From Mugil cephalus (lineage: Eukaryota > Chordata > Actinopteri > Mugiliformes > Mugilidae), in assembly GCF_022458985.1 (NCBI RefSeq), contig NC_061771.1, positions 30,802,322-30,866,321 of the forward strand: a stretch of DNA of 64,000 bases, given 5' to 3'. The stretch's first letter is position 1, and every line of letters starts with the position of its first letter. Under the pieces are notes generated by a model. It saw nothing but the letters and a program-made list of their open reading frames with translations, was not told the origin of the DNA and did no database searches. The translations under genes and the position numbers were made by a program. Of this stretch, positions 1 to 64,000 are shown in pieces.

Positions 1-499
1 AGGAAAAGTAAAGGATGTGGTGTAGTAATAAATGTACATCTTAATTTAGTATTTTCTACCAGAATTTAATCTGTAAATTAATTAAGCATTTTACTTTTAT
101 CGATCATTGCTCTGAAACTGATGTTCAAATTGTTTCAGACAGGAAAAGAAAAGAAAGAAAGACATATAATTTAAAATACATGTTCCGAACAGTGGCCCAC
201 AGCAAAGTTGTAATGAAATGTGAATATCACTTTCAATCCTTAGTTTGTAATATATAACCAGACATTGGTCGTGATACCATGAGAGCAGCCGTGGAAGTGA
301 CCTGTTGAAGAAAACTACAGAAGAGATCAACTGGACAGACAGTGTAAGGAAAAGTCTCGTATGGGATGAACTTTTCCATATGGCTAATAATGTTGGCCTC
401 TCACACAGGGATCCTTCAGAGCTTTCCTGTGGAGATGCAGAGGGTTGCTTTACTACATCCACACTGTCATGTACAGTATGGAACTTCTAGAAGCTGAGG
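1..499. other. AT-rich flank, no gene recognised
   Basis: AT-rich sequence. Short open frames exist on both strands but none resembles a known family or has convincing splice signals. The Ty3/gypsy remnant that follows may begin somewhere in here; I could not place its edge. Confidence 0.4.
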
Positions 500-1900
500 G
501 CACAAGTGAATTGTTAGCACTAAAAGATGTTGTTGATGATGCACATTCACGGGGTAATGTCAATTGAGTTAGCTCATCCAGATACAACTACCACACCGTT
601 TACAGATGCAACAAGTGTTATCACTGCTGACAAAGCAGACACCCAGGTATTGGCTGAAACTTAATACAGTGTCTCATTGAGCTATGCCAATGTTTTCAAA
701 GATAATGTTCAGAAAATGCTTTTGGAGTATGAGGAATTAAGAAAAAATGTAGCCAATTTATGAACATTCCCACTCCACAGGCCACTATGCAACCCACAAG
801 AGCCCTTAGGTAACCAAACACAACAGCACATTAACCTTTTCTTGGAAATCCTTAATTGGCTGTATCCAGCCGACGAAAAGGATAATTAAAACTGACTCAC
901 CCATAAACAACGTCACTAAGGTCAGAGAGCCACTACTATCCCAGCTACCCCAGACAGTTTGATATCAGTGTGGGAGTCACCAGTGGATGTAAGTCATCTT
1001 GAGAAAGAGGAGCAAGAAATTGTGAACAAAATGCTGTATGAGGAGCCATCTGTCCCTAAACCTCAAAGGTGACTTTCCTGTACAGAAGGCTAACCACTGG
1101 TTTCTGAAGTAAAGGAGTACATGAAAGCTCCTTTGGCAAATGGTTGGTTCATAAAGTCAAAGTCTCACAGGCATGTATTGGCTCACTGCACCTTTGCACT
1201 GATAAATCCAGAAAACCATCCCGGTCCCTTTGCCTCTGTTCTATTATCTGAACGATACTTTGGGGCACCCATGGTTCAGTATTCTTGATCAGGATATGGT
1301 CTACCATCAAGGGTAAATGGCAGAAGGCTCAAGACACCTTGAGACACTTCTTAAGCTGTATTAATGAGTATGGATACCTTTTTGCCTTCCTGCCGGTGTA
1401 TGGAAAAGATGTGTGACTACTGGTGCATTCCCTAACAATTTTCCAGCTCCCAAAAACATGGCATGAAATTAAGAACTGAGAAATGTGAGAGGTATGTAGG
1501 TCGACTTGTATCTTCAGACGGTGTTCAAATTAGCCCAATAGACATGGAGGTAATGCAGTCACTTAAGGCCAAAACACCCCAGACAGTGGAGCATGTGAGA
1601 AGGCTCTATTACTGCAGTTACATACAGGACTTTTCATGCATAGCAAAACCTGTGCACATGCTTCTCTAAGATAAATACTAGCAAGTCACTGGTACAACCT
1701 TGAGAAACATAGAAAAATGGTCCTCAGCTGTCCTCCAAGGTCCCTGTGGAGTGAACCAGGGAGCACCAGAGAGTGGTGTAGAAACTCATTGGCATCCTTA
1801 CCAACCCTCTGGTTTTAGCATACCCAGACTTCAACCAACCATGGTACACCTCCAAACAGACACCAGAAGGTTTTGATCCAACCTATTTGTCTTGGATCTG
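500..1900 (+). mobile_element. Ty3/gypsy LTR-retrotransposon fossil (pol fragment)
   Basis: Translated pieces resemble the Ty3/gypsy pol polyprotein. The clearest is at about 1463-1669, which reads like the segment joining reverse transcriptase to RNase H (KLRTEKCERYVGRLVSSDGV, then a TPQTV motif and IQDFS.IAKP). The sequence just after it resembles the start of the RNase H region. No LTRs were seen. The copy is heavily broken, with many breaks, and looks old. Outer limits are approximate. Confidence 0.7.
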
Positions 1901-2325
1901 TTCATGGTTCCCTCCACCTTCAATTGAAAAGAACAACAACATGATGCTGAAACCACCATGATTCACCATGGACATGTTAGTGGTATACTAATTAAGCTGA
2001 CATTCATTAATGGTTTATTTACCATGATCTGAAAACCAGTCTTTAATGACCAAGAGGACTGTAAACAGATTTGTCCCCACAACAGGAGCAAAAGACACAC
2101 AGTGTAAACATTACTATCCAAGTGCTTTGTTTAATTCCCATATGTTTATATTTACACTCCTTGTCCTGTCTTCTACGTCCATCATATTAGAAACAATAAA
2201 AAAATAGAACTTAAAATGTACATCATACACCTGAAACATATACATATATATACTTATATTCAGTTTTTCACATGGGTAAAAATGTGACTCATATATAAAA
2301 ACTAATGAATTCAGCCTTTACACAG
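1901..2325. other. Intergenic, nothing recognised
   Basis: AT-rich DNA with no gene-like frame. TTTATT at 2016-2021 would read AATAAA on the minus strand and could serve a minus-strand transcript ending here, but nothing else supports that. Confidence 0.4.
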
Positions 2326-2474
2326 TTATTCTGTCACTGGTACATGAGGACATGATGAGGAGGAGGCTTCAGGCACTTTTCCTTTAACAGCAGGACGAAG
2401 ACGCCGGCAGAAAAACGATTGACACGTCTCTATGAGCGACAGCAGCAGCACGAAGCTGAGGCTTGAAGAATACT
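2326..2474 (-). other. Possible terminal coding exon of an unknown gene
   Basis: On the minus strand an acceptor-like TTTCCAG precedes a 49-codon open frame that ends in TAA at 2326-2328. The frame starts with a leucine-rich stretch (LSFVLLLLSLIETC) followed by arginines (CRRLRP), a pattern that could be a membrane segment with a basic stop-transfer. No upstream exon was found, the pyrimidine tract is weak and the family is not recognised, so this may be chance. Confidence 0.15.
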
Positions 2475-2959
2475 CTGGAAATAATTAATTATTAAGGTGT
2501 AAATCATGTCTTTGAAGGTACCTTTTCACCATTTCAGGAGGCAGACCAGAGAGTACTCAATGAGAGCACACCTGGGCCACAACATGAATGATTAGCAGTT
2601 ATTGCTATTAATTCATCGTTAACTGACAGATTAATTAGATCTGAAGCTCAACATAGGCCCCCCAATGTCCCTCTCCAACATCAACAGTGATTGGTCCCAA
2701 ATGGATGTCCTCATTCAAGTCTCTCAGTGGCCATGACAACCTGCTAACCAGCATTATTGTATATACAGAGCCGCTTACAAGTATTTTAGTACTTTAGTCA
2801 TTTTTCTTTAATTTCTTCATACGAATGACTCAAAACATCAGTGGATTTTCAGAGAAGTCCTGAAAGTAGATAAAGTGAACCTAATCAAAGACGTGAAACA
2901 GAAATATTATACTTGTGTATTTATTTATTCAGGTAAAATGAGCCATTTGTTCATAGCTG

Positions 2960-3500
2960 AAAGGCGTGAAGTCTTGTTTCCAGTGTGTGCTGTGAACTGA
3001 TGGTAACTAAATGGTTGGTAGTAACAGCTGATCAGTGTCTACAGCAGCCTGGATGAATCTGATCCCATTCCTTAGAACAGAACCAGTTTAGTTGTGAGAT
3101 GTTGGTGGTTTCCTCTCATCAACTGATGCTACAACATTTCTATTGGATGAAGGTCAGGACTTTGACTTGTTCCTAAACATTCATCTGGTTCTTCTGGAGA
3201 ACCACTGGCGTTCTTGGGCTCCTTGTCTTCCTCCATGACCCAGTTTCTCTTCACATTCAGCTCATGGACTCATGTCCTGACATTTTCTTTTAGAGTTCAC
3301 TGGTAGAATTCACAGTTTATTGGTCCATCAATGATGACTAGATGCAGCAGAACAGGCCCAAAACAGGTCATTAGAGCTCTTTTTCCCAAATAAACAAATA
3401 GACATGAATAATATTTCTGTGTCATTAGTTTGACTTGGTTCTTGTTGTATATTTTCAGGATGTCATGAGTCATTTTATGCAGGAACATATAAAATACTGA
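2960..3500 (-). mobile_element. Decayed Tc1/mariner transposase fragment
   Basis: Read on the minus strand, the pieces match the C-terminal half of Tc1/mariner transposases in order: a GPVLLHLVIIDGPINCEFYQ block, then NVKRNWVMEED, then SQSPDLHPIEM. The last two correspond to the family's WVMQQDNDPKHT and WPSQSPDLNPIE blocks, the latter near the third catalytic acidic residue. The frame is interrupted by stops and small indels and no terminal repeats were identified, so this is a dead fragment. Confidence 0.65.
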
Positions 3501-3792
3501 AGGATTTTAAAACTTTTCAGCAGCACTGAAAATATATAAATGCTCACGAAAGAGTCGGTCATGATGTAGACTCGTCCACAATAAATCATTTAGCATCACA
3601 CTTGCTAAAGTTGGGTCCAATTACAATTGCAGCTTAATTAATTACTTAGTTCTAGCATCTTCTAGCAGGTTCTTACTGGTTCTGGAAATAAACTGAGCAG
3701 ACCAGTTCTCTGATGAAGTGAGACCATTTGCTTTCGAGCTGAGAATTCGACAAGATCCATAACTTACTGTTGGTAAAGCTGAGTCTGGATGC

Positions 3793-3954
3793 AGTTAGCT
3801 TAGCTTAGCATATAGACTGGGCGAAGGGTGAAGCGGGACTCTGCTTTCACTGATTAAGACCCTGTATCTTGTTAGTCTTATCTTCGTTGGATCAGATATA
3901 CAAAACTATTTCGTAGCCAACAGTAGTCAAGCTTGTTGCTAAGCTACACTAACC
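3793..3954. mobile_element. Short foldback element (MITE-like)
   Basis: The left end GTTAGCTTAGCTTAGCA (3794-3810) is matched in inverted orientation by TTGCTAAGCTACACTAACC (3936-3954). The spacing of about 160 bp and the GCTTAGCTTAGC ends fit a non-autonomous DNA element that is very common in fish genomes. The interior is non-coding. Confidence 0.55.
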
Positions 3955-4760
3955 ACCACTCCTCAAGTGTATTCACCCCTTTATCAAAAAGTTAATACCT
4001 TTAACTTAATCATTTGTTTGATATTTCTTTTCTGAAGCATTAATGTCATCCTACATTGTATTGTTAAATTTGTTTTGAGTGTGAGCTCCACAAACTCAAA
4101 CTCTTCGTCCATACAGGCTACACACAATGTTTTAAGACACACAAGCAGAGATGAAAATTCTTAATAGTGAGAGCTAGTTAGAAGTTATTTGGTCCTCAGT
4201 GTCACAAAAAATACTTTTTTCCATCCACCATTCCAGTTCATTCCCTCCTTCTGGAAATCGAGCCGAGCAACAACAACAAAGGTTACACAGAAACCCCAGA
4301 CTCCTCTGTTTTGCTGCCTCCCTTTTGTCCCTTTAGCTGCTGTCTCCGTGGGGTGGACGTGACCTGCGCCGACGTCTCAGCCATAGGCCGTAAAAAAAAA
4401 AAGTGACGCCATGACAGCTCCTCTATAGTGAACCCAACACATGTGGCACACAACTGGTGGCTAGGTGGATGAGACAAAAACACTAAAATACACGTCAAAT
4501 TTTTTTTTTCAAGGATGGTTTCTGTTATTTCAGGTAGTTAATATAATATTGATGCATGTTCAAGGGTCAATGTTTGTGACAAGTTTTGTTTTAGGTATCT
4601 GACGTTATAAAAACAGAATGTGACATCATGATGATTGACGGTTGCAATTTACAACTGCTCCTGAAGCAACCTCCTAGGGCCGTGAGCGCCGCCTGTATCC
4701 CCAACGTCAATGATGAACAATGGGAGGAAGTAGAGACCATTTTTTCTACAGACTGTGGTG
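3955..4760. other. Downstream flank and probable 3' UTR of spred2
   Basis: No gene in its own right. As spred2 is on the minus strand and stops at 4761, this stretch should hold part of its 3' UTR. I saw no minus-strand AATAAA close to the stop; the nearest good candidate is much further on, at 3316-3321. The polyadenylation site is therefore unplaced. Confidence 0.4.
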
Positions 4761-7700
4761 TCAACCCACTGCTTTGTGTTTCCCACCGCAGCAGTGGCAG
4801 GCAACGCCACAGCGGTAGCAGGCCCTGAGGGGGGCGTAGCAGCACATGCAGGGTGCCAGCAGTGACAGACCCACCAGCGCCGTCCAACGCAGGCAGAAGC
4901 GCTCGTCGCCGGTGTCGCAGGAGCACGGGTCGGAGTAATCCCCCTCTGGGTCCGACATGCAATGGTACAGCAGGCTGTCTGCGCACCACATGAAACTGAC
5001 CCGCCGGATGCAGGTCTGGATGGGGTCGGGAGCTTCGTGGCATCGCCCCCGAACGTTGTCCTCATGGTCGAACATGTCCTGACAGTACACACAACGCAGA
5101 CGCTCTCCATCCACCTTCCGCCGCTCGCCTTTGGGCTGCTGGGCTCGCGGTTGCACCGTCACCACCGCCCTGCGGCTGCCGCCCACCTCCAGACAGCCGG
5201 GTTTACTGTTGCAGCCTTGCTGCACATTGCAGGTCAGTGGGTAGGGATAGGAGTAGTCATGTTTGGGCACGTTGCTCTTCGTGAAATGCACGTAGGTTTC
5301 CGGGTTACGAGGCTGGGCAAGTTTGTCTCGGGTTGAGTTTGTGTGACGGTAGTCCTCGTAGCCGGTGAGCCAGGTTCGCTCGCGGGGATTAATGCGTACG
5401 ATCTCCTCCTCTTCCACCTGGAAGCTGACGTGATGGGGAAACATGTGCACAACCTGACAAAGACAAAAAATATGAATTGTTAAGCTAAAACAAGCTACAA
5501 CTAATATTAACAAGATGAGACTAGAATGTTATTTGAGCTTATAAGACGTTATTTGAATAATCAGACATTTCAAGGACAACACAGCAGGCTGATATCCAAA
5601 GAAATGAACAGTGTAAGTATGCTACATATGGGCTCAGTGAGGTCAGAGCTGTGTGCTGTTGAGGAGCGTCTGAAGCGTTCAGTTCTGCACCGGGTGGGAT
5701 GATCGGCTGGCTGAATGCAGTTTCTCTCAATGGGATCGTTCAGTCTTATTTTGCTGCAGATTACATGTTGTTGATGTTTTTATATACAATGAGTTTATAC
5801 TTCTTTAGAATATGACAGTGATGGAGTCTGAAAAGTTCTTTTATGTAGATTCAAGTTTTAATTTTATAAATGGGCCTGACTCTACTCACCTGGTCCAGGA
5901 AGTAGTGATCAGGGGGGCGATGCTGCTCGTAGAAATGTCCCAGGATGCAGTGGTGCCGTCGGGCCTCACAGAAGCTGGGTGGTGCCACTGCATGCATCGC
6001 CGGCTCTCTCCTCTGGGATGAGTTGGACGAGCTGTCGGTGGCAGTCTGGAGGAGGAAGAAGGAGACGTGTGACAGAGGAATTCCTGCCTGGAGGTTTAAC
6101 CGGGATGCAGAGCTGAGAAGAAACCCAAGGATCCAGAAAAGATTGGGATCCATCCAAGAAACTGGAACCCTAGAAAAGGGATGTCTGGAGAAATCATGCT
6201 TTGGCTAAGAGGTTGAAAATGGATAACTGGAGCTGAACAAAGGGATTATGCATAAAAATATGATAATAATATCATAAATATGTCACCTGACTTCCTCACT
6301 ACTCACAATAAAACATCATACTGTAATCCACTGGTGGTCAGGTTTATGGTCATCAAGTTTATGGTTTCAAAGACTTGGTTTTAGAGTTGATGATGAAGCA
6401 TCAATCTGGCTTTAAAGAACCCCCAGATGTCACCAAATCAGTGTCTTTAAATAAGAAACAATTAGATTTGTGTTGATACAATGAAAACCTGAACATAACA
6501 GTTTAGTCAACAGCAGTAGTTGTGATGCTACAGTCAATACTGACAATAAAACAATGAATGACATTTGGTCATTAACTTTTTTTAATAAGTTAAGAGAATA
6601 AAATGAGAATAATTAATTATCTCTAGACTTGTGCTAGTTCTCGTTTTGAGAATAAGAGAATTTAGGAACAAAAGCACAAAGAGACAAACATTCAAAAACA
6701 CAAACACTAGTAAGAAGAATTATCTTCCTGACAAAAAACAAGTCTTGATTGATTTAAGATGTTTGGTGTGTATCTGTCAAATACTGAACCCATTGCATAA
6801 AAAAACCTGCAAATGTTGCAGGAACCAGAACTTCTTACCGTGAAGACGTCGTCATCTCCGAGCTCCGCTTCATTCTGCAGCGTTGATGAGGACGTTGTTG
6901 ACCCTGGAGATCAGAGAGAAGATCTGTGAGACTGTGACCTCAGTTTACGCCGGTTTGCTCCATCAGACTTTCAGCCGGGAGTCGTACGAGCTCATGTGAC
7001 TTTGTACCTTCTGTCAGATCCTCCAGGGCCTTCCTCACCCCGCGGTCAAAGGCTCGGGCGTCTGATGGGCTCTGAAAGGTCAGACCACACTTCCTGTTGT
7101 CCACCTTCCAGTGGTGGAATGTGGGCGTGGCCTTTGTGTAGACGAGGTCCTTTTTCAGGAAGCACTCCAGGATCACCTGAAAACAAAGACGACAGGTTGG
7201 ACCAACAAGATGAGGCAAACGAGACGCCGAAGGAGTCTCAAAGGTCGGAGACATGACAAACGAGACAGATCATGGTTTGGGTTCAAATAAGAACTTCATT
7301 AACACAAAAGGAAAATCATCATCATGTTTACAGTAACAAATGTTATAAAAGTAATTGTCTACGTCATACATTTATAACGTTTTCCAGGTCAAGAAAACTG
7401 ATAGAGAGATGAAGTAGGGATCCCACACCTACTATATGTGTTCTATATTAAACTCGGCCTTGTGTTATTTATAAATATACATTATTATTATAATTTTCCG
7501 TTCAGTGTTAAGCTATTCAAATTATACACAGGTTCAAATATTCATTTTATTATTTCAAACATGTGCAACCCCTAGGAGTTGAGGACCAGTGGTCTACATT
7601 AAAAATCTTTAACCCCTTATAGGGCACTCAATCAAATTATTATTGTGACACAAGAATTTTGAAATTTTGAAATTTTCATGGATTAAATCAAGAAGAATTA

Positions 7701-10700
7701 ATTTACCATAGGTTCCTTGCCCTTAAGTGGTTAACAAATGTAAATATTATCATATTGGGCAACATTAGGCCACATCTTTTTCATGGTACCTAATAAATCA
7801 GTTCTGCTCAGATCTCACGCAGAGGTGGACCTTGTAGACCACATAAGACCCTGATTAGACCTGAGAATGTTTCCTTGATCTTCTCTGATTGGCTGAATGA
7901 AAACCACATGCTTCTAAACCTCACTGGGAGGAACAAGGATGCAATTTAAAATCTGATGTGATACCAAATATGGCTCCTTGCCCCATAAAGGGTTAAACAT
8001 GGGTGTGCAATCTTTGCAGAGGTTTGTGAGGATGTAGTTTACTGTTTCCTGAGCACCAACCTGCTTGTCTTTGAGACGCTCCCCGTGGATAAGGAATGTG
8101 TTGCGTCCCAGGAGTTGTGGCGGCAGCAACCTACAGACGCCCACTCGACTCAGGCAGCCGTCTTGCGCCAACCAGCCGCCACTTGACTCATCTCTCGTCA
8201 TCACCACCGCTTTGACGCGCACAATGTAGCTGTCACTGTAACAAGCAAAGCATTTAAGATTTAAAATCAGCAAATTCTAGACACTACAGTCGGAAAATAT
8301 CTAACCCTGGGTATGATTATAAGGCTACTACCAGAAGACTTTCATATGATAAAAGCAAATCTGATAAATAGCTTGGATAAGATCATTAAGAGTTTTATGA
8401 ACCAACATAAGAATCTTAAAATCTATTGCATGCTGTCCAATCAGAACGTCCATCCTCAACGTGCACAACGCAATTATCTGTGATAAAATACAATCGCAAA
8501 CAACAACCAGAACCATAACCATAACCACTCCGACATCTTTCCTGCATTCTGTTTCCACGGTCACTGCGTCGCCGTTGACGACAGGATGTCACACAGCTTC
8601 CCTCTGCCGTGTGATTCAGCCTGACTGTCAAACAGATGGTGTGTGTAGCATGAGTCATCACTGCAAACTCCTGTGTCTGGCTTTGCGAGGACCTTCCATT
8701 GATATAATGCTTTTCCTAACCCTAACCCTAACCCTAGTCCAACCAGGTCTTAGTCCTCCAGATCAAAGCTGGATGTCTCCACTGATTTCCTGATTTGACT
8801 CACTCAGAAATACTTCAGTTTTGACTCCATCTTCGTCAAACCAACGCTGTCTTTCCAGAGATTTGTGATATCTCCTCGATTTCCCTCTGGTTTCTCATCT
8901 TTCATGTGTCTTTGTTTTTGCCATCATACTTTTGAATCCAGTTTGTGATCTATGAGTTGAAGCTTCTGCTCGGGACTAAGATTTCTCGGCAGAGGAGGAA
9001 GGAGATGGAAGATATTTTAACTTGTTGTAGTTGTAGAAGTTGTAGAGCCCTGAAAAGGTTACTTGGCGTTCCTCCATTTGCAAATCACCTGTAAAACAAC
9101 TGACGATGAATCAGGTTTTATTTGCTTTGTCACAAGATGGCAGCGTTTTACCAGCAACACATAAACTGGTCTGATCCAACACATCATCTTTTGTTACTTT
9201 CGGGATGAAAACTTTCTTTACTATTTAACCAAACTGGATATGACTGGATTTATATTACCACCCTGGTGGGCCTTGACCCCTACTTTTGGAACCAACATAC
9301 TTTTACTTTGACAGAAACGTTCCCTCAGCCTTCACACCTGTCGAAAGTGACCTCCACATTGTTGGGTTTATTTAAGTGTATGTGCCGTTCCAAATCCCCA
9401 AACCTTCAGAAAGTGTTTCCACTCTGAGCGGGGGACAGTTTGGGGGCTATAACGATGTCTTGCACCCTGGAAGCTCCAGAGAAAACACATGAAGAGGATG
9501 GGAAGTCCTCAGCGGTTCTTGGCTCTGATGGAAATTCCTGGGGTGGAAATGCTTTTAAGGTCCCAGGTTTCTCTGGTACAAACAGAGGAACTGAAAGAGG
9601 CCAAATCATCTTCAGAGGACAAAACAATCATCATCAGTCCTCACTCGCTCATCACAAAGACAAAGATGGCCTCATCGGCCATTGCTGGTTTATCAACTGA
9701 CACTCGGCTCAGTTTTATTCATAGATCATCGTAAATTAACTCAAATTATCTCAAGATGCTTTTGAGAACTCAAAGCCTGAAACCTCCAGAACAACACATT
9801 AAAGAAATAAAAACTTTTTAACAGGAACAAACTTTGAGCACAACCAGCTCCATCCAGTCTGCTTGAGGCCGATGAGAGAGCGGAAAATCCAGTCATTTGT
9901 TCACTGCAACCACAACAGGAAACAAGAAAGTATCTTAAATGTCCTAAAATTTCCTTCCCTCTAAAGTCTTTCCTTGTCTTCTCCTAGAGTTGACTGGATT
10001 CCGTCTGGTAAATCTTTCTGTCACAGTTAATCTAGTGTATAGAGGGGAGCTCGTACCTTGTGTTCTCTACTCCAGAAATGTTCTGGTCCTCCAACGCTGC
10101 CATAAACTCCCTAACTCGCTCTGGAAGATTTGTCTCTAGGAAATTTTTCTCTTCTTGTAAATGTTGCAGCGTTCAGCGTTCATTATCGTCATTATTTGGA
10201 TGCAGCCTTTGACCTGAGTGGCTCTACTACCACCTCACCAAACATCCTCATTCAACTATTTACTTCCTGCTTTCCTCTTCTTCTTCTTTTTGACAGCATT
10301 GACGTCTTCTTTTTCCTCGTTTGTCTTTTTTTAAGCTGGTGTGAGTTGACCTCAGTGAAGACAGTTGTTGGACAGCTGGTGGTTTCTGGAGTTTTTTTGT
10401 TTGGAGGTTTCGCTCCAACATTCATAGATTTTTTTTTCTTCAGATCTACCTTAGACAGCCCCTACGCTACGTCCACCCAACCATCCACCCCGACCTCTGT
10501 GGTCATTCGTTTTAAATAAATAAATAAATAAATAAAATGAAGACAAAGCGGTTGCCGTGGCAACAACAAAGCCAGGCTAAAGATGACTTTGTTTGTTTAC
10601 ATTCTGTTGATGATGTCACAGAGGTCACTGAAGATGGAGAGCTCTGATTGGTCGACGTGTATCCTCTAGAATCACCTGAAGACAAGGTGACAGATCATCA

Positions 10701-10980
10701 GCCAATCATCTTGCAGCTCTGATGAGTCACAACCTGCAGGCATCTTCATCCTCCTCCTCCTCCTCCTCCTCTTTCTCTCTTCTTCCTCTTCTCCTCCTCC
10801 TGCACCTCTTCCTCTCCTTTCTTCCTCCTCATCTTCTTCCTCCTCTTCCTCTTTAATCTATCCCACCGTCTCCTCCGTCATAAAGATGATGATGATGATG
10901 ATGATGATAGTGGTGGTGGTGATGATGGTGAAAGGGAAGGGGGAGTCTACTCACTCGTCTGGTCTCGTGTCCTCGCTCAT
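4761..10980 (-). CDS. spred2: Spred2-like Sprouty-related EVH1-domain protein
   Basis: Six coding exons on the minus strand: 10955-10980, 8061-8235, 7008-7176, 6839-6903, 5890-6045 and 4761-5453. Every junction has GT/AG sites and matching phase, giving 427 residues (human SPRED2 has 418). In order: start [20 protein letters not shown]1 domain, residues about 10-123 ([17 protein letters not shown]); the SPRED2-like linker [19 protein letters not shown]; a c-Kit-binding region near 214-267 ([18 protein letters not shown]); and the cysteine-rich SPR domain, about 318-427, ending [10 protein letters not shown]. Family knowledge: SPREDs anchor at membranes through the SPR domain, recruit neurofibromin through EVH1 and restrain Ras-Raf-ERK signalling. 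The linker and RTCIRRVS-type SPR motifs favour SPRED2 over SPRED1 or SPRED3; which fish spred2 paralogue cannot be told. The gene looks intact. Confidence 0.93.
5454..5889 (-). other. spred2 intron 5
   Basis: Lies between the donor after the DHYFLDQ codons (CAG|GTGAGT at 5890/5889) and the acceptor TTTGTCAG ending at 5454. No other gene or clear repeat was seen. Confidence 0.8.
6046..6838 (-). other. spred2 intron 4
   Basis: Runs from the donor ACG|GTAAGA at 6839/6838 to the acceptor CTCCAG ending at 6046. AT-rich, with no recognised element. Confidence 0.8.
7177..8060 (-). other. spred2 intron 2
   Basis: Splits the EVH1 domain between GERLKDKQ and [10 protein letters not shown], at the same residue boundary as I recall for vertebrate SPRED genes. 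No gene or clear mobile element inside. Confidence 0.75.
8715..8736. repeat. Short interstitial telomere-like repeat
   Basis: About 3.7 tandem units of CCTAAC, the vertebrate telomere hexamer read on the C-rich strand, inside spred2 intron 1. Confidence 0.8.
10514..10537. repeat. AAAT microsatellite
   Basis: About six tandem AAAT units. Confidence 0.85.
10748..10855. repeat. Polypyrimidine CTC/CTT tract
   Basis: More than 100 bases almost wholly of C and T, dominated by TCC and TTC triplets. On the spred2 sense strand this is a polypurine run early in intron 1, a sequence type able to form triplex DNA. Confidence 0.8.
10885..10927. repeat. GAT/GGT trinucleotide repeat
   Basis: About eight GAT units grading into TGG/TGA units, just downstream of the first spred2 coding exon in transcription order. 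Confidence 0.8.
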
Positions 10981-11300
10981 GTTTTTTCGTTTCACCTCCG
11001 GTAAGAACAAACTCCCGCCGCCGCAGCGCGGTCCGGTGTCCTCATATTTCCTCCCCGGGATTTACTCTCATTCGGCTACCCGAGCGCATCCAAGCCTCCG
11101 CCTCTTCTTCCTCCTCCTCCTCCTTCTTCTCCTCCTCGTCTTTCGGACCCTGCTGGAATGTGGTGACCGATGGCGGTGCGCTGGTGTCGGTGAGGATGGC
11201 CCCGGACGAGCCCCATGTCCTCCTCCTCACTCCATGATGGATCCAGACGGAGCGGAGCGGCGGCTGACGTCAGACCCGAAGGACCGCAGAGTCACGTGTT
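10981..11300 (-). promoter_or_regulatory. spred2 promoter and 5' UTR, GC-rich
   Basis: GC- and CpG-rich DNA immediately upstream of the start codon, unlike the AT-rich surroundings, so probably a CpG-island promoter. It holds a full palindromic cAMP response element TGACGTCA at 11265-11272 and an E-box CACGTG at 11293-11298. The start codon context (AAAAAC-ATG) has an A at -3. The transcription start is not defined; if it lies upstream of 11230, the leader would contain a two-codon upstream frame (ATG GAG TGA) and a 62-codon open frame at 11042-11230. Confidence 0.55.
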
Positions 11301-11406
11301 TTTACCGGATAACAAATAATAATAATGATAATAATGAAAATGTTAATGATGACAATAATAAAACACTGTCATGTCAATAAAATATACATATAAGAGTAGA
11401 AATAAT

Positions 11407-11430
11407 GATATATATTAATATATATATATA

Positions 11431-11498
<68 letters not shown>

Positions 11499-11516
11499 TA
11501 TGTGTGTGTGTATATA
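11407..11516. repeat. TA dinucleotide microsatellite
   Basis: About 110 bases of TA repeats with scattered TG steps, marking the edge between the spred2 promoter and the repeat-rich spacer. Confidence 0.9.
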
Positions 11517-11517
11517 T

Positions 11518-11600
11518 TAGTGCTGTCAAACAATTAACATTTTTATTCAGATAAATCATAGTGTTGCTTTGGATTAATTTGGGTTAATCACCTGTGGATG
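11518..11600. mobile_element. Possible hAT-type element end
   Basis: The block starting TAGTGCTGTCAAACAATTAA, followed by a TTAATTTGGGTTAATCA-like stretch, resembles the start of a widespread fish hAT family. The other end was not found and the match is from memory, so it is tentative. Confidence 0.35.
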
Positions 11601-11963
11601 TCATTATTTTTTATCTTATCTTATACACTTTCAACTATTGAATGTGTTTAATCAACATGATAAGTGCAAATACATTCCTTTCTTTCTTGAGTCTATATAT
11701 GACTCTATATTATGATTATTATTTACTGTTAAAATTCATTCAGGCCTTCAGACATCTTCATTATCAAAAAAATCATCATCACATCATTTACTTTGTACTT
11801 CATTTTAATGCTGCCTCATTAAAGTTCTTATTAGAAAAACAGTACTTATAAGACAAATCATGTGATCTGTGTGAAGTATTGTTTCAGTAAAACACTGATC
11901 TTTACTTTGACACTCAAATGGCTCTTCAAAATAAGAACTCCTTTAAAATAAATAAATAAATAA
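11601..11963. other. AT-rich spacer
   Basis: No gene recognised. May be the body of the hAT-like fragment that starts at 11518. Ends in a short AAAT microsatellite (about 11943-11963). Confidence 0.4.
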
Positions 11964-12334
11964 AAGCACCTGCTGTCACCCAGTGGCCCAGTCATTCTAC
12001 TTCCATCAATCACAGTCATCCCCAGTGTTTGGTGTTGAGATGAAGGGCTTGAGATATTTAAATGAGATCAGGAGACATGGACACGTGTTGTTGGTGATAT
12101 TTCAGGATATTCAGAATGACTTTACTTGCTTCATATCTACTGCAACTGATCCCAATTTCCTGCAAGTGGAGGGCCAACAGGAAGACAACTCTAGATTGTT
12201 TCTTTGGGCTGTGCTTGGCTGAGCATCATGGAGGAAAGCCTAGTTACTTGACAGAGTTTCCCTCTTGTGCGTGAGGTCCTGCAGTTCCTTGTGTGCCCCC
12301 TTCCGTGAGACCCAATAACAGGATCACAGGATCA
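11964..12334. repeat. Copy of the TRIM 3'-flank module
   Basis: This stretch resembles blocks near 18100-18260, 21536-21716, 25038-25170, 38740-39385 and 56240-56882: first a segment around CACCCAGTGGCCCAGTCATT, then a second around CAAGTGGAGGGCCAACAGG, then CCAATAACAGGATCAC. Most other copies lie downstream of TRIM genes. It may be a relic of a lost array unit or simply a dispersed repeat. Confidence 0.55.
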
Positions 12335-12338
12335 CCCA

Positions 12339-12366
12339 GGTAATAGAATAGAATAGAATAGAATAG
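12339..12366. repeat. AGAAT pentanucleotide repeat
   Basis: About five tandem units. Confidence 0.85.
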
Positions 12367-12539
12367 GAAAATAGATGGACAAATATAAAAGTGGACTGCA
12401 CTGTGTTGCATGTGCGCCTCTCAACACATTTTATTTTATGTTACAAGATCCCCAAGAGTTCAAATTTAGAAGTCTTCAATAAGTTAAATAAGTTAGAAAC
12501 CAACTAAAATACAATACATTTGAATTAAAGTTGTTAGTG

Positions 12540-12760
12540 GTGTGGCATTCAGTGTCATTCAGTCATTGTGTAGCTCTTGCTCGTTAACGTTTGAGTGAAT
12601 AGTTGCTGCTATTCTGGGGCAGTTAGCGGGAAAAAGTGAAGAAATTTGATTAGCGTCCTTACTCCACACATCTCGCCACAGGAAGCCGCAACAGAGGGAC
12701 GAAAGAGACGCATGTGGCTCCGGAGCCGCAGGTTTCCAACCCCTGGTCTAGTTCACCCAC
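12540..12760. mobile_element. Possible hAT-type element 3' end
   Basis: The segment ends GGAGCCGCAGGTTTCCAACC followed by CCTGG. This resembles hAT families whose tips read CAGGGGTTGGCAA and that carry TGTGGCTCCGGAGCC next to the end. The other tip was not identified. Confidence 0.35.
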
Positions 12761-12863
12761 GTAATGTAGCATGAAAAACAGCACTGGGAACCACCGACTG
12801 GCTTCTTCCAAAGGAAGAAGAGTCGATTCTGCCTCTTTCTGTACATGGCGTCTGTGTTATCAG

Positions 12864-13486
12864 TAGGGCTGGGTATTGTTTAAAAAATTTCGATACCAGT
12901 ACCGATACCAATTGAGTACTTCATTCCATACTCTTTTCAACTTCATTCTATATTAATCATGTGAACAGAAAGCAATCGGTTGCGTAAATGTCACCACTCC
13001 TCCCCATTCAAAAGATTCTTTACATGAATACATTTAGAAAGTGCTCCAATATTTATTAAATGACTGTACAAACAAGTACAAGCATTATTTCGGCTGTGTA
13101 ATTTTTAACATCACAACTAATATTCTGAATCTAACCAGTACCATTTATATATTACATGAATTTATCGACAGTTGCACCGTGTCCTGTTTAAATGACGACA
13201 ACGACGACACTGGTGTAGAAGCCGGCTTCTTAAACACAGTACAATTCTCCACCCTGAAGTTTGTTCCGTGCTTGATGAGGTGCTTCATCATGTTGCTGGT
13301 ATTCCCCGTTTTCCCCGGAATAATCTTGCCGCATTGTAAGCATCTATTTGTACCCGGTCCCACAGACATGTAGTATAGCCATACTTTTGAACGTTTTGCT
13401 GCAACATCTCGGAAGCTGACCAGGCAACGGCTTCCCGCTTTACTGCCATACAAACTATTGTTATCAAATATCGATACCTAGCCCGA
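12864..13486 (-). mobile_element. 623-bp hAT element with BED zinc-finger remnant
   Basis: Imperfect terminal inverted repeats, left TAGGGCTGGGTATTG and right (reverse complement) TCGGGCTAGGTATCG, are flanked by an 8-bp target-site duplication with one mismatch: GTTATCAG at 12856-12863 and GTTACCAG at 13487-13494. An 8-bp duplication is typical of hAT elements. On the minus strand the interior (13145-13453) encodes a BED-type zinc finger with CLQCGK and HLIKHG as the zinc-binding pairs, as in hAT transposases and ZBED proteins. The catalytic part is absent, so this is an internally deleted, non-autonomous copy. Confidence 0.8.
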
Positions 13487-13494
13487 GTTACCAG

Positions 13495-13700
13495 ACCAGT
13501 CCAGTTTGTTGTCGAGATGCACCCCTAAGAACGTATTGGTTTGCACCTCTTCAATGTCCTCCCCTCTGAGCTGTATCATCAGAGTATTATCTGAATGTGG
13601 CAGGACTCATACCTGTACTTGAAGACAGATGTGTACAGGGTAAACAGGGTAAACAGGAAAGGTGCCAGAACGACGAGGAGCCCTGTGTTGCTCACTTCCA
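13495..13700 (-). mobile_element. LINE reverse-transcriptase fragment
   Basis: Minus-strand translation gives APFLFTLFTLYTS and then ESCHIQ, as just before the active-site DD box of fish LINEs, followed by NTFLGVHLDNKLDW, the conserved FLGV.LD..L.W block. Frames are broken and the fragment is short. Confidence 0.65.
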
Positions 13701-13972
13701 TCGATGAGGAAGACTTTATTGCCATCATTGTACACACAAGGAGTTTACCTTGGTGTTTGTTACATGAAAAATATAGAACAAGATAAAATAAAATAAGTCG
13801 TAAACATAAAAACTGTGGTCCTGCACCCGATGGATCGCAGGATCCTGCCAGAGGGGAGTCTGTTAAACAGTCTGCGTCCAGGGTGACAGGGATCAACTAC
13901 AATCTTAGCTTCAGAGTCCTGGAAGCGTACATTTCACTGAAAGACTTCAGACTGCAGTCAATCACCTTCTCT
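13701..13972. other. Repeat-like spacer before gap 1
   Basis: The sequence resembles dispersed fish repeats (AGACTTTATTGCCATCATTG, then a short AAAAT run). No gene was recognised. It runs into the first assembly gap. Confidence 0.4.
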
Positions 13973-14472
13973 NNNNNNNNNNNNNNNNNNNNNNNNNNNN
14001 NNNNNNNNNNNNNNNNNNNNNNNNNNNNNNNNNNNNNNNNNNNNNNNNNNNNNNNNNNNNNNNNNNNNNNNNNNNNNNNNNNNNNNNNNNNNNNNNNNNN
14101 NNNNNNNNNNNNNNNNNNNNNNNNNNNNNNNNNNNNNNNNNNNNNNNNNNNNNNNNNNNNNNNNNNNNNNNNNNNNNNNNNNNNNNNNNNNNNNNNNNNN
14201 NNNNNNNNNNNNNNNNNNNNNNNNNNNNNNNNNNNNNNNNNNNNNNNNNNNNNNNNNNNNNNNNNNNNNNNNNNNNNNNNNNNNNNNNNNNNNNNNNNNN
14301 NNNNNNNNNNNNNNNNNNNNNNNNNNNNNNNNNNNNNNNNNNNNNNNNNNNNNNNNNNNNNNNNNNNNNNNNNNNNNNNNNNNNNNNNNNNNNNNNNNNN
14401 NNNNNNNNNNNNNNNNNNNNNNNNNNNNNNNNNNNNNNNNNNNNNNNNNNNNNNNNNNNNNNNNNNNNNNNN
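13973..14472. other. Assembly gap, exactly 500 N
   Basis: 500 consecutive N. The round number suggests a placeholder of unknown true length. Confidence 0.99.
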
Positions 14473-14760
14473 AACTCACAGAAGTCATTGTATCTGGTCA
14501 TAAACATCTCGAAGATGCATTATCTAATCACTTAATTTATTTGCAGGACATTCCCTTGGCCTCTAGTATTACTGGGAGAAACCTTGATGTTATATTTGAC
14601 CTGAATGTGTCCTTTAAATTGGACATGAAGCAACTGACCAGGACTGCCTTCTGCTACCTGCATAATATCCTCACAATTAAGAACATCCTGTCTCACCTCT
14701 ACTCTCTACTTTCATCACTCTCGTATCGCGCTCCGAACCTTAAATTTCTTATTTAATTTC
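14473..14760 (+). mobile_element. LINE reverse-transcriptase fragment upstream of T1
   Basis: Plus-strand pieces TEVIVSGHKHL, GRNLDVIFDLNVSF, KQLTRTAFCYLHN and KNILSHL match in order the region after the YADD box in CR1/L2-type fish LINEs. Related fragments sit upstream of T2, T3, T5a and T5b. Confidence 0.7.
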
Positions 14761-14934
14761 TTCTATCCTACTACTCATGCATTGTGTGCTTCTATGGTAT
14801 AACATGTTAATAGTTGTGTGTCCCTCTCTCCATTTCCCTTCCACTACACTTGTTATGTTTGGTTTCCAAGGTGCAATGACTTTCTACAGTCTCTGTGACA
14901 GACTATCTCTGTGTCTATAGTTCAAACAGAAAAG

Positions 14935-15173
14935 GTATTGTGCAATGTGTTTGTTTTATACTCATTTCTCAATTTGGAGCAGAAAACACAAACAGAGCTG
15001 CAGTGAGAGGAGGAGCTTTGCTGAACTGGTCACTGGTCACTTTCTTGAAATTAAACTCAAATTTTGTCAACGCAACAGCAGAGCTTCAGTCCAGGCAAAC
15101 GTGTCTGTGTTTCTGTCTGAAGAAACTTCATCTGAGTTCATCTATTCTCTCTCAACATCTAACTCAAGTACTG
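14935..15173 (+). promoter_or_regulatory. T1 promoter region and non-coding 5' exon
   Basis: This block recurs upstream of every TRIM copy and ends at a donor (CTG|GTGAGTA, exon end 15173). The paired acceptor TTGTTGTCAG ends at 15468, giving a 295-bp intron and a second exon that begins nine bases before the start codon. A TTTATACTC motif near 14956 is a possible TATA-like box. The site aligned with the T3 interferon element (15047-15066) is degenerate here. The transcription start is not defined. Confidence 0.55.
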
Positions 15174-15477
15174 GTGAGTACAGCTGATAATATTTACTGT
15201 TTCAACAACCAGCATCACGACTCAGAGTTTCAGTTGAAACATGAAACAACAACCATGAGGAGAGTTTGATGAACTTAAGAATGAGGTGGAGCTGCAGATT
15301 GTTGTGAAACAGACTTACTGAAATCGTTTTATGAGCTCCCATAAAATGACACCAGGAGATAAAATACGTAAAGATGTTAGTATATTGAAGTCTGGTTAGT
15401 TCAATAACTCAATAATCAATAAATCTCTACTTAAACTGTGTTCTTCTCTCGTTCTCTCTTGTTGTCAGTGTGTAGAC

Positions 15478-17121
15478 ATGTCTGCTGCCAGACTTCTGAG
15501 ATCTGAAGATCAGTTTCTGTGCTCCATCTGTCTGGATGTGTTCACTGATCCAGTCTCTACATCATGTGGACACAACTTCTGTAAACACTGCATCACTCAA
15601 CACTGGGATACTACTCAGCTATGTAAGTGTCCACTGTGTAAAAAAGTGTTTGAGACAAGACCTGAGCTAGACATCAACACTTTCATCAGTGAGATAGTTG
15701 CTGAGTTCAGACATGAAGCTCAACAGAAAACCAGCAGCAGCAGCTCAGAACAACAAGCTGCCAAACCAGGAGAAGTTCCCTGTGACGTCTGCACTGGAAC
15801 CAAACTGAAGGCCCTGAAGTCCTGCCTGGTGTGTCTGCTCTCATACTGTGACTCTCACCTGGAGCCTCATCTGACAGTGTCACGCCTGAAAAGACATCAG
15901 CTGATCCACCCTGTGGAAAACCTGGAAGACAGGATGTGTAGGAAGCACGACAAACCTCTGGAGCTGTTCTGTAAGACCGACCAGACATGCGTCTGCATGC
16001 TCTGCTTTGTTTTAGACCACAAGACACATGAGTTTGTTCCTCTGAAAGAAGAATATGAAGGAAAGAAGGCAGAGCTGGGGAAGACAGAAGATGAAATTCA
16101 GCAGATGATCCAGAAGAGACAACTGAAGATTGAGGAGATGAAAGAGTCAGTGAAGATGAATAAAGATGCTGCAGACAGAGAGAAAGCAGAAGGTGTTCAG
16201 GTCTTCACTGCTCTGAAGGAGTCTGTTGAGAGAGGCCTGGACCAGCTCATAAAGGAGATCGAAGACAAACAGAAAACAACAGAGAAACAGGCTGAAGGTT
16301 TGATCGAAGATCTGGAACAGGAAGTCTCTGAGCTGATGAAGAGGAGCTCTGAGGTAAAGCAGCTCTCATGCTCTGAAGACCACCTCCACCTCCTCCAAAG
16401 CTTCTCCTTCCTGAAAGATGCTCCACCAACAAAGGACTGGACAGAGGTCAGCGTCCGTCCACCATCATATGAGGGGACTGTGGTGAGAGCTGTGACTCAG
16501 CTGGAGGAGACACTCAGGAAAGACAAGAAGAAGCTGCTTGAAGCTGAGCTGAAGAGAGTCCAGCAGTATGCAGTGGATGTGACTCTAGATCCTGATACAG
16601 CAAATCCTGCACTCATCCTGTCTGATGACGGAAAAAAAGCGAATCATAGTAATGTGAGGAAGAATGTTCCAGACAACCCAGAGAGATTTTCATATTGTGT
16701 TTGTGTTTTAGGAAAGAAGAGTTTCTCCTCAGGTAGATTTTATTTTCAGGTTCAGGTTAAAGGAAAGACTGACTGGGATCTAGGAGTGGCCAGAGAGTCA
16801 ATAAACAGGAAGGGAAACATCACACTGAGGCCTCAGAATGGCTTATGGACTGTATGGTTGAGAAATGCAAATGAATATAAAGCTCTTGCTGGTCCTTCAG
16901 TCAGTCTCTCTCTTGGTTCTCGACCTGAGAAGGTGGGGGTGTTTGTGGATTATGAGGAGGGTCTGGTCTCCTTTCATGATGTAGATACTGCAGCTCTTAT
17001 CTACTCCTTTACTGGCTGCTCCTTCAATGCCAAACTTTACCCATTCTTCTGTCCTGAATTGAATAATGGTGGTATAAATTCTGCACCTCTGATCATCTGT
17101 CCTGTCAATCAAACTGTCTGA
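15478..17121 (+). CDS. T1: TRIM E3 ubiquitin ligase, RING-B-box-coiled coil-PRY-SPRY
   Basis: Intact 547-residue single coding exon. RING finger, residues 15-54 (C15, C18, C30, H32, C35, C38, C51, C54); B-box 1 from C102 (CDVC, CLVC, YCDSH); B-box 2, C154-H184, with the CHCDCCHH ligand pattern; coiled coil about 190-310; PRY-SPRY from about 364 to the end (VTLDPDTANP, FVDYEEGLVSF). TRIM proteins of this build are cytosolic or nuclear E3 ubiquitin ligases: the RING binds the E2, the coiled coil dimerises and the SPRY binds the target. It resembles the teleost bloodthirsty/TRIM21/TRIM39-like expansion; no single orthologue can be named. The start was chosen because it lies nine bases after the splice acceptor shared by all copies. 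First member of a seven-locus head-to-tail array. The target is unknown; a role in antiviral defence is inferred from related fish TRIMs. Confidence 0.9.
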   Translation: MSAARLLRSEDQFLCSICLDVFTDPVSTSCGHNFCKHCITQHWDTTQLCKCPLCKKVFETRPELDINTFISEIVAEFRHEAQQKTSSSSSEQQAAKPGEVPCDVCTGTKLKALKSCLVCLLSYCDSHLEPHLTVSRLKRHQLIHPVENLEDRMCRKHDKPLELFCKTDQTCVCMLCFVLDHKTHEFVPLKEEYEGKKAELGKTEDEIQQMIQKRQLKIEEMKESVKMNKDAADREKAEGVQVFTALKESVERGLDQLIKEIEDKQKTTEKQAEGLIEDLEQEVSELMKRSSEVKQLSCSEDHLHLLQSFSFLKDAPPTKDWTEVSVRPPSYEGTVVRAVTQLEETLRKDKKKLLEAELKRVQQYAVDVTLDPDTANPALILSDDGKKANHSNVRKNVPDNPERFSYCVCVLGKKSFSSGRFYFQVQVKGKTDWDLGVARESINRKGNITLRPQNGLWTVWLRNANEYKALAGPSVSLSLGSRPEKVGVFVDYEEGLVSFHDVDTAALIYSFTGCSFNAKLYPFFCPELNNGGINSAPLIICPVNQTV

Positions 17122-18075
17122 TTCATTTAATGATGAAGCTTTGAGATCAATGAATGAACGTATTGATCTCTGTACATATATGCTTTAATACTACAATACT
17201 GGTACAGCTGTAAAGACAAAGATGTTAGTACAGTTCTGTCCATTTTTGACACCAACATTGTGACTTCACATTTCTTCAGTAAGATTTTACCAAATAACAC
17301 TAACAATAAATAATAATTTTGAATTTTTGAGAGTTGAAAGAAGTTTATGTCGGTAGCGTAGGTGGACGGTTGGCAGTGGATGGGAGTGTGGGGGCCTTTC
17401 TGGCCTGCAATGGCTTGTGCTCACTTGGTCAGTCTGGGGTTGATTGCCGTCACTCGCCATGTCTGCCAGGGTGTGGCATGCCCCGTGGCTGTGGTGGTTC
17501 TCTGGTCTTGGTACCCATGCGCCCCACACTGGGGTGGTGGTTCTTGGGGGCTGGGGCTTCTGACCTGACTCTGGGCCCTGATAATGGTCTCACTCATATT
17601 TAGGGAATGCCCACATGCATGTGTGATGTCACCTGCATTAAGAAGAGTTGATGAGTTCCGTCTAGTAAGGTCTGGACTGTTCTTTCACTTTATCACTATG
17701 TGCTCAACGCAGACTTCTCTCCTCTATTGGGACATCCTTACCCCCCTGGACTCTCCCATGTCTCCAGAGATTCTCTATTCACTGAGGTGTAGCACTGCCC
17801 TCCCTGCCACACAAGGTCACTACACTCAGTAAAGATCAACAGGATAGTTGCCAGGCAGGGCTGGTGATGGTCACACACACGCACTGAAATAATAAAATAT
17901 TTAGCTACAGGAATATAACTGCATCAATCTCATATATTGTTGACACCCTGTGGTGTTTAACTATGTAGACAAATCCAGAGGCCTCATCATGTTAACATGC
18001 TTCAATAAGAGCCACCAACCTTTTATTGTCGTTTTGTTGTTGACATTTATTCATTTAATATATTTATCCTTCCTT
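17122..18075. other. T1 3' flank and unassigned repeat-like DNA
   Basis: The first 200 bases match the 3' flanks of the other TRIM copies (TTTAATGATGAAGCTTTGAG). About 17330-17900 is GC- and TG-rich and unlike its surroundings, with open frames on both strands but no family resemblance; it is probably a dispersed repeat. No gene is supported. Confidence 0.45.
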
Positions 18076-18290
18076 GTTGATGAGTTATTACTAGGACCAG
18101 TTTGTGATACCAGAAGTCAGGACAACTTGGTCCTTGACTTTACTTGCTGCATATCTACTGCAACTGATCCCAATTTCTTGCAAGTGGAGGGTTGACAGGG
18201 AGACGACTCTAGATTGTTTCTTTGGGCTACGCCTGGAAGAACGCTTAGTTTCTAGACTGAGTTGGTGAGGAAGAGCTTTTAATTAGGAAA
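18076..18290. repeat. Partial TRIM 3'-flank module
   Basis: Resembles 39080-39270 and 12120-12230: TTTACTTGCTGCATATCTAC, then CAAGTGGAGGGTTGACAGGG. Only the middle of the module is kept. Confidence 0.5.
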
Positions 18291-18359
18291 TAAACTTCAG
18301 CTCTCTATGGCAGTGCAGAACCTATAACCCTTGTAACCATCTGAACATCAGATTGATCA

Positions 18360-19110
18360 GAATCAGAATTACTGTAATAATTATTGATCCCAGGAGGAAA
18401 TTACTTTGTTACAGCAGCTCCTACCCAAAGTGTGCCAGTGTTAAGAACAAAAAGCAATAAGAATAAGTAAGAGAATGTAAAAAAAAATATAGGATATATG
18501 TGTGTAGAATTATAAATGAAGTGTAAGTGAAGTGAACCTGTGTTCTAAGTCATTGCTCTACAGTATTAGTAGTAGTATATGAAAATAATGAAGTTATACA
18601 TCTCAGAATCAGTACAGTTATAAACATGGGTTTAGTGATAAACATCGTTGCACATAGTAAGACCAGAGTACCCTAGTGTACAGGGAATATGTACTGGTAT
18701 ATGAGATGAGGTCAACATGAATTATTGCACATTATCAGTATTAATATGTTTATAAATATTATGGGTTCTGCACCATCACAGTGAGGAGTTGTACAGGTTA
18801 ATGGCCACTGGCAGGAATGATTTCCTGTGACACTCTGTGGTCCATCGTTGTGTGATCAGTCTAGTGCTGAAAGAACTCCTGTGTCTGGCCAGCTCGTCAT
18901 GGAGTGGGTTTGACTTATTGTCCAAGATGGCCCTGTCTGTGTAGGGGGTCTGTGTTCTTTCCCCAGTCCAGTCTGTTATCAATGTGAAACCCCAGGTACT
19001 TATAATCCTCCACTATGTCCACTTTGACCCCCTGGATTGAAACAGGGGTCACTGGCATCGTGGTCCTCCTCCAGACATTTAGTTTGAATGAAACATGACT
19101 GCAGCTTGAT
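18360..19110 (-). mobile_element. LINE fragment, minus strand
   Basis: Minus-strand translation of about 18930-19050 gives VDIVEDYKYLGFHIDNRLDW, the conserved YLG..ID..L.W block of LINE reverse transcriptases, followed by decayed coding sequence towards 18780. The 18360-18480 end has the TTGATCCCAGGAGGAAATTA-type sequence common in fish dispersed repeats. Limits are approximate. Confidence 0.6.
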
Positions 19111-19870
19111 GAAGGAGTTTAAAAAAGGAAAGGAAATTGCTCAGGGTTCTGTGCTAGGACCATTAGATTAGATTAGTAATAAATGTCATCAGGTGAGTTA
19201 TTGTGACCATATATGCAGCCTACAGTGCAAGGCCATGCCTAAAGCTTATTTAGAAACCCTACAGCCGAGGGAACAAATGCTCTGAGATATTTCTTTGATT
19301 TGGCCCTCTTAGGGAAGGCATACCTCTTTCCAGATAGTAGATAGTAGTCAAAACTCAGCATACAGAGAGTGATGTGGGTCGGCTGAAATGACCTTTGGCC
19401 TCAGAATGGCTCACGCTTGATAAACATTGTCAAGCTGCTAGAGGCTACTGCCAGTATATTTTTTGCAAGTTTGACAATATTCCCCAGACAATTTTTTATC
19501 AGTGATGCCAAGGTTTGCGTACCAGCAAATCATTGCAAAAGTTAAGATTTACTCAATAAAGGATGAATGAAACATTTTTGAAAGCTATGTGTCAACATTA
19601 AAATCCAGCAATCAATCCTCAGCAGCAGTCTCTGGTTGGTTTTTCTGCACATATGGTGCCCAAATACTTAAATATTGGATTTTGTAGAGAATTGATCGTA
19701 ATTTCTTTACTTTTACTGACATTTAGTTGTAAGCACGAATTATTGCACCATTCAATGAAATTATCCATCACAGGGCTGTTCCCCTTTTCCTGGACCTGCA
19801 GGAGGCTGACAATAACCTAATCATCTGCAATCTTTATAATGATATCCATATCATTATATGATAATGATAA
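19111..19870. other. Repeat-derived spacer
   Basis: About 19190-19290 resembles 39945-40050 (both have ATCAGGTGAGTTAT and GCAAGACCATGCCTAAA-type sequence), so part is a dispersed repeat. No gene was found. Confidence 0.45.
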
Positions 19871-19879
19871 TATGACATC

Positions 19880-20660
19880 CATATTTTGACACCAACAATA
19901 TTACTTCAATATGACAAGATTTTAACAAGTAACAGAATCATACCAGGAGACAGGTTTATTAGAGGAGGTGAGGAAAATCTGTGTCAATGTTCACTGTTCT
20001 GGCCTCATTATGTTCACATGCTTCTATAAAAGCCAGTAACTAGTGGGGAAATATTTAATTATCCAGATGTTATAATTGTGATTGGGATGTTATGTCAACT
20101 CCCTTCAGGTCTCTAAATCCAGAAACCATCCACAAACAGCTCCGTATTTATCATAGATCGTATTACTTTAATGCAGCTCTGGAGATTTTAGTCTGATTGA
20201 CAAGAATGGTTTTAAACTTCAGAAAAAGTATTGTAAAGGGACAATGATGTGATTATGTGATGGTGTTCATAACTGCTGTAATTTTCTTCTGTTCATCCTG
20301 AAGTCTTATCCTCTCATATTTTCTGGTCCTTCTGCTCAGTTTTGTGAGCTCCTGTGATTCATACTTGAATGTAATTCAAAATCTTTTATAAAATATCCAT
20401 AAAAGCCATACCCCTGTCCTTTTGTTTTCATTCGAAGACTCAAGCAAATGTTTTCCAACCAACACCAGTTTCATTCGTAACATTCCTGGCTAACAATGGC
20501 CACAAAGCTAGTAACCCCAAAATAACAGTTTGCTGAAATAATGGAATGAATGAATGTAATGGAATGAATAATGGAAACATCTCCCCTCAGATGTCTTGCA
20601 GCTGATTGAGAGAAGCAGCTCTCAGTGATCATCTAATCCAGGTCACAAGGACTTTTCTGA
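19880..20660. repeat. T1 distal 3' flank shared with other TRIM copies
   Basis: Resembles 37900-38530 downstream of T4a and 63630-63960 downstream of T5b: CATGCTTCTATAAAAGCC, TTTAATTATCCAGAT, and a stretch on to CATCTCCCCTCAGATGT. In T1 it is separated from the gene by about 2.5 kb of inserted repeats. It shows that the ancestral duplication unit reached well past the coding exon. Confidence 0.6.
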
Positions 20661-21424
20661 CACAGACTTAAGTGAAATATATGGGTTATGTACATAAATC
20701 AGTTACAGCAGTAGTCTTCTTCAGTGTTGTGCACACAAAGTGGCACTTGTGAAGTTGCTGTGTGGCTGAGTCTGATGTCGTGTGGCAGATCAAGTAGTTG
20801 GCAGTAATGAAATTCAAAAATACTTCTGATGGCCAGTCGAAAATTTCTACAAAAACATCATTAATGCACGACTCTCTTGATCGTTCAAACAAAATTGAGC
20901 TTGAACTTTGAGAAAGTTGTGCATTCAATGTGGTGAGAAAATTTCAAGGATAAACCTTAATCACGTCAATAGGTGGGCAACAAAAACGCTGAGTTAAAAG
21001 GAAAACTATCACAAAGACGAACTAGGAAAAGGACAGAACTAAACAAAGACTAAAAAAGAAGTGGACCAAGAGTGAACTTAAGACTGAAGATATAACTGAG
21101 CTAAGACTGGCCAGGCGCTAGTATATCACACCACTTCTTTCTGGGATGTGTCCATTTCTTGCCAAACTGGTCTTTGTGCCTTTACTATGATTTACATATG
21201 AGCTTTGTCCTTTCATTTAAAGAGCATTAAATAATGGTTACACTTCTCACAATGTTAAACTAAAAAATTAAGAGCAACACATGAAATTTCAGTCATCATG
21301 TCGACATGAAAACATATTATGAGAAACATTCATTCATTTCCAGGACTTTCCTCAATACAATTAAATAATAATTGTAAGCTATGCTAACTACTATCAGGAA
21401 GAAAGAAACGTAGATTATACTGCC
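20661..21424. other. Spacer, nothing recognised
   Basis: An 80-codon minus-strand frame at 20686-20928 was examined and matches no family I know. The rest is AT-rich, without gene-like features. Confidence 0.4.
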
Positions 21425-21800
21425 TTTGGCAATATTATTAGGAAACACAGCAAAATGTCCATTGCTTTGCAGATGACACCCAGCTATATTTAACCATGAA
21501 ACCAAATAAAACTAATCAGCAGGTTAAACTCCATCTCCAAGTGGAGGGCCAACAGGCGCACGACTCGGGATTGTTTCTTTGGACTGTGCCTGGCTAACTC
21601 TCATGGAGGAAAGCCTAGTTACTAGACAGACTAGTGGGCGAGGGTTATTAACCAATTTACCAAGGTCTTTGGATAAGTTGGCACCTTTCCAATAACAAGA
21701 TCCCTGGATCACATGGATGCATAATATCATCAAAATTGAGAACATCCTGTCGCACATCTAATTTCTTCTCTCTCGCATCGAGCTCCTATCCTTTAGTTTC
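21425..21800 (+). mobile_element. LINE fragment upstream of T2, split by a TRIM-flank repeat
   Basis: 21425-21535 resembles the YADD-box region of the LINE upstream of T5 (GGCAATATTATTAGGAAACA, GATGACACCCAGCTATATTT). 21717-21800 resumes further along the same element (GCATAATATCATC, GAACATCCTGTCGCAC). Between them, 21536-21716 is a copy of the TRIM 3'-flank module. Coding frames are decayed. Confidence 0.55.
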
Positions 21801-21899
21801 TTATTAAATTTCTTTTACCCTACTATTCATAGCATGTTAATAGTTGTCTGCCCCTCTCTTCATCTCTCTTCCCCTTCAGTTTATGTACTTCAAGATATA

Positions 21900-22205
21900 A
21901 TGACATCCTAAGGTTTCTGTAAAAGGGTCTATGTTTGTGTCTATAGTTCAAACTGAGAAAATGTTGTGCAATGTGTTTGTTTTTATACTGACTTCTTGAA
22001 GCAGGAAATACAGTGTGGCAAACAGAGCTGCAGTCAGAGGCGAAGTAAAACTGGACAGACCAGACTCAACGTCACTTTCCTGAACTGAAAGTCAAAGTTT
22101 GTCAGAGTGTCGGCAGAGCTTCAGTCCAGACAAATCTGCTTTTTCTGTGTGAAGAAAATTCAACTGAGTTCATCTGTTGTTTCTAGATATCTGACTCAAA
22201 TAGAG
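21900..22205 (+). promoter_or_regulatory. T2 promoter region and non-coding 5' exon
   Basis: Counterpart of the T1 leader block, ending at a donor (AGAG|GTGAGTAG, exon end 22205); the acceptor TTGTTGTCAG ends at 22780. The site aligned with the T3 interferon element, 22082-22097, reads GAACTGAAAGTCAAAG: two changes from the T3 sequence, each damaging one GAAA half-site. Confidence 0.5.
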
Positions 22206-22789
22206 GTGAGTAGAGTTGATAATATTTACTGTGTTTCAACAACCATTATCAAAACTTACAGCTTCAATCCGGACATTAGCGCTTTAGAACAAATTATAAA
22301 ATCTTAAAAAAAAATGTAGTTCCTCTCTGTTTCCACCTGAGGTCAGTAAAACAGCAATCAGGAGAGTTTGCTGAATGTTAGGCTAAGGTGGAGCTGCAGA
22401 TGGTTGTAAAACAGACATTTTGACCTCTTTTTATGAGCTGCTATAAAATGACAATAGGAATTAAACAAGCAAAGATCTCTGTGTATTTTAGGTTCCTTAT
22501 GTCTGAAGTCTGACAGAAATCAATTAACTCATCAATAATCAATAAATCGAGAAGGCCAAAGTTTGACTCCAGCTTAGGCCTTTCTGGGTTGTTTGTCTCT
22601 GTGTTAGCCCTGTGATAAACTGGTGACCTGTCCAGGGTATACCTCACCTCTCGCCCAATGACAACTTTGATAGGCTCCAGCAAACCCTGTGATCCTAGTG
22701 AGGATAAGTGGTAGATGAGATGAGATAATGAATAAATCTGTACTTAAAATATGTTTTCTCTCTTTCTCTCTTGTTGTCAGTGTGTAGAC

Positions 22790-24429
22790 ATGTCTGCTGC
22801 CAGATATCTGACATCTGAAAATCAGTTTCTGTGCTCCATCTGTCTGGTTGTGTTCACTGATCCAGTCACTACATCATGTGGACACAACTTCTGCAAACAC
22901 TGCATCACTCAACACTGGGATACAACTGAAATTTGTAAGTGTCCCCTGTGTAAAGAGATGTTTTACACAAGACCTGAAGATTAACACTTTGTTATCTGAG
23001 ATGGTTGCTCAGTTCAAACATGAAGCTCAACAGAAAGCCAGCAGCAGCAGCTCAGAGCAACAAGCTACCAAACCAGGAGAAGTTCCTTGTGACGTCTGCA
23101 CTAGAACCAAACTGAAGGCCCTGAAGTCCTGCCTGGTGTGTCTGCTCTCCTACTGTGACTCTCACCTGGAGCCTCATCTGACAGTGTCACGTCTGAAAAC
23201 ACATCAGCTGATCCACCCTGTGGACAACCTGGAAGACAGGATGTGTAGGAAGCATGATAAATGTCTAAAACTGTTCTGTAAGCCCGACCAGACATGTGTC
23301 TGCACGCTCTGCTCTGTTTTAGACCACAAGACACATGATGTTGTTCCTCTGAAAGAAGAATATGAAGGAAAGAAGGCAGAGCTGGGGAAGACAGAGGATG
23401 AAATTCAGCAGATGATCCAGATGAGATGACTGAAGATTGAGGAGATGAAAGAGTCTGTGAAGATGAGTAAAGATACTGCAGACAGAGAGAAAGCAGAAGG
23501 TGTTCAGGTCTTCACTGCTCTGAAGGAGTCTGTTGAGAGAGGCCTGGACCAGTTCATAAAGGAGATCGAAGACAAACAGAAAACAACAGAGAAACAGGCT
23601 GAAGGTTTCATCAAAGAACTGGAACAGGAAGTCTCTGAGCTGATGAAGAGGAGCTCTGAGGTAAAGCAGCTCTCACGCTCTGAAGACCACCTCCACCTCC
23701 TCCATAGCTTCTCCTTCCTGAAAGATGCTCCACCCACCAAGGACTGGACAGAGGTCAGCGTCCGTCCACCATCATATGAGGGGACTGTGGTCAAAGCTGT
23801 GACTCAGCTGGAGGAAACACTCAGTAAAGACATGAAGAAGCTTCTTGAGGCTGAGCTGAAGAGGGTCCAGCAGTATGCAGTGGATGTGACTCTAGATTCT
23901 GCTACAGCAAATCCTGCACTCATCCTGTCGGATAATGGAAAACAAGTTCACTGTGGTGACATGAGGAAGAATCTTCCAGAAAACCCAGAGAGATTTTCTA
24001 CATGTGTTAGTGTTTTAGGCAAGAAGAGTTTCTCTTCAGGTAGATTTTATTTTCAGGTTCAGGTTAAAGGAAAGACTGACTGGACTTTAGGAGTGGCCAG
24101 AGGGTCAATCAACAGGAAGGGAAACATCACACTGAGGCCTCAGAATGGTTTTCTGGTCTGTTAGGTTGAGAAATGGAAATGAATACAAAGCACTTTAGGA
24201 TACAACAGTGCGACTCTCTCTTGGTTCTCGTCCTGAGAAGGTGGGGGTGTTTGTGGATTATGAGGAGGGTCTGGTCTCCTTTCATGATGTAGATACTGCA
24301 GCTCTTATCTACTCCTTTACTGGCTGCTCCTTCAGTGATAAACTTTATCCATTCTTCAGTCCCTGTTTTAATGATGGTGGTAAAAACTCTGCACCTCTGA
24401 TCATCTGTCCTGTCAATCAAACTGTCTGA
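22790..24429 (+). pseudogene. T2: broken TRIM (RING-B-box-PRY-SPRY) gene
   Basis: Same build and start (MSAARYL...) as T1. The RING ligands are intact, but three lesions stop a full product: a 5-nt deletion after the RING, near 22977, shifts the frame and ends the first frame after 64 residues (stop 22982-22984); an in-frame TGA at 23427-23429 replaces an arginine codon (CGA in T4 and T5) at the start of the coiled coil; and a further frameshift near 24150 lies inside the SPRY. Downstream sequence still aligns with the family up to the usual stop at 24427-24429. A short RING-only product is conceivable, but decay is the simpler reading. The PRY patch differs from the other copies (VHCGDMRKNLPENPERF). 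Confidence 0.85.
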
Positions 24430-25237
24430 TCCATTTAATGATGAAGCTTTGAGATCAATGAATAAACACCCACTACTGACAGTGTAGTTAAAATGCTGGC
24501 ATTTCCCACTCACACTCTACTGGGGGATGGGATTATGTAGGCCTGCTGCTGTTGGCTAGGCTTGTTAGCTGGTGTCTTCTTGTTGGTTGCAAGTTGGTTG
24601 CTGGCTGCCAGCCTGCTGGTTGGTTTTTCAAATGAACTGGGCTTCTAAATGTGTTTTGTCTCAGATCTTGGCACAAGCGATTGTAACATCTTATCTTTGG
24701 TTGTAATTTTCCTCTGTTCATCCTGATATGTTATCTGTTCTGGTCCCTGTAGTCAGTTTTGTGAGTTCCTCTCATTCATACATGTGATTCAAAACCTTTA
24801 ATTAAATATCAATAAAAGATAAACCTTTGTCATTTTATATTCATTCCAAGTCTCAAGCAAATTATTTTCCAACTAACTCCAATTTTATTCCTAACAATGG
24901 CCACAAAGCTAGTAACCATTTCCAAAGAAAGCAGTTAACTGAAATACAGGTCACATATTTCATAAGACAACAGAATCACTGAAACATTCACCACATGTGA
25001 ACCAATGGAAACATCTCCTGTCAGATGTTTAGTAGCCTCTTTTAAAACCACCTACTGTCACCTAGTGGTGCAGTCATTCGACTTCCATCAACCACAGTAA
25101 TCTCCAGTGTTTGGTGCTGAGATGAAGGACAGGAGACGTTTAAGTGGTATCAGGAGACATGGCCATATGTAGCTTGATGACCTCTGTAGCCTCAATTTTT
25201 TATTGCCATTTTGTTGTTGATATTGGTTTTTGTGGTG
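24430..25237. other. T2 3' flank
   Basis: Contains the shared 3'-flank sequence (about 24700-24960, e.g. AATTTTCCTCTGTTCATCCTG) and the first half of the TRIM 3'-flank module (25038-25170). No gene. Confidence 0.5.
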
Positions 25238-25314
25238 ATAAAATAAAATAAAATAAAATAAAATAAAATAAAATAAAATAAAATAAAATAAAATAAAATA
25301 AAATAAAATAAAAT
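25238..25314. repeat. AAAAT pentanucleotide microsatellite
   Basis: About 15 uninterrupted AAAAT units. Confidence 0.95.
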
Positions 25315-25329
25315 ACTTTTGAAACTTGA

Positions 25330-25870
25330 ATTTTTTTTCCACCACACTTCTTGTTTTTCTTTTGCTGCCAGGATAAAGTGGTTGCTGCCATCTTCCTCCT
25401 TACACTTGATTATGGTGAACTTTTATGTATAAATGCTCTTCAAATTGTCTGTGATATCTGCATCCAGTGAATCATGGTGCCTTAAGGTTCATCATAGTTC
25501 ATATCATCATCACTGCACCTTATATGAAGAAGCTGAGTGGCCGTCTCTGGCAGCAGGCCGCCTTGGAACTCATTGCAGAAAACATTAAAATAAAAGGAAC
25601 TCATCGCCCTTAGATCTTTGAAAACCCATGCGAGAGACTTTGGAGCAGTTACATATCGCACTTGTTCTTGTTTTAATGTAAATCCACAGTCTTACTCCTG
25701 TTTTCTTTTTATCTTCCATGTATTTTATTTGTGTTATTGAGTAAGTTGCTGTTTGTTCCCAAGTGTCGAAACTTTCTAGGTTGCTTTCTTGGCCAGGCTT
25801 CCCTTGGAAAAGATATAATTTTATCTTGGCAGCATAGACCTTGTTAAATAAATGCTAATAATAAATAAAA
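25330..25870 (+). mobile_element. LINE reverse-transcriptase C-terminal fragment
   Basis: Resembles 41690-42380 and 59210-59905: TTTTGCTGCCAGG, CACTTGATTATGG (LDYG block), then GGAACTCATTGCAGAAAAC (the WNSLQ block), ending in a GTTAAATAAATGCTAATAAT-type tail. The middle is shorter here than in the T5 copies. Confidence 0.55.
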
Positions 25871-25914
25871 CTGCAAGTATTAAAATCACAAATCATAAAA
25901 TGTGGTGAATCATG

Positions 25915-26460
25915 GGAAATGCTTTGGAAACAGAGAACAAGTTCAACAAGTATATTTAGTATTAATGTAATCCACTATAATAACACACTTCAGCGAGGTA
26001 ATATTATTAGGAAACATGGCATGAACGCCAATTGCTATGCAGATGACACCCAGCTATATTTATTCAAGACTCCAGATGAAACTAATCAGCTGGTTAAACC
26101 CCAAGTCTTAAAAATATGAAGGATGACCTATAACTGGGATACCTGTATAATTGTGGGAGCTGTTGAGTAGCACCCCAATTTGCTCCCTGGGTGAAGCCCA
26201 CCTGAAGCTACAGCCCCCTGCTCCAACTGTACACACTACTGTGTGAACAAATCGATGGATCAAAATGCAGAGATGGAATTTCCCCATGAGGTATGAATAA
26301 TATTTTATTTTATTTTATTTTATTTTATTCAACTTCCTACTCTTAAACTCAGACCAAACAGAAGTCATTGTATTTGGCCCTAAACATCTCATCTCATTAT
26401 CATCATCTTTCTCTGGATGGCAGGTTACTATGAGAAACCTTGGTGTACTTACATAAAGCA
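25915..26460 (+). mobile_element. LINE reverse-transcriptase fragment upstream of T3
   Basis: Encodes [20 protein letters not shown], with the YADD catalytic box of LINE reverse transcriptase, then DETNQLVK. After an interruption that includes a TTTTA microsatellite (26305-26329) comes the TEVIVFGPKHL block. Confidence 0.7.
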
Positions 26461-26519
26461 TGTGACAAGGACCACCTTCTCTCTTGTTTTGTCCCTTACT
26501 CTATCTCATTTCCCATACA

Positions 26520-26872
26520 ACTGTTAGATTTTATTTTCAAGGTGTAATGACTTGTGATTCCTACAGACTCTGTGACAGAGACTATGTCCATGTCTTTATT
26601 TCAGGCAGAAAAACTATGGTGCAGTACCTTATTGTGTATTTGTTCTTATACTCATGTCTGAACTTGACGCAATAAATGAGTCATGATACAGAGCTGCAGT
26701 CAGAGGAGGAGCTAAACTGGAAAGACCAGAGTCAACGTCACTTTACTGAAATGAAAGTGAAAGTTTGTCAGAGCGACGGCAGAGCTGCAGTCCAGACAGA
26801 TATCTATGTTTTTGTCTGAAGAAAATTCAACTGAATCAGTCTGTTTTTTCTCAATATCTGACTCAAATACTG
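26520..26872 (+). promoter_or_regulatory. T3 promoter region with ISRE, and non-coding 5' exon
   Basis: Counterpart of the T1 leader block; exon end 26872 (CTG|GTGAGTAC), acceptor CAG ending at 27064. At 26748-26763 it reads GAAATGAAAGTGAAAG, containing GAAAGTGAAAGT, a textbook tandem (GAAANN) interferon-stimulated response element bound by IRF factors. This would place T3 under interferon control. The transcription start is not defined; a TTCTTATACTC motif lies near 26641. Confidence 0.6.
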
Positions 26873-27073
26873 GTGAGTACAGTTGATAATATTTACTGTG
26901 TTTCAACAACCAGCATCAAAACGTAGAGCTTCGGTCCAACAGGAAGTTCCACTCTTTGCACTTCACACTGACTCAGCATGTTTCTTTAGAAGTTCAATAA
27001 TTCATCAATAATCAATAAATCTCTACTTAAACTGTGTTTTTCTCTCTTTCTCTCTTGTTATCAGTGTGTAGAC

Positions 27074-28727
27074 ATGTCTGCTGCCAGATGTGTGAGATCT
27101 GAAGATCAGTTTCTGTGCTCCATCTGTCTGGATGTGTTCACTGATCCAGTCACTACATCATGTGGACACAACTTCTGTAAACACTGCATCACTCAACACT
27201 GGATCATAAGGGACACGATTCCAGTGTAATGATGTAAAAAAGTTATGAAGACAAGACCTGAACAAACATCAACAGTTTTGTTATCTGAGCTGGTTGTTGA
27301 TTGTTCAGACATGAAGCTCAACAGAAAGCCAGCAAGCCAGCAGTTCAGAGCAAAACTGCCAAAACCAGAGAAGTTCCCTGTGACGTCTGCACTGGAACCA
27401 AAAATGAAGGACCCTGAATTCCTGCTGTGGTGTGTTCTGCTTCCTACAGTGACTCTCACCTGGAGCCTCACCTGACAAATGCCACGCCTGAAAAGACATC
27501 AGCTGATCCACCCTGTGGACAACCTGGAAGACAGGATGAGTAGGGAAGCATGATAAACCTCTGGAGCTGTCTCGTAAGACTGACCTAGACATGTGTCTGC
27601 ATGCTCTGCTCTAGTTTTAAGACCACAAGAAACATGAGTTGTTGTTCCTCTAAAAAGAAGAATATGAAGGAAAGAAGGCGAGCTGGGAAGACAGAGGATG
27701 AAATTCAGCAGATGATCCAGAAGGACGACTGAAGATTGAGGAGAATGAAAGAGTCAGTGAATATGAGTAAAGATGGCTGCACAGAGAGAAAGCTAAATGG
27801 TGTTTCAGTCCTTCACTGCTCTGAAGGATTCTGTTAGAGAGAGGCCTGGAGCAGCTCATGAAGGAGATCGAAGACAAACAGAAAACAACAGAGAAACAGG
27901 CTTAAGGTTTCATCAAGATCTTGGAAACAGGAAGTCTTCACTGATGAAGTGGAGCTCTGAGGTAAAGCAGCTCTCACGCTCTGAAGACCACCTCCACTCC
28001 TCCAAAGCTTCTCCTCCCTAAAAAGCTGCTCCACCCACCAAGGACGGACAGAGGTAGCGTCTCTCGTCCACCATCATTATTGAGGGGACTGGGTGGTAGA
28101 GCTGTGACTCAGCTGGAGGAGAAACTCAGTAAAGACATGAAAAAGCTGCTTGAGGCTGAGCTGAAGAGGGTCCAGCAGTATGCAGTGGATGTGACTCTAG
28201 ATCCCGTTACAGCACATCCTGCACTTATCCTGTCTGATGATGGAAAACAAGTTCACTGTGGTGACGTAAGGAAGACTCTTCCAGACAACCCAGAGAGATT
28301 TTCTACATGTGTTAATGTTCTTGGAAATAAGGGTTTCTCTTCAGGCAGATTTTATTTTCAGGTTCAGGTTAAAGGAAAGACTGACTGGGATCTAGGAGTG
28401 GCCAGAGAGTCAGTCAACAGAAAAGGAAAACTCAAGCTGACTCCTAAAAATGGTTTCTGGACTGTATGGTTGAGAAATGCAAATGAATATTCAGCCAACG
28501 CTAGTCCTCCAGTGCGTCTCTCCCTTGGTTCTCGTCCTGAGAAGGTGGGGGTGTTTGTGGATTATGAGGAGGGTCTGGTCTCCTTTCATGATGTAGATAC
28601 TGCAGCTCTTATCTACTCCTTTACTGGCTGCTCCTTCAATGACAAACTTTACCCATTAGTCAGTCCTTTTCCTTGTAACAATGGCAAAAACTCTGCACCT
28701 CTGATCATCTTTCCAAAAAAGTGTTGA
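27074..28727 (+). pseudogene. T3: TRIM gene with many small indels and a 3' insertion
   Basis: The RING start (MSAARCVRSEDQF, then intact ligands to HCITQHW) is clean to about 27200. From there to about 28080 the sequence aligns with the family but is littered with one- and few-base indels, so B-boxes and coiled coil cannot be read in one frame. From 28100 to 28710 the PRY-SPRY is open and clean. The last codons are replaced: after SAPLII the frame runs into the Penelope-like insertion and ends FPKKC with a stop at 28725-28727, losing the usual CPVNQTV tail. It is either a true pseudogene or a gene hit by sequencing errors; in both cases the 3' insertion is real structure. Confidence 0.8.
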
Positions 28728-29341
28728 ATAAGGTCAGGTGGACTTGTAGAATTTTTTGAAGACATTTCGCCACTCTTCCGAGTAGCTTCTTCAGTTCTGA
28801 TAAACTAGTGGGAAATTGAGGTTTAAATATGAATAAACTCTGTGGGCAACACCCACCAAAAGTCTGGGTGGCCAGAAAGTGTAGTCACTAATTACCATAA
28901 TGGCTGGTTTTACCTGTCCTGAATGGGGGGAACTTTGTGCCTAGGCTGCTTACACTATGAATAGAGCTCTCACAAGGCTATTGTCAATGGGAGCCTGGAG
29001 GCTCAAAGTGTGAATGTTGTTGAAACTTCTTGGGGAGAGAAGTCAAAACTGAATTATAAATTGTTGGTAAATTAAATCTCAGGCCACCTCCTCTGTTTAG
29101 AGAAGGTTTTTCCACTTTGACATAGATGGCTTCCTTAACTCCTCTCTCAAACCATCTGTACTCTCTGGCCAGGACTTTGACGTTGGTATCTTCAAAGGAG
29201 TGTCCTTTGTCCTTCTCAGGTCGAGGTGGACTGCGTTGTTTCCTGATGAGCTGGCTCTCCTGTGTTGAGCCATGTGTTTGTGGATAGGTTGTTTTGTTTC
29301 CCCAATGAACAAGTCTCTACATTCCTCACTAGCTGAACAGT
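28711..29341 (-). mobile_element. Penelope-like retroelement fragment, GIY-YIG end
   Basis: Minus-strand translation gives LFIGETKQPIHKHMAQHRRA, then NAVHLDL and related blocks. These match the GIY-YIG endonuclease at the C-terminus of fish Penelope-like elements (usual form LYIGETKQPLHKRMAQHRR). The downstream part contains GAAGACATTTCGCCACTCTT, a 3'-region sequence common in such elements. It is a truncated copy sitting inside the 3' end of T3: TRIM sequence stops at 28710 and GTCCTGTCAATCAAA resumes at 29342. Confidence 0.7.
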
Positions 29342-30050
29342 GTCCTGTCAATCAAATTCTTACTGATTTATTGTTCTTGCACTCATTGCTAGTTTTTACG
29401 ATTGTTTAGAAACACCAGGCATAGAGGTGCTGTTCCTTTGTATTTTTGGTTTTGCGCATGTTAGAGTAGCTAGATAGTTTTTGTTTATGAACATTTACGT
29501 TTATTATGACCAACACTTTCACTTTAGTTTTAGAAAGAAAGCTCAGTTTTATTTTCAAGGAGTCCTCTTTTTGTTGTATTTCTTTATTTGATTTAACAGC
29601 ACCTGGAGGTCCATTTCTGTTATCCACATTGTCTTTCAAATAAATACGCATCTTACCACAATCTTTTCATCTGATTGTGCGTGTGTTACTTCCCTTTTCC
29701 CATAACGAGCTGGGGTGTGTAACAAGCGTTAATGTTCTTATTCACTCTCATTGCGTATGCTAAATGTTATTGCAACTGACGCTAATGAAAACCATCTAAT
29801 AAAAACTATAACTTCATCAGTAAGTAACTTGTTTCACACCGAGTGTTAATCTAAAAATTAACAGACTTGAAACATCTGTTCCGGCGTTGGTGTTGCTGGT
29901 GGGTCATTGTGCCGCCGCTGAGAAAAAATATTGTTATGTCCATCATGTTCTATGTGTAGCTACGTCCATCTGACAAATCTCAATTTGAACTCGCAGAATC
30001 ATCACAAGAAACAGCATCAGAGAGGAAGACACACTTCTTCTCGGCCGGGC
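29342..30050. other. Spacer, nothing recognised
   Basis: Begins with 15 bases of TRIM 3' sequence, then AT-rich DNA without a gene-like frame. The counterpart in copy B is 46817-47525. Confidence 0.4.
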
Positions 30051-31660
30051 AGGCTATGAACACAGATTACTTTCCTGCTGCTGCTGCCTCTCTGTTGGAC
30101 TCCGGTACTGCAGAAAGGCTACAGACCCTGGGACCATGGTGCATCGAGTGTGGTGCGACATATCTGGAGTCAAGGAGGGGAAGCCTGTCAAACCTCCCGC
30201 AGGTCCCAGCAGGAGGCAACACCAGTAAGCTAACTGAACAATGGTCTGAATACAGTCAAAACAAGAGGTGGAAAGCAGACGAGCCTAAGTGAGCTAAGCT
30301 CAAGGGTCCTGAAAAATATGCTACAGCTGGTGGAGACAAACCAGAGAAGTTATAAAGAGAAATCTCGGCAGAGAAAGACCTGCTTCAACAAAAGTTTCTA
30401 TGCAGTTTATATCTGAACACCTCAGGCAGCCAAAGAGTCGAAGCCTGACATGTTCCAATGGGGAAGTGGAGGATAGCATCTTCCTTTGGGGGAAAAGCAA
30501 TTGTCGCCAGAAAATGCAAGCATCCAGAAACACACATCAGTGATTAGCCAGATCATCAAGGAGGCCAAGAGGAGCAACAACACGCTTCCTGTGGCCTAGC
30601 TAGACCTCGCCAAAGCCTACCCACAAGTACCACATCAGGTAAAATTGGCAATTGGCAGAGACTTGAACAGGACATCATGGCAGAATGCACAATTTCAGTT
30701 ACTCTGTTTGTGGCTGCCATGACCTGTTACTCAAGGCAGGAGGGATGCAGTGCAGAGGGCCATTAGCAGATAACTGGATAAGACACCCAGACCGCAAAGC
30801 CTTCAAAATCCAGGAGCCTTTGCCTCCTGAAGGGAAAACAAACCCTGATAACACCTTTAGTATCCAGGGGTCAGAAATTCCTACTATCTAGGAGCAAGGA
30901 ATTCGCTGTCAATGAAAGTGTTATGATAGTACCCTGAAGGAAACCTTAAAATGACCACAACTCAACTGAATGCTTGGTTGAAGGAAATTGAGAACAGTTT
31001 GCTGCTGGGCACTATTATGTTTCCAGTAAGGACCATACCAAGACTCCAGTGGAGTCTGTTTGACTAACAGAAAGTCTACAAAGCTCAGTTTACCACTCTC
31101 GTCAGTTGTGGAAGAATTCAAGGCTGCCAAGGCAAGGGCAGTCTGTACGCTACTACTATCCAAGGAATTGATTGAATCATTGGCATGGTGTATCGGAAAC
31201 TATGGCACCAAGAGTTGGATAATGCTGATGCCAGAGGAAGAAGGGAGCTCGTGGGTCAAAAGGTCAGGGGTACAGCAGAAGAGGAAAATCGTATCAAAGG
31301 GGTGGAACTGCCCTTCCAGGCCTGTTGGATGCAGCAGGATGAGGTACTTGAGTGGCTGTTTTCTTAGAAGGGGCTCTGGGGTACTGCCCAGGGCAAGTTA
31401 AACTTTCTGCTATGTGCTGTAGCCAACCTCTTGCCACCACATCTTGACTGGATGTCCAAGGCAAAGTCCCTGTAGAGATTGCTAAATGGACCGAGCTGCA
31501 GAGAGTCAGGACCAACATACATCAGGCACAAACACCCAGATTCATGGCCTTTCAAACAGAGGGCAGAAAGGTTCCCAAGGCAAAGAAATTCAGGATCAGT
31601 GCATTACAAAAGACTGGGCCTCTATGCAGATGACTTAGAAGAGGTGTACAGTTAAAATAC
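30051..31660 (+). mobile_element. R2/NeSL-type LINE remnant
   Basis: Broken plus-strand pieces, in order: QIIKEAKRSNNTLPVA and LDLAKAYPQVPH (reverse-transcriptase A-box region), TTQLNAWLKEIENSLL, KLSLPLSSVVEEFKAAKAR, then NRIKGVELPFQACWMQ and GKLNFLLCAVANLLPPHLDW. This order matches the C-terminal half of fish LINEs related to R2/NeSL, which carry a restriction-like endonuclease. An N-terminal piece at 30056-30292 with CIEC is unassigned. No intact frame remains. Confidence 0.55.
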
Positions 31661-32099
31661 CTGTGACCCTGTGTATCTGCTGAGGATGCAGTAAGTGTTC
31701 CCGCATGCATACTGACTGCTCTTCCACAGTTCTATCCCAGGAGAGATCTTCAGTTGACATGTCTTAATTTGCTCTTGCAGCCTCTGCTTGTATCAAAGAA
31801 TGTTTGATGTTTATTTCATCAAGCAAATGTTTTTCCAGCCAGCCTCAGTTTATTGGTAATATCCCTGAAGAAGAATTTTGAAGTGTATCCTGAAATGAAC
31901 GGGGAGCCAGTGTAATTATGCAAGAATGGGAGTGATATGTCTCGCTTCTTTGACTTTGTTAATAACCAGGTGGAGATGGGAGGTGGTGGTCATACCTGAG
32001 TAGAGGGAGTTGCAGTAGTCCAGCCTGAATGAGGTGAATGCATGAAAAACTCGGTCGGAGGGTGATGGGAAGCGCCTGGTTTTTGAGATGTTCTGAGCT
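31661..32099. repeat. Dispersed repeat fragment
   Basis: About 31870-32090 has GAGTTGCAGTAGTCCAGCCT and flanking text of a kind often seen in fish dispersed retroelement tails. The rest is unassigned. Counterpart near 49150-49590. Confidence 0.4.
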
Positions 32100-32453
32100 G
32101 AAGGAAACTGCGGTGTGTGCTTCTACTGTATATCATGTTAATAGATGTGTGTCCCTCTCTCCATCTCGTTAAAGTTTGTTTTCAAGGTGTGCTGACTTGT
32201 GATTCCTACAGACTCTGTGTCAGACACTACGTCTGTGTCTATAGCTGAAAGAGAAACTAAGAGAGAGACTATTGTGGAATGTGTTTGTTTTTATATGCAT
32301 GTCTCAACTTGAAGTAGAAAACAAACAAAACTGCAGTCAGAGAGTTTGTCAAAGCGACGGCGACAGGGCTACAGTCCAGACAACTCTCTGTTTCTGTCTG
32401 AAGATAAATTAAAGAGTTCGTCTATTCTTTCTTAACATCTGACTCAAAGACAG
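32100..32453 (+). promoter_or_regulatory. T4a promoter region and non-coding 5' exon
   Basis: Counterpart of the T1 leader block, ending at a donor (ACAG|GTGAGTA, exon end 32453); the acceptor ends at 35793. The segment that holds the interferon element in T3 is missing: sequence runs from CTGCAGTCAGAGA almost directly into GTTTGTCA. The 5'-UTR intron is 3.3 kb, against 0.3 kb in T1, because of insertions. Confidence 0.5.
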
Positions 32454-33074
32454 GTGAGTAATCTGATAATATTCACTATATTTAAATAACTAGCATCAAA
32501 ATCCAGAGCTTTAGTCCAGACATTAGTGCTTTAGAATAAAATATAAAATACTAAAAAATTATCTGATTCAGTCCAGTTCCCACTAACACATCTGCCTCTA
32601 TTCATTCACTCTCTAGCTCAGTCTCTGCTCAGTCTCTGGTGAAGGAGGGACAAAGTCTGAATATTGGTCAGGGTTTCACATAATGTGAACACTATAGCGA
32701 CCTGCCAGGGTCTAATCTATTCAACCATAGTCTCAAAACAATTTAGAAATATTTTTGCACATTTCAAACAACAGTGTGCGTGTTTTTCTTGTGATTTCTT
32801 TTTTATCACACACTATGAATTTTGTTGGATAACTTTGTGTGCATGTTGTTTTTCCTATTACTCGTGAACATCCCTGAAATCACCAACTTCCGTCCACACG
32901 GACCATTCACCTGATCTGTTGAAAACGGCACAAGTTGTGAAGCTATTTGTGTTGTTCACTAACAAAAATTGATGTTACTACCGCCTCTGTTTAAAATCCA
33001 ATGTTTGTACTGATGTTTTTTAGACCATGGAGAGTAACATTATTAAGAGAGTTGGTCAAAACCCGGAGGAAATA

Positions 33075-34074
33075 GGGCGTATTCACACCAGGAAAGTCCA
33101 ATAGTTCACTTGCTTGGGTCTGGACCTTTTAAAAAAAATGCTTTTTTCGGTTTGTATTCACATTGCATTTTTTGACAAGTGGACCAACATTGTAAACAGA
33201 CCCATGTGTATCCCATAGCCACTAGGCCACTGGATATGATTATTGGCGGGATCTTTTACTTTAAGCTGACACTGCGTCGGAGTCCAGGTAAAGCCTATGT
33301 CACACATTTTCTTGGCGATTTGGCCGTAGACGTCAGTATTTTTGTGCATCTAGCAGCTGACATATGCTCTCCTCCAACCACATATCGAGGAGGCAGTGCG
33401 TCTCTTCTGTGCCCCACGCTGACCCACAGCTCATTGTTGGTATTAAATAGAAAAGAATGAAACGACGATCACGATCACAACGTTTTTGTGGACGAAACTG
33501 TAGCTTATTTTTCCTTTGGACAACTGCGGCTAATGGATTATACTGAGTTTGTTCAACTTCGTGGCATTGGTGGCTGTGAAGTTAAACAAATTTAATATCA
33601 TTTAAACATTAAACATTTAAGAATGAATGGGGAAAATTTAAGCTTTTTCGTTAGATATGTAATTATTCTAAATTTACATAATGTAAAAAGGACATTGCTT
33701 CTGTTAATTAAATGCGGGATGCCCTACACGTCTCAGGCTTTTCTGTGTTGTATTGGTGGTTCAAAGGTGGCTCAGTTTTTTCCGTAAATATTAATTACAT
33801 TAAAAGGTACTGTTGTCCTGACAAGATCCCTCTTGTGTGTATGGTGAATTGTTACAAACGGAATCCCGTTTAATCTGTAAAGACGCTGAGATGTCTCACG
33901 GACTCTGGTGCGAACCAAACAAGTGAACCGAGTCCCAGCTGCGGGGGTTGTCTCAGTTCACTTGTTTGGTCCGCACCAGAGTCCGCTGATTTGTACTCAC
34001 ACCTACCCAAAAGGTCCGCACCACAGAAAAGGTCTGTTTCAAGCAGACTAAACAAGCCTGGTGTGAATACGACC
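33075..34074. mobile_element. 1.0-kb PIF-Harbinger-like element with internal hairpin
   Basis: The two ends carry inverted repeats sharing CGTATTCACACCAGG (left tip GGGCG, right tip GGTCG). The flanks ATA and TTA are compatible with a 3-bp target duplication. A minus-strand frame at 33158-33349 gives VYGQIAKKMCDIGFTWTPTQ, like the Myb/SANT-type DNA-binding domain carried by Harbinger elements. At 33899-33985 there is a near-perfect inverted repeat. It is non-autonomous and lies inside the T4a 5'-UTR intron. Confidence 0.6.
33899..33985. repeat. Near-perfect hairpin
   Basis: The left arm from CGGACTCTGGTGCGAACCAA and the right arm ending TTGGTCCGCACCAGAGTCCG pair over more than 30 bases, with a GC-rich loop of about 20 bases. 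Confidence 0.85.
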
Positions 34075-35237
34075 TTAACTTTATAAGTGTTACCGGCACC
34101 AGACCTAGGGATAATCTAAGTAAAGGTTACACAGGCTAGGAAGCACAGTGTATGTAGCAATTTTGTGTTGCTAGCGTTTGTTGGCTGGAAAGAAGGTGAA
34201 ATGACTAACATTGGTCAGAAAGACACGATACGATATATAATGTCATTGCAGAGCATCGATCGGCGATGTTATTTATTAATTTATTTTTTAAATAGGGGCC
34301 GCATGTCCATATAGCCTTTTTCAACAATCCCACTCAGTGACCGGAGGTGTCATACCCGGATATTTACTCTCACCTCATCGAATCACCCACTAACGTATGA
34401 CATCTATCATTAATTCATAATTATCATGATGGTAATATCATATATATGACGTAAAATACAGCATGAAGCTTAGCCAACCTTTTATTAAAAAAAAAAAAAA
34501 AAGCTTTACAGTAATGTAACTCTGTGCTCTGTCGTTACCTACTGTCATTTCAGTTCAGCATCAACATTCACTACTTTGACTTTTTACCATGAATTTGGAG
34601 TTTTTAACATAACTAACAACTCTGACGACTGACATTAGGTAACGTTAGCATCATAGGTGTTTGTGGCACACGTACACATCAACTAACAGGGTCCCATTTT
34701 CGACACGTTTTATGACCTGAAACCACACATTTATTTGTTTTTTATCCCTCTCTTGAGAGAGCAGTAACTTAAGGATACTCTCTTCCATAATCCACTGCTG
34801 AGTGAGCGCCATCTGCTGATGCAAAAGCGTATTGCTTTTGTAAAAAGTGTACATAAACATGTAAGAATGGTTCAAACATTAACAAAAAAATAAGAGGGTG
34901 TCTGTTTAAATGAAAACTAAGCATAAGTTTACAAGCTACTAAATAAGCACCAGCTAGTATAGTTAGATTGAAAGTCAGTTGTTTGCTTATAAATTCAATT
35001 TATTCGCTGGTTCTTCATTTAATCTTACAAACAATTGTCCATAGAATGCCGCCTCTCAACGGTATTATGTTTAGTATTCTTGTCGATGAAATGATGAACT
35101 GCACAGGTTGCTGCTAATGCTGAATCCAATATACTTGTTATTACAGTAATTTTACAGCATTTCTACAACTAGAAGCAGTTTTGCAATGGATCGAACTGTA
35201 TTAAAAAATTCTAGAAATAATTCCAAGGAAAACCGAA

Positions 35238-35266
35238 GGGGGGGAGGGGGGGGGGGGGGGGGGGGG
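35238..35266. repeat. Poly-G run
   Basis: 29 bases of G broken by a single A (35245). Counterpart at 52729-52759. Such a run can form a G-quadruplex and is prone to sequencing error. Confidence 0.9.
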
Positions 35267-35423
35267 ATAATTTTGGTACAGGTAGATGTGGCCTTAATAA
35301 TTCATAATTTAAATGAAGTCTCACATAGTTCCTCTCTGTCTCCACCTGAGGTCAATAAAACAACAACCATCAGGAAAGTTTGATGAACTTTAGACTCAGG
35401 GTGAGCTGTAGATTGTTGTAAAA

Positions 35424-35619
35424 TGGGCTGTTATGAAATGTGTTGTGTTATTGTAAATAGATTGCACAGAACTGGGACTCTAGAGGGCACACAAGACAAC
35501 TGCAGATGGTCAACGAGGAAGTACTTTGGGATGCTTGCGGTCCATGAATAAACAGCAGCTTTATACTGTAACAGTATAATCGTGTCGGATGTGAATCTGT
35601 TATTTACGAGGATACCACA
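35424..35619 (+). mobile_element. Solo-LTR-like insertion (fossil)
   Basis: About 196 bp that interrupt sequence shared with the T2 intron (TTGTAAAA before, CAGACCTA or CAGACATT after). It starts with TG, ends with CA and contains an AATAAA followed by TATA-like and GT-rich sequence, as expected of an LTR. Family unknown; no internal retroviral or retrotransposon part is present. Confidence 0.4.
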
Positions 35620-35802
35620 CAGACCTACTAACCTCTTTTTATAAGCTGCTATGAATTGAACTCCAGGAGATAAAATATGTGAATGTATTTCAAAGTCATT
35701 ATGTCTGAAGTTTGATGCAAGATGAATAACTCATCAATAATCAATAAATCTCTACTTAAACTGTGTTTTTCTCTCTTTCTCTCTTGTTGTCAGTGTGTAG
35801 AC

Positions 35803-37446
35803 ATGTCTGCTGCCACATGTCTGAAATCTGAAGATCACTTTCTGTGCTCCATCTGTCTGGATGTGTTCACTGATCCAGTCACTACATCATGTGGACACAA
35901 CTTCTGCAAACACTGCATCACTCAACACTGGGATACCACTGATCTATGTAAGTGTCCCCTGTGTAAAGAGATGTTCTACAATAGACCTCAGCTGAAGATC
36001 AACACTTTCATCAATGAGATTGTTGCTGAGTTCAGACATGAAGCTCAACAGAAAGCCAGCAGCAGCAGCTCAGAACAACAAGCTGCCAAACCAGGAGAAG
36101 TTCCCTGTGACGTCTGCACTGGAACCAAACTGAAGGCCCTGAAGTCCTGCCTGGTGTGTCTGCTCTCCTACTGTGACTCTCACCTGGAGCCTCATCTGAC
36201 AATGTCACGTCTGAAAAGACATCAGCTGATCCACCCGTGGACAACCTGGAAGACAGGATGTGTAGGAAACACGATAAACCTCTGGAGCTGTTCTGTAAGA
36301 CCGACCAGACATGTGTCTGCCTGCTTGCCTGTTTTAGACCACAAGACACATGATGTTGTTCCTCTGAAAAAAGAATATGAAGGAAAGAAGGCAGAGCTGG
36401 GGAAGACAGAAGATCAAATTCAGCAGATGATCCAGAAGAGACGACTGAAGATTGAGGAGATGAAAGAGTCAGTGAAGATGAGTAAAGATGCTGCAGACAG
36501 AGAGAAAGCAGAAGGTGTTCAGGTCTTCACTGCTCTGAAGGAGTCTGTTGAGAGAGGCCTGGAGCAGCTCATAAAGGAGATCGAAGACAAACAGAAAACA
36601 ACAGAGAAACAGGCTGAAGGTTTCATCAAAGATATGGAACAGGAAGTCTCTGAGCTGATGAAGAGGAGCTCTGAGGTAAAGCAGCTCTCACACTCTGAAG
36701 ACCACCTCCACCTCCTCCAAAGCTTCTCCTCCCTGACAGCTGCTCCACCCACCAAGGATTGGACAGAGGTCAGCGTCAGTCCACCATCATATGAGGGGAC
36801 TGTGGTGAGAGCTGTGACTCAGCTGGAGGAGAAACTCAGTAAAGACATGAAAAAGCTTCTTTCTGAGGCTGAACTGAAGAGGGTCCAGCAGTATGCAGTG
36901 GATGTGACTCTAGATCCTGTTACAGCACATCCTAGACTCATCCTGTCTGATGATGGAAAACAAGTGACTCATCGTGACGTGAAGAAGGAACTTCCAGACA
37001 ACCCAGATAGATTTTCTACATGTGTAAATGTTTTAGGAAAGAAGAGTTTCTCTTCAGGTAGATTTTACTTTCAGGTTCAGGTTAAAGGAAAGATTGACTG
37101 GGATCTAGGAGTGGCTAGAAAGTCAATCAATAGGAAGGGAAACATCACTCTGAGTCCTAAGAATGGTTTCTGGACTATATGGTTGAGAAATGGAAATGAA
37201 TACAAAGCTAATGCTAGTCCTCCAGTGCGTCTGTCTCTTGGTTCTCGTCCTGAAAAGGTGGGGGTGTTTGTGGATTATGAGGAGGGTCTGGTCTCCTTTC
37301 ATGATGTAGATACTGCAGCTCTTATCTACTCCTTTACTGGCTGCTCCTTCAATGACAAACTTTATCCATACATCAGTCCCTGTAATAACAGTGGTGGTAA
37401 AAACTCTGCACCTCTCATCATCTGTCCTGTCAATCAAACTGTCTGA
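35803..37446 (+). CDS. T4a: TRIM RING-B-box-PRY-SPRY protein with an out-of-frame B-box 2
   Basis: Open frame of 547 residues from the conserved start (MSAATCL...), which lies nine bases after the splice acceptor; an in-frame ATG further upstream (35722) is inside the intron. The RING, B-box 1, coiled coil and PRY-SPRY are normal. Between about 36236 and 36323 the frame differs from T4b and all other copies: one base is missing from a C run, and two more bases from nearby T and C runs restore the frame. As a result residues of about 145-173 are unrelated to the family (HPWTTWKTGCVGNTINLW) and the first B-box 2 zinc ligands are lost. All three changes are in homopolymer runs, so sequencing error is likely and the true gene is probably intact. 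One extra serine near residue 350 (KKLLSEAELKR) marks both T4 copies. Confidence 0.8.
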   Translation: MSAATCLKSEDHFLCSICLDVFTDPVTTSCGHNFCKHCITQHWDTTDLCKCPLCKEMFYNRPQLKINTFINEIVAEFRHEAQQKASSSSSEQQAAKPGEVPCDVCTGTKLKALKSCLVCLLSYCDSHLEPHLTMSRLKRHQLIHPWTTWKTGCVGNTINLWSCSVRPTRHVSACLPVLDHKTHDVVPLKKEYEGKKAELGKTEDQIQQMIQKRRLKIEEMKESVKMSKDAADREKAEGVQVFTALKESVERGLEQLIKEIEDKQKTTEKQAEGFIKDMEQEVSELMKRSSEVKQLSHSEDHLHLLQSFSSLTAAPPTKDWTEVSVSPPSYEGTVVRAVTQLEEKLSKDMKKLLSEAELKRVQQYAVDVTLDPVTAHPRLILSDDGKQVTHRDVKKELPDNPDRFSTCVNVLGKKSFSSGRFYFQVQVKGKIDWDLGVARKSINRKGNITLSPKNGFWTIWLRNGNEYKANASPPVRLSLGSRPEKVGVFVDYEEGLVSFHDVDTAALIYSFTGCSFNDKLYPYISPCNNSGGKNSAPLIICPVNQTV

Positions 37447-38739
37447 TCCATTTAATGATGAAGCTTTGAGGTCAATGAATGAACTTATTGATCTTCACTC
37501 TTTATTCACACTCTGTACATATATCCTTAATACTACAATACTGGTACAGCTGAGAACGCAAGATGACAGTACAGTTACGGGGAAGTGAGGCGCCTGAAAC
37601 GTTGTATGACCATCGTAGTCGACTTTCACCAAATCCTTGGCAGAGGGGCGAAGATCCAGCAGTGTTTGGCGGTCGTACACAAGCAATGAGCTGACAGTAG
37701 AGATAACAATTGACACAAAGAGCACAAACATAAACAACATTTCCAGCAAGAGACGACGGGCCACACACACACTGGCGCCATCTTCAATCCACCAGAAGTC
37801 ATAGGTTCAATGTCTTCATGTTAAGAAGTAACAGAATAATGTCCAGGATAGTTGAATCAAATTTGTCACTCACTACAGGTTTACCAAAAAAGGTGAGGAA
37901 AGCCTGTGTAGATTTTCACTGTCCTGGCATCATCGTGTTAACATGCTTCAATAAGAACTACTACCCCAGTCACTAGTGAGGAAATATTTAATTATCCAGA
38001 TAATATCCAGATTATAATTGTGATTGGGATGTTTAGTCGACTCCGTTCAGGTCTCAAATTCCAGAATCATCCCCAAACAGCTCTGTATTTACGATGATGT
38101 TGATCTTATTACTTTCATACAGCTCTGAGCAAAGTCTGATTGAAAAGAACAGTTTCAAGAAAAAAGTTTGTAATGAAAAGGGACTATGATGTGATTATGT
38201 TATGGTGTTCATAACTGTTGTGCTACTTTTTGGGAATCATCATCATTGTTAGTAATTTTCCTCTGTTCATCCCGATGTCTTGTCCTCCAATGTTTTCTGG
38301 TGCTCATGGTCAGTGTTGTGAGCTTCTCTGATTCATACTTTAATGTGATTCAAAACCTTTTATAAAATATCCATAAAAGACTAGCCTTTGTCATTTTGTT
38401 GTCATTCCATAGCCACAAAGCTAGTAACCATTTCCAAAAAAACAGTTTACTGAAATACAGGTCACATATTTGTTAAAACAACAGAATCACTGAAACATTC
38501 ACCACATATCAACCAACGGAAACATCTCCTCTCAGATGTGTTGCAGCTGATTCAGAGAAGTAGATGGAGTACCACACCTTAACTCCCTTCTTCCCAATTC
38601 AGTTAGATTCAGGGACACAGGGGTAGGGTGGAGGTTGACCAAGATCTGCAAGACGACAAGGTAAACCATCTGAACCTCATTTACCGAGATCAGTGGTGAG
38701 GAAGGGTTTTTCAACACTCAAACCTCTCTTTAAAATAAG
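37447..38739. other. T4a 3' flank
   Basis: Starts with the shared TRIM 3' sequence. 37560-37790 is an inserted LINE-like piece: on the minus strand it encodes VYDRQTLLDLRPSAKDLVKV, resembling the start of a fish retroelement ORF (tentative). 37840-38540 is the shared distal flank also seen at 19880 and 55340. Confidence 0.5.
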
Positions 38740-39385
38740 AGCCTCTTCTAAAACCACTGGCTGTCACCTAGTGGCCCCCTCATTCTACTTCCATCAACCG
38801 CAGCAACCTTCAGTACCTTTGGTGCTGAGATGAAGGACGGGAGATGTTTAAGTGATATCAAGAGACATGGACCCATGGTCTTGGTGATATTAGTGATGCT
38901 TTCTTATTGGAGCTCAAAGACAAACGTTGCAGAGGAAGGAGTGATTTTACTATTGAATGAATTTCATAGATGAACCACTGGGAGACACAGAAAGGTGGCA
39001 GCTTGATGACCTCTGCAGCTTCAACTTTTTATTGTCATTTTGTTGTTGACATTTGTTCATTTTACTGATTAAGAATTCTTCACTGTTGACAAGTTGTTAC
39101 TAGAACCAGTTTGTGATGCCAGAAGTCAGGACATCTTGGGCCCTGACTTTACTTGCTGCACACCTACTGAAACTGGTCCTAACTTCCTGCAGGGGTGGGC
39201 CAACAGGGAGATGACTCTAGATTGTTTCTTTGGACTAGCCCGGCTTAGGCTCATGGAGGAAAGCTCAGTTTCTAGACAGAGTTTTCCCTCTTGTGGTTGA
39301 GGTGTAAGGTCCCTATTTAAGGTCTTTGGATTGTTTGCCCCCTTCCCTGAGACCCAATAACAGGATCTCAGTATCACATGGACAA
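38740..39385. repeat. TRIM 3'-flank module, full copy
   Basis: The most complete copy of the module also found at 11964, 18076, 21536 and 25038 (partial) and at 56240. Non-coding. Confidence 0.6.
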
Positions 39386-40086
39386 AACCCCTCCACCACA
39401 TTAAGGTAGTGATTCATCTGGAGGCAGAGATGCTGCTTTATCATATCAAAGGAGTCCAGGTGGGTTGGTATGGAATCTGAAGAGGACTCCAGGATTGTAA
39501 AGAGGTGAGTTACCAGGGTGGTTCATGAATTCACTGGAGAGAAAACAGATCTCAACCATCCTGAGAGACCACCTGACCCTGACATAAAATTGCCAGGGAT
39601 GAAGAGTTTTATAAACAATAAACTTCAACTCTCTGTGGCAGTACAGAGCCTATTACCGTTGTAACCAACTGGTCATCAGATTGATCTATCCATTTTGACT
39701 GAAACATGGCTACAGCTCGATGAAGGAGTTTAAAGGAGGAAATGAAATAAATTAGACTTACTTGAATCCTATCCGTCAAACAGATTCCAGTTTTGGTTCC
39801 TCTGGGTTCTGTGCTGGGATCATTAGATCAGAAAATTCTTTATTGTCCCAATTTGGGCAATTTACTTTGCAACAGCAGTCACCAACCAAATTCAGATCAT
39901 AAAACAGTACTGTACAAAACAACACAGAATAAATAATAAAAGTCATCAGGTGAGTTATCATGACCATAGAGTATATGCAGCCTACATTGCAAGACCATGC
40001 CTAAAAGTTATTTAGAAACTCTACAGCTGTGGGAACAAATGATCTGAGATATCTGCTTGGTATATTGATATCTGCACAGGCGAGTA
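39386..40086. other. Repeat-derived spacer
   Basis: 39830-40050 resembles fish dispersed repeats (TTCTTTATTGTCCCAATTTG) and the 19190 region. No gene. Confidence 0.4.
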
Positions 40087-40320
40087 CCTGTGTCTCCACC
40101 CAGCATTTTATCATTGCAAAGGTGTGAGATAGAACTTCTGACTGGTTACAAGTACCTTGGCATTTTAATTGATGACTAACTTTCTTTTAAAACTCATGTA
40201 GACATCATGATAAAAAGGTCAGGTCTTCTTTTTCTTTTACTGCCAGGAAAAAAGTTGTTTGCTGCCATCTTGCTCCCTATACTTGATTACGGCGACCAGC
40301 CTGCAATCCCGTTGCAGGTT
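40087..40320 (+). mobile_element. LINE reverse-transcriptase fragment
   Basis: Encodes LLTGYKYLGILIDD and, after a stop, SFKTHVDIMIKRSG and LFAAILLPILDYGD, the YLG..ID and LDYGD blocks of LINE reverse transcriptases. Counterpart at 57588-57815 in copy B. Confidence 0.6.
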
Positions 40321-40968
40321 CGTCAGAGGTTATCTAAAGGTGAATAGTTGAATAAAGGCAACTGGATGTTTCGCTACTCGGACACAGACATAGTCTGAAA
40401 GGAGATACAAGGGGGAGACACAACACAGTATAAGCACACAGCGTTGAGTAGTAAGATAGAAGAAACTAGAAAATTCTGTCTAGGGAATTTTGAAAGGGCA
40501 ACTGCCGGGGTACCATCTCTGTCAATAAATGTTATTGAGTTGTAATGATTTCGAGTTTGTGAGCTTCATTTGAAATGTTGATGTAAATTTTGAGAAAAAC
40601 AAAAAGATGAGTTTTGGGTGTTTAAATATAAATACGCATATATGACTGAGATTCTAAGTTAATGTTTATGACTTATTTTTAAAATACATTTTGAAATTAA
40701 TTGATTCATGAAAGTAAATGCCAAAATATGTCTTTTTTCTTTAATTTCCCACCATAGTTTTAATTCCTCTCTAGGCACTGTGGGAGTTGCCACTCCGAGT
40801 TCATCCTTTAATTTCCCTTTCAATTTTTATTTTGGCCAGTTTTTTTTTATTTACTTCTTCACCAGTCTATGGGCCTCTTCTTGTTGGTGAATGTCTCCTT
40901 GGTGGAAAGCATTTCTGATTTAGAATATTGACGAAATTTCCCAGTTTGGGACAAATATTTAGTTTAGT
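40321..40968. other. Spacer, nothing recognised
   Basis: AT-rich. A TGGATGTTTCGCTACTCGG segment near 40363 is reminiscent of Penelope-like 3' sequence. No gene. Confidence 0.35.
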
Positions 40969-41160
40969 TTAGTTTTTTAGTTTAGTGACCAAAGGTTTAT
41001 TATTTGGGTATATTGTGATTGTCATTTGTTCACAAAAGAAAAGGTATTCAGATACAGTGTTCATCAACTCATCTAAATCAGTAAAAGTGTCTTTGAAATC
41101 ATCGCAGTTAGTGCTGTTAAAACGTCCATTCAGCTGGTGAGCTGAGCCCTGTGTCCACAC
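40969..41160 (-). mobile_element. LINE fragment, minus strand
   Basis: Encodes LNGRFNSTNCDDFKDTFTDL, then YLFFCEQM and TITIYPNNKPLVTK, like the stretch before the reverse-transcriptase core in fish LINEs (FCED...V.IYPNNKPWVTK). Confidence 0.6.
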
Positions 41161-41369
41161 AGCAGCCTATTTTCTTTTAACTTTTCCTCTCTTGAGGGTC
41201 AGTTGATAGACTGGTGCTAAAAAATATGAAATTAGTATCAGTAAACCCAAGTGACACAATTTTATAGGATATAAGTGGCCCCTTTATAGTGCCGTAGCAT
41301 AAGTCCAGTACCTTACCATGTCTTGTTAGACACATTACATACTGGTAAAGGCGACAGAGGGATTTTTTA

Positions 41370-41495
41370 AGAATTTATTTCAAATTTCATTTCTATGCTG
41401 ATGACACAATCTTATATTGCTATGACTCCACTCTTGTCTTTGGCAAATTGCAGATTGCTTTTTCAAGCTGGCGGAACGTCAGCTAATTGATAATA

Positions 41496-41529
<34 letters not shown>

Positions 41530-42380
41530 AGCTAATAGACTAGTTTTAAATCCTGCCAAAACCAAACTGATGATTGTTTTCCAATGGCGGGATAGTACCT
41601 GTCTCCTCCCAGCATTTTGTCATTACAAGAGTGTGAGATAGAAAACCTTGAAAAAAAAGAAAAACACAATTTAAACTTGAGTCCTTTTTCCATCACAGGT
41701 CTTGTTTTTCTTTTGCTGCCAGGAAAAAGGAAAAAGTTGGTTGTTGCTATCTTCCTCCTTACACTTGATTAAGGCTACCTTTCATGTATGAATGCTTCTT
41801 CAAACTGTCTGTGATCTCTGCATCCAGTCAATCATGGTGCCTTAAGGTTTATCACAATTTATGTCATCATCACTGCACCTTATATGAATGAGCTGAGTGG
41901 CGATCTCTGGCAACACCGCCTTACACAATGGCATATGTTTATTTTTAATATCTTACTTGTATTCCCAGACTATTTATGCAATTACATCTCTAAAACACAA
42001 AGCAAGTATTCTTTGCATTCCAACGACTTGTATGTTTTAAACGTGTCCAAAACCCACTCTGAATTTGGTAAACACTGTTTTAAGTACTCTGCACCTGCTG
42101 CTTGGAACTCAATGCAGAAAACTTTAAAATTAAGAAAATCATTACACTTGGATTTTGAAAACCCATGTGAGAGACCTTGGAGCAGCTATGTATCACACTT
42201 GTTCTTGTTTTAATGTAAATCCCTAGTCTTACTCGTGTTTCATTTTTATCTTCCATGTATTTTATTTATGTTATTGAGTGAGTTTCTGTCACAACTTTCC
42301 TAGGTTGCGGTCTTTGCCAGGCTTCCATTAGAAAATATGTCATTTTATCTTGACAGGATTGACCTTGTTAAATAAAGGAT
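41370..42380 (+). mobile_element. LINE reverse-transcriptase fragment
   Basis: Encodes FYADDTILYCYDSTLVFGKL (YADD box), then LNPAKTKLMI, a long decayed middle, FSITGLVFLLLPG, FLLTLD, and near the end KTHSEFGKHCFKYSAPAAWN. It closes with a GTTAAATAAAGGATAATAAT tail. A TTGA microsatellite sits at 41496-41530. Confidence 0.65.
41496..41530. repeat. TTGA microsatellite
   Basis: 35 bases of TTGA repeats here, against 55 at the matching place in copy B (58996-59050). Confidence 0.9.
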
Positions 42381-42429
42381 AATAATAAATAAGACTGCAA
42401 GTATTAAAACCACCAATTATAAAATTTGG

Positions 42430-42890
42430 GGAATCGCGGGAAAAGCTTTGGAAACAGAGAACAAGAACAACATTACGGATGTTGCATCCTTAATTTTGGC
42501 TTTAGGATGAATATAATCCACTGTAATGACATGCTTCCCTTAGGCAATATTATTAGGAAACATGGCATAAACATTAATTGCTATGCAGATGACACCCAGC
42601 TGTATTTATTCAAGAAACCAGATGAAACTAATCAGCTGGTTAAACTCCAAGTCTTAACAACATAAAGGATGAGCTATAACTTCCTATTCTTAAAATCAGA
42701 CTAAACAGAAATCATTGTATTTGGCCTTAAACATCTCAGAGATTCATTATCTAATCACTTTCTCTGGATGGCTTTACCTTGGGTTCAGTTCTACTGTGAG
42801 AAACCTTGGTGTTCTCACATAAAGCAAGTGACAAGGACTGCCTTCTTTCACCATATCCTCAACATTTCACATTCTGTCTCACCTCTACTT
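42430..42890 (+). mobile_element. LINE reverse-transcriptase fragment upstream of T5a
   Basis: Encodes [20 protein letters not shown] with the YADD box, [10 protein letters not shown], then EIIVFGLKHLRDSLSNHF and a decayed tail. Same element as upstream of T3. Confidence 0.7.
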
Positions 42891-42989
42891 TCCTCTCTTG
42901 CGCATTGTGCTCCTATGCTTTAATTTATCCTACCCTACTACTCATAGCATGTTGTGTGTCTATCTCCCTTCCCCTACGTTTATTGTATT

Positions 42990-43298
42990 TTGTTTTCAAT
43001 GTATAACGACTTGTAATTCCTACAGTCTCTGTGACAAAGACTACGTCTGTGTCTATTGTTCAAACAGAAAAACTATGGTGCGATATATTTGTTTTCATAT
43101 TCATGTCTCAACTTGAAGCAGGAAATAAACTGTTAGAGAGAAACCGGAAAGACCAGATTCAATGTCAGTTTCCACAAATAAACCATAGGTCTGTCAGAGC
43201 GACGGCAGAGCTGCAGTCCAGACAAATCTCTGTGTTTCTGTCTGAAGAAAATTCATCTGAGTTCATCTATTCTTTCTCAACATTGGACTAAAATACTG
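42990..43298 (+). promoter_or_regulatory. T5a promoter region and non-coding 5' exon
   Basis: Counterpart of the T1 leader block, with the exon ending at 43298 (CTG|GTGAGTAT) and the acceptor ending at 44301. The interferon-element site of T3 is replaced by CACAAATAAACCATAGGTCT, without GAAA pairs. GAAACCGGAAAG near 43141 resembles an ETS site. Confidence 0.5.
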
Positions 43299-44301
43299 GT
43301 GAGTATAGCTGATAATATTTACTGTGTTTCAACAGCTAGTATCAAATACTTGAGCTTGAGTTTAATCATTAGTGCATTGGAACAAAATATAAAATCCTAG
43401 AAAAAAACCTTCTGAATCAGAATCAACACAGTTCCCACTAACAGTACTCCCTTGATGTGATCCAGAAATGGGTCACAATCCTGTTTTCAATGGGATGGAG
43501 GCCTTTGTCTTGGCAAAAAAAAACAAACAAACAAACAAAACATATTAAAACAGTGTTATTCATCGGCTCTCACTTCCATACTCCTTAACAGTAGGTGGCT
43601 AGTGACACTGGTCATTTCACACCACAGAAATAGATCAGTAAAGTTTATTTATATTTGCTACTTTAGCGTGAATTCAGGTACAACGCAGATTAAATGAGAT
43701 ATAGATTTTCTTATGTTGTGCATTGAGGTGTTCACTTGTCAAAGTACATTATTTTTCAGTATTTACTTCCTGATAAGGTAATCAAAGAAAAGGTTAATTT
43801 CGTAAACTTGAATCATTTTGAATGGGTGTAAAAGGTGAATAGTTCTCTCTCTACCAATGCCACTTGCTAGCCGTTTTGCTTTATCATGACATTAGTTTTT
43901 TGTATTTCCATCCTGTGATATTCTATTGTACCATCTCGTTCAGGTTCAAATGGCACAATCTTTTCATTCAATAAATTTGAGAAGTTGAAAATATCAAGCT
44001 CATTCAAACTTCAGGATAAGTTGAACTGTTGTTTTTACAAAGACTGATCAACAAATGCTGCTCTTCTCGGTCTCTACCTGAGGTCGGTAAAATGTCAAGA
44101 GACTTTAGTGAATTTTACATCGAGGAGCTGCAAATGGTGGTAAAACAGACCTACTGACTGGCAATAAACTGACACCAGGAAAAAAAAAAATGAAGACGTC
44201 TGTGTACAGTGTAAACTCTGTATGTATGAAGTCTCATGAAAGTTCAAATGTTAATCAGTCATCAAAAAATCTCAAAATTTCTCTTTCTCTCTTGTTGTCA
44301 G
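43299..44301 (+). other. T5a 5'-UTR intron
   Basis: 1.0 kb with no gene. It contains a short AAAC repeat (about 43519-43540) and, at about 43840-44038, a segment absent from copy B. Confidence 0.6.
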
Positions 44302-44310
44302 TGTGTAGAC

Positions 44311-45954
44311 ATGTCTGCTGCCAAATGTTGGAGATCTGAAAATCAGTTTCTATGCTCCATCTGTCTGGATGTGTTCACTGATCCAGTCACTACACCATGT
44401 GGACACAACTTCTGCAAACACTGCATCACTCAACATTGGGATACTACTGATGTATGTAAGTGTCCACTGTGTAAAGAGATTTTCAACACTAGACCTCAGC
44501 TGAAGATCAACACTTTCATCCGTGAGATTGTTGCTGAGTTCAGACATGAAGCTCAACAAAAAACCAGCAGCAGCATCTCAGAGCAACAAGCTGCCAAACC
44601 AGGAGAAGTTCCCTGTGACGTCTGCACTGGAACAAAACTGAAGGCCTTGAAGTCCTGCTTGGTGTGTCTGCTCTCCTACTGTGACTCTCACCTGGAGCCT
44701 CATCTTACAGTGTCAGGTCTAAAGGGACATCAGCTGATCCACCCTGTGGACAACCTGGAAGACAGGAGGTGTAGGAAGCATGATAAACCTCTGGAGCTCT
44801 TCTGTAAGACCGACCAGACATGTGTCTGCATGTTCTGCTCTGTTTTAGACCACAAGACACATGATGTTGTTCCTCTGAAAGAAGAATATGAAGGAAAGAA
44901 GGCAGAGCTGGGGAAGACAGAGGATCAAATTCAGCAGATGATCCAGAAGAGACGACTGAAGATTGAGGAGATGAAAGAGTCAGTGAAGATGAGTAAAGAT
45001 GCTGCAGACAGAGAGAAAGCAGAAGGTGTTCAGGTCTTCACTGCTCTGAAGGAGTCTGTTGAGAGAGGCCTGGATCAGCTCATAAAGGAGATCAAAGACA
45101 AACAGAAAACAACAGAGAAACAGGCTGAAGGTTTCATCAGAGATCTGGAACAGGAAGTCTCTGAGCTGATGAAGAGGAGCTCTGAGGTAAAGCAGCTCTC
45201 ACGCTCTGAAGACCACCTCCACCTCCTCCAAAGCTTCTCCTCCCTGAAAGATACTCCACCCACCAAGGACTGGACAGAGGTCAGCGTTCGTCCACCATCA
45301 TATGAGGGGACTGTGGTCAGAGCTGTGACTCAGCTGGAGGAGACACTCAGTAAAGACAAGAAGAAGCTGCTTGAAGCTGAGTTGAAGAGGGTCCAGCAGT
45401 ATGCAGTGGATGTGACTCTAGATCCTGATACAGCAAATCCTCACCTCATCCTGTCTGATGATGGAAAACAAGTGACTCATCGTGATGTGAGGAAGAAGCG
45501 TCCAGACAACCCAGAGAGATTTTCTACATGTATTTGTGTTTTAGGAAAGAAGAGTTTCTCTTCAGGCAGATTTTACTTTCAGGTTCAGGTTAAAGGAAAG
45601 ACTGACTGGGATCTAGGAGTGGCCAGAAAGTCAATCAATAGGAAGGGAGACATCAAACTGAGTCCTCAGAATGGTTACTGGACTGTATGGTTGAGAAATG
45701 GAAATGAGTACAAAGCTCTTTCTGGTCCTCCAGTCAGTCTCTCTCTTGGTTCTCGTCCTGAGAAGGTGGGGGTGTTTGTGGATTATGAGGAGGGTCTGGT
45801 CTCCTTTCATGATGTAGATACTGCAGCTCTTATCTACTCCTTTACTGGCTGCTCCTTCACTGACAAACTTTACCCATTCTTCAGTCCTTTTCTTTCTAAC
45901 TATGGTAAAAACTCTGCACCTCTGCTTATCTGTCCTGTCACTCAAACTGTCTGA
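44311..45954 (+). CDS. T5a: TRIM E3 ubiquitin ligase, RING-B-box-coiled coil-PRY-SPRY
   Basis: Intact, 547 residues from MSAAKCWRSENQF, in the same register as T1. All RING ligands (residues 15-54), B-box 1 and B-box 2 ligands are present; the coiled coil and PRY-SPRY follow. The start lies nine bases after the acceptor; an in-frame ATG at 44236 lies in the intron. It differs from T5b at about ten residues, including W/R at position 7, D/N inside B-box 2 (KTDQT/KTNQT) and K/G in the SPRY (VARKSINR/VARGSINR). The PRY patch reads VTHRDVRKKRPDNPERF, like T4, and the SPRY end reads PFLSNYGKNSAPLL, private to T5. Function is inferred from the family as for T1. Confidence 0.9.
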   Translation: MSAAKCWRSENQFLCSICLDVFTDPVTTPCGHNFCKHCITQHWDTTDVCKCPLCKEIFNTRPQLKINTFIREIVAEFRHEAQQKTSSSISEQQAAKPGEVPCDVCTGTKLKALKSCLVCLLSYCDSHLEPHLTVSGLKGHQLIHPVDNLEDRRCRKHDKPLELFCKTDQTCVCMFCSVLDHKTHDVVPLKEEYEGKKAELGKTEDQIQQMIQKRRLKIEEMKESVKMSKDAADREKAEGVQVFTALKESVERGLDQLIKEIKDKQKTTEKQAEGFIRDLEQEVSELMKRSSEVKQLSRSEDHLHLLQSFSSLKDTPPTKDWTEVSVRPPSYEGTVVRAVTQLEETLSKDKKKLLEAELKRVQQYAVDVTLDPDTANPHLILSDDGKQVTHRDVRKKRPDNPERFSTCICVLGKKSFSSGRFYFQVQVKGKTDWDLGVARKSINRKGDIKLSPQNGYWTVWLRNGNEYKALSGPPVSLSLGSRPEKVGVFVDYEEGLVSFHDVDTAALIYSFTGCSFTDKLYPFFSPFLSNYGKNSAPLLICPVTQTV

Positions 45955-46021
45955 TCCATTTAATGATGAAACTTTGAGATCAATGAATGAACTTATTGAT
46001 CTTCACTCTTTATTCACAAAT

Positions 46022-46521
46022 NNNNNNNNNNNNNNNNNNNNNNNNNNNNNNNNNNNNNNNNNNNNNNNNNNNNNNNNNNNNNNNNNNNNNNNNNNNNNNN
46101 NNNNNNNNNNNNNNNNNNNNNNNNNNNNNNNNNNNNNNNNNNNNNNNNNNNNNNNNNNNNNNNNNNNNNNNNNNNNNNNNNNNNNNNNNNNNNNNNNNNN
46201 NNNNNNNNNNNNNNNNNNNNNNNNNNNNNNNNNNNNNNNNNNNNNNNNNNNNNNNNNNNNNNNNNNNNNNNNNNNNNNNNNNNNNNNNNNNNNNNNNNNN
46301 NNNNNNNNNNNNNNNNNNNNNNNNNNNNNNNNNNNNNNNNNNNNNNNNNNNNNNNNNNNNNNNNNNNNNNNNNNNNNNNNNNNNNNNNNNNNNNNNNNNN
46401 NNNNNNNNNNNNNNNNNNNNNNNNNNNNNNNNNNNNNNNNNNNNNNNNNNNNNNNNNNNNNNNNNNNNNNNNNNNNNNNNNNNNNNNNNNNNNNNNNNNN
46501 NNNNNNNNNNNNNNNNNNNNN
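46022..46521. other. Assembly gap at the duplication junction, exactly 500 N
   Basis: 500 N, the same length as the first gap, so probably a placeholder. The left side is T5a 3' flank and the right side is the middle of the Penelope-like element. Confidence 0.99.
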
Positions 46522-46815
46522 ACTGAATTATAAATTGTTGGTAAATTAAATCTCAGGCCACCTCCTCTGTTTAGAGAAGGTTTTTCCACTTTGACATAGA
46601 TGGCTTCCTTAACTCCTCTCTCAAACCATCTGTACTCTCTGGCCAGGACTTTGATGTTGGTATCTTCAAAGGAGTGTCCTTTGTCCTTCAGGTCGAGGTG
46701 GACTGCGTTGTTTCCTGATGAGCTGGCTCTCCTGTGTTGGGCCATGTGTTTGTGGATGGGTTGTTTTGTTTCCCCAATGTACAAGTCTGTACATTCCTCA
46801 CTAGGCTGAACAGTG
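46522..46815 (-). mobile_element. Penelope-like retroelement fragment, second copy
   Basis: Copy of 29048-29340. The minus-strand frame YIGETKQPIHKHMAQHRRA is better preserved here, with GHSFEDTNIKVLAREYRWFE and KPSLNRGGGL following, the usual order for a Penelope GIY-YIG region. Its 3' part is hidden in the gap. Confidence 0.7.
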
Positions 46816-47525
46816 TCCTGTCAATCAAATTCTTACTGATTTATTGTTCTTGCACTCATTGCTAGTTTTTACGATTGTTTAGAAACACCAGGCATAGAGG
46901 TGCTGTTCCTTTGTATTTTTGGTTTTGCGCATGTTAGAGTAGCTAGATAGTTTTTGTTTTATGAACATTTACGTTTATTATGACCAACACTTTCACTTTA
47001 GTGTTTAGAAAGAAAGCTCAGTTTTATTTTCAAGGAGTCCTCTTTTTGTTGTATTTCTTTATTTGATTTAACAGCACCTGGAGGTCCATTTCTGTTATCC
47101 ACATTGTCTTTCAAATAAATACGCATCTTACCACAATCTTTTCATCTGATTGTGCGTGTGTTACTTCCCTTTTCCCATAACAAGCTGGGGTGTGTAACAA
47201 GCGTTAATGTTGTTATTCACTCTCATTGCGTATGCTAACTCTTATTACAACTGACGCTAATGAAAACCATCTAGCAAAAACTATAACTTCATCAGTCAGT
47301 AACTTGTTTCACACCGAGTGTTAATCTAAAAATTCACAGACTTGAAACATCTGTTCCGGCGTTGGTGTTGCTGGTGGGTCGTTGAGCCGCCGCTGAGAAA
47401 AAAATTGTTATGTCCACCATGTTCTATGTGTAGCTACGTCCATCTGACAAATCTCGATTTGAACTCGCAGAATCATCACAAGAAACAGCATCAGAGAGGA
47501 AGACACACTTCTTCTCGGCCGGGCA
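46816..47525. other. Spacer, nothing recognised
   Basis: Copy of 29341-30050. No gene. Confidence 0.4.
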
Positions 47526-49150
47526 GGCTATGAACACAGATTACTTTCCTGCTGCTGCTGCTTCTCTGTTGGACTCCGGTACTGCAGGAAGGCTACACTT
47601 CAGACCCCTGGGACCATGGTGCATCGAGTGTGGTGCGACATATCTGGAGTCAAGGAAGGGAAGCCTGTCAAACCTCCCGCAGGTCCCAGAAGGAGGCAAC
47701 ACCAGTAAGCTAAACTGAACAATGGTCTGAATACAGTCAAAAAACAAGAAGGTGGAAAGCAGACGAGCCCTAAGTGAGCTAAGCTCAAGGGTCCTGAAAA
47801 TTATGCTACAGCTGGTGGAGACAAACCAGAGAAGGTAGAAAGAGAAACCTCAGCAGAGAAAGACCTGCTTCAACAACAGTTTCTATCCAGTTTCTATGTG
47901 ACCACCTCGGGCAGCCAAAGAGTCGAAGCCTGACATGTTCCAATGGGGAAGTGGAGGATAGCATCTTCCTTTGGGGGAAAAGCAATTGTCGCCAGAAAAT
48001 GCAAGCATCCAGAAACACACATCAGTGATTAGCCAGATCATCAAGGAGGCCAAGAGGAGCAACAACACGCTTCCTGTGGCCTAGCTAGACCTCGCCAAAG
48101 CCTACCCACAAGTACCACATCAGGTAAAATTGGCAATTGGCAGAGACTTGAACAGGACATCATGGCAGAATGCACAATTTCAGTTACTCTGTTTGTGGCT
48201 GCCATGACCTGTTACTCAAGGCAGGAGGGATGCAGTGCAGAGGGCCATTAGCAGATAACTGGATAAGACACCCAGACCGCAAAGCCTTCAAAATCCAGGA
48301 GCCTTTGCCTCCTGAAGGGAAAACAAACCCTGATAACACCTTTAGTATCCAGGGGTCAGAAATTCCTACTATCTAGGAGCAAGGAATTCGCTGTCAATGA
48401 AAGTGTTATGATAGTACCCTGAAGGAAACCTTAAAATGACCACAACTCAACTGAATGCTTGGTTGAAGGAAATTGAGAACAGTTTGCTGCTGGGCACTAT
48501 TATGTTTCCAGTAAGGACCATACCAAGACTCCAGTGGAGTCTGTTTGACTAACAGAAAGTCTACAAAGCTCAGTTTACCACTCTCGTCAGTTGTGGAAGA
48601 ATTCAAGGCTGCCAAGGCAAGGGCAGTCTGTACGCTACTACTATCCAAGGAATTGATTGAATCATTGGCATGGTGTATCGGAAACTATGGCACCAAGAGT
48701 TGGATAATGCTGATGCCAGAGGAAGAAGGGAGCTCGTGGGTCAAAAGGTCAGGGGTACAGCAGAAGAGGAAAATCGTATCAAAGGGGTGGAACTGCCCTT
48801 CCAGGCCTGTTGGATGCAGCAGGATGAGGTACTTGAGTGGCTGTTTTCTTAGAAGGGGCTCTGGGGTACTGCCCAGGGCAAGTTAAACTTTCTGCTATGT
48901 GCTGTAGCCAACCTCTTGCCACCACATCTTGACTGGATGTCCAAGGCAAAGTCCCTGTAGAGATTGCTAAATGGACCGAGCTGCAGAGAGTCAGGACCAA
49001 CATACATCAGGCACAAACACCCAGATTCATGGCCTTTCAAACAGAGGGCAGAAAGGTTCCCAAGGCAAAGAAATTCAGGATCAGTGCATTACAAAAGACT
49101 GGGCCTCTATGCAGATGACTTAGAAGAGGTGTACAGTTAAAATACCTGTG
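47526..49150 (+). mobile_element. R2/NeSL-type LINE remnant, second copy
   Basis: Copy of 30051-31660 with the same broken blocks (LDLAKAYPQVPH, KLSLPLSSVVEEFKAAKAR, GVELPFQACWMQ). Both copies share the same interruptions in most of the element, so the decay predates the duplication. Confidence 0.55.
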
Positions 49151-49590
49151 ACCCTGTGGTATCTGCTGAGGATGCAGTAAGTGTTCCCGCATGCATACTG
49201 ACTGCTCTTCCACAGTTCTATCCCAGGAGAGATCTTCAGTTGACATGTCTTAATTTGCTCTTGCAGCCTCTGCTTGTATCAAAGAATGTTTGATGTTTAT
49301 TTCATCAAGCAAATGTTTTTCCAGCCAGCCTCAGTTTATTGGTAATATCCCTGAAGAAGAATTTTGAAGTGTATCCTGAAATGAACGGGGAGCCAGTGTA
49401 ATTATGCAAGAATGGGAGTGATATGTCTCGCTTCTTTGACTTTGTTAATAACCAGGTGGAGATGGGAGGTGGTGGTCATACCTGAGTAGAGGGAGTTGCA
49501 GTAGTCCAGCCTGAATGAGGTGAATGCATGAAAAACTCGGTCGGAGGGTGATGGGAAGCGCCTGGTTTTTGAGATGTTCTGAGCTGAAGG
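49151..49590. repeat. Dispersed repeat fragment, second copy
   Basis: Copy of 31661-32099. Confidence 0.4.
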
Positions 49591-49939
49591 AAACTGCGGT
49601 GTGTGCTTCTACTGTATATCATGTTAATAGATGTGTGTCCCTCTCTCCATCTCGTTAAAGTTTGTTTTCAAGGTGTGCTGACTTGTGATTCCTACAGACT
49701 CTGTGTCAGACACTACGTCTGTGTCTATAGCTGAAAGAGAAACTAAGAGAGAGACTATTGTGGAATGTGTTTGTTTTTATATGCATGTCTCAACTTGAAG
49801 TAGAAAACAAACAAAACTGCAGTCAGAGAGTTTGTCAAAGCGACGGCGACAGGGCTACAGTCCAGACAACTCTCTGTTTCTGTCTGAAGATAAATTAAAG
49901 AGTTCGTCTATTCTTTCTTAACATCTGACTCAAAGACAG
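49591..49939 (+). promoter_or_regulatory. T4b promoter region and non-coding 5' exon
   Basis: Copy of 32100-32453; exon end 49939, acceptor ending at 53288. It lacks the interferon-element segment, as in T4a. Confidence 0.5.
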
Positions 49940-50558
49940 GTGAGTAAATCTGATAATATTCACTATATTTAAATAACTAGCATCAAAATCCAGAGCTTTA
50001 GTCCAGACATTAGTGCTTTAGAATAAAATATAAAATACTAAAAAATTATCTGATTCAGTCCAGTTCCCACTAACACATCTGCCTCTATTCATTCACTCTC
50101 TAGCTCAGTCTCTGCTCAGTCTCTGGTGAAGGAGGGACAAAGTCTGAATATTGGTCAGGGTTTCACATAATGTGAACACTATAGCGACCTGCCAGGGTCT
50201 AATCTATTCAACCATAGTCTCAAAACAATTTAGAAATATTTTTGCACATTTCAAACAACAGTGTGCGTGTTTTTCTTGTGATTTCTTTTTTATCACACAC
50301 TATGAATTTTGTTGGATAACTTTGTGTGCATGTTGTTTTTCCTATTACTCGTGAACATCCCTGAAATCACCAACTTCCGTCCACACGGACCATTCACCTG
50401 ATCTGTTGAAAACGGCACAAGTTGTGAAGCTATTTGTGTTGTTCACTAACAAAAATTGATGTTACCGCCTCTGTTTAAAATCCAATGTTTGTACTGATGT
50501 TTTTTAGACCATGGAGAGTAACATTATTAAGAGAGTTGGTCAAAACCCGGAGGAAATA

Positions 50559-51561
50559 GGGCGTATTCACACCAGGAAAGTCCAATAGTTCACTTGCTTG
50601 GGTCTGGACCTTTTAAAAAAAATGCTTTTTTCGGTTTGTATTCACATTGCATTTTTTGACAAGTGGACCAACATTGTAAACAGACCCATGTGTATCCCAT
50701 AGCCACTAGGCCACTGGATATGATTATTGGCGGGATCTTTTACTTTAAGCTGACACTGCGTCGGAGTCCAGGTAAAGCCTATGTCACACATTTTCTTGGC
50801 GATTTGGCCGTAGACGTCAGTATTTTTGTGCATCTAGCAGCTGACATATGCTCTCCTCCAACCACATATCGAGGAGGCAGTGCGTCTCTTCTGTGCCCCA
50901 CGCTGACCCACAGCTCATTGTTGGTATTAAATAGAAAAGAATGAAACGACGATCACGATCACAACGTTTTTGTGGACGAAACTGTAGCTTATTTTTCCTT
51001 TGGACAACTGCGGCTAATGGATTATACTGAGTTTGTTCAACTTCGTGGCATTGGTGGCTGTGAAGTTAAACAAATTTAATATCATTTAAACATTAAACAT
51101 TTAAGAATGAATGGGGAAAATTTAAGCTTTTTCGTTAGATATGTAATTATTCTAAATTTACATAATGTAAAAAGGACATTGCTTCTGTTAATTAAATGCG
51201 GGATGCCCTACACGTCTCAGGCTTTTCTGTGTTGTATTGGTGGTTTCAAAGGTGGGCTCAGTTTTTTCCGTAAGATATTAATTACATTAAAAGGTACTGT
51301 TGTCCTGACAAGATCCCTCTTGTGTGTATGGTGAATTGTTACAAACGGAATCCCGTTTAATCTGTAAAGACGCTGAGATGTCTCACGGACTCTGGTGCGA
51401 ACCAAACAAGTGAACCGAGTCCCAGCTGCGGGGGTTGTCTCAGTTCACTTGTTTGGTCCGCACCAGAGTCCGCTGATTTGTACTCACACCTACCCAAAAG
51501 GTCCGCATCACAGAAAAGGTCTGTTTCAAGCAGACTAAACAAGCCTGGTGTGAATACGACC
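50559..51561. mobile_element. PIF-Harbinger-like element, second copy
   Basis: Copy of 33075-34074, 1003 bp, with the same terminal repeats, the Myb/SANT-like frame (50642-50833, minus) and the hairpin at 51386-51472. Confidence 0.6.
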
Positions 51562-52728
51562 TTAACTTTATAAGTGTTACCGGCACCAGACCTAGGGATA
51601 ATCTAAGTAAAGGTTACACAGGCTAGGAAGCACAGTGTATGTAGCAATTTTGTGTTGCTAGCGTTTGTTGGCTGGAAAGAAGGTGAAATGACTAACATTG
51701 GTCAGAAAGACACGATACGATATATAATGTCATTGCAGAGCATTGATCGGCAATGTTATTTATTAATTTATTTTTTAAATAGGGGCCGCATGTCCATATA
51801 GCCTTTTTCAACAATCCCACTCAGTGACCGGAGGTGTCATACCCGGATATTTACTCTCACCTCATCGAATCACCCACTAACGTATGACATCTATCATTAA
51901 TTCATAATTATCATGATGGTAATATCATATATATGACGTAAATACAGCATGAAGCTTAGCCAACGTTAAACCTTTTATTAAAAAAAAAAAAAAATGCTTT
52001 ACATTAATGTAACTCTGTGCTCTGTCGTTACCTACTGTCATTTCAGTTCAGCATCAACATTCACTACTTTGACTTTTTACCATGAATTTGGAGTTTTTAA
52101 CATAACTAACAACTCTGACGACTGACATTAGGTAACGTTAGCATCATAGGTGTTTGTGGCACACGTACACATCAACTAACAGGGTCCCATTTTCGACACG
52201 TTTTATGACCTGAAACCACACATTTATTTGTTTTTTATCCCTCTCTTGAGAGAGCAGTAACTTAAGGATACTCTCTTCCATAATCCACTGCTGAGTGAGC
52301 GCCATCTGCTGATGCAAAAGCGTATTGCTTTTGTAAAAAGTGTACATAAACATGTAAGAATGGTTCAAACATTAACAAAAAAATAAGAGGGTGTCTGTTT
52401 AAATGAAAACTAAGCATAAGTTTACAAGCTACTAAATAAGCACCAGCTAGTATAGTTAGATTGAAAGTCAGTTGTTTGCTATAAATTCAATTTATTCGCT
52501 GGTTCTTCATTTAATCTTACAAACAATTGTCCATAGAATGCCGCCTCTCAACGGTATTATGTTTAGTATTCTTGTCGATGAAATGATGAACTGCACAGGT
52601 TGCTGCTAATGCTGAATCCAATATGCTTGTTATTACAGTATTTTACAGCATTTCTACAACTAGAAGCAGTTTTGCAATGGATCGAACTGTATTAAAAAAT
52701 TCTAGAAATAACTCCAAGGAAAACCGAA

Positions 52729-52759
52729 GGGGGGGGGAGGGGGGGGGGGGGGGGGGGGG
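52729..52759. repeat. Poly-G run, second copy
   Basis: 31 bases of G with one A; two bases longer than in copy A. Confidence 0.9.
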
Positions 52760-52917
52760 CATCAGTTTGGTACAGGTAGATGTGGCCTTAATAATTCATA
52801 ATTTAAATGAAGTCTCACATAGTTCCTCTCTGTCTCCACCTGAGGTCAATAAAACAACAACCATCAGGAAAGTTTGATGAACTTTAGACTCAGGGTGAGC
52901 TGTAGATTGTTGTAAAA

Positions 52918-53114
52918 TGGGCTGTTATGAAATGTGTTGTGTTATTGTAAATAGATTGCCACAGAACTGGGACTCTAGAGGGCACACAAGACAACTGCAG
53001 ATGGTCAACGAGGAAGTACTTTGGGATGCTTGCGGTCCATGAATAAACAGCAGCTTTATACTGTAACAGTATAATCGTGTCGGATGTGAATCTGTTATTT
53101 ACGAGGATACCACA
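52918..53114 (+). mobile_element. Solo-LTR-like insertion, second copy (fossil)
   Basis: Copy of 35424-35619, so the insertion predates the duplication. Confidence 0.4.
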
Positions 53115-53297
53115 CAGACCTACTAACCTCTTTTTATAAGCTGCTATGAATTGAACTCCAGGAGATAAAATATGTGAATGTATTTCAAAGTCATTATGTC
53201 TGAAGTTTGATGCAAGATGAATAACTCATCAATAATCAATAAATCTCTACTTAAACTGTGTTTTTCTCTCTTTCTCTCTTGTTGTCAGTGTGTAGAC

Positions 53298-54943
53298 ATG
53301 TCTGCTGCCACATGTCTGAAATCTGAAGATCACTTTCTGTGCTCCATCTGTCTGGATGTGTTCACTGATCCAGTCACTACATCATGTGGACACAACTTCT
53401 GCAAACACTGCATCACTCAACACTGGGATACCACTGATCTATGTAAGTGTCCCCTGTGTAAAGAGATGTTCTACAATAGACCTCAGCTGAAGATCAACAC
53501 TTTCATCAATGAGATTGTTGCTGAGTTCAGACATGAAGCTCAACAGAAAGCCAGCAGCAGCAGCTCAGAACAACAAGCTGCCAAACCAGGAGAAGTTCCC
53601 TGTGACGTCTGCACTGGAACCAAACTGAAGGCCCTGAAGTCCTGCCTGGTGTGTCTGCTCTCCTACTGTGACTCTCACCTGGAGCCTCATCTGACAATGT
53701 CACGTCTGAAAAGACATCAGCTGATCCACCCCGTGGACAACCTGGAAGACAGGATGTGTAGGAAACACGATAAACCTCTGGAGCTGTTCTGTAAGACCGA
53801 CCAGACATGTGTCTGCCTGCTTTGCCCTGTTTTAGACCACAAGACACATGATGTTGTTCCTCTGAAAAAAGAATATGAAGGAAAGAAGGCAGAGCTGGGG
53901 AAGACAGAAGATCAAATTCAGCAGATGATCCAGAAGAGACGACTGAAGATTGAGGAGATGAAAGAGTCAGTGAAGATGAGTAAAGATGCTGCAGACAGAG
54001 AGAAAGCAGAAGGTGTTCAGGTCTTCACTGCTCTGAAGGAGTCTGTTGAGAGAGGCCTGGAGCAGCTCATAAAGGAGATCGAAGACAAACAGAAAACAAC
54101 AGAGAAACAGGCTGAAGGTTTCATCAAAGATATGGAACAGGAAGTCTCTGAGCTGATGAAGAGGAGCTCTGAGGTAAAGCAGCTCTCACACTCTGAAGAC
54201 CACCTCCACCTCCTCCAAAGCTTCTCCTCCCGACAGCTGCTCCACCCACCAAGGATTGGACAGAGGTCAGCGTCAGTCCACCATCATATGAGGGGACTGT
54301 GGTGAGAGCTGTGACTCAGCTGGAGGAGAAACTCAGTAAAGACATGAAAAAGCTTCTTTCTGAGGCTGAACTGAAGAGGGTCCAGCAGTATGCAGTGGAT
54401 GTGACTCTAGATCCTGTTACAGCACATCCTAGACTCATCCTGTCTGATGATGGAAAACAAGTGACTCATCGTGACGTGAAGAAGGAACTTCCAGACAACC
54501 CAGATAGATTTTCTACATGTGTAAATGTTTTAGGAAAGAAGAGTTTCTCTTCAGGTAGATTTTACTTTCAGGTTCAGGTTAAAGGAAAGATTGACTGGGA
54601 TCTAGGAGTGGCTAGAAAGTCAATCAATAGGAAGGGAAACATCACTCTGAGTCCTAAGAATGGTTTCTGGACTATATGGTTGAGAAATGGAAATGAATAC
54701 AAAGCTAATGCTAGTCCTCCAGTGCGTCTGTCTCTTGGTTCTCGTCCTGAAAAGGTGGGGGTGTTTGTGGATTATGAGGAGGGTCTGGTCTCCTTTCATG
54801 ATGTAGATACTGCAGCTCTTATCTACTCCTTTACTGGCTGCTCCTTCAATGACAAACTTTATCCATACATCAGTCCCTGTAATAACAGTGGTGGTAAAAA
54901 CTCTGCACCTCTCATCATCTGTCCTGTCAATCAAACTGTCTGA
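53298..54943 (+). pseudogene. T4b: TRIM gene with one frameshift
   Basis: Same gene as T4a. Here B-box 2 is normal (CRKHDKPLELFCKTDQTCVC), so RING, both B-boxes and the coiled coil read through. At about 54231 one base is missing compared with T4a (CCTCCCGACAG against CCTCCCTGACAG), which ends the frame at 54305 after 335 residues, before the PRY-SPRY. The PRY-SPRY continues in another frame from 54299 to the stop at 54943 and is identical in protein sequence to T4a. As read, it encodes a RING-B-box-coiled-coil protein without a target-binding domain. Since T4a lacks this lesion and T4b lacks the T4a lesions, one or both may be sequencing errors and T4 may be functional. Confidence 0.75.
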
Positions 54944-56239
54944 TCCATTTAATGATGAAGCTTTGAGGTCAATGAATGAACTTATTGATCTTCACTCTTT
55001 ATTCACACTCTGTACATATATGCTTTAATACTACAATACTGGTACAGCTGAGAACGCAAGATGACAGTACAGTTACGGGGAAGTGAGGCGCCTGAAACGT
55101 TGTATGACCATCGTAGTCGACTTTCACCAAATCCTTGGCAGAGGGGCGAAGATCCAGCAGTGTTTGGCGGTCGTACACAAGCAATGAGCTGACAGTAGAG
55201 ATAACAATTGACACAAAGAGCACAAACATAAACAACATTTCCAGCAAGAGACGACGGGCCACACACACACTGGCGCCATCTTCAATCCACCAGAAGTCAT
55301 AGGTTCAATGTCTTCATGTTAAGAAGTAACAGAATAATGTCCAGGATAGTTGAATCAAATTTGTCACTCACTACAGGTTTACCAAAAAAGGTGAGGAAAG
55401 CCTGTGTAGATTTTCACTGTCCTGGCATCATCGTGTTAACATGCTTCAATAAGAACTACTACCCCAGTCACTAGTGAGGAAATATTTAATTATCCAGATA
55501 ATATCCAGATTATAATTGTGATTGGGATGTTTAGTCGACTCCGTTCAGGTCTCAAATTCCAGAATCATCCCCAAACAGCTCTGTATTTACGATGATGTTG
55601 ATCTTATTACTTTCATACAGCTCTGAGGAAAGTCTGATTGAAAAGAACAGTTTCAAGAAAAAAGTTTGTAATGAAAAGGGACAATGATGTGATTATGTTA
55701 TGTTGTTCATAACTGTTGTGCTACTTTTTGGGAATCATCATCATTGTTAGTAATTTTCCTCTGTTCATCCCGATGTCTTGTCCTCCAATGTTTTCTGGTG
55801 CTCATGGTCAGTGTTGTGAGCTTCTCTGATTCATACTTTAATGTGATTCAAAACCTTTTAAAAATATCCATAAAAGACTAGCCTTTGTCATTTTGTTGTC
55901 ATTCCATAGCCACAAAGCTAGTAACCATTTCCAAAAAAACAGTTTACTGAAATACAGGTCACATATTTGTTAAAACAACAGAATCACTGAAACATTCACC
56001 ACATATCAACCAACGGAAACATCTCCTCTCAGATGTGTTGCAGCTGATTCAGAGAAGTAGATGGAGTACCACACCTTAACTCCCTTCTTCCCAATTCAGT
56101 TAGATTCAGGGACACAGGGGTAGGGTGGAGGTTGACCAAGATCTGCAAGACGACAAGGTAAACCATCTGAACCTCATTTACCGAGATCAGTGGTGAGGAA
56201 GGGTTTTTCAACACTCAAACCTCTCTTTAAAATAAGAGC
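54944..56239. other. T4b 3' flank
   Basis: Copy of 37447-38739, including the LINE-like piece (about 55060-55290) and the shared distal flank. Confidence 0.5.
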
Positions 56240-56882
56240 CTCTTCTAAAACCACTGGCTGTCACCTAGTGGCCCCCTCATTCTACTTCCATCAACCGCAG
56301 CAACCTTCAGTACCTTTGGTGCTGAGATGAAGGACGGGAGATGTTTAAGTGATATCAAGAGACATGGACCCATGGTCTTGGTGATATTAGTGATGCTTTC
56401 TTATTGGAGCTCAAAGACAAACGTTGCAGAGGAAGGAGTGATTTTACTATTGAATGAATTTCATAGATGAACCACTGGGAGACACAGAAAGGTGGCAGCT
56501 TGATGACCTCTGCAGCTTCAACTTTTTATTGTCATTTTGTTGTTGACATTTGTTCATTTTACTGATTAAGAATTCTTCACTGTTGACAAGTTGTTACTAG
56601 AACCAGTTTGTGATGCCAGAAGTCAGGACATCTTGGGCCCTGACTTTACTTGCTGCACACCTACTGAAACTGGTCCTAACTTCCTGCAGGGGTGGGCCAA
56701 CAGGGAGATGACTCTAGATTGTTTCTTTGGACTAGCCCGGCTTAGGCTCATGGAGGAAAGCTCAGTTTCTAGACAGAGTTTTCCCTCTTGTGGTTGAGGT
56801 GTAAGGTCCCTATTTAAGGTCTTTGGATTGTTTGCCCCCTTCCCTGAGACCCAATAACAGGATCTCAGTATCACATGGACAA
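56240..56882. repeat. TRIM 3'-flank module, copy B
   Basis: Copy of 38740-39385. Non-coding. Confidence 0.6.
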
Positions 56883-58461
56883 AACCCCTCCACCACATTA
56901 AGGTAGTGATTCATCTGGAGGCAGAGATGCTGCTTTATCATATCAAAGGAGTCCAGGTGGGTTGGTATGGAATCTGAAGAGGACTCCAGGATTGTAAAGA
57001 GGTGAGTTACCAGGGTGGTTCATGAATTCACTGGAGAGAAAACAGATCTCAACCATCCTGAGAGACCACCTGACCCTGACATAAAATTGCCAGGGATGAA
57101 GAGTTTTTATAAACAATAAACTTCAACTCTCTGTGGCAGTACAGAGCCTATTACCGTTGTAACCAACTGGTCATCAGATTGATCTATCCATTTTGACTGA
57201 AACATGGCTACAGCTCGATGAAGGAGTTTAAAGGAGGAAATGAAATAAATTAGACTTACTTGAATCCTATCCGTCAAACAGATTCCAGTTTTGGTTCCTC
57301 TGGGTTCTGTGCTGGGATCATTAGATCAGAAAATTCTTTATTGTCCCAATTTGGGCAATTTACTTTGCAACAGCAGTCACCAACCAAATTCAGATCATAA
57401 AACAGTACTGTACAAAACAACACAGAATAAATAATAAAAGTCATCAGGTGAGTTATCATGACCATAGAGTATATGCAGCCTACATTGCAAGACCATGCCT
57501 AAAAGTTATTTAGAAACTCTACAGCTGTGGGAACAAATGATCTGAGATATCTGCTTGGTATATTGATATCTGCACAGGCGAGTACCTGTGTCTCCACCCA
57601 GCATTTTATCATTGCAAAGGTGTGAGATAGAACTTCTGACTGGTTACAAGTACCTTGGCATTTTAATTGATGACTAACTTTCTTTTAAAACTCATGTAGA
57701 CATCATGATAAAAAGGTCAGGTCTTCTTTTTCTTTTACTGCCAGGAAAAAAGTTGTTTGCTGCCATCTTGCTCCCTATACTTGATTACGGCGACCAGCCT
57801 GCAATCCCGTTGCAGGTTCGTCAGAGGTTATCTAAAGGTGAATAGTTGAATAAAGGCAACTGGATGTTTCGCTACTCGGACACAGACATAGTCTGAAAGG
57901 AGATACAAGGGGGAGACACAACACAGTATAAGCACACAGCGTTGAGTAGTAAGATAGAAGAAACTAGAAAATTCTGTCTGGGGAATTTTGAAAGGGCAAC
58001 TGCCGGGGGTACCATCTCTGTCAATCAAACTGTTTTGAGTTGTATGATTTCGAGTTTGTGAGCTTCATTTGAAATGTTGATGTAAATTTTGAGAAAAACA
58101 AAAAGATGAGTTTTGGTGTTTAAATATAAATACGCATATATGACTGAGATTCTAAGTTAATGTTTATGACTTATTTTTAAAATACATTTTGAAATTAATT
58201 GATTCATGAAAGTAAATGCCAAAATATGTCTTTTTTCTTTTATTTCCCACCATAGATTTAATTCCTCTCTAGGCACTGTGGGAGTTGCCACTCCCGAGTT
58301 CATCCTTTAATTTCCCTTTCAATTTTATTTTGGCCAGTTTTATTTACTTCTTCACCAGTCTATGGGCCTCTTCTTGTTGGTGAATGTCTCCTTGGTGGAA
58401 AGCATTTCTGATTTAGAATATTGACGAAATTTCCCAGTTTGGGACAAATATTTAGTTTAGT
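56883..58461. other. Repeat-derived spacer, copy B
   Basis: Copy of 39386-40968, including the LINE piece at about 57588-57815 (YKYLGILIDD). No gene. Confidence 0.45.
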
Positions 58462-58653
58462 TTAGTTTTTTAGTTTAGTGACCAAAGGTTTATTATTTGG
58501 GTATATTGTGATTGTCATTTGTTCACAAAAGAAAAAGTATTCAGATACAGTGTTCATCAGCTCATCTAAATCAGTAAAAGTGTCTTTGAAATCATCGCAG
58601 TTAGTGCTGTTAAAACGTCCATTCAGCTGGTGAGCTGAGCCCTCTGTCCACAC
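58462..58653 (-). mobile_element. LINE fragment, minus strand, second copy
   Basis: Copy of 40969-41160 with two residue changes. Confidence 0.6.
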
Positions 58654-58864
58654 AGCAGCCTATTTTCTTTCAACTTTTCCTCTCTTGAGGGTCAGTTGAT
58701 AGACTGGTGCTAAAAAAGATGAAATTAGTATCAGTAAACCCCAAGTGACACAATTTTATAGGATATAAGTGGCCCCTTTATAGTGCCGTAGCATAAGTCC
58801 AGTACCTTACCATGTCTTGTTGGACACATTACATACTGGTAAAGGCGACAGAGGGATTTTTTAA

Positions 58865-58995
58865 GAATTTATTTCAAATTTCATTTCTATGCTGATGACA
58901 CAATCTTATATTGCTATGACTCTACTCTTGTTGAGGCCTTTGGGAAATTGCAGATTGCTTTTTCAAGCTGGCGGAACGTCAGCTTATTGATAATA

Positions 58996-59049
<54 letters not shown>

Positions 59050-59905
59050 AGCTAATAGACTAGTTTTAAATCCTGCCAGAACCAAACTGATGATTGTTTT
59101 CCAATGGCAGGAGAGTACCTGTCTCCTCCCAGCATTTTATCATTACAAGGGTGTGAGATAGAAAACCTAGAAAAAAAAGAAAAACACAATTTAAACTTGA
59201 GTTCTTTTTCCATCACATGTCTTGTTTTTCTTTTGCTGCCAGGAAAAAGGAAAAAGTTGGTTGTTGCTATCTTCCTCCTTACACTTGATTAAGATACCTT
59301 GATACCTTTCATGTATGAATGCTTCTTCAAACTGTCTGTAATCTCTGCATCCAGTGAATCATGGTGCCTTAAGGATTATCACAATTTATGTCATCATCAC
59401 TGCACCTTATATGAATGAGCTGAGTGGCCATCTCTGGCAACACCGCCTTACACAATGGCATATGTTTTTTTTAATATCTTACTTGTATTCCCAGACTATT
59501 TATGCAATTACATCTCTAAAACACAAAGCAAGTATTCTTTGCATTCCAACGATTTGTATGTTTTAAACGTGTCCAAAACCCACTCTGAATTTGGTAAACA
59601 CTGTTTTAAGTACTCTGCACCTGCTGCTTGGAACTCATTGCAGAAAACTTTAAAATTAAAGAAAATCATTACACTTGGATTTTGAAAAACCATGTGAGAG
59701 ACTTTGGAGCAGCTATGTATCACACTTGTTCTTGTTTTAGTGTAAATCCCTAGTCTTACTCGTGTTTCATTTTTATCTTCCATGTATTTTATTTATGTTA
59801 TTGAGTGAGTTTCTGTCACAACTTTCCTAGGTTGCGGTCTTTGCCAGGCTTCCCTTAGAAAATATGTCATTTTATCTTGACAGGATTGACCTTGTTAAAT
59901 AAAGG
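58865..59905 (+). mobile_element. LINE reverse-transcriptase fragment, second copy
   Basis: Copy of 41370-42380, with the YADDTILY box near 58887 and the APAAWNSLQKTLKL block near 59630. Confidence 0.65.
58996..59050. repeat. TTGA microsatellite, copy B
   Basis: 55 bases, 20 more than in copy A. Confidence 0.9.
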
Positions 59906-59949
59906 ATAATAATAAATAATACTGCAAGTATTAAAACCACCAATTATAA

Positions 59950-60415
59950 AATTTGGGGAATCGCGGGAAAAGCTTTAGAAACAGAGAACAAGAACAACAT
60001 TACGGATGATGCATCCTTAATTTTGGCTTTAGGATGAATATAATCCACTGTAATAACATGCTTCCCTTAGGCAATATTATTAGGAAACATGGCATAAACA
60101 TTAATTGCTATGCAGATGACACCCAGCTGTATTTATTCAAGAAACCAGATGAAACTAATCAGCTGGTTAAAGTCTTAACAACATAAAGGATGAGCTATAA
60201 CTTCCTAGTCTTAAAATCAGACTAAACAGAAATCATTGTATTTGGCCCTAAACATCTCAGAGATTCATTATCTAATCACTTTCTCTGGATGGCTTTACCT
60301 TGGGTCCAGTTCTACTGTGAGAAAACTTGGTGTTCTCACATAAAGCAAGTGACAAGGACTGCCTTCTTTCACCATATCCTCAACATTTCACATTCTGTCT
60401 CACCTCTACTTTCCT
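59950..60415 (+). mobile_element. LINE reverse-transcriptase fragment upstream of T5b
   Basis: Copy of 42430-42890, with the [18 protein letters not shown] block. Confidence 0.7.
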
Positions 60416-60509
60416 CTCTCGCGCATTGTGCTCCTATGCTTTAATTTATCCTACCCTACTACTCATAGCATGTTGTGTGTCTATCTCCCTTCCCCTACGT
60501 TTATTTTAT

Positions 60510-60819
60510 TTTGTTTTCAATGTATAACAACTTGTAATTCCTACAGTCTCTGTGACAAAGACTACGTCTGTGTCTATTGTTCAAACAGAAAAACTATGGT
60601 GCAATGTATTTGTTTTCATATTCATGTCTCAACTTGAAGCAGGAAATAAACTGTTAGAGAGAAACCGGAAAGACCAGATTCAATGTCAGTTTCCACAAAT
60701 AAACCACATGTCTGTCAGAGCGACGGCAGAGCTGCAGTCCAGACAAATCTCTGTGTTTCTGTCTGAAGAAAATTCATCTCAGTTCATCTATTCTTTCTCA
60801 ACATTGGACTAAAATACTG
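60510..60819 (+). promoter_or_regulatory. T5b promoter region and non-coding 5' exon
   Basis: Copy of 42990-43298; exon end 60819 (CTG|GTGAGTAC), acceptor ending at 61614. No intact interferon element. Confidence 0.5.
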
Positions 60820-61614
60820 GTGAGTACAGCTGATAATATTTACTGTGTTTCAACAGCTAGTATCAAATACTTGAGCTTGAGTTTAATCATTAGTGCATTG
60901 GAACAAAATATAAAATCCTAGAAAAAAACCTTCTGAATCAGAATCAACACAGTTCCCACTAACAGTACTCCCTTGATGTGATCCAGAAATGGGTCACAAT
61001 CCTGTTTTCAATGGGATGGAGGCCTTTGTCTTGGCAAAAAAAACAAACAAAACATGTTAAGACAGTGTTATTCATCGGCTCTCACTTCCATACTCCTTAA
61101 CAGTAGGTGGCTAGTGACACTGGTCATTTCACACCACAGAAATAGATCAGTAAAGTTTATTTATATTTGCTACTTTAGCGTGAATTCAGGTACAACGCAG
61201 ATTAAATGAGATATAGATTTTCTTATGTTGTGCATTGAGGTGTTCACTTGTCAAAGTACATTATTTTTCAATATTTACTTCCTGATAAGGTAATCAAAGG
61301 AAAAGTTAATTTTGTAAACTTGAATCATTTTGAATGGGTGTAAAAGGTGAACAAAGACTGATCAACAAATGCTGCTCTTCTCGGTCTCTACCTGAGATCG
61401 GTAAAATGTCAAGCGACTTTAGTGAATTTTACATCGAGGAGCTGCAGATGGTGGTAAAACAGATCTACTGACTGGCAATAAACTGACACCAGGAAAAAAA
61501 AAATGAAGACGTCTGTGTACAGTGTAAACTCTGTATGTATGAACTCTCATGAATGTTCAAATGTTAATCAGTCATCAAAAAATCTCAAAATTGCTCTTTC
61601 TCTCTTGTTGTCAG
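60820..61614 (+). other. T5b 5'-UTR intron
   Basis: 0.8 kb, shorter than in T5a because of the missing 199 bp. No gene. Confidence 0.6.
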
Positions 61615-61623
61615 TGTGTAGAC

Positions 61624-63267
61624 ATGTCTGCTGCCAAATGTCGGAGATCTGAAAATCAGTTTCTGTGCTCCATCTGTCTGGATGTGTTCACTGATCCAGT
61701 CACTACACCATGTGGACACAACTTCTGCAAACACTGCATCACTCAACATTGGGATACTACTGATGTATGTAAGTGTCCCCTGTGTAAAGAGATTTTCAAC
61801 ACTAGACCTCAGCTGAAGATCAACACTTTCATCCGTGAGATTGTTGCTGAGTTCAGACATGAAGCTCAACAGAAAACCAGCAGCAGCATCTCAGAGCAAC
61901 AAGCTACCAAACCAGGAGAAGTTCCCTGTGACGTCTGCACTGGAACCAAACTGAAGGCCCTGAAGTCCTGCTTGGTGTGTCTGCTCTCCTACTGTGACTC
62001 TCACCTGGAGCCTCATCTGACAGTGTCAGGTCTAAAGGGACATCAGCTGATCCACCCTGTGGACAACCTGGAAGACAGGAGGTGTAGGAAGCATGATAAA
62101 CCTCTGGAGCTGTTCTGTAAGACCAACCAGACATGCGTCTGCATGTTCTGCTCTGTTTTAGACCACAAGACACATGATGTTGTTCCTCTGAAAGAAGAAT
62201 ATGAAGGAAAGAAGGCAGAGCTGGGGAAGACAGAGGATAAAATTCAGCAGATGATCCAGAAGAGACGACTGAAGATTGAGGAGATGAAAGAGTCAGTGAA
62301 GATGAGTAAAGATGCTGCAGACAGAGAGAAAGCAGAAGGTGTTCAGGTCTTCACTGCTCTGAAGGAGTCTGTTGAGAGAGGCCTGGACCAGCTCATAAAG
62401 GAGATTGAAGACAAACAGAAAACAACAGAGAAACAGGCTGAAGGTTTCATCAGAGATCTGGAACAGGAAGTCTCTGAGCTGATGAAGAGGAGCTCTGAGG
62501 TAAAGCAGCTCTCACGCTCTGAAGACCACCTCCACCTCCTCCAAAGCTTCTCCGCCCTGAAAGATACTCCACCCACCAAGGACTGGACAGAGGTCAGCGT
62601 CAGTCCACCATCATATGAGGGGACTGTGGTGAGAGCTGTGACTCAGCTGGAGGAGACACTCAGTAAAGACAAGAAGAAGCTGCTTGAAGCTGAGTTGAAG
62701 AGGGTCCAGCAGTATGCAGTGGATGTGACTCTAGATCCTGATACAGCAAATCCTCACCTCATTCTGTCTGATGATGGAAAACAAGTGACTCATCGTGATG
62801 TGAGGAAGAAGCGTCCAGACAACCCAGAGAGATTTTCTACATGTATTTGTGTTTTAGGAAAGACGAGTTTCTCTTCAGGTAGATTTTACTTTCAGGTTCA
62901 GGTTAAAGGAAAGACTGACTGGGATCTAGGAGTGGCCAGAGGGTCAATCAACAGGAAGGGAGACATCAAACTGAGTCCTCAGAATGGTTACTGGACTGTA
63001 TGGTTGAGAAATGGAAATGAGTACAAAGCTCTTTCTGGTCCTCCAGTCAGTCTCTCTCTTGGTTCTCGTCCTGAGAAGGTGGGGGTGTTTGTGGATTATG
63101 AGGAGGGTCTGGTCTCCTTTCATGATATAGATACTGCAGCTCTTATCTACTCCTTTACTGGCTGCTCCTTCACTGACAAACTTTACCCATTCTTCAGTCC
63201 TTTTCTTTCTAACTATGGTAAAAACTCTGCACCTCTGCTTATCTGTCCTGTCACTCAAACTGTCTGA
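61624..63267 (+). CDS. T5b: TRIM E3 ubiquitin ligase, RING-B-box-coiled coil-PRY-SPRY
   Basis: Intact, 547 residues from MSAAKCRRSENQF. RING, B-box 1, B-box 2, coiled coil and PRY-SPRY are complete, with all zinc ligands. B-box 2 reads KTNQT where the other copies have KTDQT; that aspartate sits at a zinc-ligand position of the CHCDCCHH pattern, so zinc binding there could be weakened. Two short tracts look borrowed: VSVSPP near 62600 as in T4, and VARGSINR near 62935 with T2-like silent sites. It is the last TRIM in the window; the array may continue beyond it. The start lies nine bases after the acceptor, as in the other copies. Confidence 0.9.
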   Translation: MSAAKCRRSENQFLCSICLDVFTDPVTTPCGHNFCKHCITQHWDTTDVCKCPLCKEIFNTRPQLKINTFIREIVAEFRHEAQQKTSSSISEQQATKPGEVPCDVCTGTKLKALKSCLVCLLSYCDSHLEPHLTVSGLKGHQLIHPVDNLEDRRCRKHDKPLELFCKTNQTCVCMFCSVLDHKTHDVVPLKEEYEGKKAELGKTEDKIQQMIQKRRLKIEEMKESVKMSKDAADREKAEGVQVFTALKESVERGLDQLIKEIEDKQKTTEKQAEGFIRDLEQEVSELMKRSSEVKQLSRSEDHLHLLQSFSALKDTPPTKDWTEVSVSPPSYEGTVVRAVTQLEETLSKDKKKLLEAELKRVQQYAVDVTLDPDTANPHLILSDDGKQVTHRDVRKKRPDNPERFSTCICVLGKTSFSSGRFYFQVQVKGKTDWDLGVARGSINRKGDIKLSPQNGYWTVWLRNGNEYKALSGPPVSLSLGSRPEKVGVFVDYEEGLVSFHDIDTAALIYSFTGCSFTDKLYPFFSPFLSNYGKNSAPLLICPVTQTV

Positions 63268-63981
63268 TCCATTTAATGATGAAACTTTGAGATCAATGAA
63301 TGAAGTTATTGATCTTCACTCTTTATTCACAAATATGCTTTAATTCTTCAATGCTGGTGTCAATACAAGGCTGTACAGTTACATCCATATACAGTATATT
63401 TTGACAATGACACGATTTGTTATAAAGAGGTATTCACATCCAAATAGGACAAATGGATGAGGATTTACGACCATTTTGACCTGGAAACGTGTTACTGTCA
63501 CTGTGATGCTGTGGAAACAGGATCAAAATTATTTGTGTGAGCATCATGTTTCTTTAGTAATCCAGAATATCTTCCAGGAGAGCTGAAATAAGTTTGTTAC
63601 TCACTAGAGGTTTATCAGAGGAAGTGAGGAAAGTCTGTGTAGATGTTCACTGTTCTGGCCTCATCATATTAACATGCTTCTATAAGAGCCATTAGCTCAG
63701 TGAGTAATGAGGAAGTGTATAATTATCCAGATGAAATGTCGACTCCCTTTTGGTCTCTAAATCCAGAACCATCCGCAAGCAACTCCATATTTACTCTGAT
63801 GTCTGAGGTTTCATTACTTTCAAACAGCTCTAGACGATTTAGAGTAGTTACATACTGACTGTTTGGTTGACAAGAGCAGTTCTCACCTTCAGTTAAAAGT
63901 TTTAGTGAAAAGAGACGACGATTTGATTATGTGTTATAACTGTCGTGCTACTTATTGGGCATCACGTGGTTGGTAATTTAA
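63268..63981. other. T5b 3' flank
   Basis: Shared TRIM 3' sequence. From about 63630 it matches the distal flank seen at 19990 and 37900 (CATGCTTCTATAAGAGCCAT, TATAATTATCCAGATG). No gene. Confidence 0.5.
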
Positions 63982-64000
63982 TAGGGGTGTAACAATTCAT
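63982..64000. mobile_element. Possible start of a hAT-type element, cut by the window end
   Basis: TAGGGGTGTAACAATTCAT resembles the tip of a common fish hAT family that begins GGGGTGTAAC. Only 19 bases are visible. Confidence 0.25.

Follow-up and report, generated by a model that had tools for sequence, protein, structure and literature searches.

Two near-identical TRIM gene pairs flanking a 500-N gap in the Mugil cephalus assembly: a probable false duplication

A 64,000-nucleotide stretch of the Mugil cephalus genome (assembly GCF_022458985.1, contig NC_061771.1, here C2, positions 30,802,322 to 30,866,321 of the forward strand; hereafter the window) carries a pair of TRIM genes twice, in two near-identical segments lying on either side of a gap, and we conclude that this is probably a false duplication in which the overlapping ends of two contigs were left unmerged. 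Copy A (29048-46021, plus strand) forms the right end of contig 14473-46021 and bears genes T4 and T5, and copy B (46522-63334, plus strand) forms the start of the next contig, which is gap-free across the 117 kb read, and bears T4' and T5'. Positions are those of the window and the same scale is continued beyond both of its ends. A preliminary description had offered a real event and a haplotype artefact as alternative readings. The artefact fits better, on the grounds of a dovetail between the contig ends, divergence at the level of alleles, an excess of indels and the lack of a recombinant gene, but the case falls short of proof given the duplicates of about 98% identity nearby. The probabilities that we attach to four explanations are judgements and not computed values.

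The collinearity of 29048-46021 with 46522-63334, originally read from the letters, was confirmed base by base with self-BLAST and a global alignment. By self-BLAST, 29048-43839 matches 46522-61351 at 98.59% identity over 14,866 columns and 44037-46021 matches 61351-63334 at 98.24%. The differences are mainly small, as had been claimed, and amount in the global alignment to 147 substitutions (81 transitions and 66 transversions) and 44 indels. The largest indel is a 198-bp segment present in copy A only (43839-44036), for which no second copy was found within the 64-kb window, and the second largest is a 20-bp difference in an ATTG repeat that has 13.5 units in copy B (58996-59049) and is five units shorter in copy A, an allele-like difference in length. 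The repetition itself is not due to chance. A probe from 30000-31000, compared with the genome (635 Mb in 24 contigs), gave six matches among the best-scored candidates, comprising the two copies, at 100 and 97%, and four short matches at 71-82%. No relatives were confirmed in viral contigs or in bacterial and archaeal genome contigs (16 and 60 pattern matches, respectively).

Dead transposons had also been described as part of the collinear sequence. As far as ORF-bearing elements are concerned this was not substantiated, with none of eight non-TRIM ORFs, two of which lie outside the repeated stretch and two of which are copies of one ORF, giving a Pfam match at E <= 0.1. The contig of copy B begins within an ORF on the minus strand (46524-46820), which gave no Pfam match and which, together with its counterpart near 29048, presumably resembles the GIY-YIG part of a Penelope-like element.

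The junction between the copies falls in a gap of exactly 500 Ns (46022-46521), as first reported, and the overlap continues in register up to both gap edges, with 46021 corresponding to 63334 and 46522 to 29048. The 100 bases to the right of the gap match exactly at 29048, and occurrences of the 20 bases to its left end at 46021 and at 63334. The geometry is therefore that of a dovetail overlap between two contig ends. In a survey of 264 kb, consisting of the window and 100 kb on each side with overlaps sought on both strands, all four gaps were found to be exactly 500 N long, and an edge-to-edge overlap in the assembled orientation occurs at one of the four, which is the reported gap and thus itself ascertained, and at none of the other three. 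One of these, at 13973-14472, served as a control within the window, and its flanks showed no edge-to-edge overlap on either strand. At the gap at -49062, the last 1809 bases of the left contig align in reverse orientation, at 98.2%, with the distal end of the contig that follows, such that flipping the right-hand contig produces a second dovetail of 1.8 kb, edge to edge. The overlapping stretch is a repeat with more copies nearby, and the support that this second dovetail lends to a false duplication is weak. Nor can geometry alone decide the matter, because a gap placed across a genuine junction would give the same dovetail.

Unmerged overlaps at contig boundaries, which become tandem duplicates with a gap between them after scaffolding, are described in a section of Rhie et al. 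2021 (PMC8081667), and the gap-separated picture of false duplication also figures in Ko et al. 2022 (PMC9516828), an overlap of 17 kb being compatible with what is described; for one published 3D-DNA assembly, 500 Ns between contigs are mentioned (PMC10320752). The heterotype false duplications of Rhie et al. and Ko et al. share with the present pair the near-identical tandem copies with a scaffold gap between them, the overlap reaching both contig ends, the divergent flanks around a near-identical block and the signs of raised error. Here, the pair lies on one scaffold with a gap between its members and the similarity extends to both contig ends. Heterotype duplications are also recognised by half read depth on each copy, discordant read pairs and single-copy heterozygous k-mers; copies A and B were compared in the assembled sequence.

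Under the favoured explanation, the same ~17 kb of a single locus would be covered both by contig 14473-46021 and by the one that begins at 46522. The copies would be alleles and would probably represent both haplotypes of a diploid, heterozygous at either end of the segment and almost homozygous over the central 10 kb. The two contigs would then have been set side by side by a scaffolder, presumably Hi-C-based or similar, with its fixed 500-N spacer, such that one T4-T5 pair reads as two. Read depth over each copy would be expected to be halved.

The window carries several tandemly arranged TRIM genes, all on the plus strand. T1 (15400-17121; 573 amino acids stop to stop) and T5 and T5' (44230-45954 and 61543-63267; 574 amino acids each, stop to stop) encode RING, B-box, coiled coil, PRY and SPRY in this order in a single open frame (Pfam) and are thereby class IV TRIM genes. 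T2 (22725-24467) and T3 (26990-28727), both scanned in part against Pfam, are broken paralogues; the frame of T2 is interrupted and T3, the most divergent, loses its homology to the other TRIM copies at 28714. Compared with T4', T4 (35716-37446) has indels at 36233 and 36326 that enclose a short out-of-frame stretch, and no B-box was matched in T4 with Pfam; we infer that the missing B-box falls in this stretch. In T4' (53211-54943), an indel at 54231 with respect to T4 breaks the frame. NCBIfam provided no useful name for the TRIM genes, and the best 60 of 94 PDB matches, which mostly cover the PRY-SPRY part, include pyrin, TRIM21, TRIM25, butyrophilin and other TRIM chains. A Sprouty domain was found with Pfam at 4761-5528, in the region earlier named spred2. 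Teleosts are known to have class IV TRIM genes in large multigene sets, some of them arranged in clusters (PMC3137616 and PMC2657112).

T4 and T4' differ at one of 1673 aligned sites and T5 and T5' at 26 of 1674, while the remaining paralogue pairs are 6.6-13.9% different. The suggestion that a real event would have doubled the two genes very recently does not hold for one event under a uniform clock, given this disparity between the pairs. The differences between T5 and T5' comprise 15 synonymous and 11 non-synonymous changes (dS 0.042, dN 0.009). The frames of T4 and T4' are interrupted at different places in sequences that are otherwise nearly identical, for which consensus error is more likely than two independent losses, and independent consensus errors in two contigs would give such a pattern.

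Along the overlap as a whole the density of substitutions is very uneven, at about 28 per kb in 29048-30425, 1.6 per kb in 30425-40480, a near-identical block with 16 substitutions in ~10 kb, and about 17 per kb in 40480-46021. The longest run without a substitution measures 3597 bp, and in 20,000 simulations of a uniform clock the largest such run was 1694 bp, with 3597 bp reached in none of them, and the model of one duplication evolving with such a clock is therefore rejected. For a neutral coalescent of two haplotypes, a run of 3597 bp appeared in 0.8-3.0% of the accepted simulations. The high-low-high course of divergence is like that of a homozygous block between heterozygous ones. It was nevertheless dropped as an argument for alleles because gap-free duplicates nearby, used as controls, are equally uneven.

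The first of these controls is a gap-free triplication, R1-R2-R3, with a period of 7.6 kb and 98.1% identity, which shares a contig with copy B (72864-93771; C2:30875185-30896092) and has one TRIM gene in each unit. R2 and R3 show zero substitutions across the first 2950 bases of R2, and R2 and R1 differ at just four positions past base 2757. R2 thus follows R3 in its upstream part and R1 thereafter, changing over somewhere from about base 2757 to base 2951. Such a pattern is left by one unequal crossover or by an assembly-graph loop that was walked twice. The second control, U1/U2, is a gap-free tandem pair within one contig (-74517 to -50900; C2:30727804-30751421), with units of ~10 kb, a 13.4-kb period and 98.2% identity. 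A 27-kb contig next to it carries matching units in inverted orientation, at 98.3-98.6%, is bounded at either end by one and the same 1.7-kb repeat, and is the contig that, once flipped, gives the 1.8-kb dovetail with its left neighbour; this arrangement may reflect wrong orientation of the contig, another haplotype or an inverted repeat that is real. Together, the U units and this contig span C2:30727804-30780995 (-74517 to -21326). The ratio of variance to mean for substitutions per 500 bp is 7.2-18.6 in the R and U controls, the upper value being that of R2/R3, which is inflated by a part of R2 that has no partner, as against 6.2 for copies A and B. Since gap-free duplicates of ~98% identity occur within 100 kb on either side and are equally patchy, neither an identity of 98-99% nor a mosaic of divergence is diagnostic at this locus.

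A distinction between copies A and B and the controls does emerge from the indels. In 30520-40000 the ratio of indels to substitutions is 18:16, compared with 26:131 in the rest of the overlap, and indels that are as common as substitutions in the middle block point to consensus error. When the comparison was restricted to substitution-free tracts of at least 500 bp, copies A and B showed 12 indels in 9355 bp, as against one in 7768 bp for R1/R2 and R2/R3, two in 2533 bp for U1/U2, and one in 2093 bp and one in 2267 bp for U1 and U2, respectively, compared with contig B. The four kinds of control pooled give five indels in 14,661 bp. The excess has p = 0.009 against the R units, 0.017 against the R units plus U1/U2 and 0.011 against all controls, and these counts suggest, indirectly, a raised consensus error in copies A and B.

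The main competitor is a real and recent tandem duplication of the T4-T5 block, of 17 kb or more, with its junction unassembled and the array expanding by unequal exchange, which we hold to be unlikely but still deserving of serious attention. The broader proposition, that the doubling is real and recent and one of several tandem duplications of ~98% in a TRIM-bearing region under repeated unequal exchange, is a shade less doubtful. Both draw on the gap-free duplicates on the two sides, of which those on the right carry TRIM genes, and on R2, which corresponds to R3 upstream and to R1 downstream, the composition expected from an unequal crossover. The near-identical middle would be explained by gene conversion or by exchange between differing haplotypes. 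Tandem genes of the RING-B-box-coiled coil-PRY-SPRY kind found here also make up the class IV TRIM clusters of teleosts (fintrim, btr and trim35/hltr; PMC2657112 and PMC3137616), and the R1-R3 array, with its recombinant middle copy, resembles the expansion of such clusters. Copies A and B are unlike it, in that no recombinant gene lies at their boundary and the boundary falls in a gap, where the junction of a real duplication would need to be hidden.

T3 and T5 provide a visible homologous route, as direct repeats ~17.2 kb apart that flank the segment. Exchange between T3 and T5 would yield a T5 gene with a T3-like 3' end. When the alignment was divided into bins of 200 columns, T5 matched T5' at 97.5-100% and T3 at 80-91% in all nine bins, and NAHR between T3 and T5 is excluded, with T5 remaining T5-like to its end and no recombinant T5/T3 gene present. 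Past the end of the gene, no substantial homology to 28600-30000 was seen in the flank downstream of T5, which was followed to 64000. An exchange hidden in the gap could have been mediated by direct repeats lying further apart, namely T1, T2 or T3 paired with the next TRIM copy (at ~76.9 kb, 88-91%). The indel excess in identical tracts likewise speaks against a real duplication. A false duplication is preferred because the dovetail, the excess of indels and the lack of a recombinant gene outweigh the duplication-prone neighbourhood.

Two further explanations carry much less weight. A haplotype-specific duplication, with one T4-T5 pair on one chromosome, two on the other and a scaffold that mixes them, would accord with the duplication of neighbouring units and with the statement in PMC2657112 that zebrafish fintrim genes, another multigene set of class IV TRIM genes, are highly polymorphic between alleles, but it lacks positive evidence of its own, meets the same objections as a real duplication and is improbable. 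That a single haplotype was assembled twice, all differences being consensus errors, would suit the indel-rich central block and is very improbable, since the 131 substitutions outside it and the synonymous excess in T5 look like real variation.

As a genome-wide probe for false duplicates we used a kinesin profile, for which 150 of 157 matches were considered (122 of 248 first-look candidates having been scored) and grouped by 20-kb clustering into 55 loci; a duplicate was defined as the same part of the profile occurring twice within 200 kb, such that close duplicates were not merged by the clustering. Among the matches listed, four pairs at three places recurred in this way. At two places they are genes on opposite strands that differ in exon range and in score, and at the third they lie 121 bases apart in one gene region, leaving none of the 55 loci, among the 150 of 157 matches, with a same-strand duplicate neighbour. 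False duplication therefore does not appear to be rampant in the assembly, and we have counted this result against a false duplication at the TRIM locus, together with the zero of three other gaps, the 0.8-3.0% coalescent frequency and the gap-free neighbours.

The locus is a useful test case, combining one probable false duplicate with gap-free duplicates of the same identity within 100 kb, and identity alone cannot separate false from real duplicates because both kinds share it here. T4 and T5 should be counted once, and the locus flagged, until read depth or a gap-spanning read decides. Double counting would inflate the TRIM copy number and create the appearance of a very recent expansion of immune genes that may not exist; if, on the other hand, the doubling of T4-T5 is true, copy number may differ between individuals.
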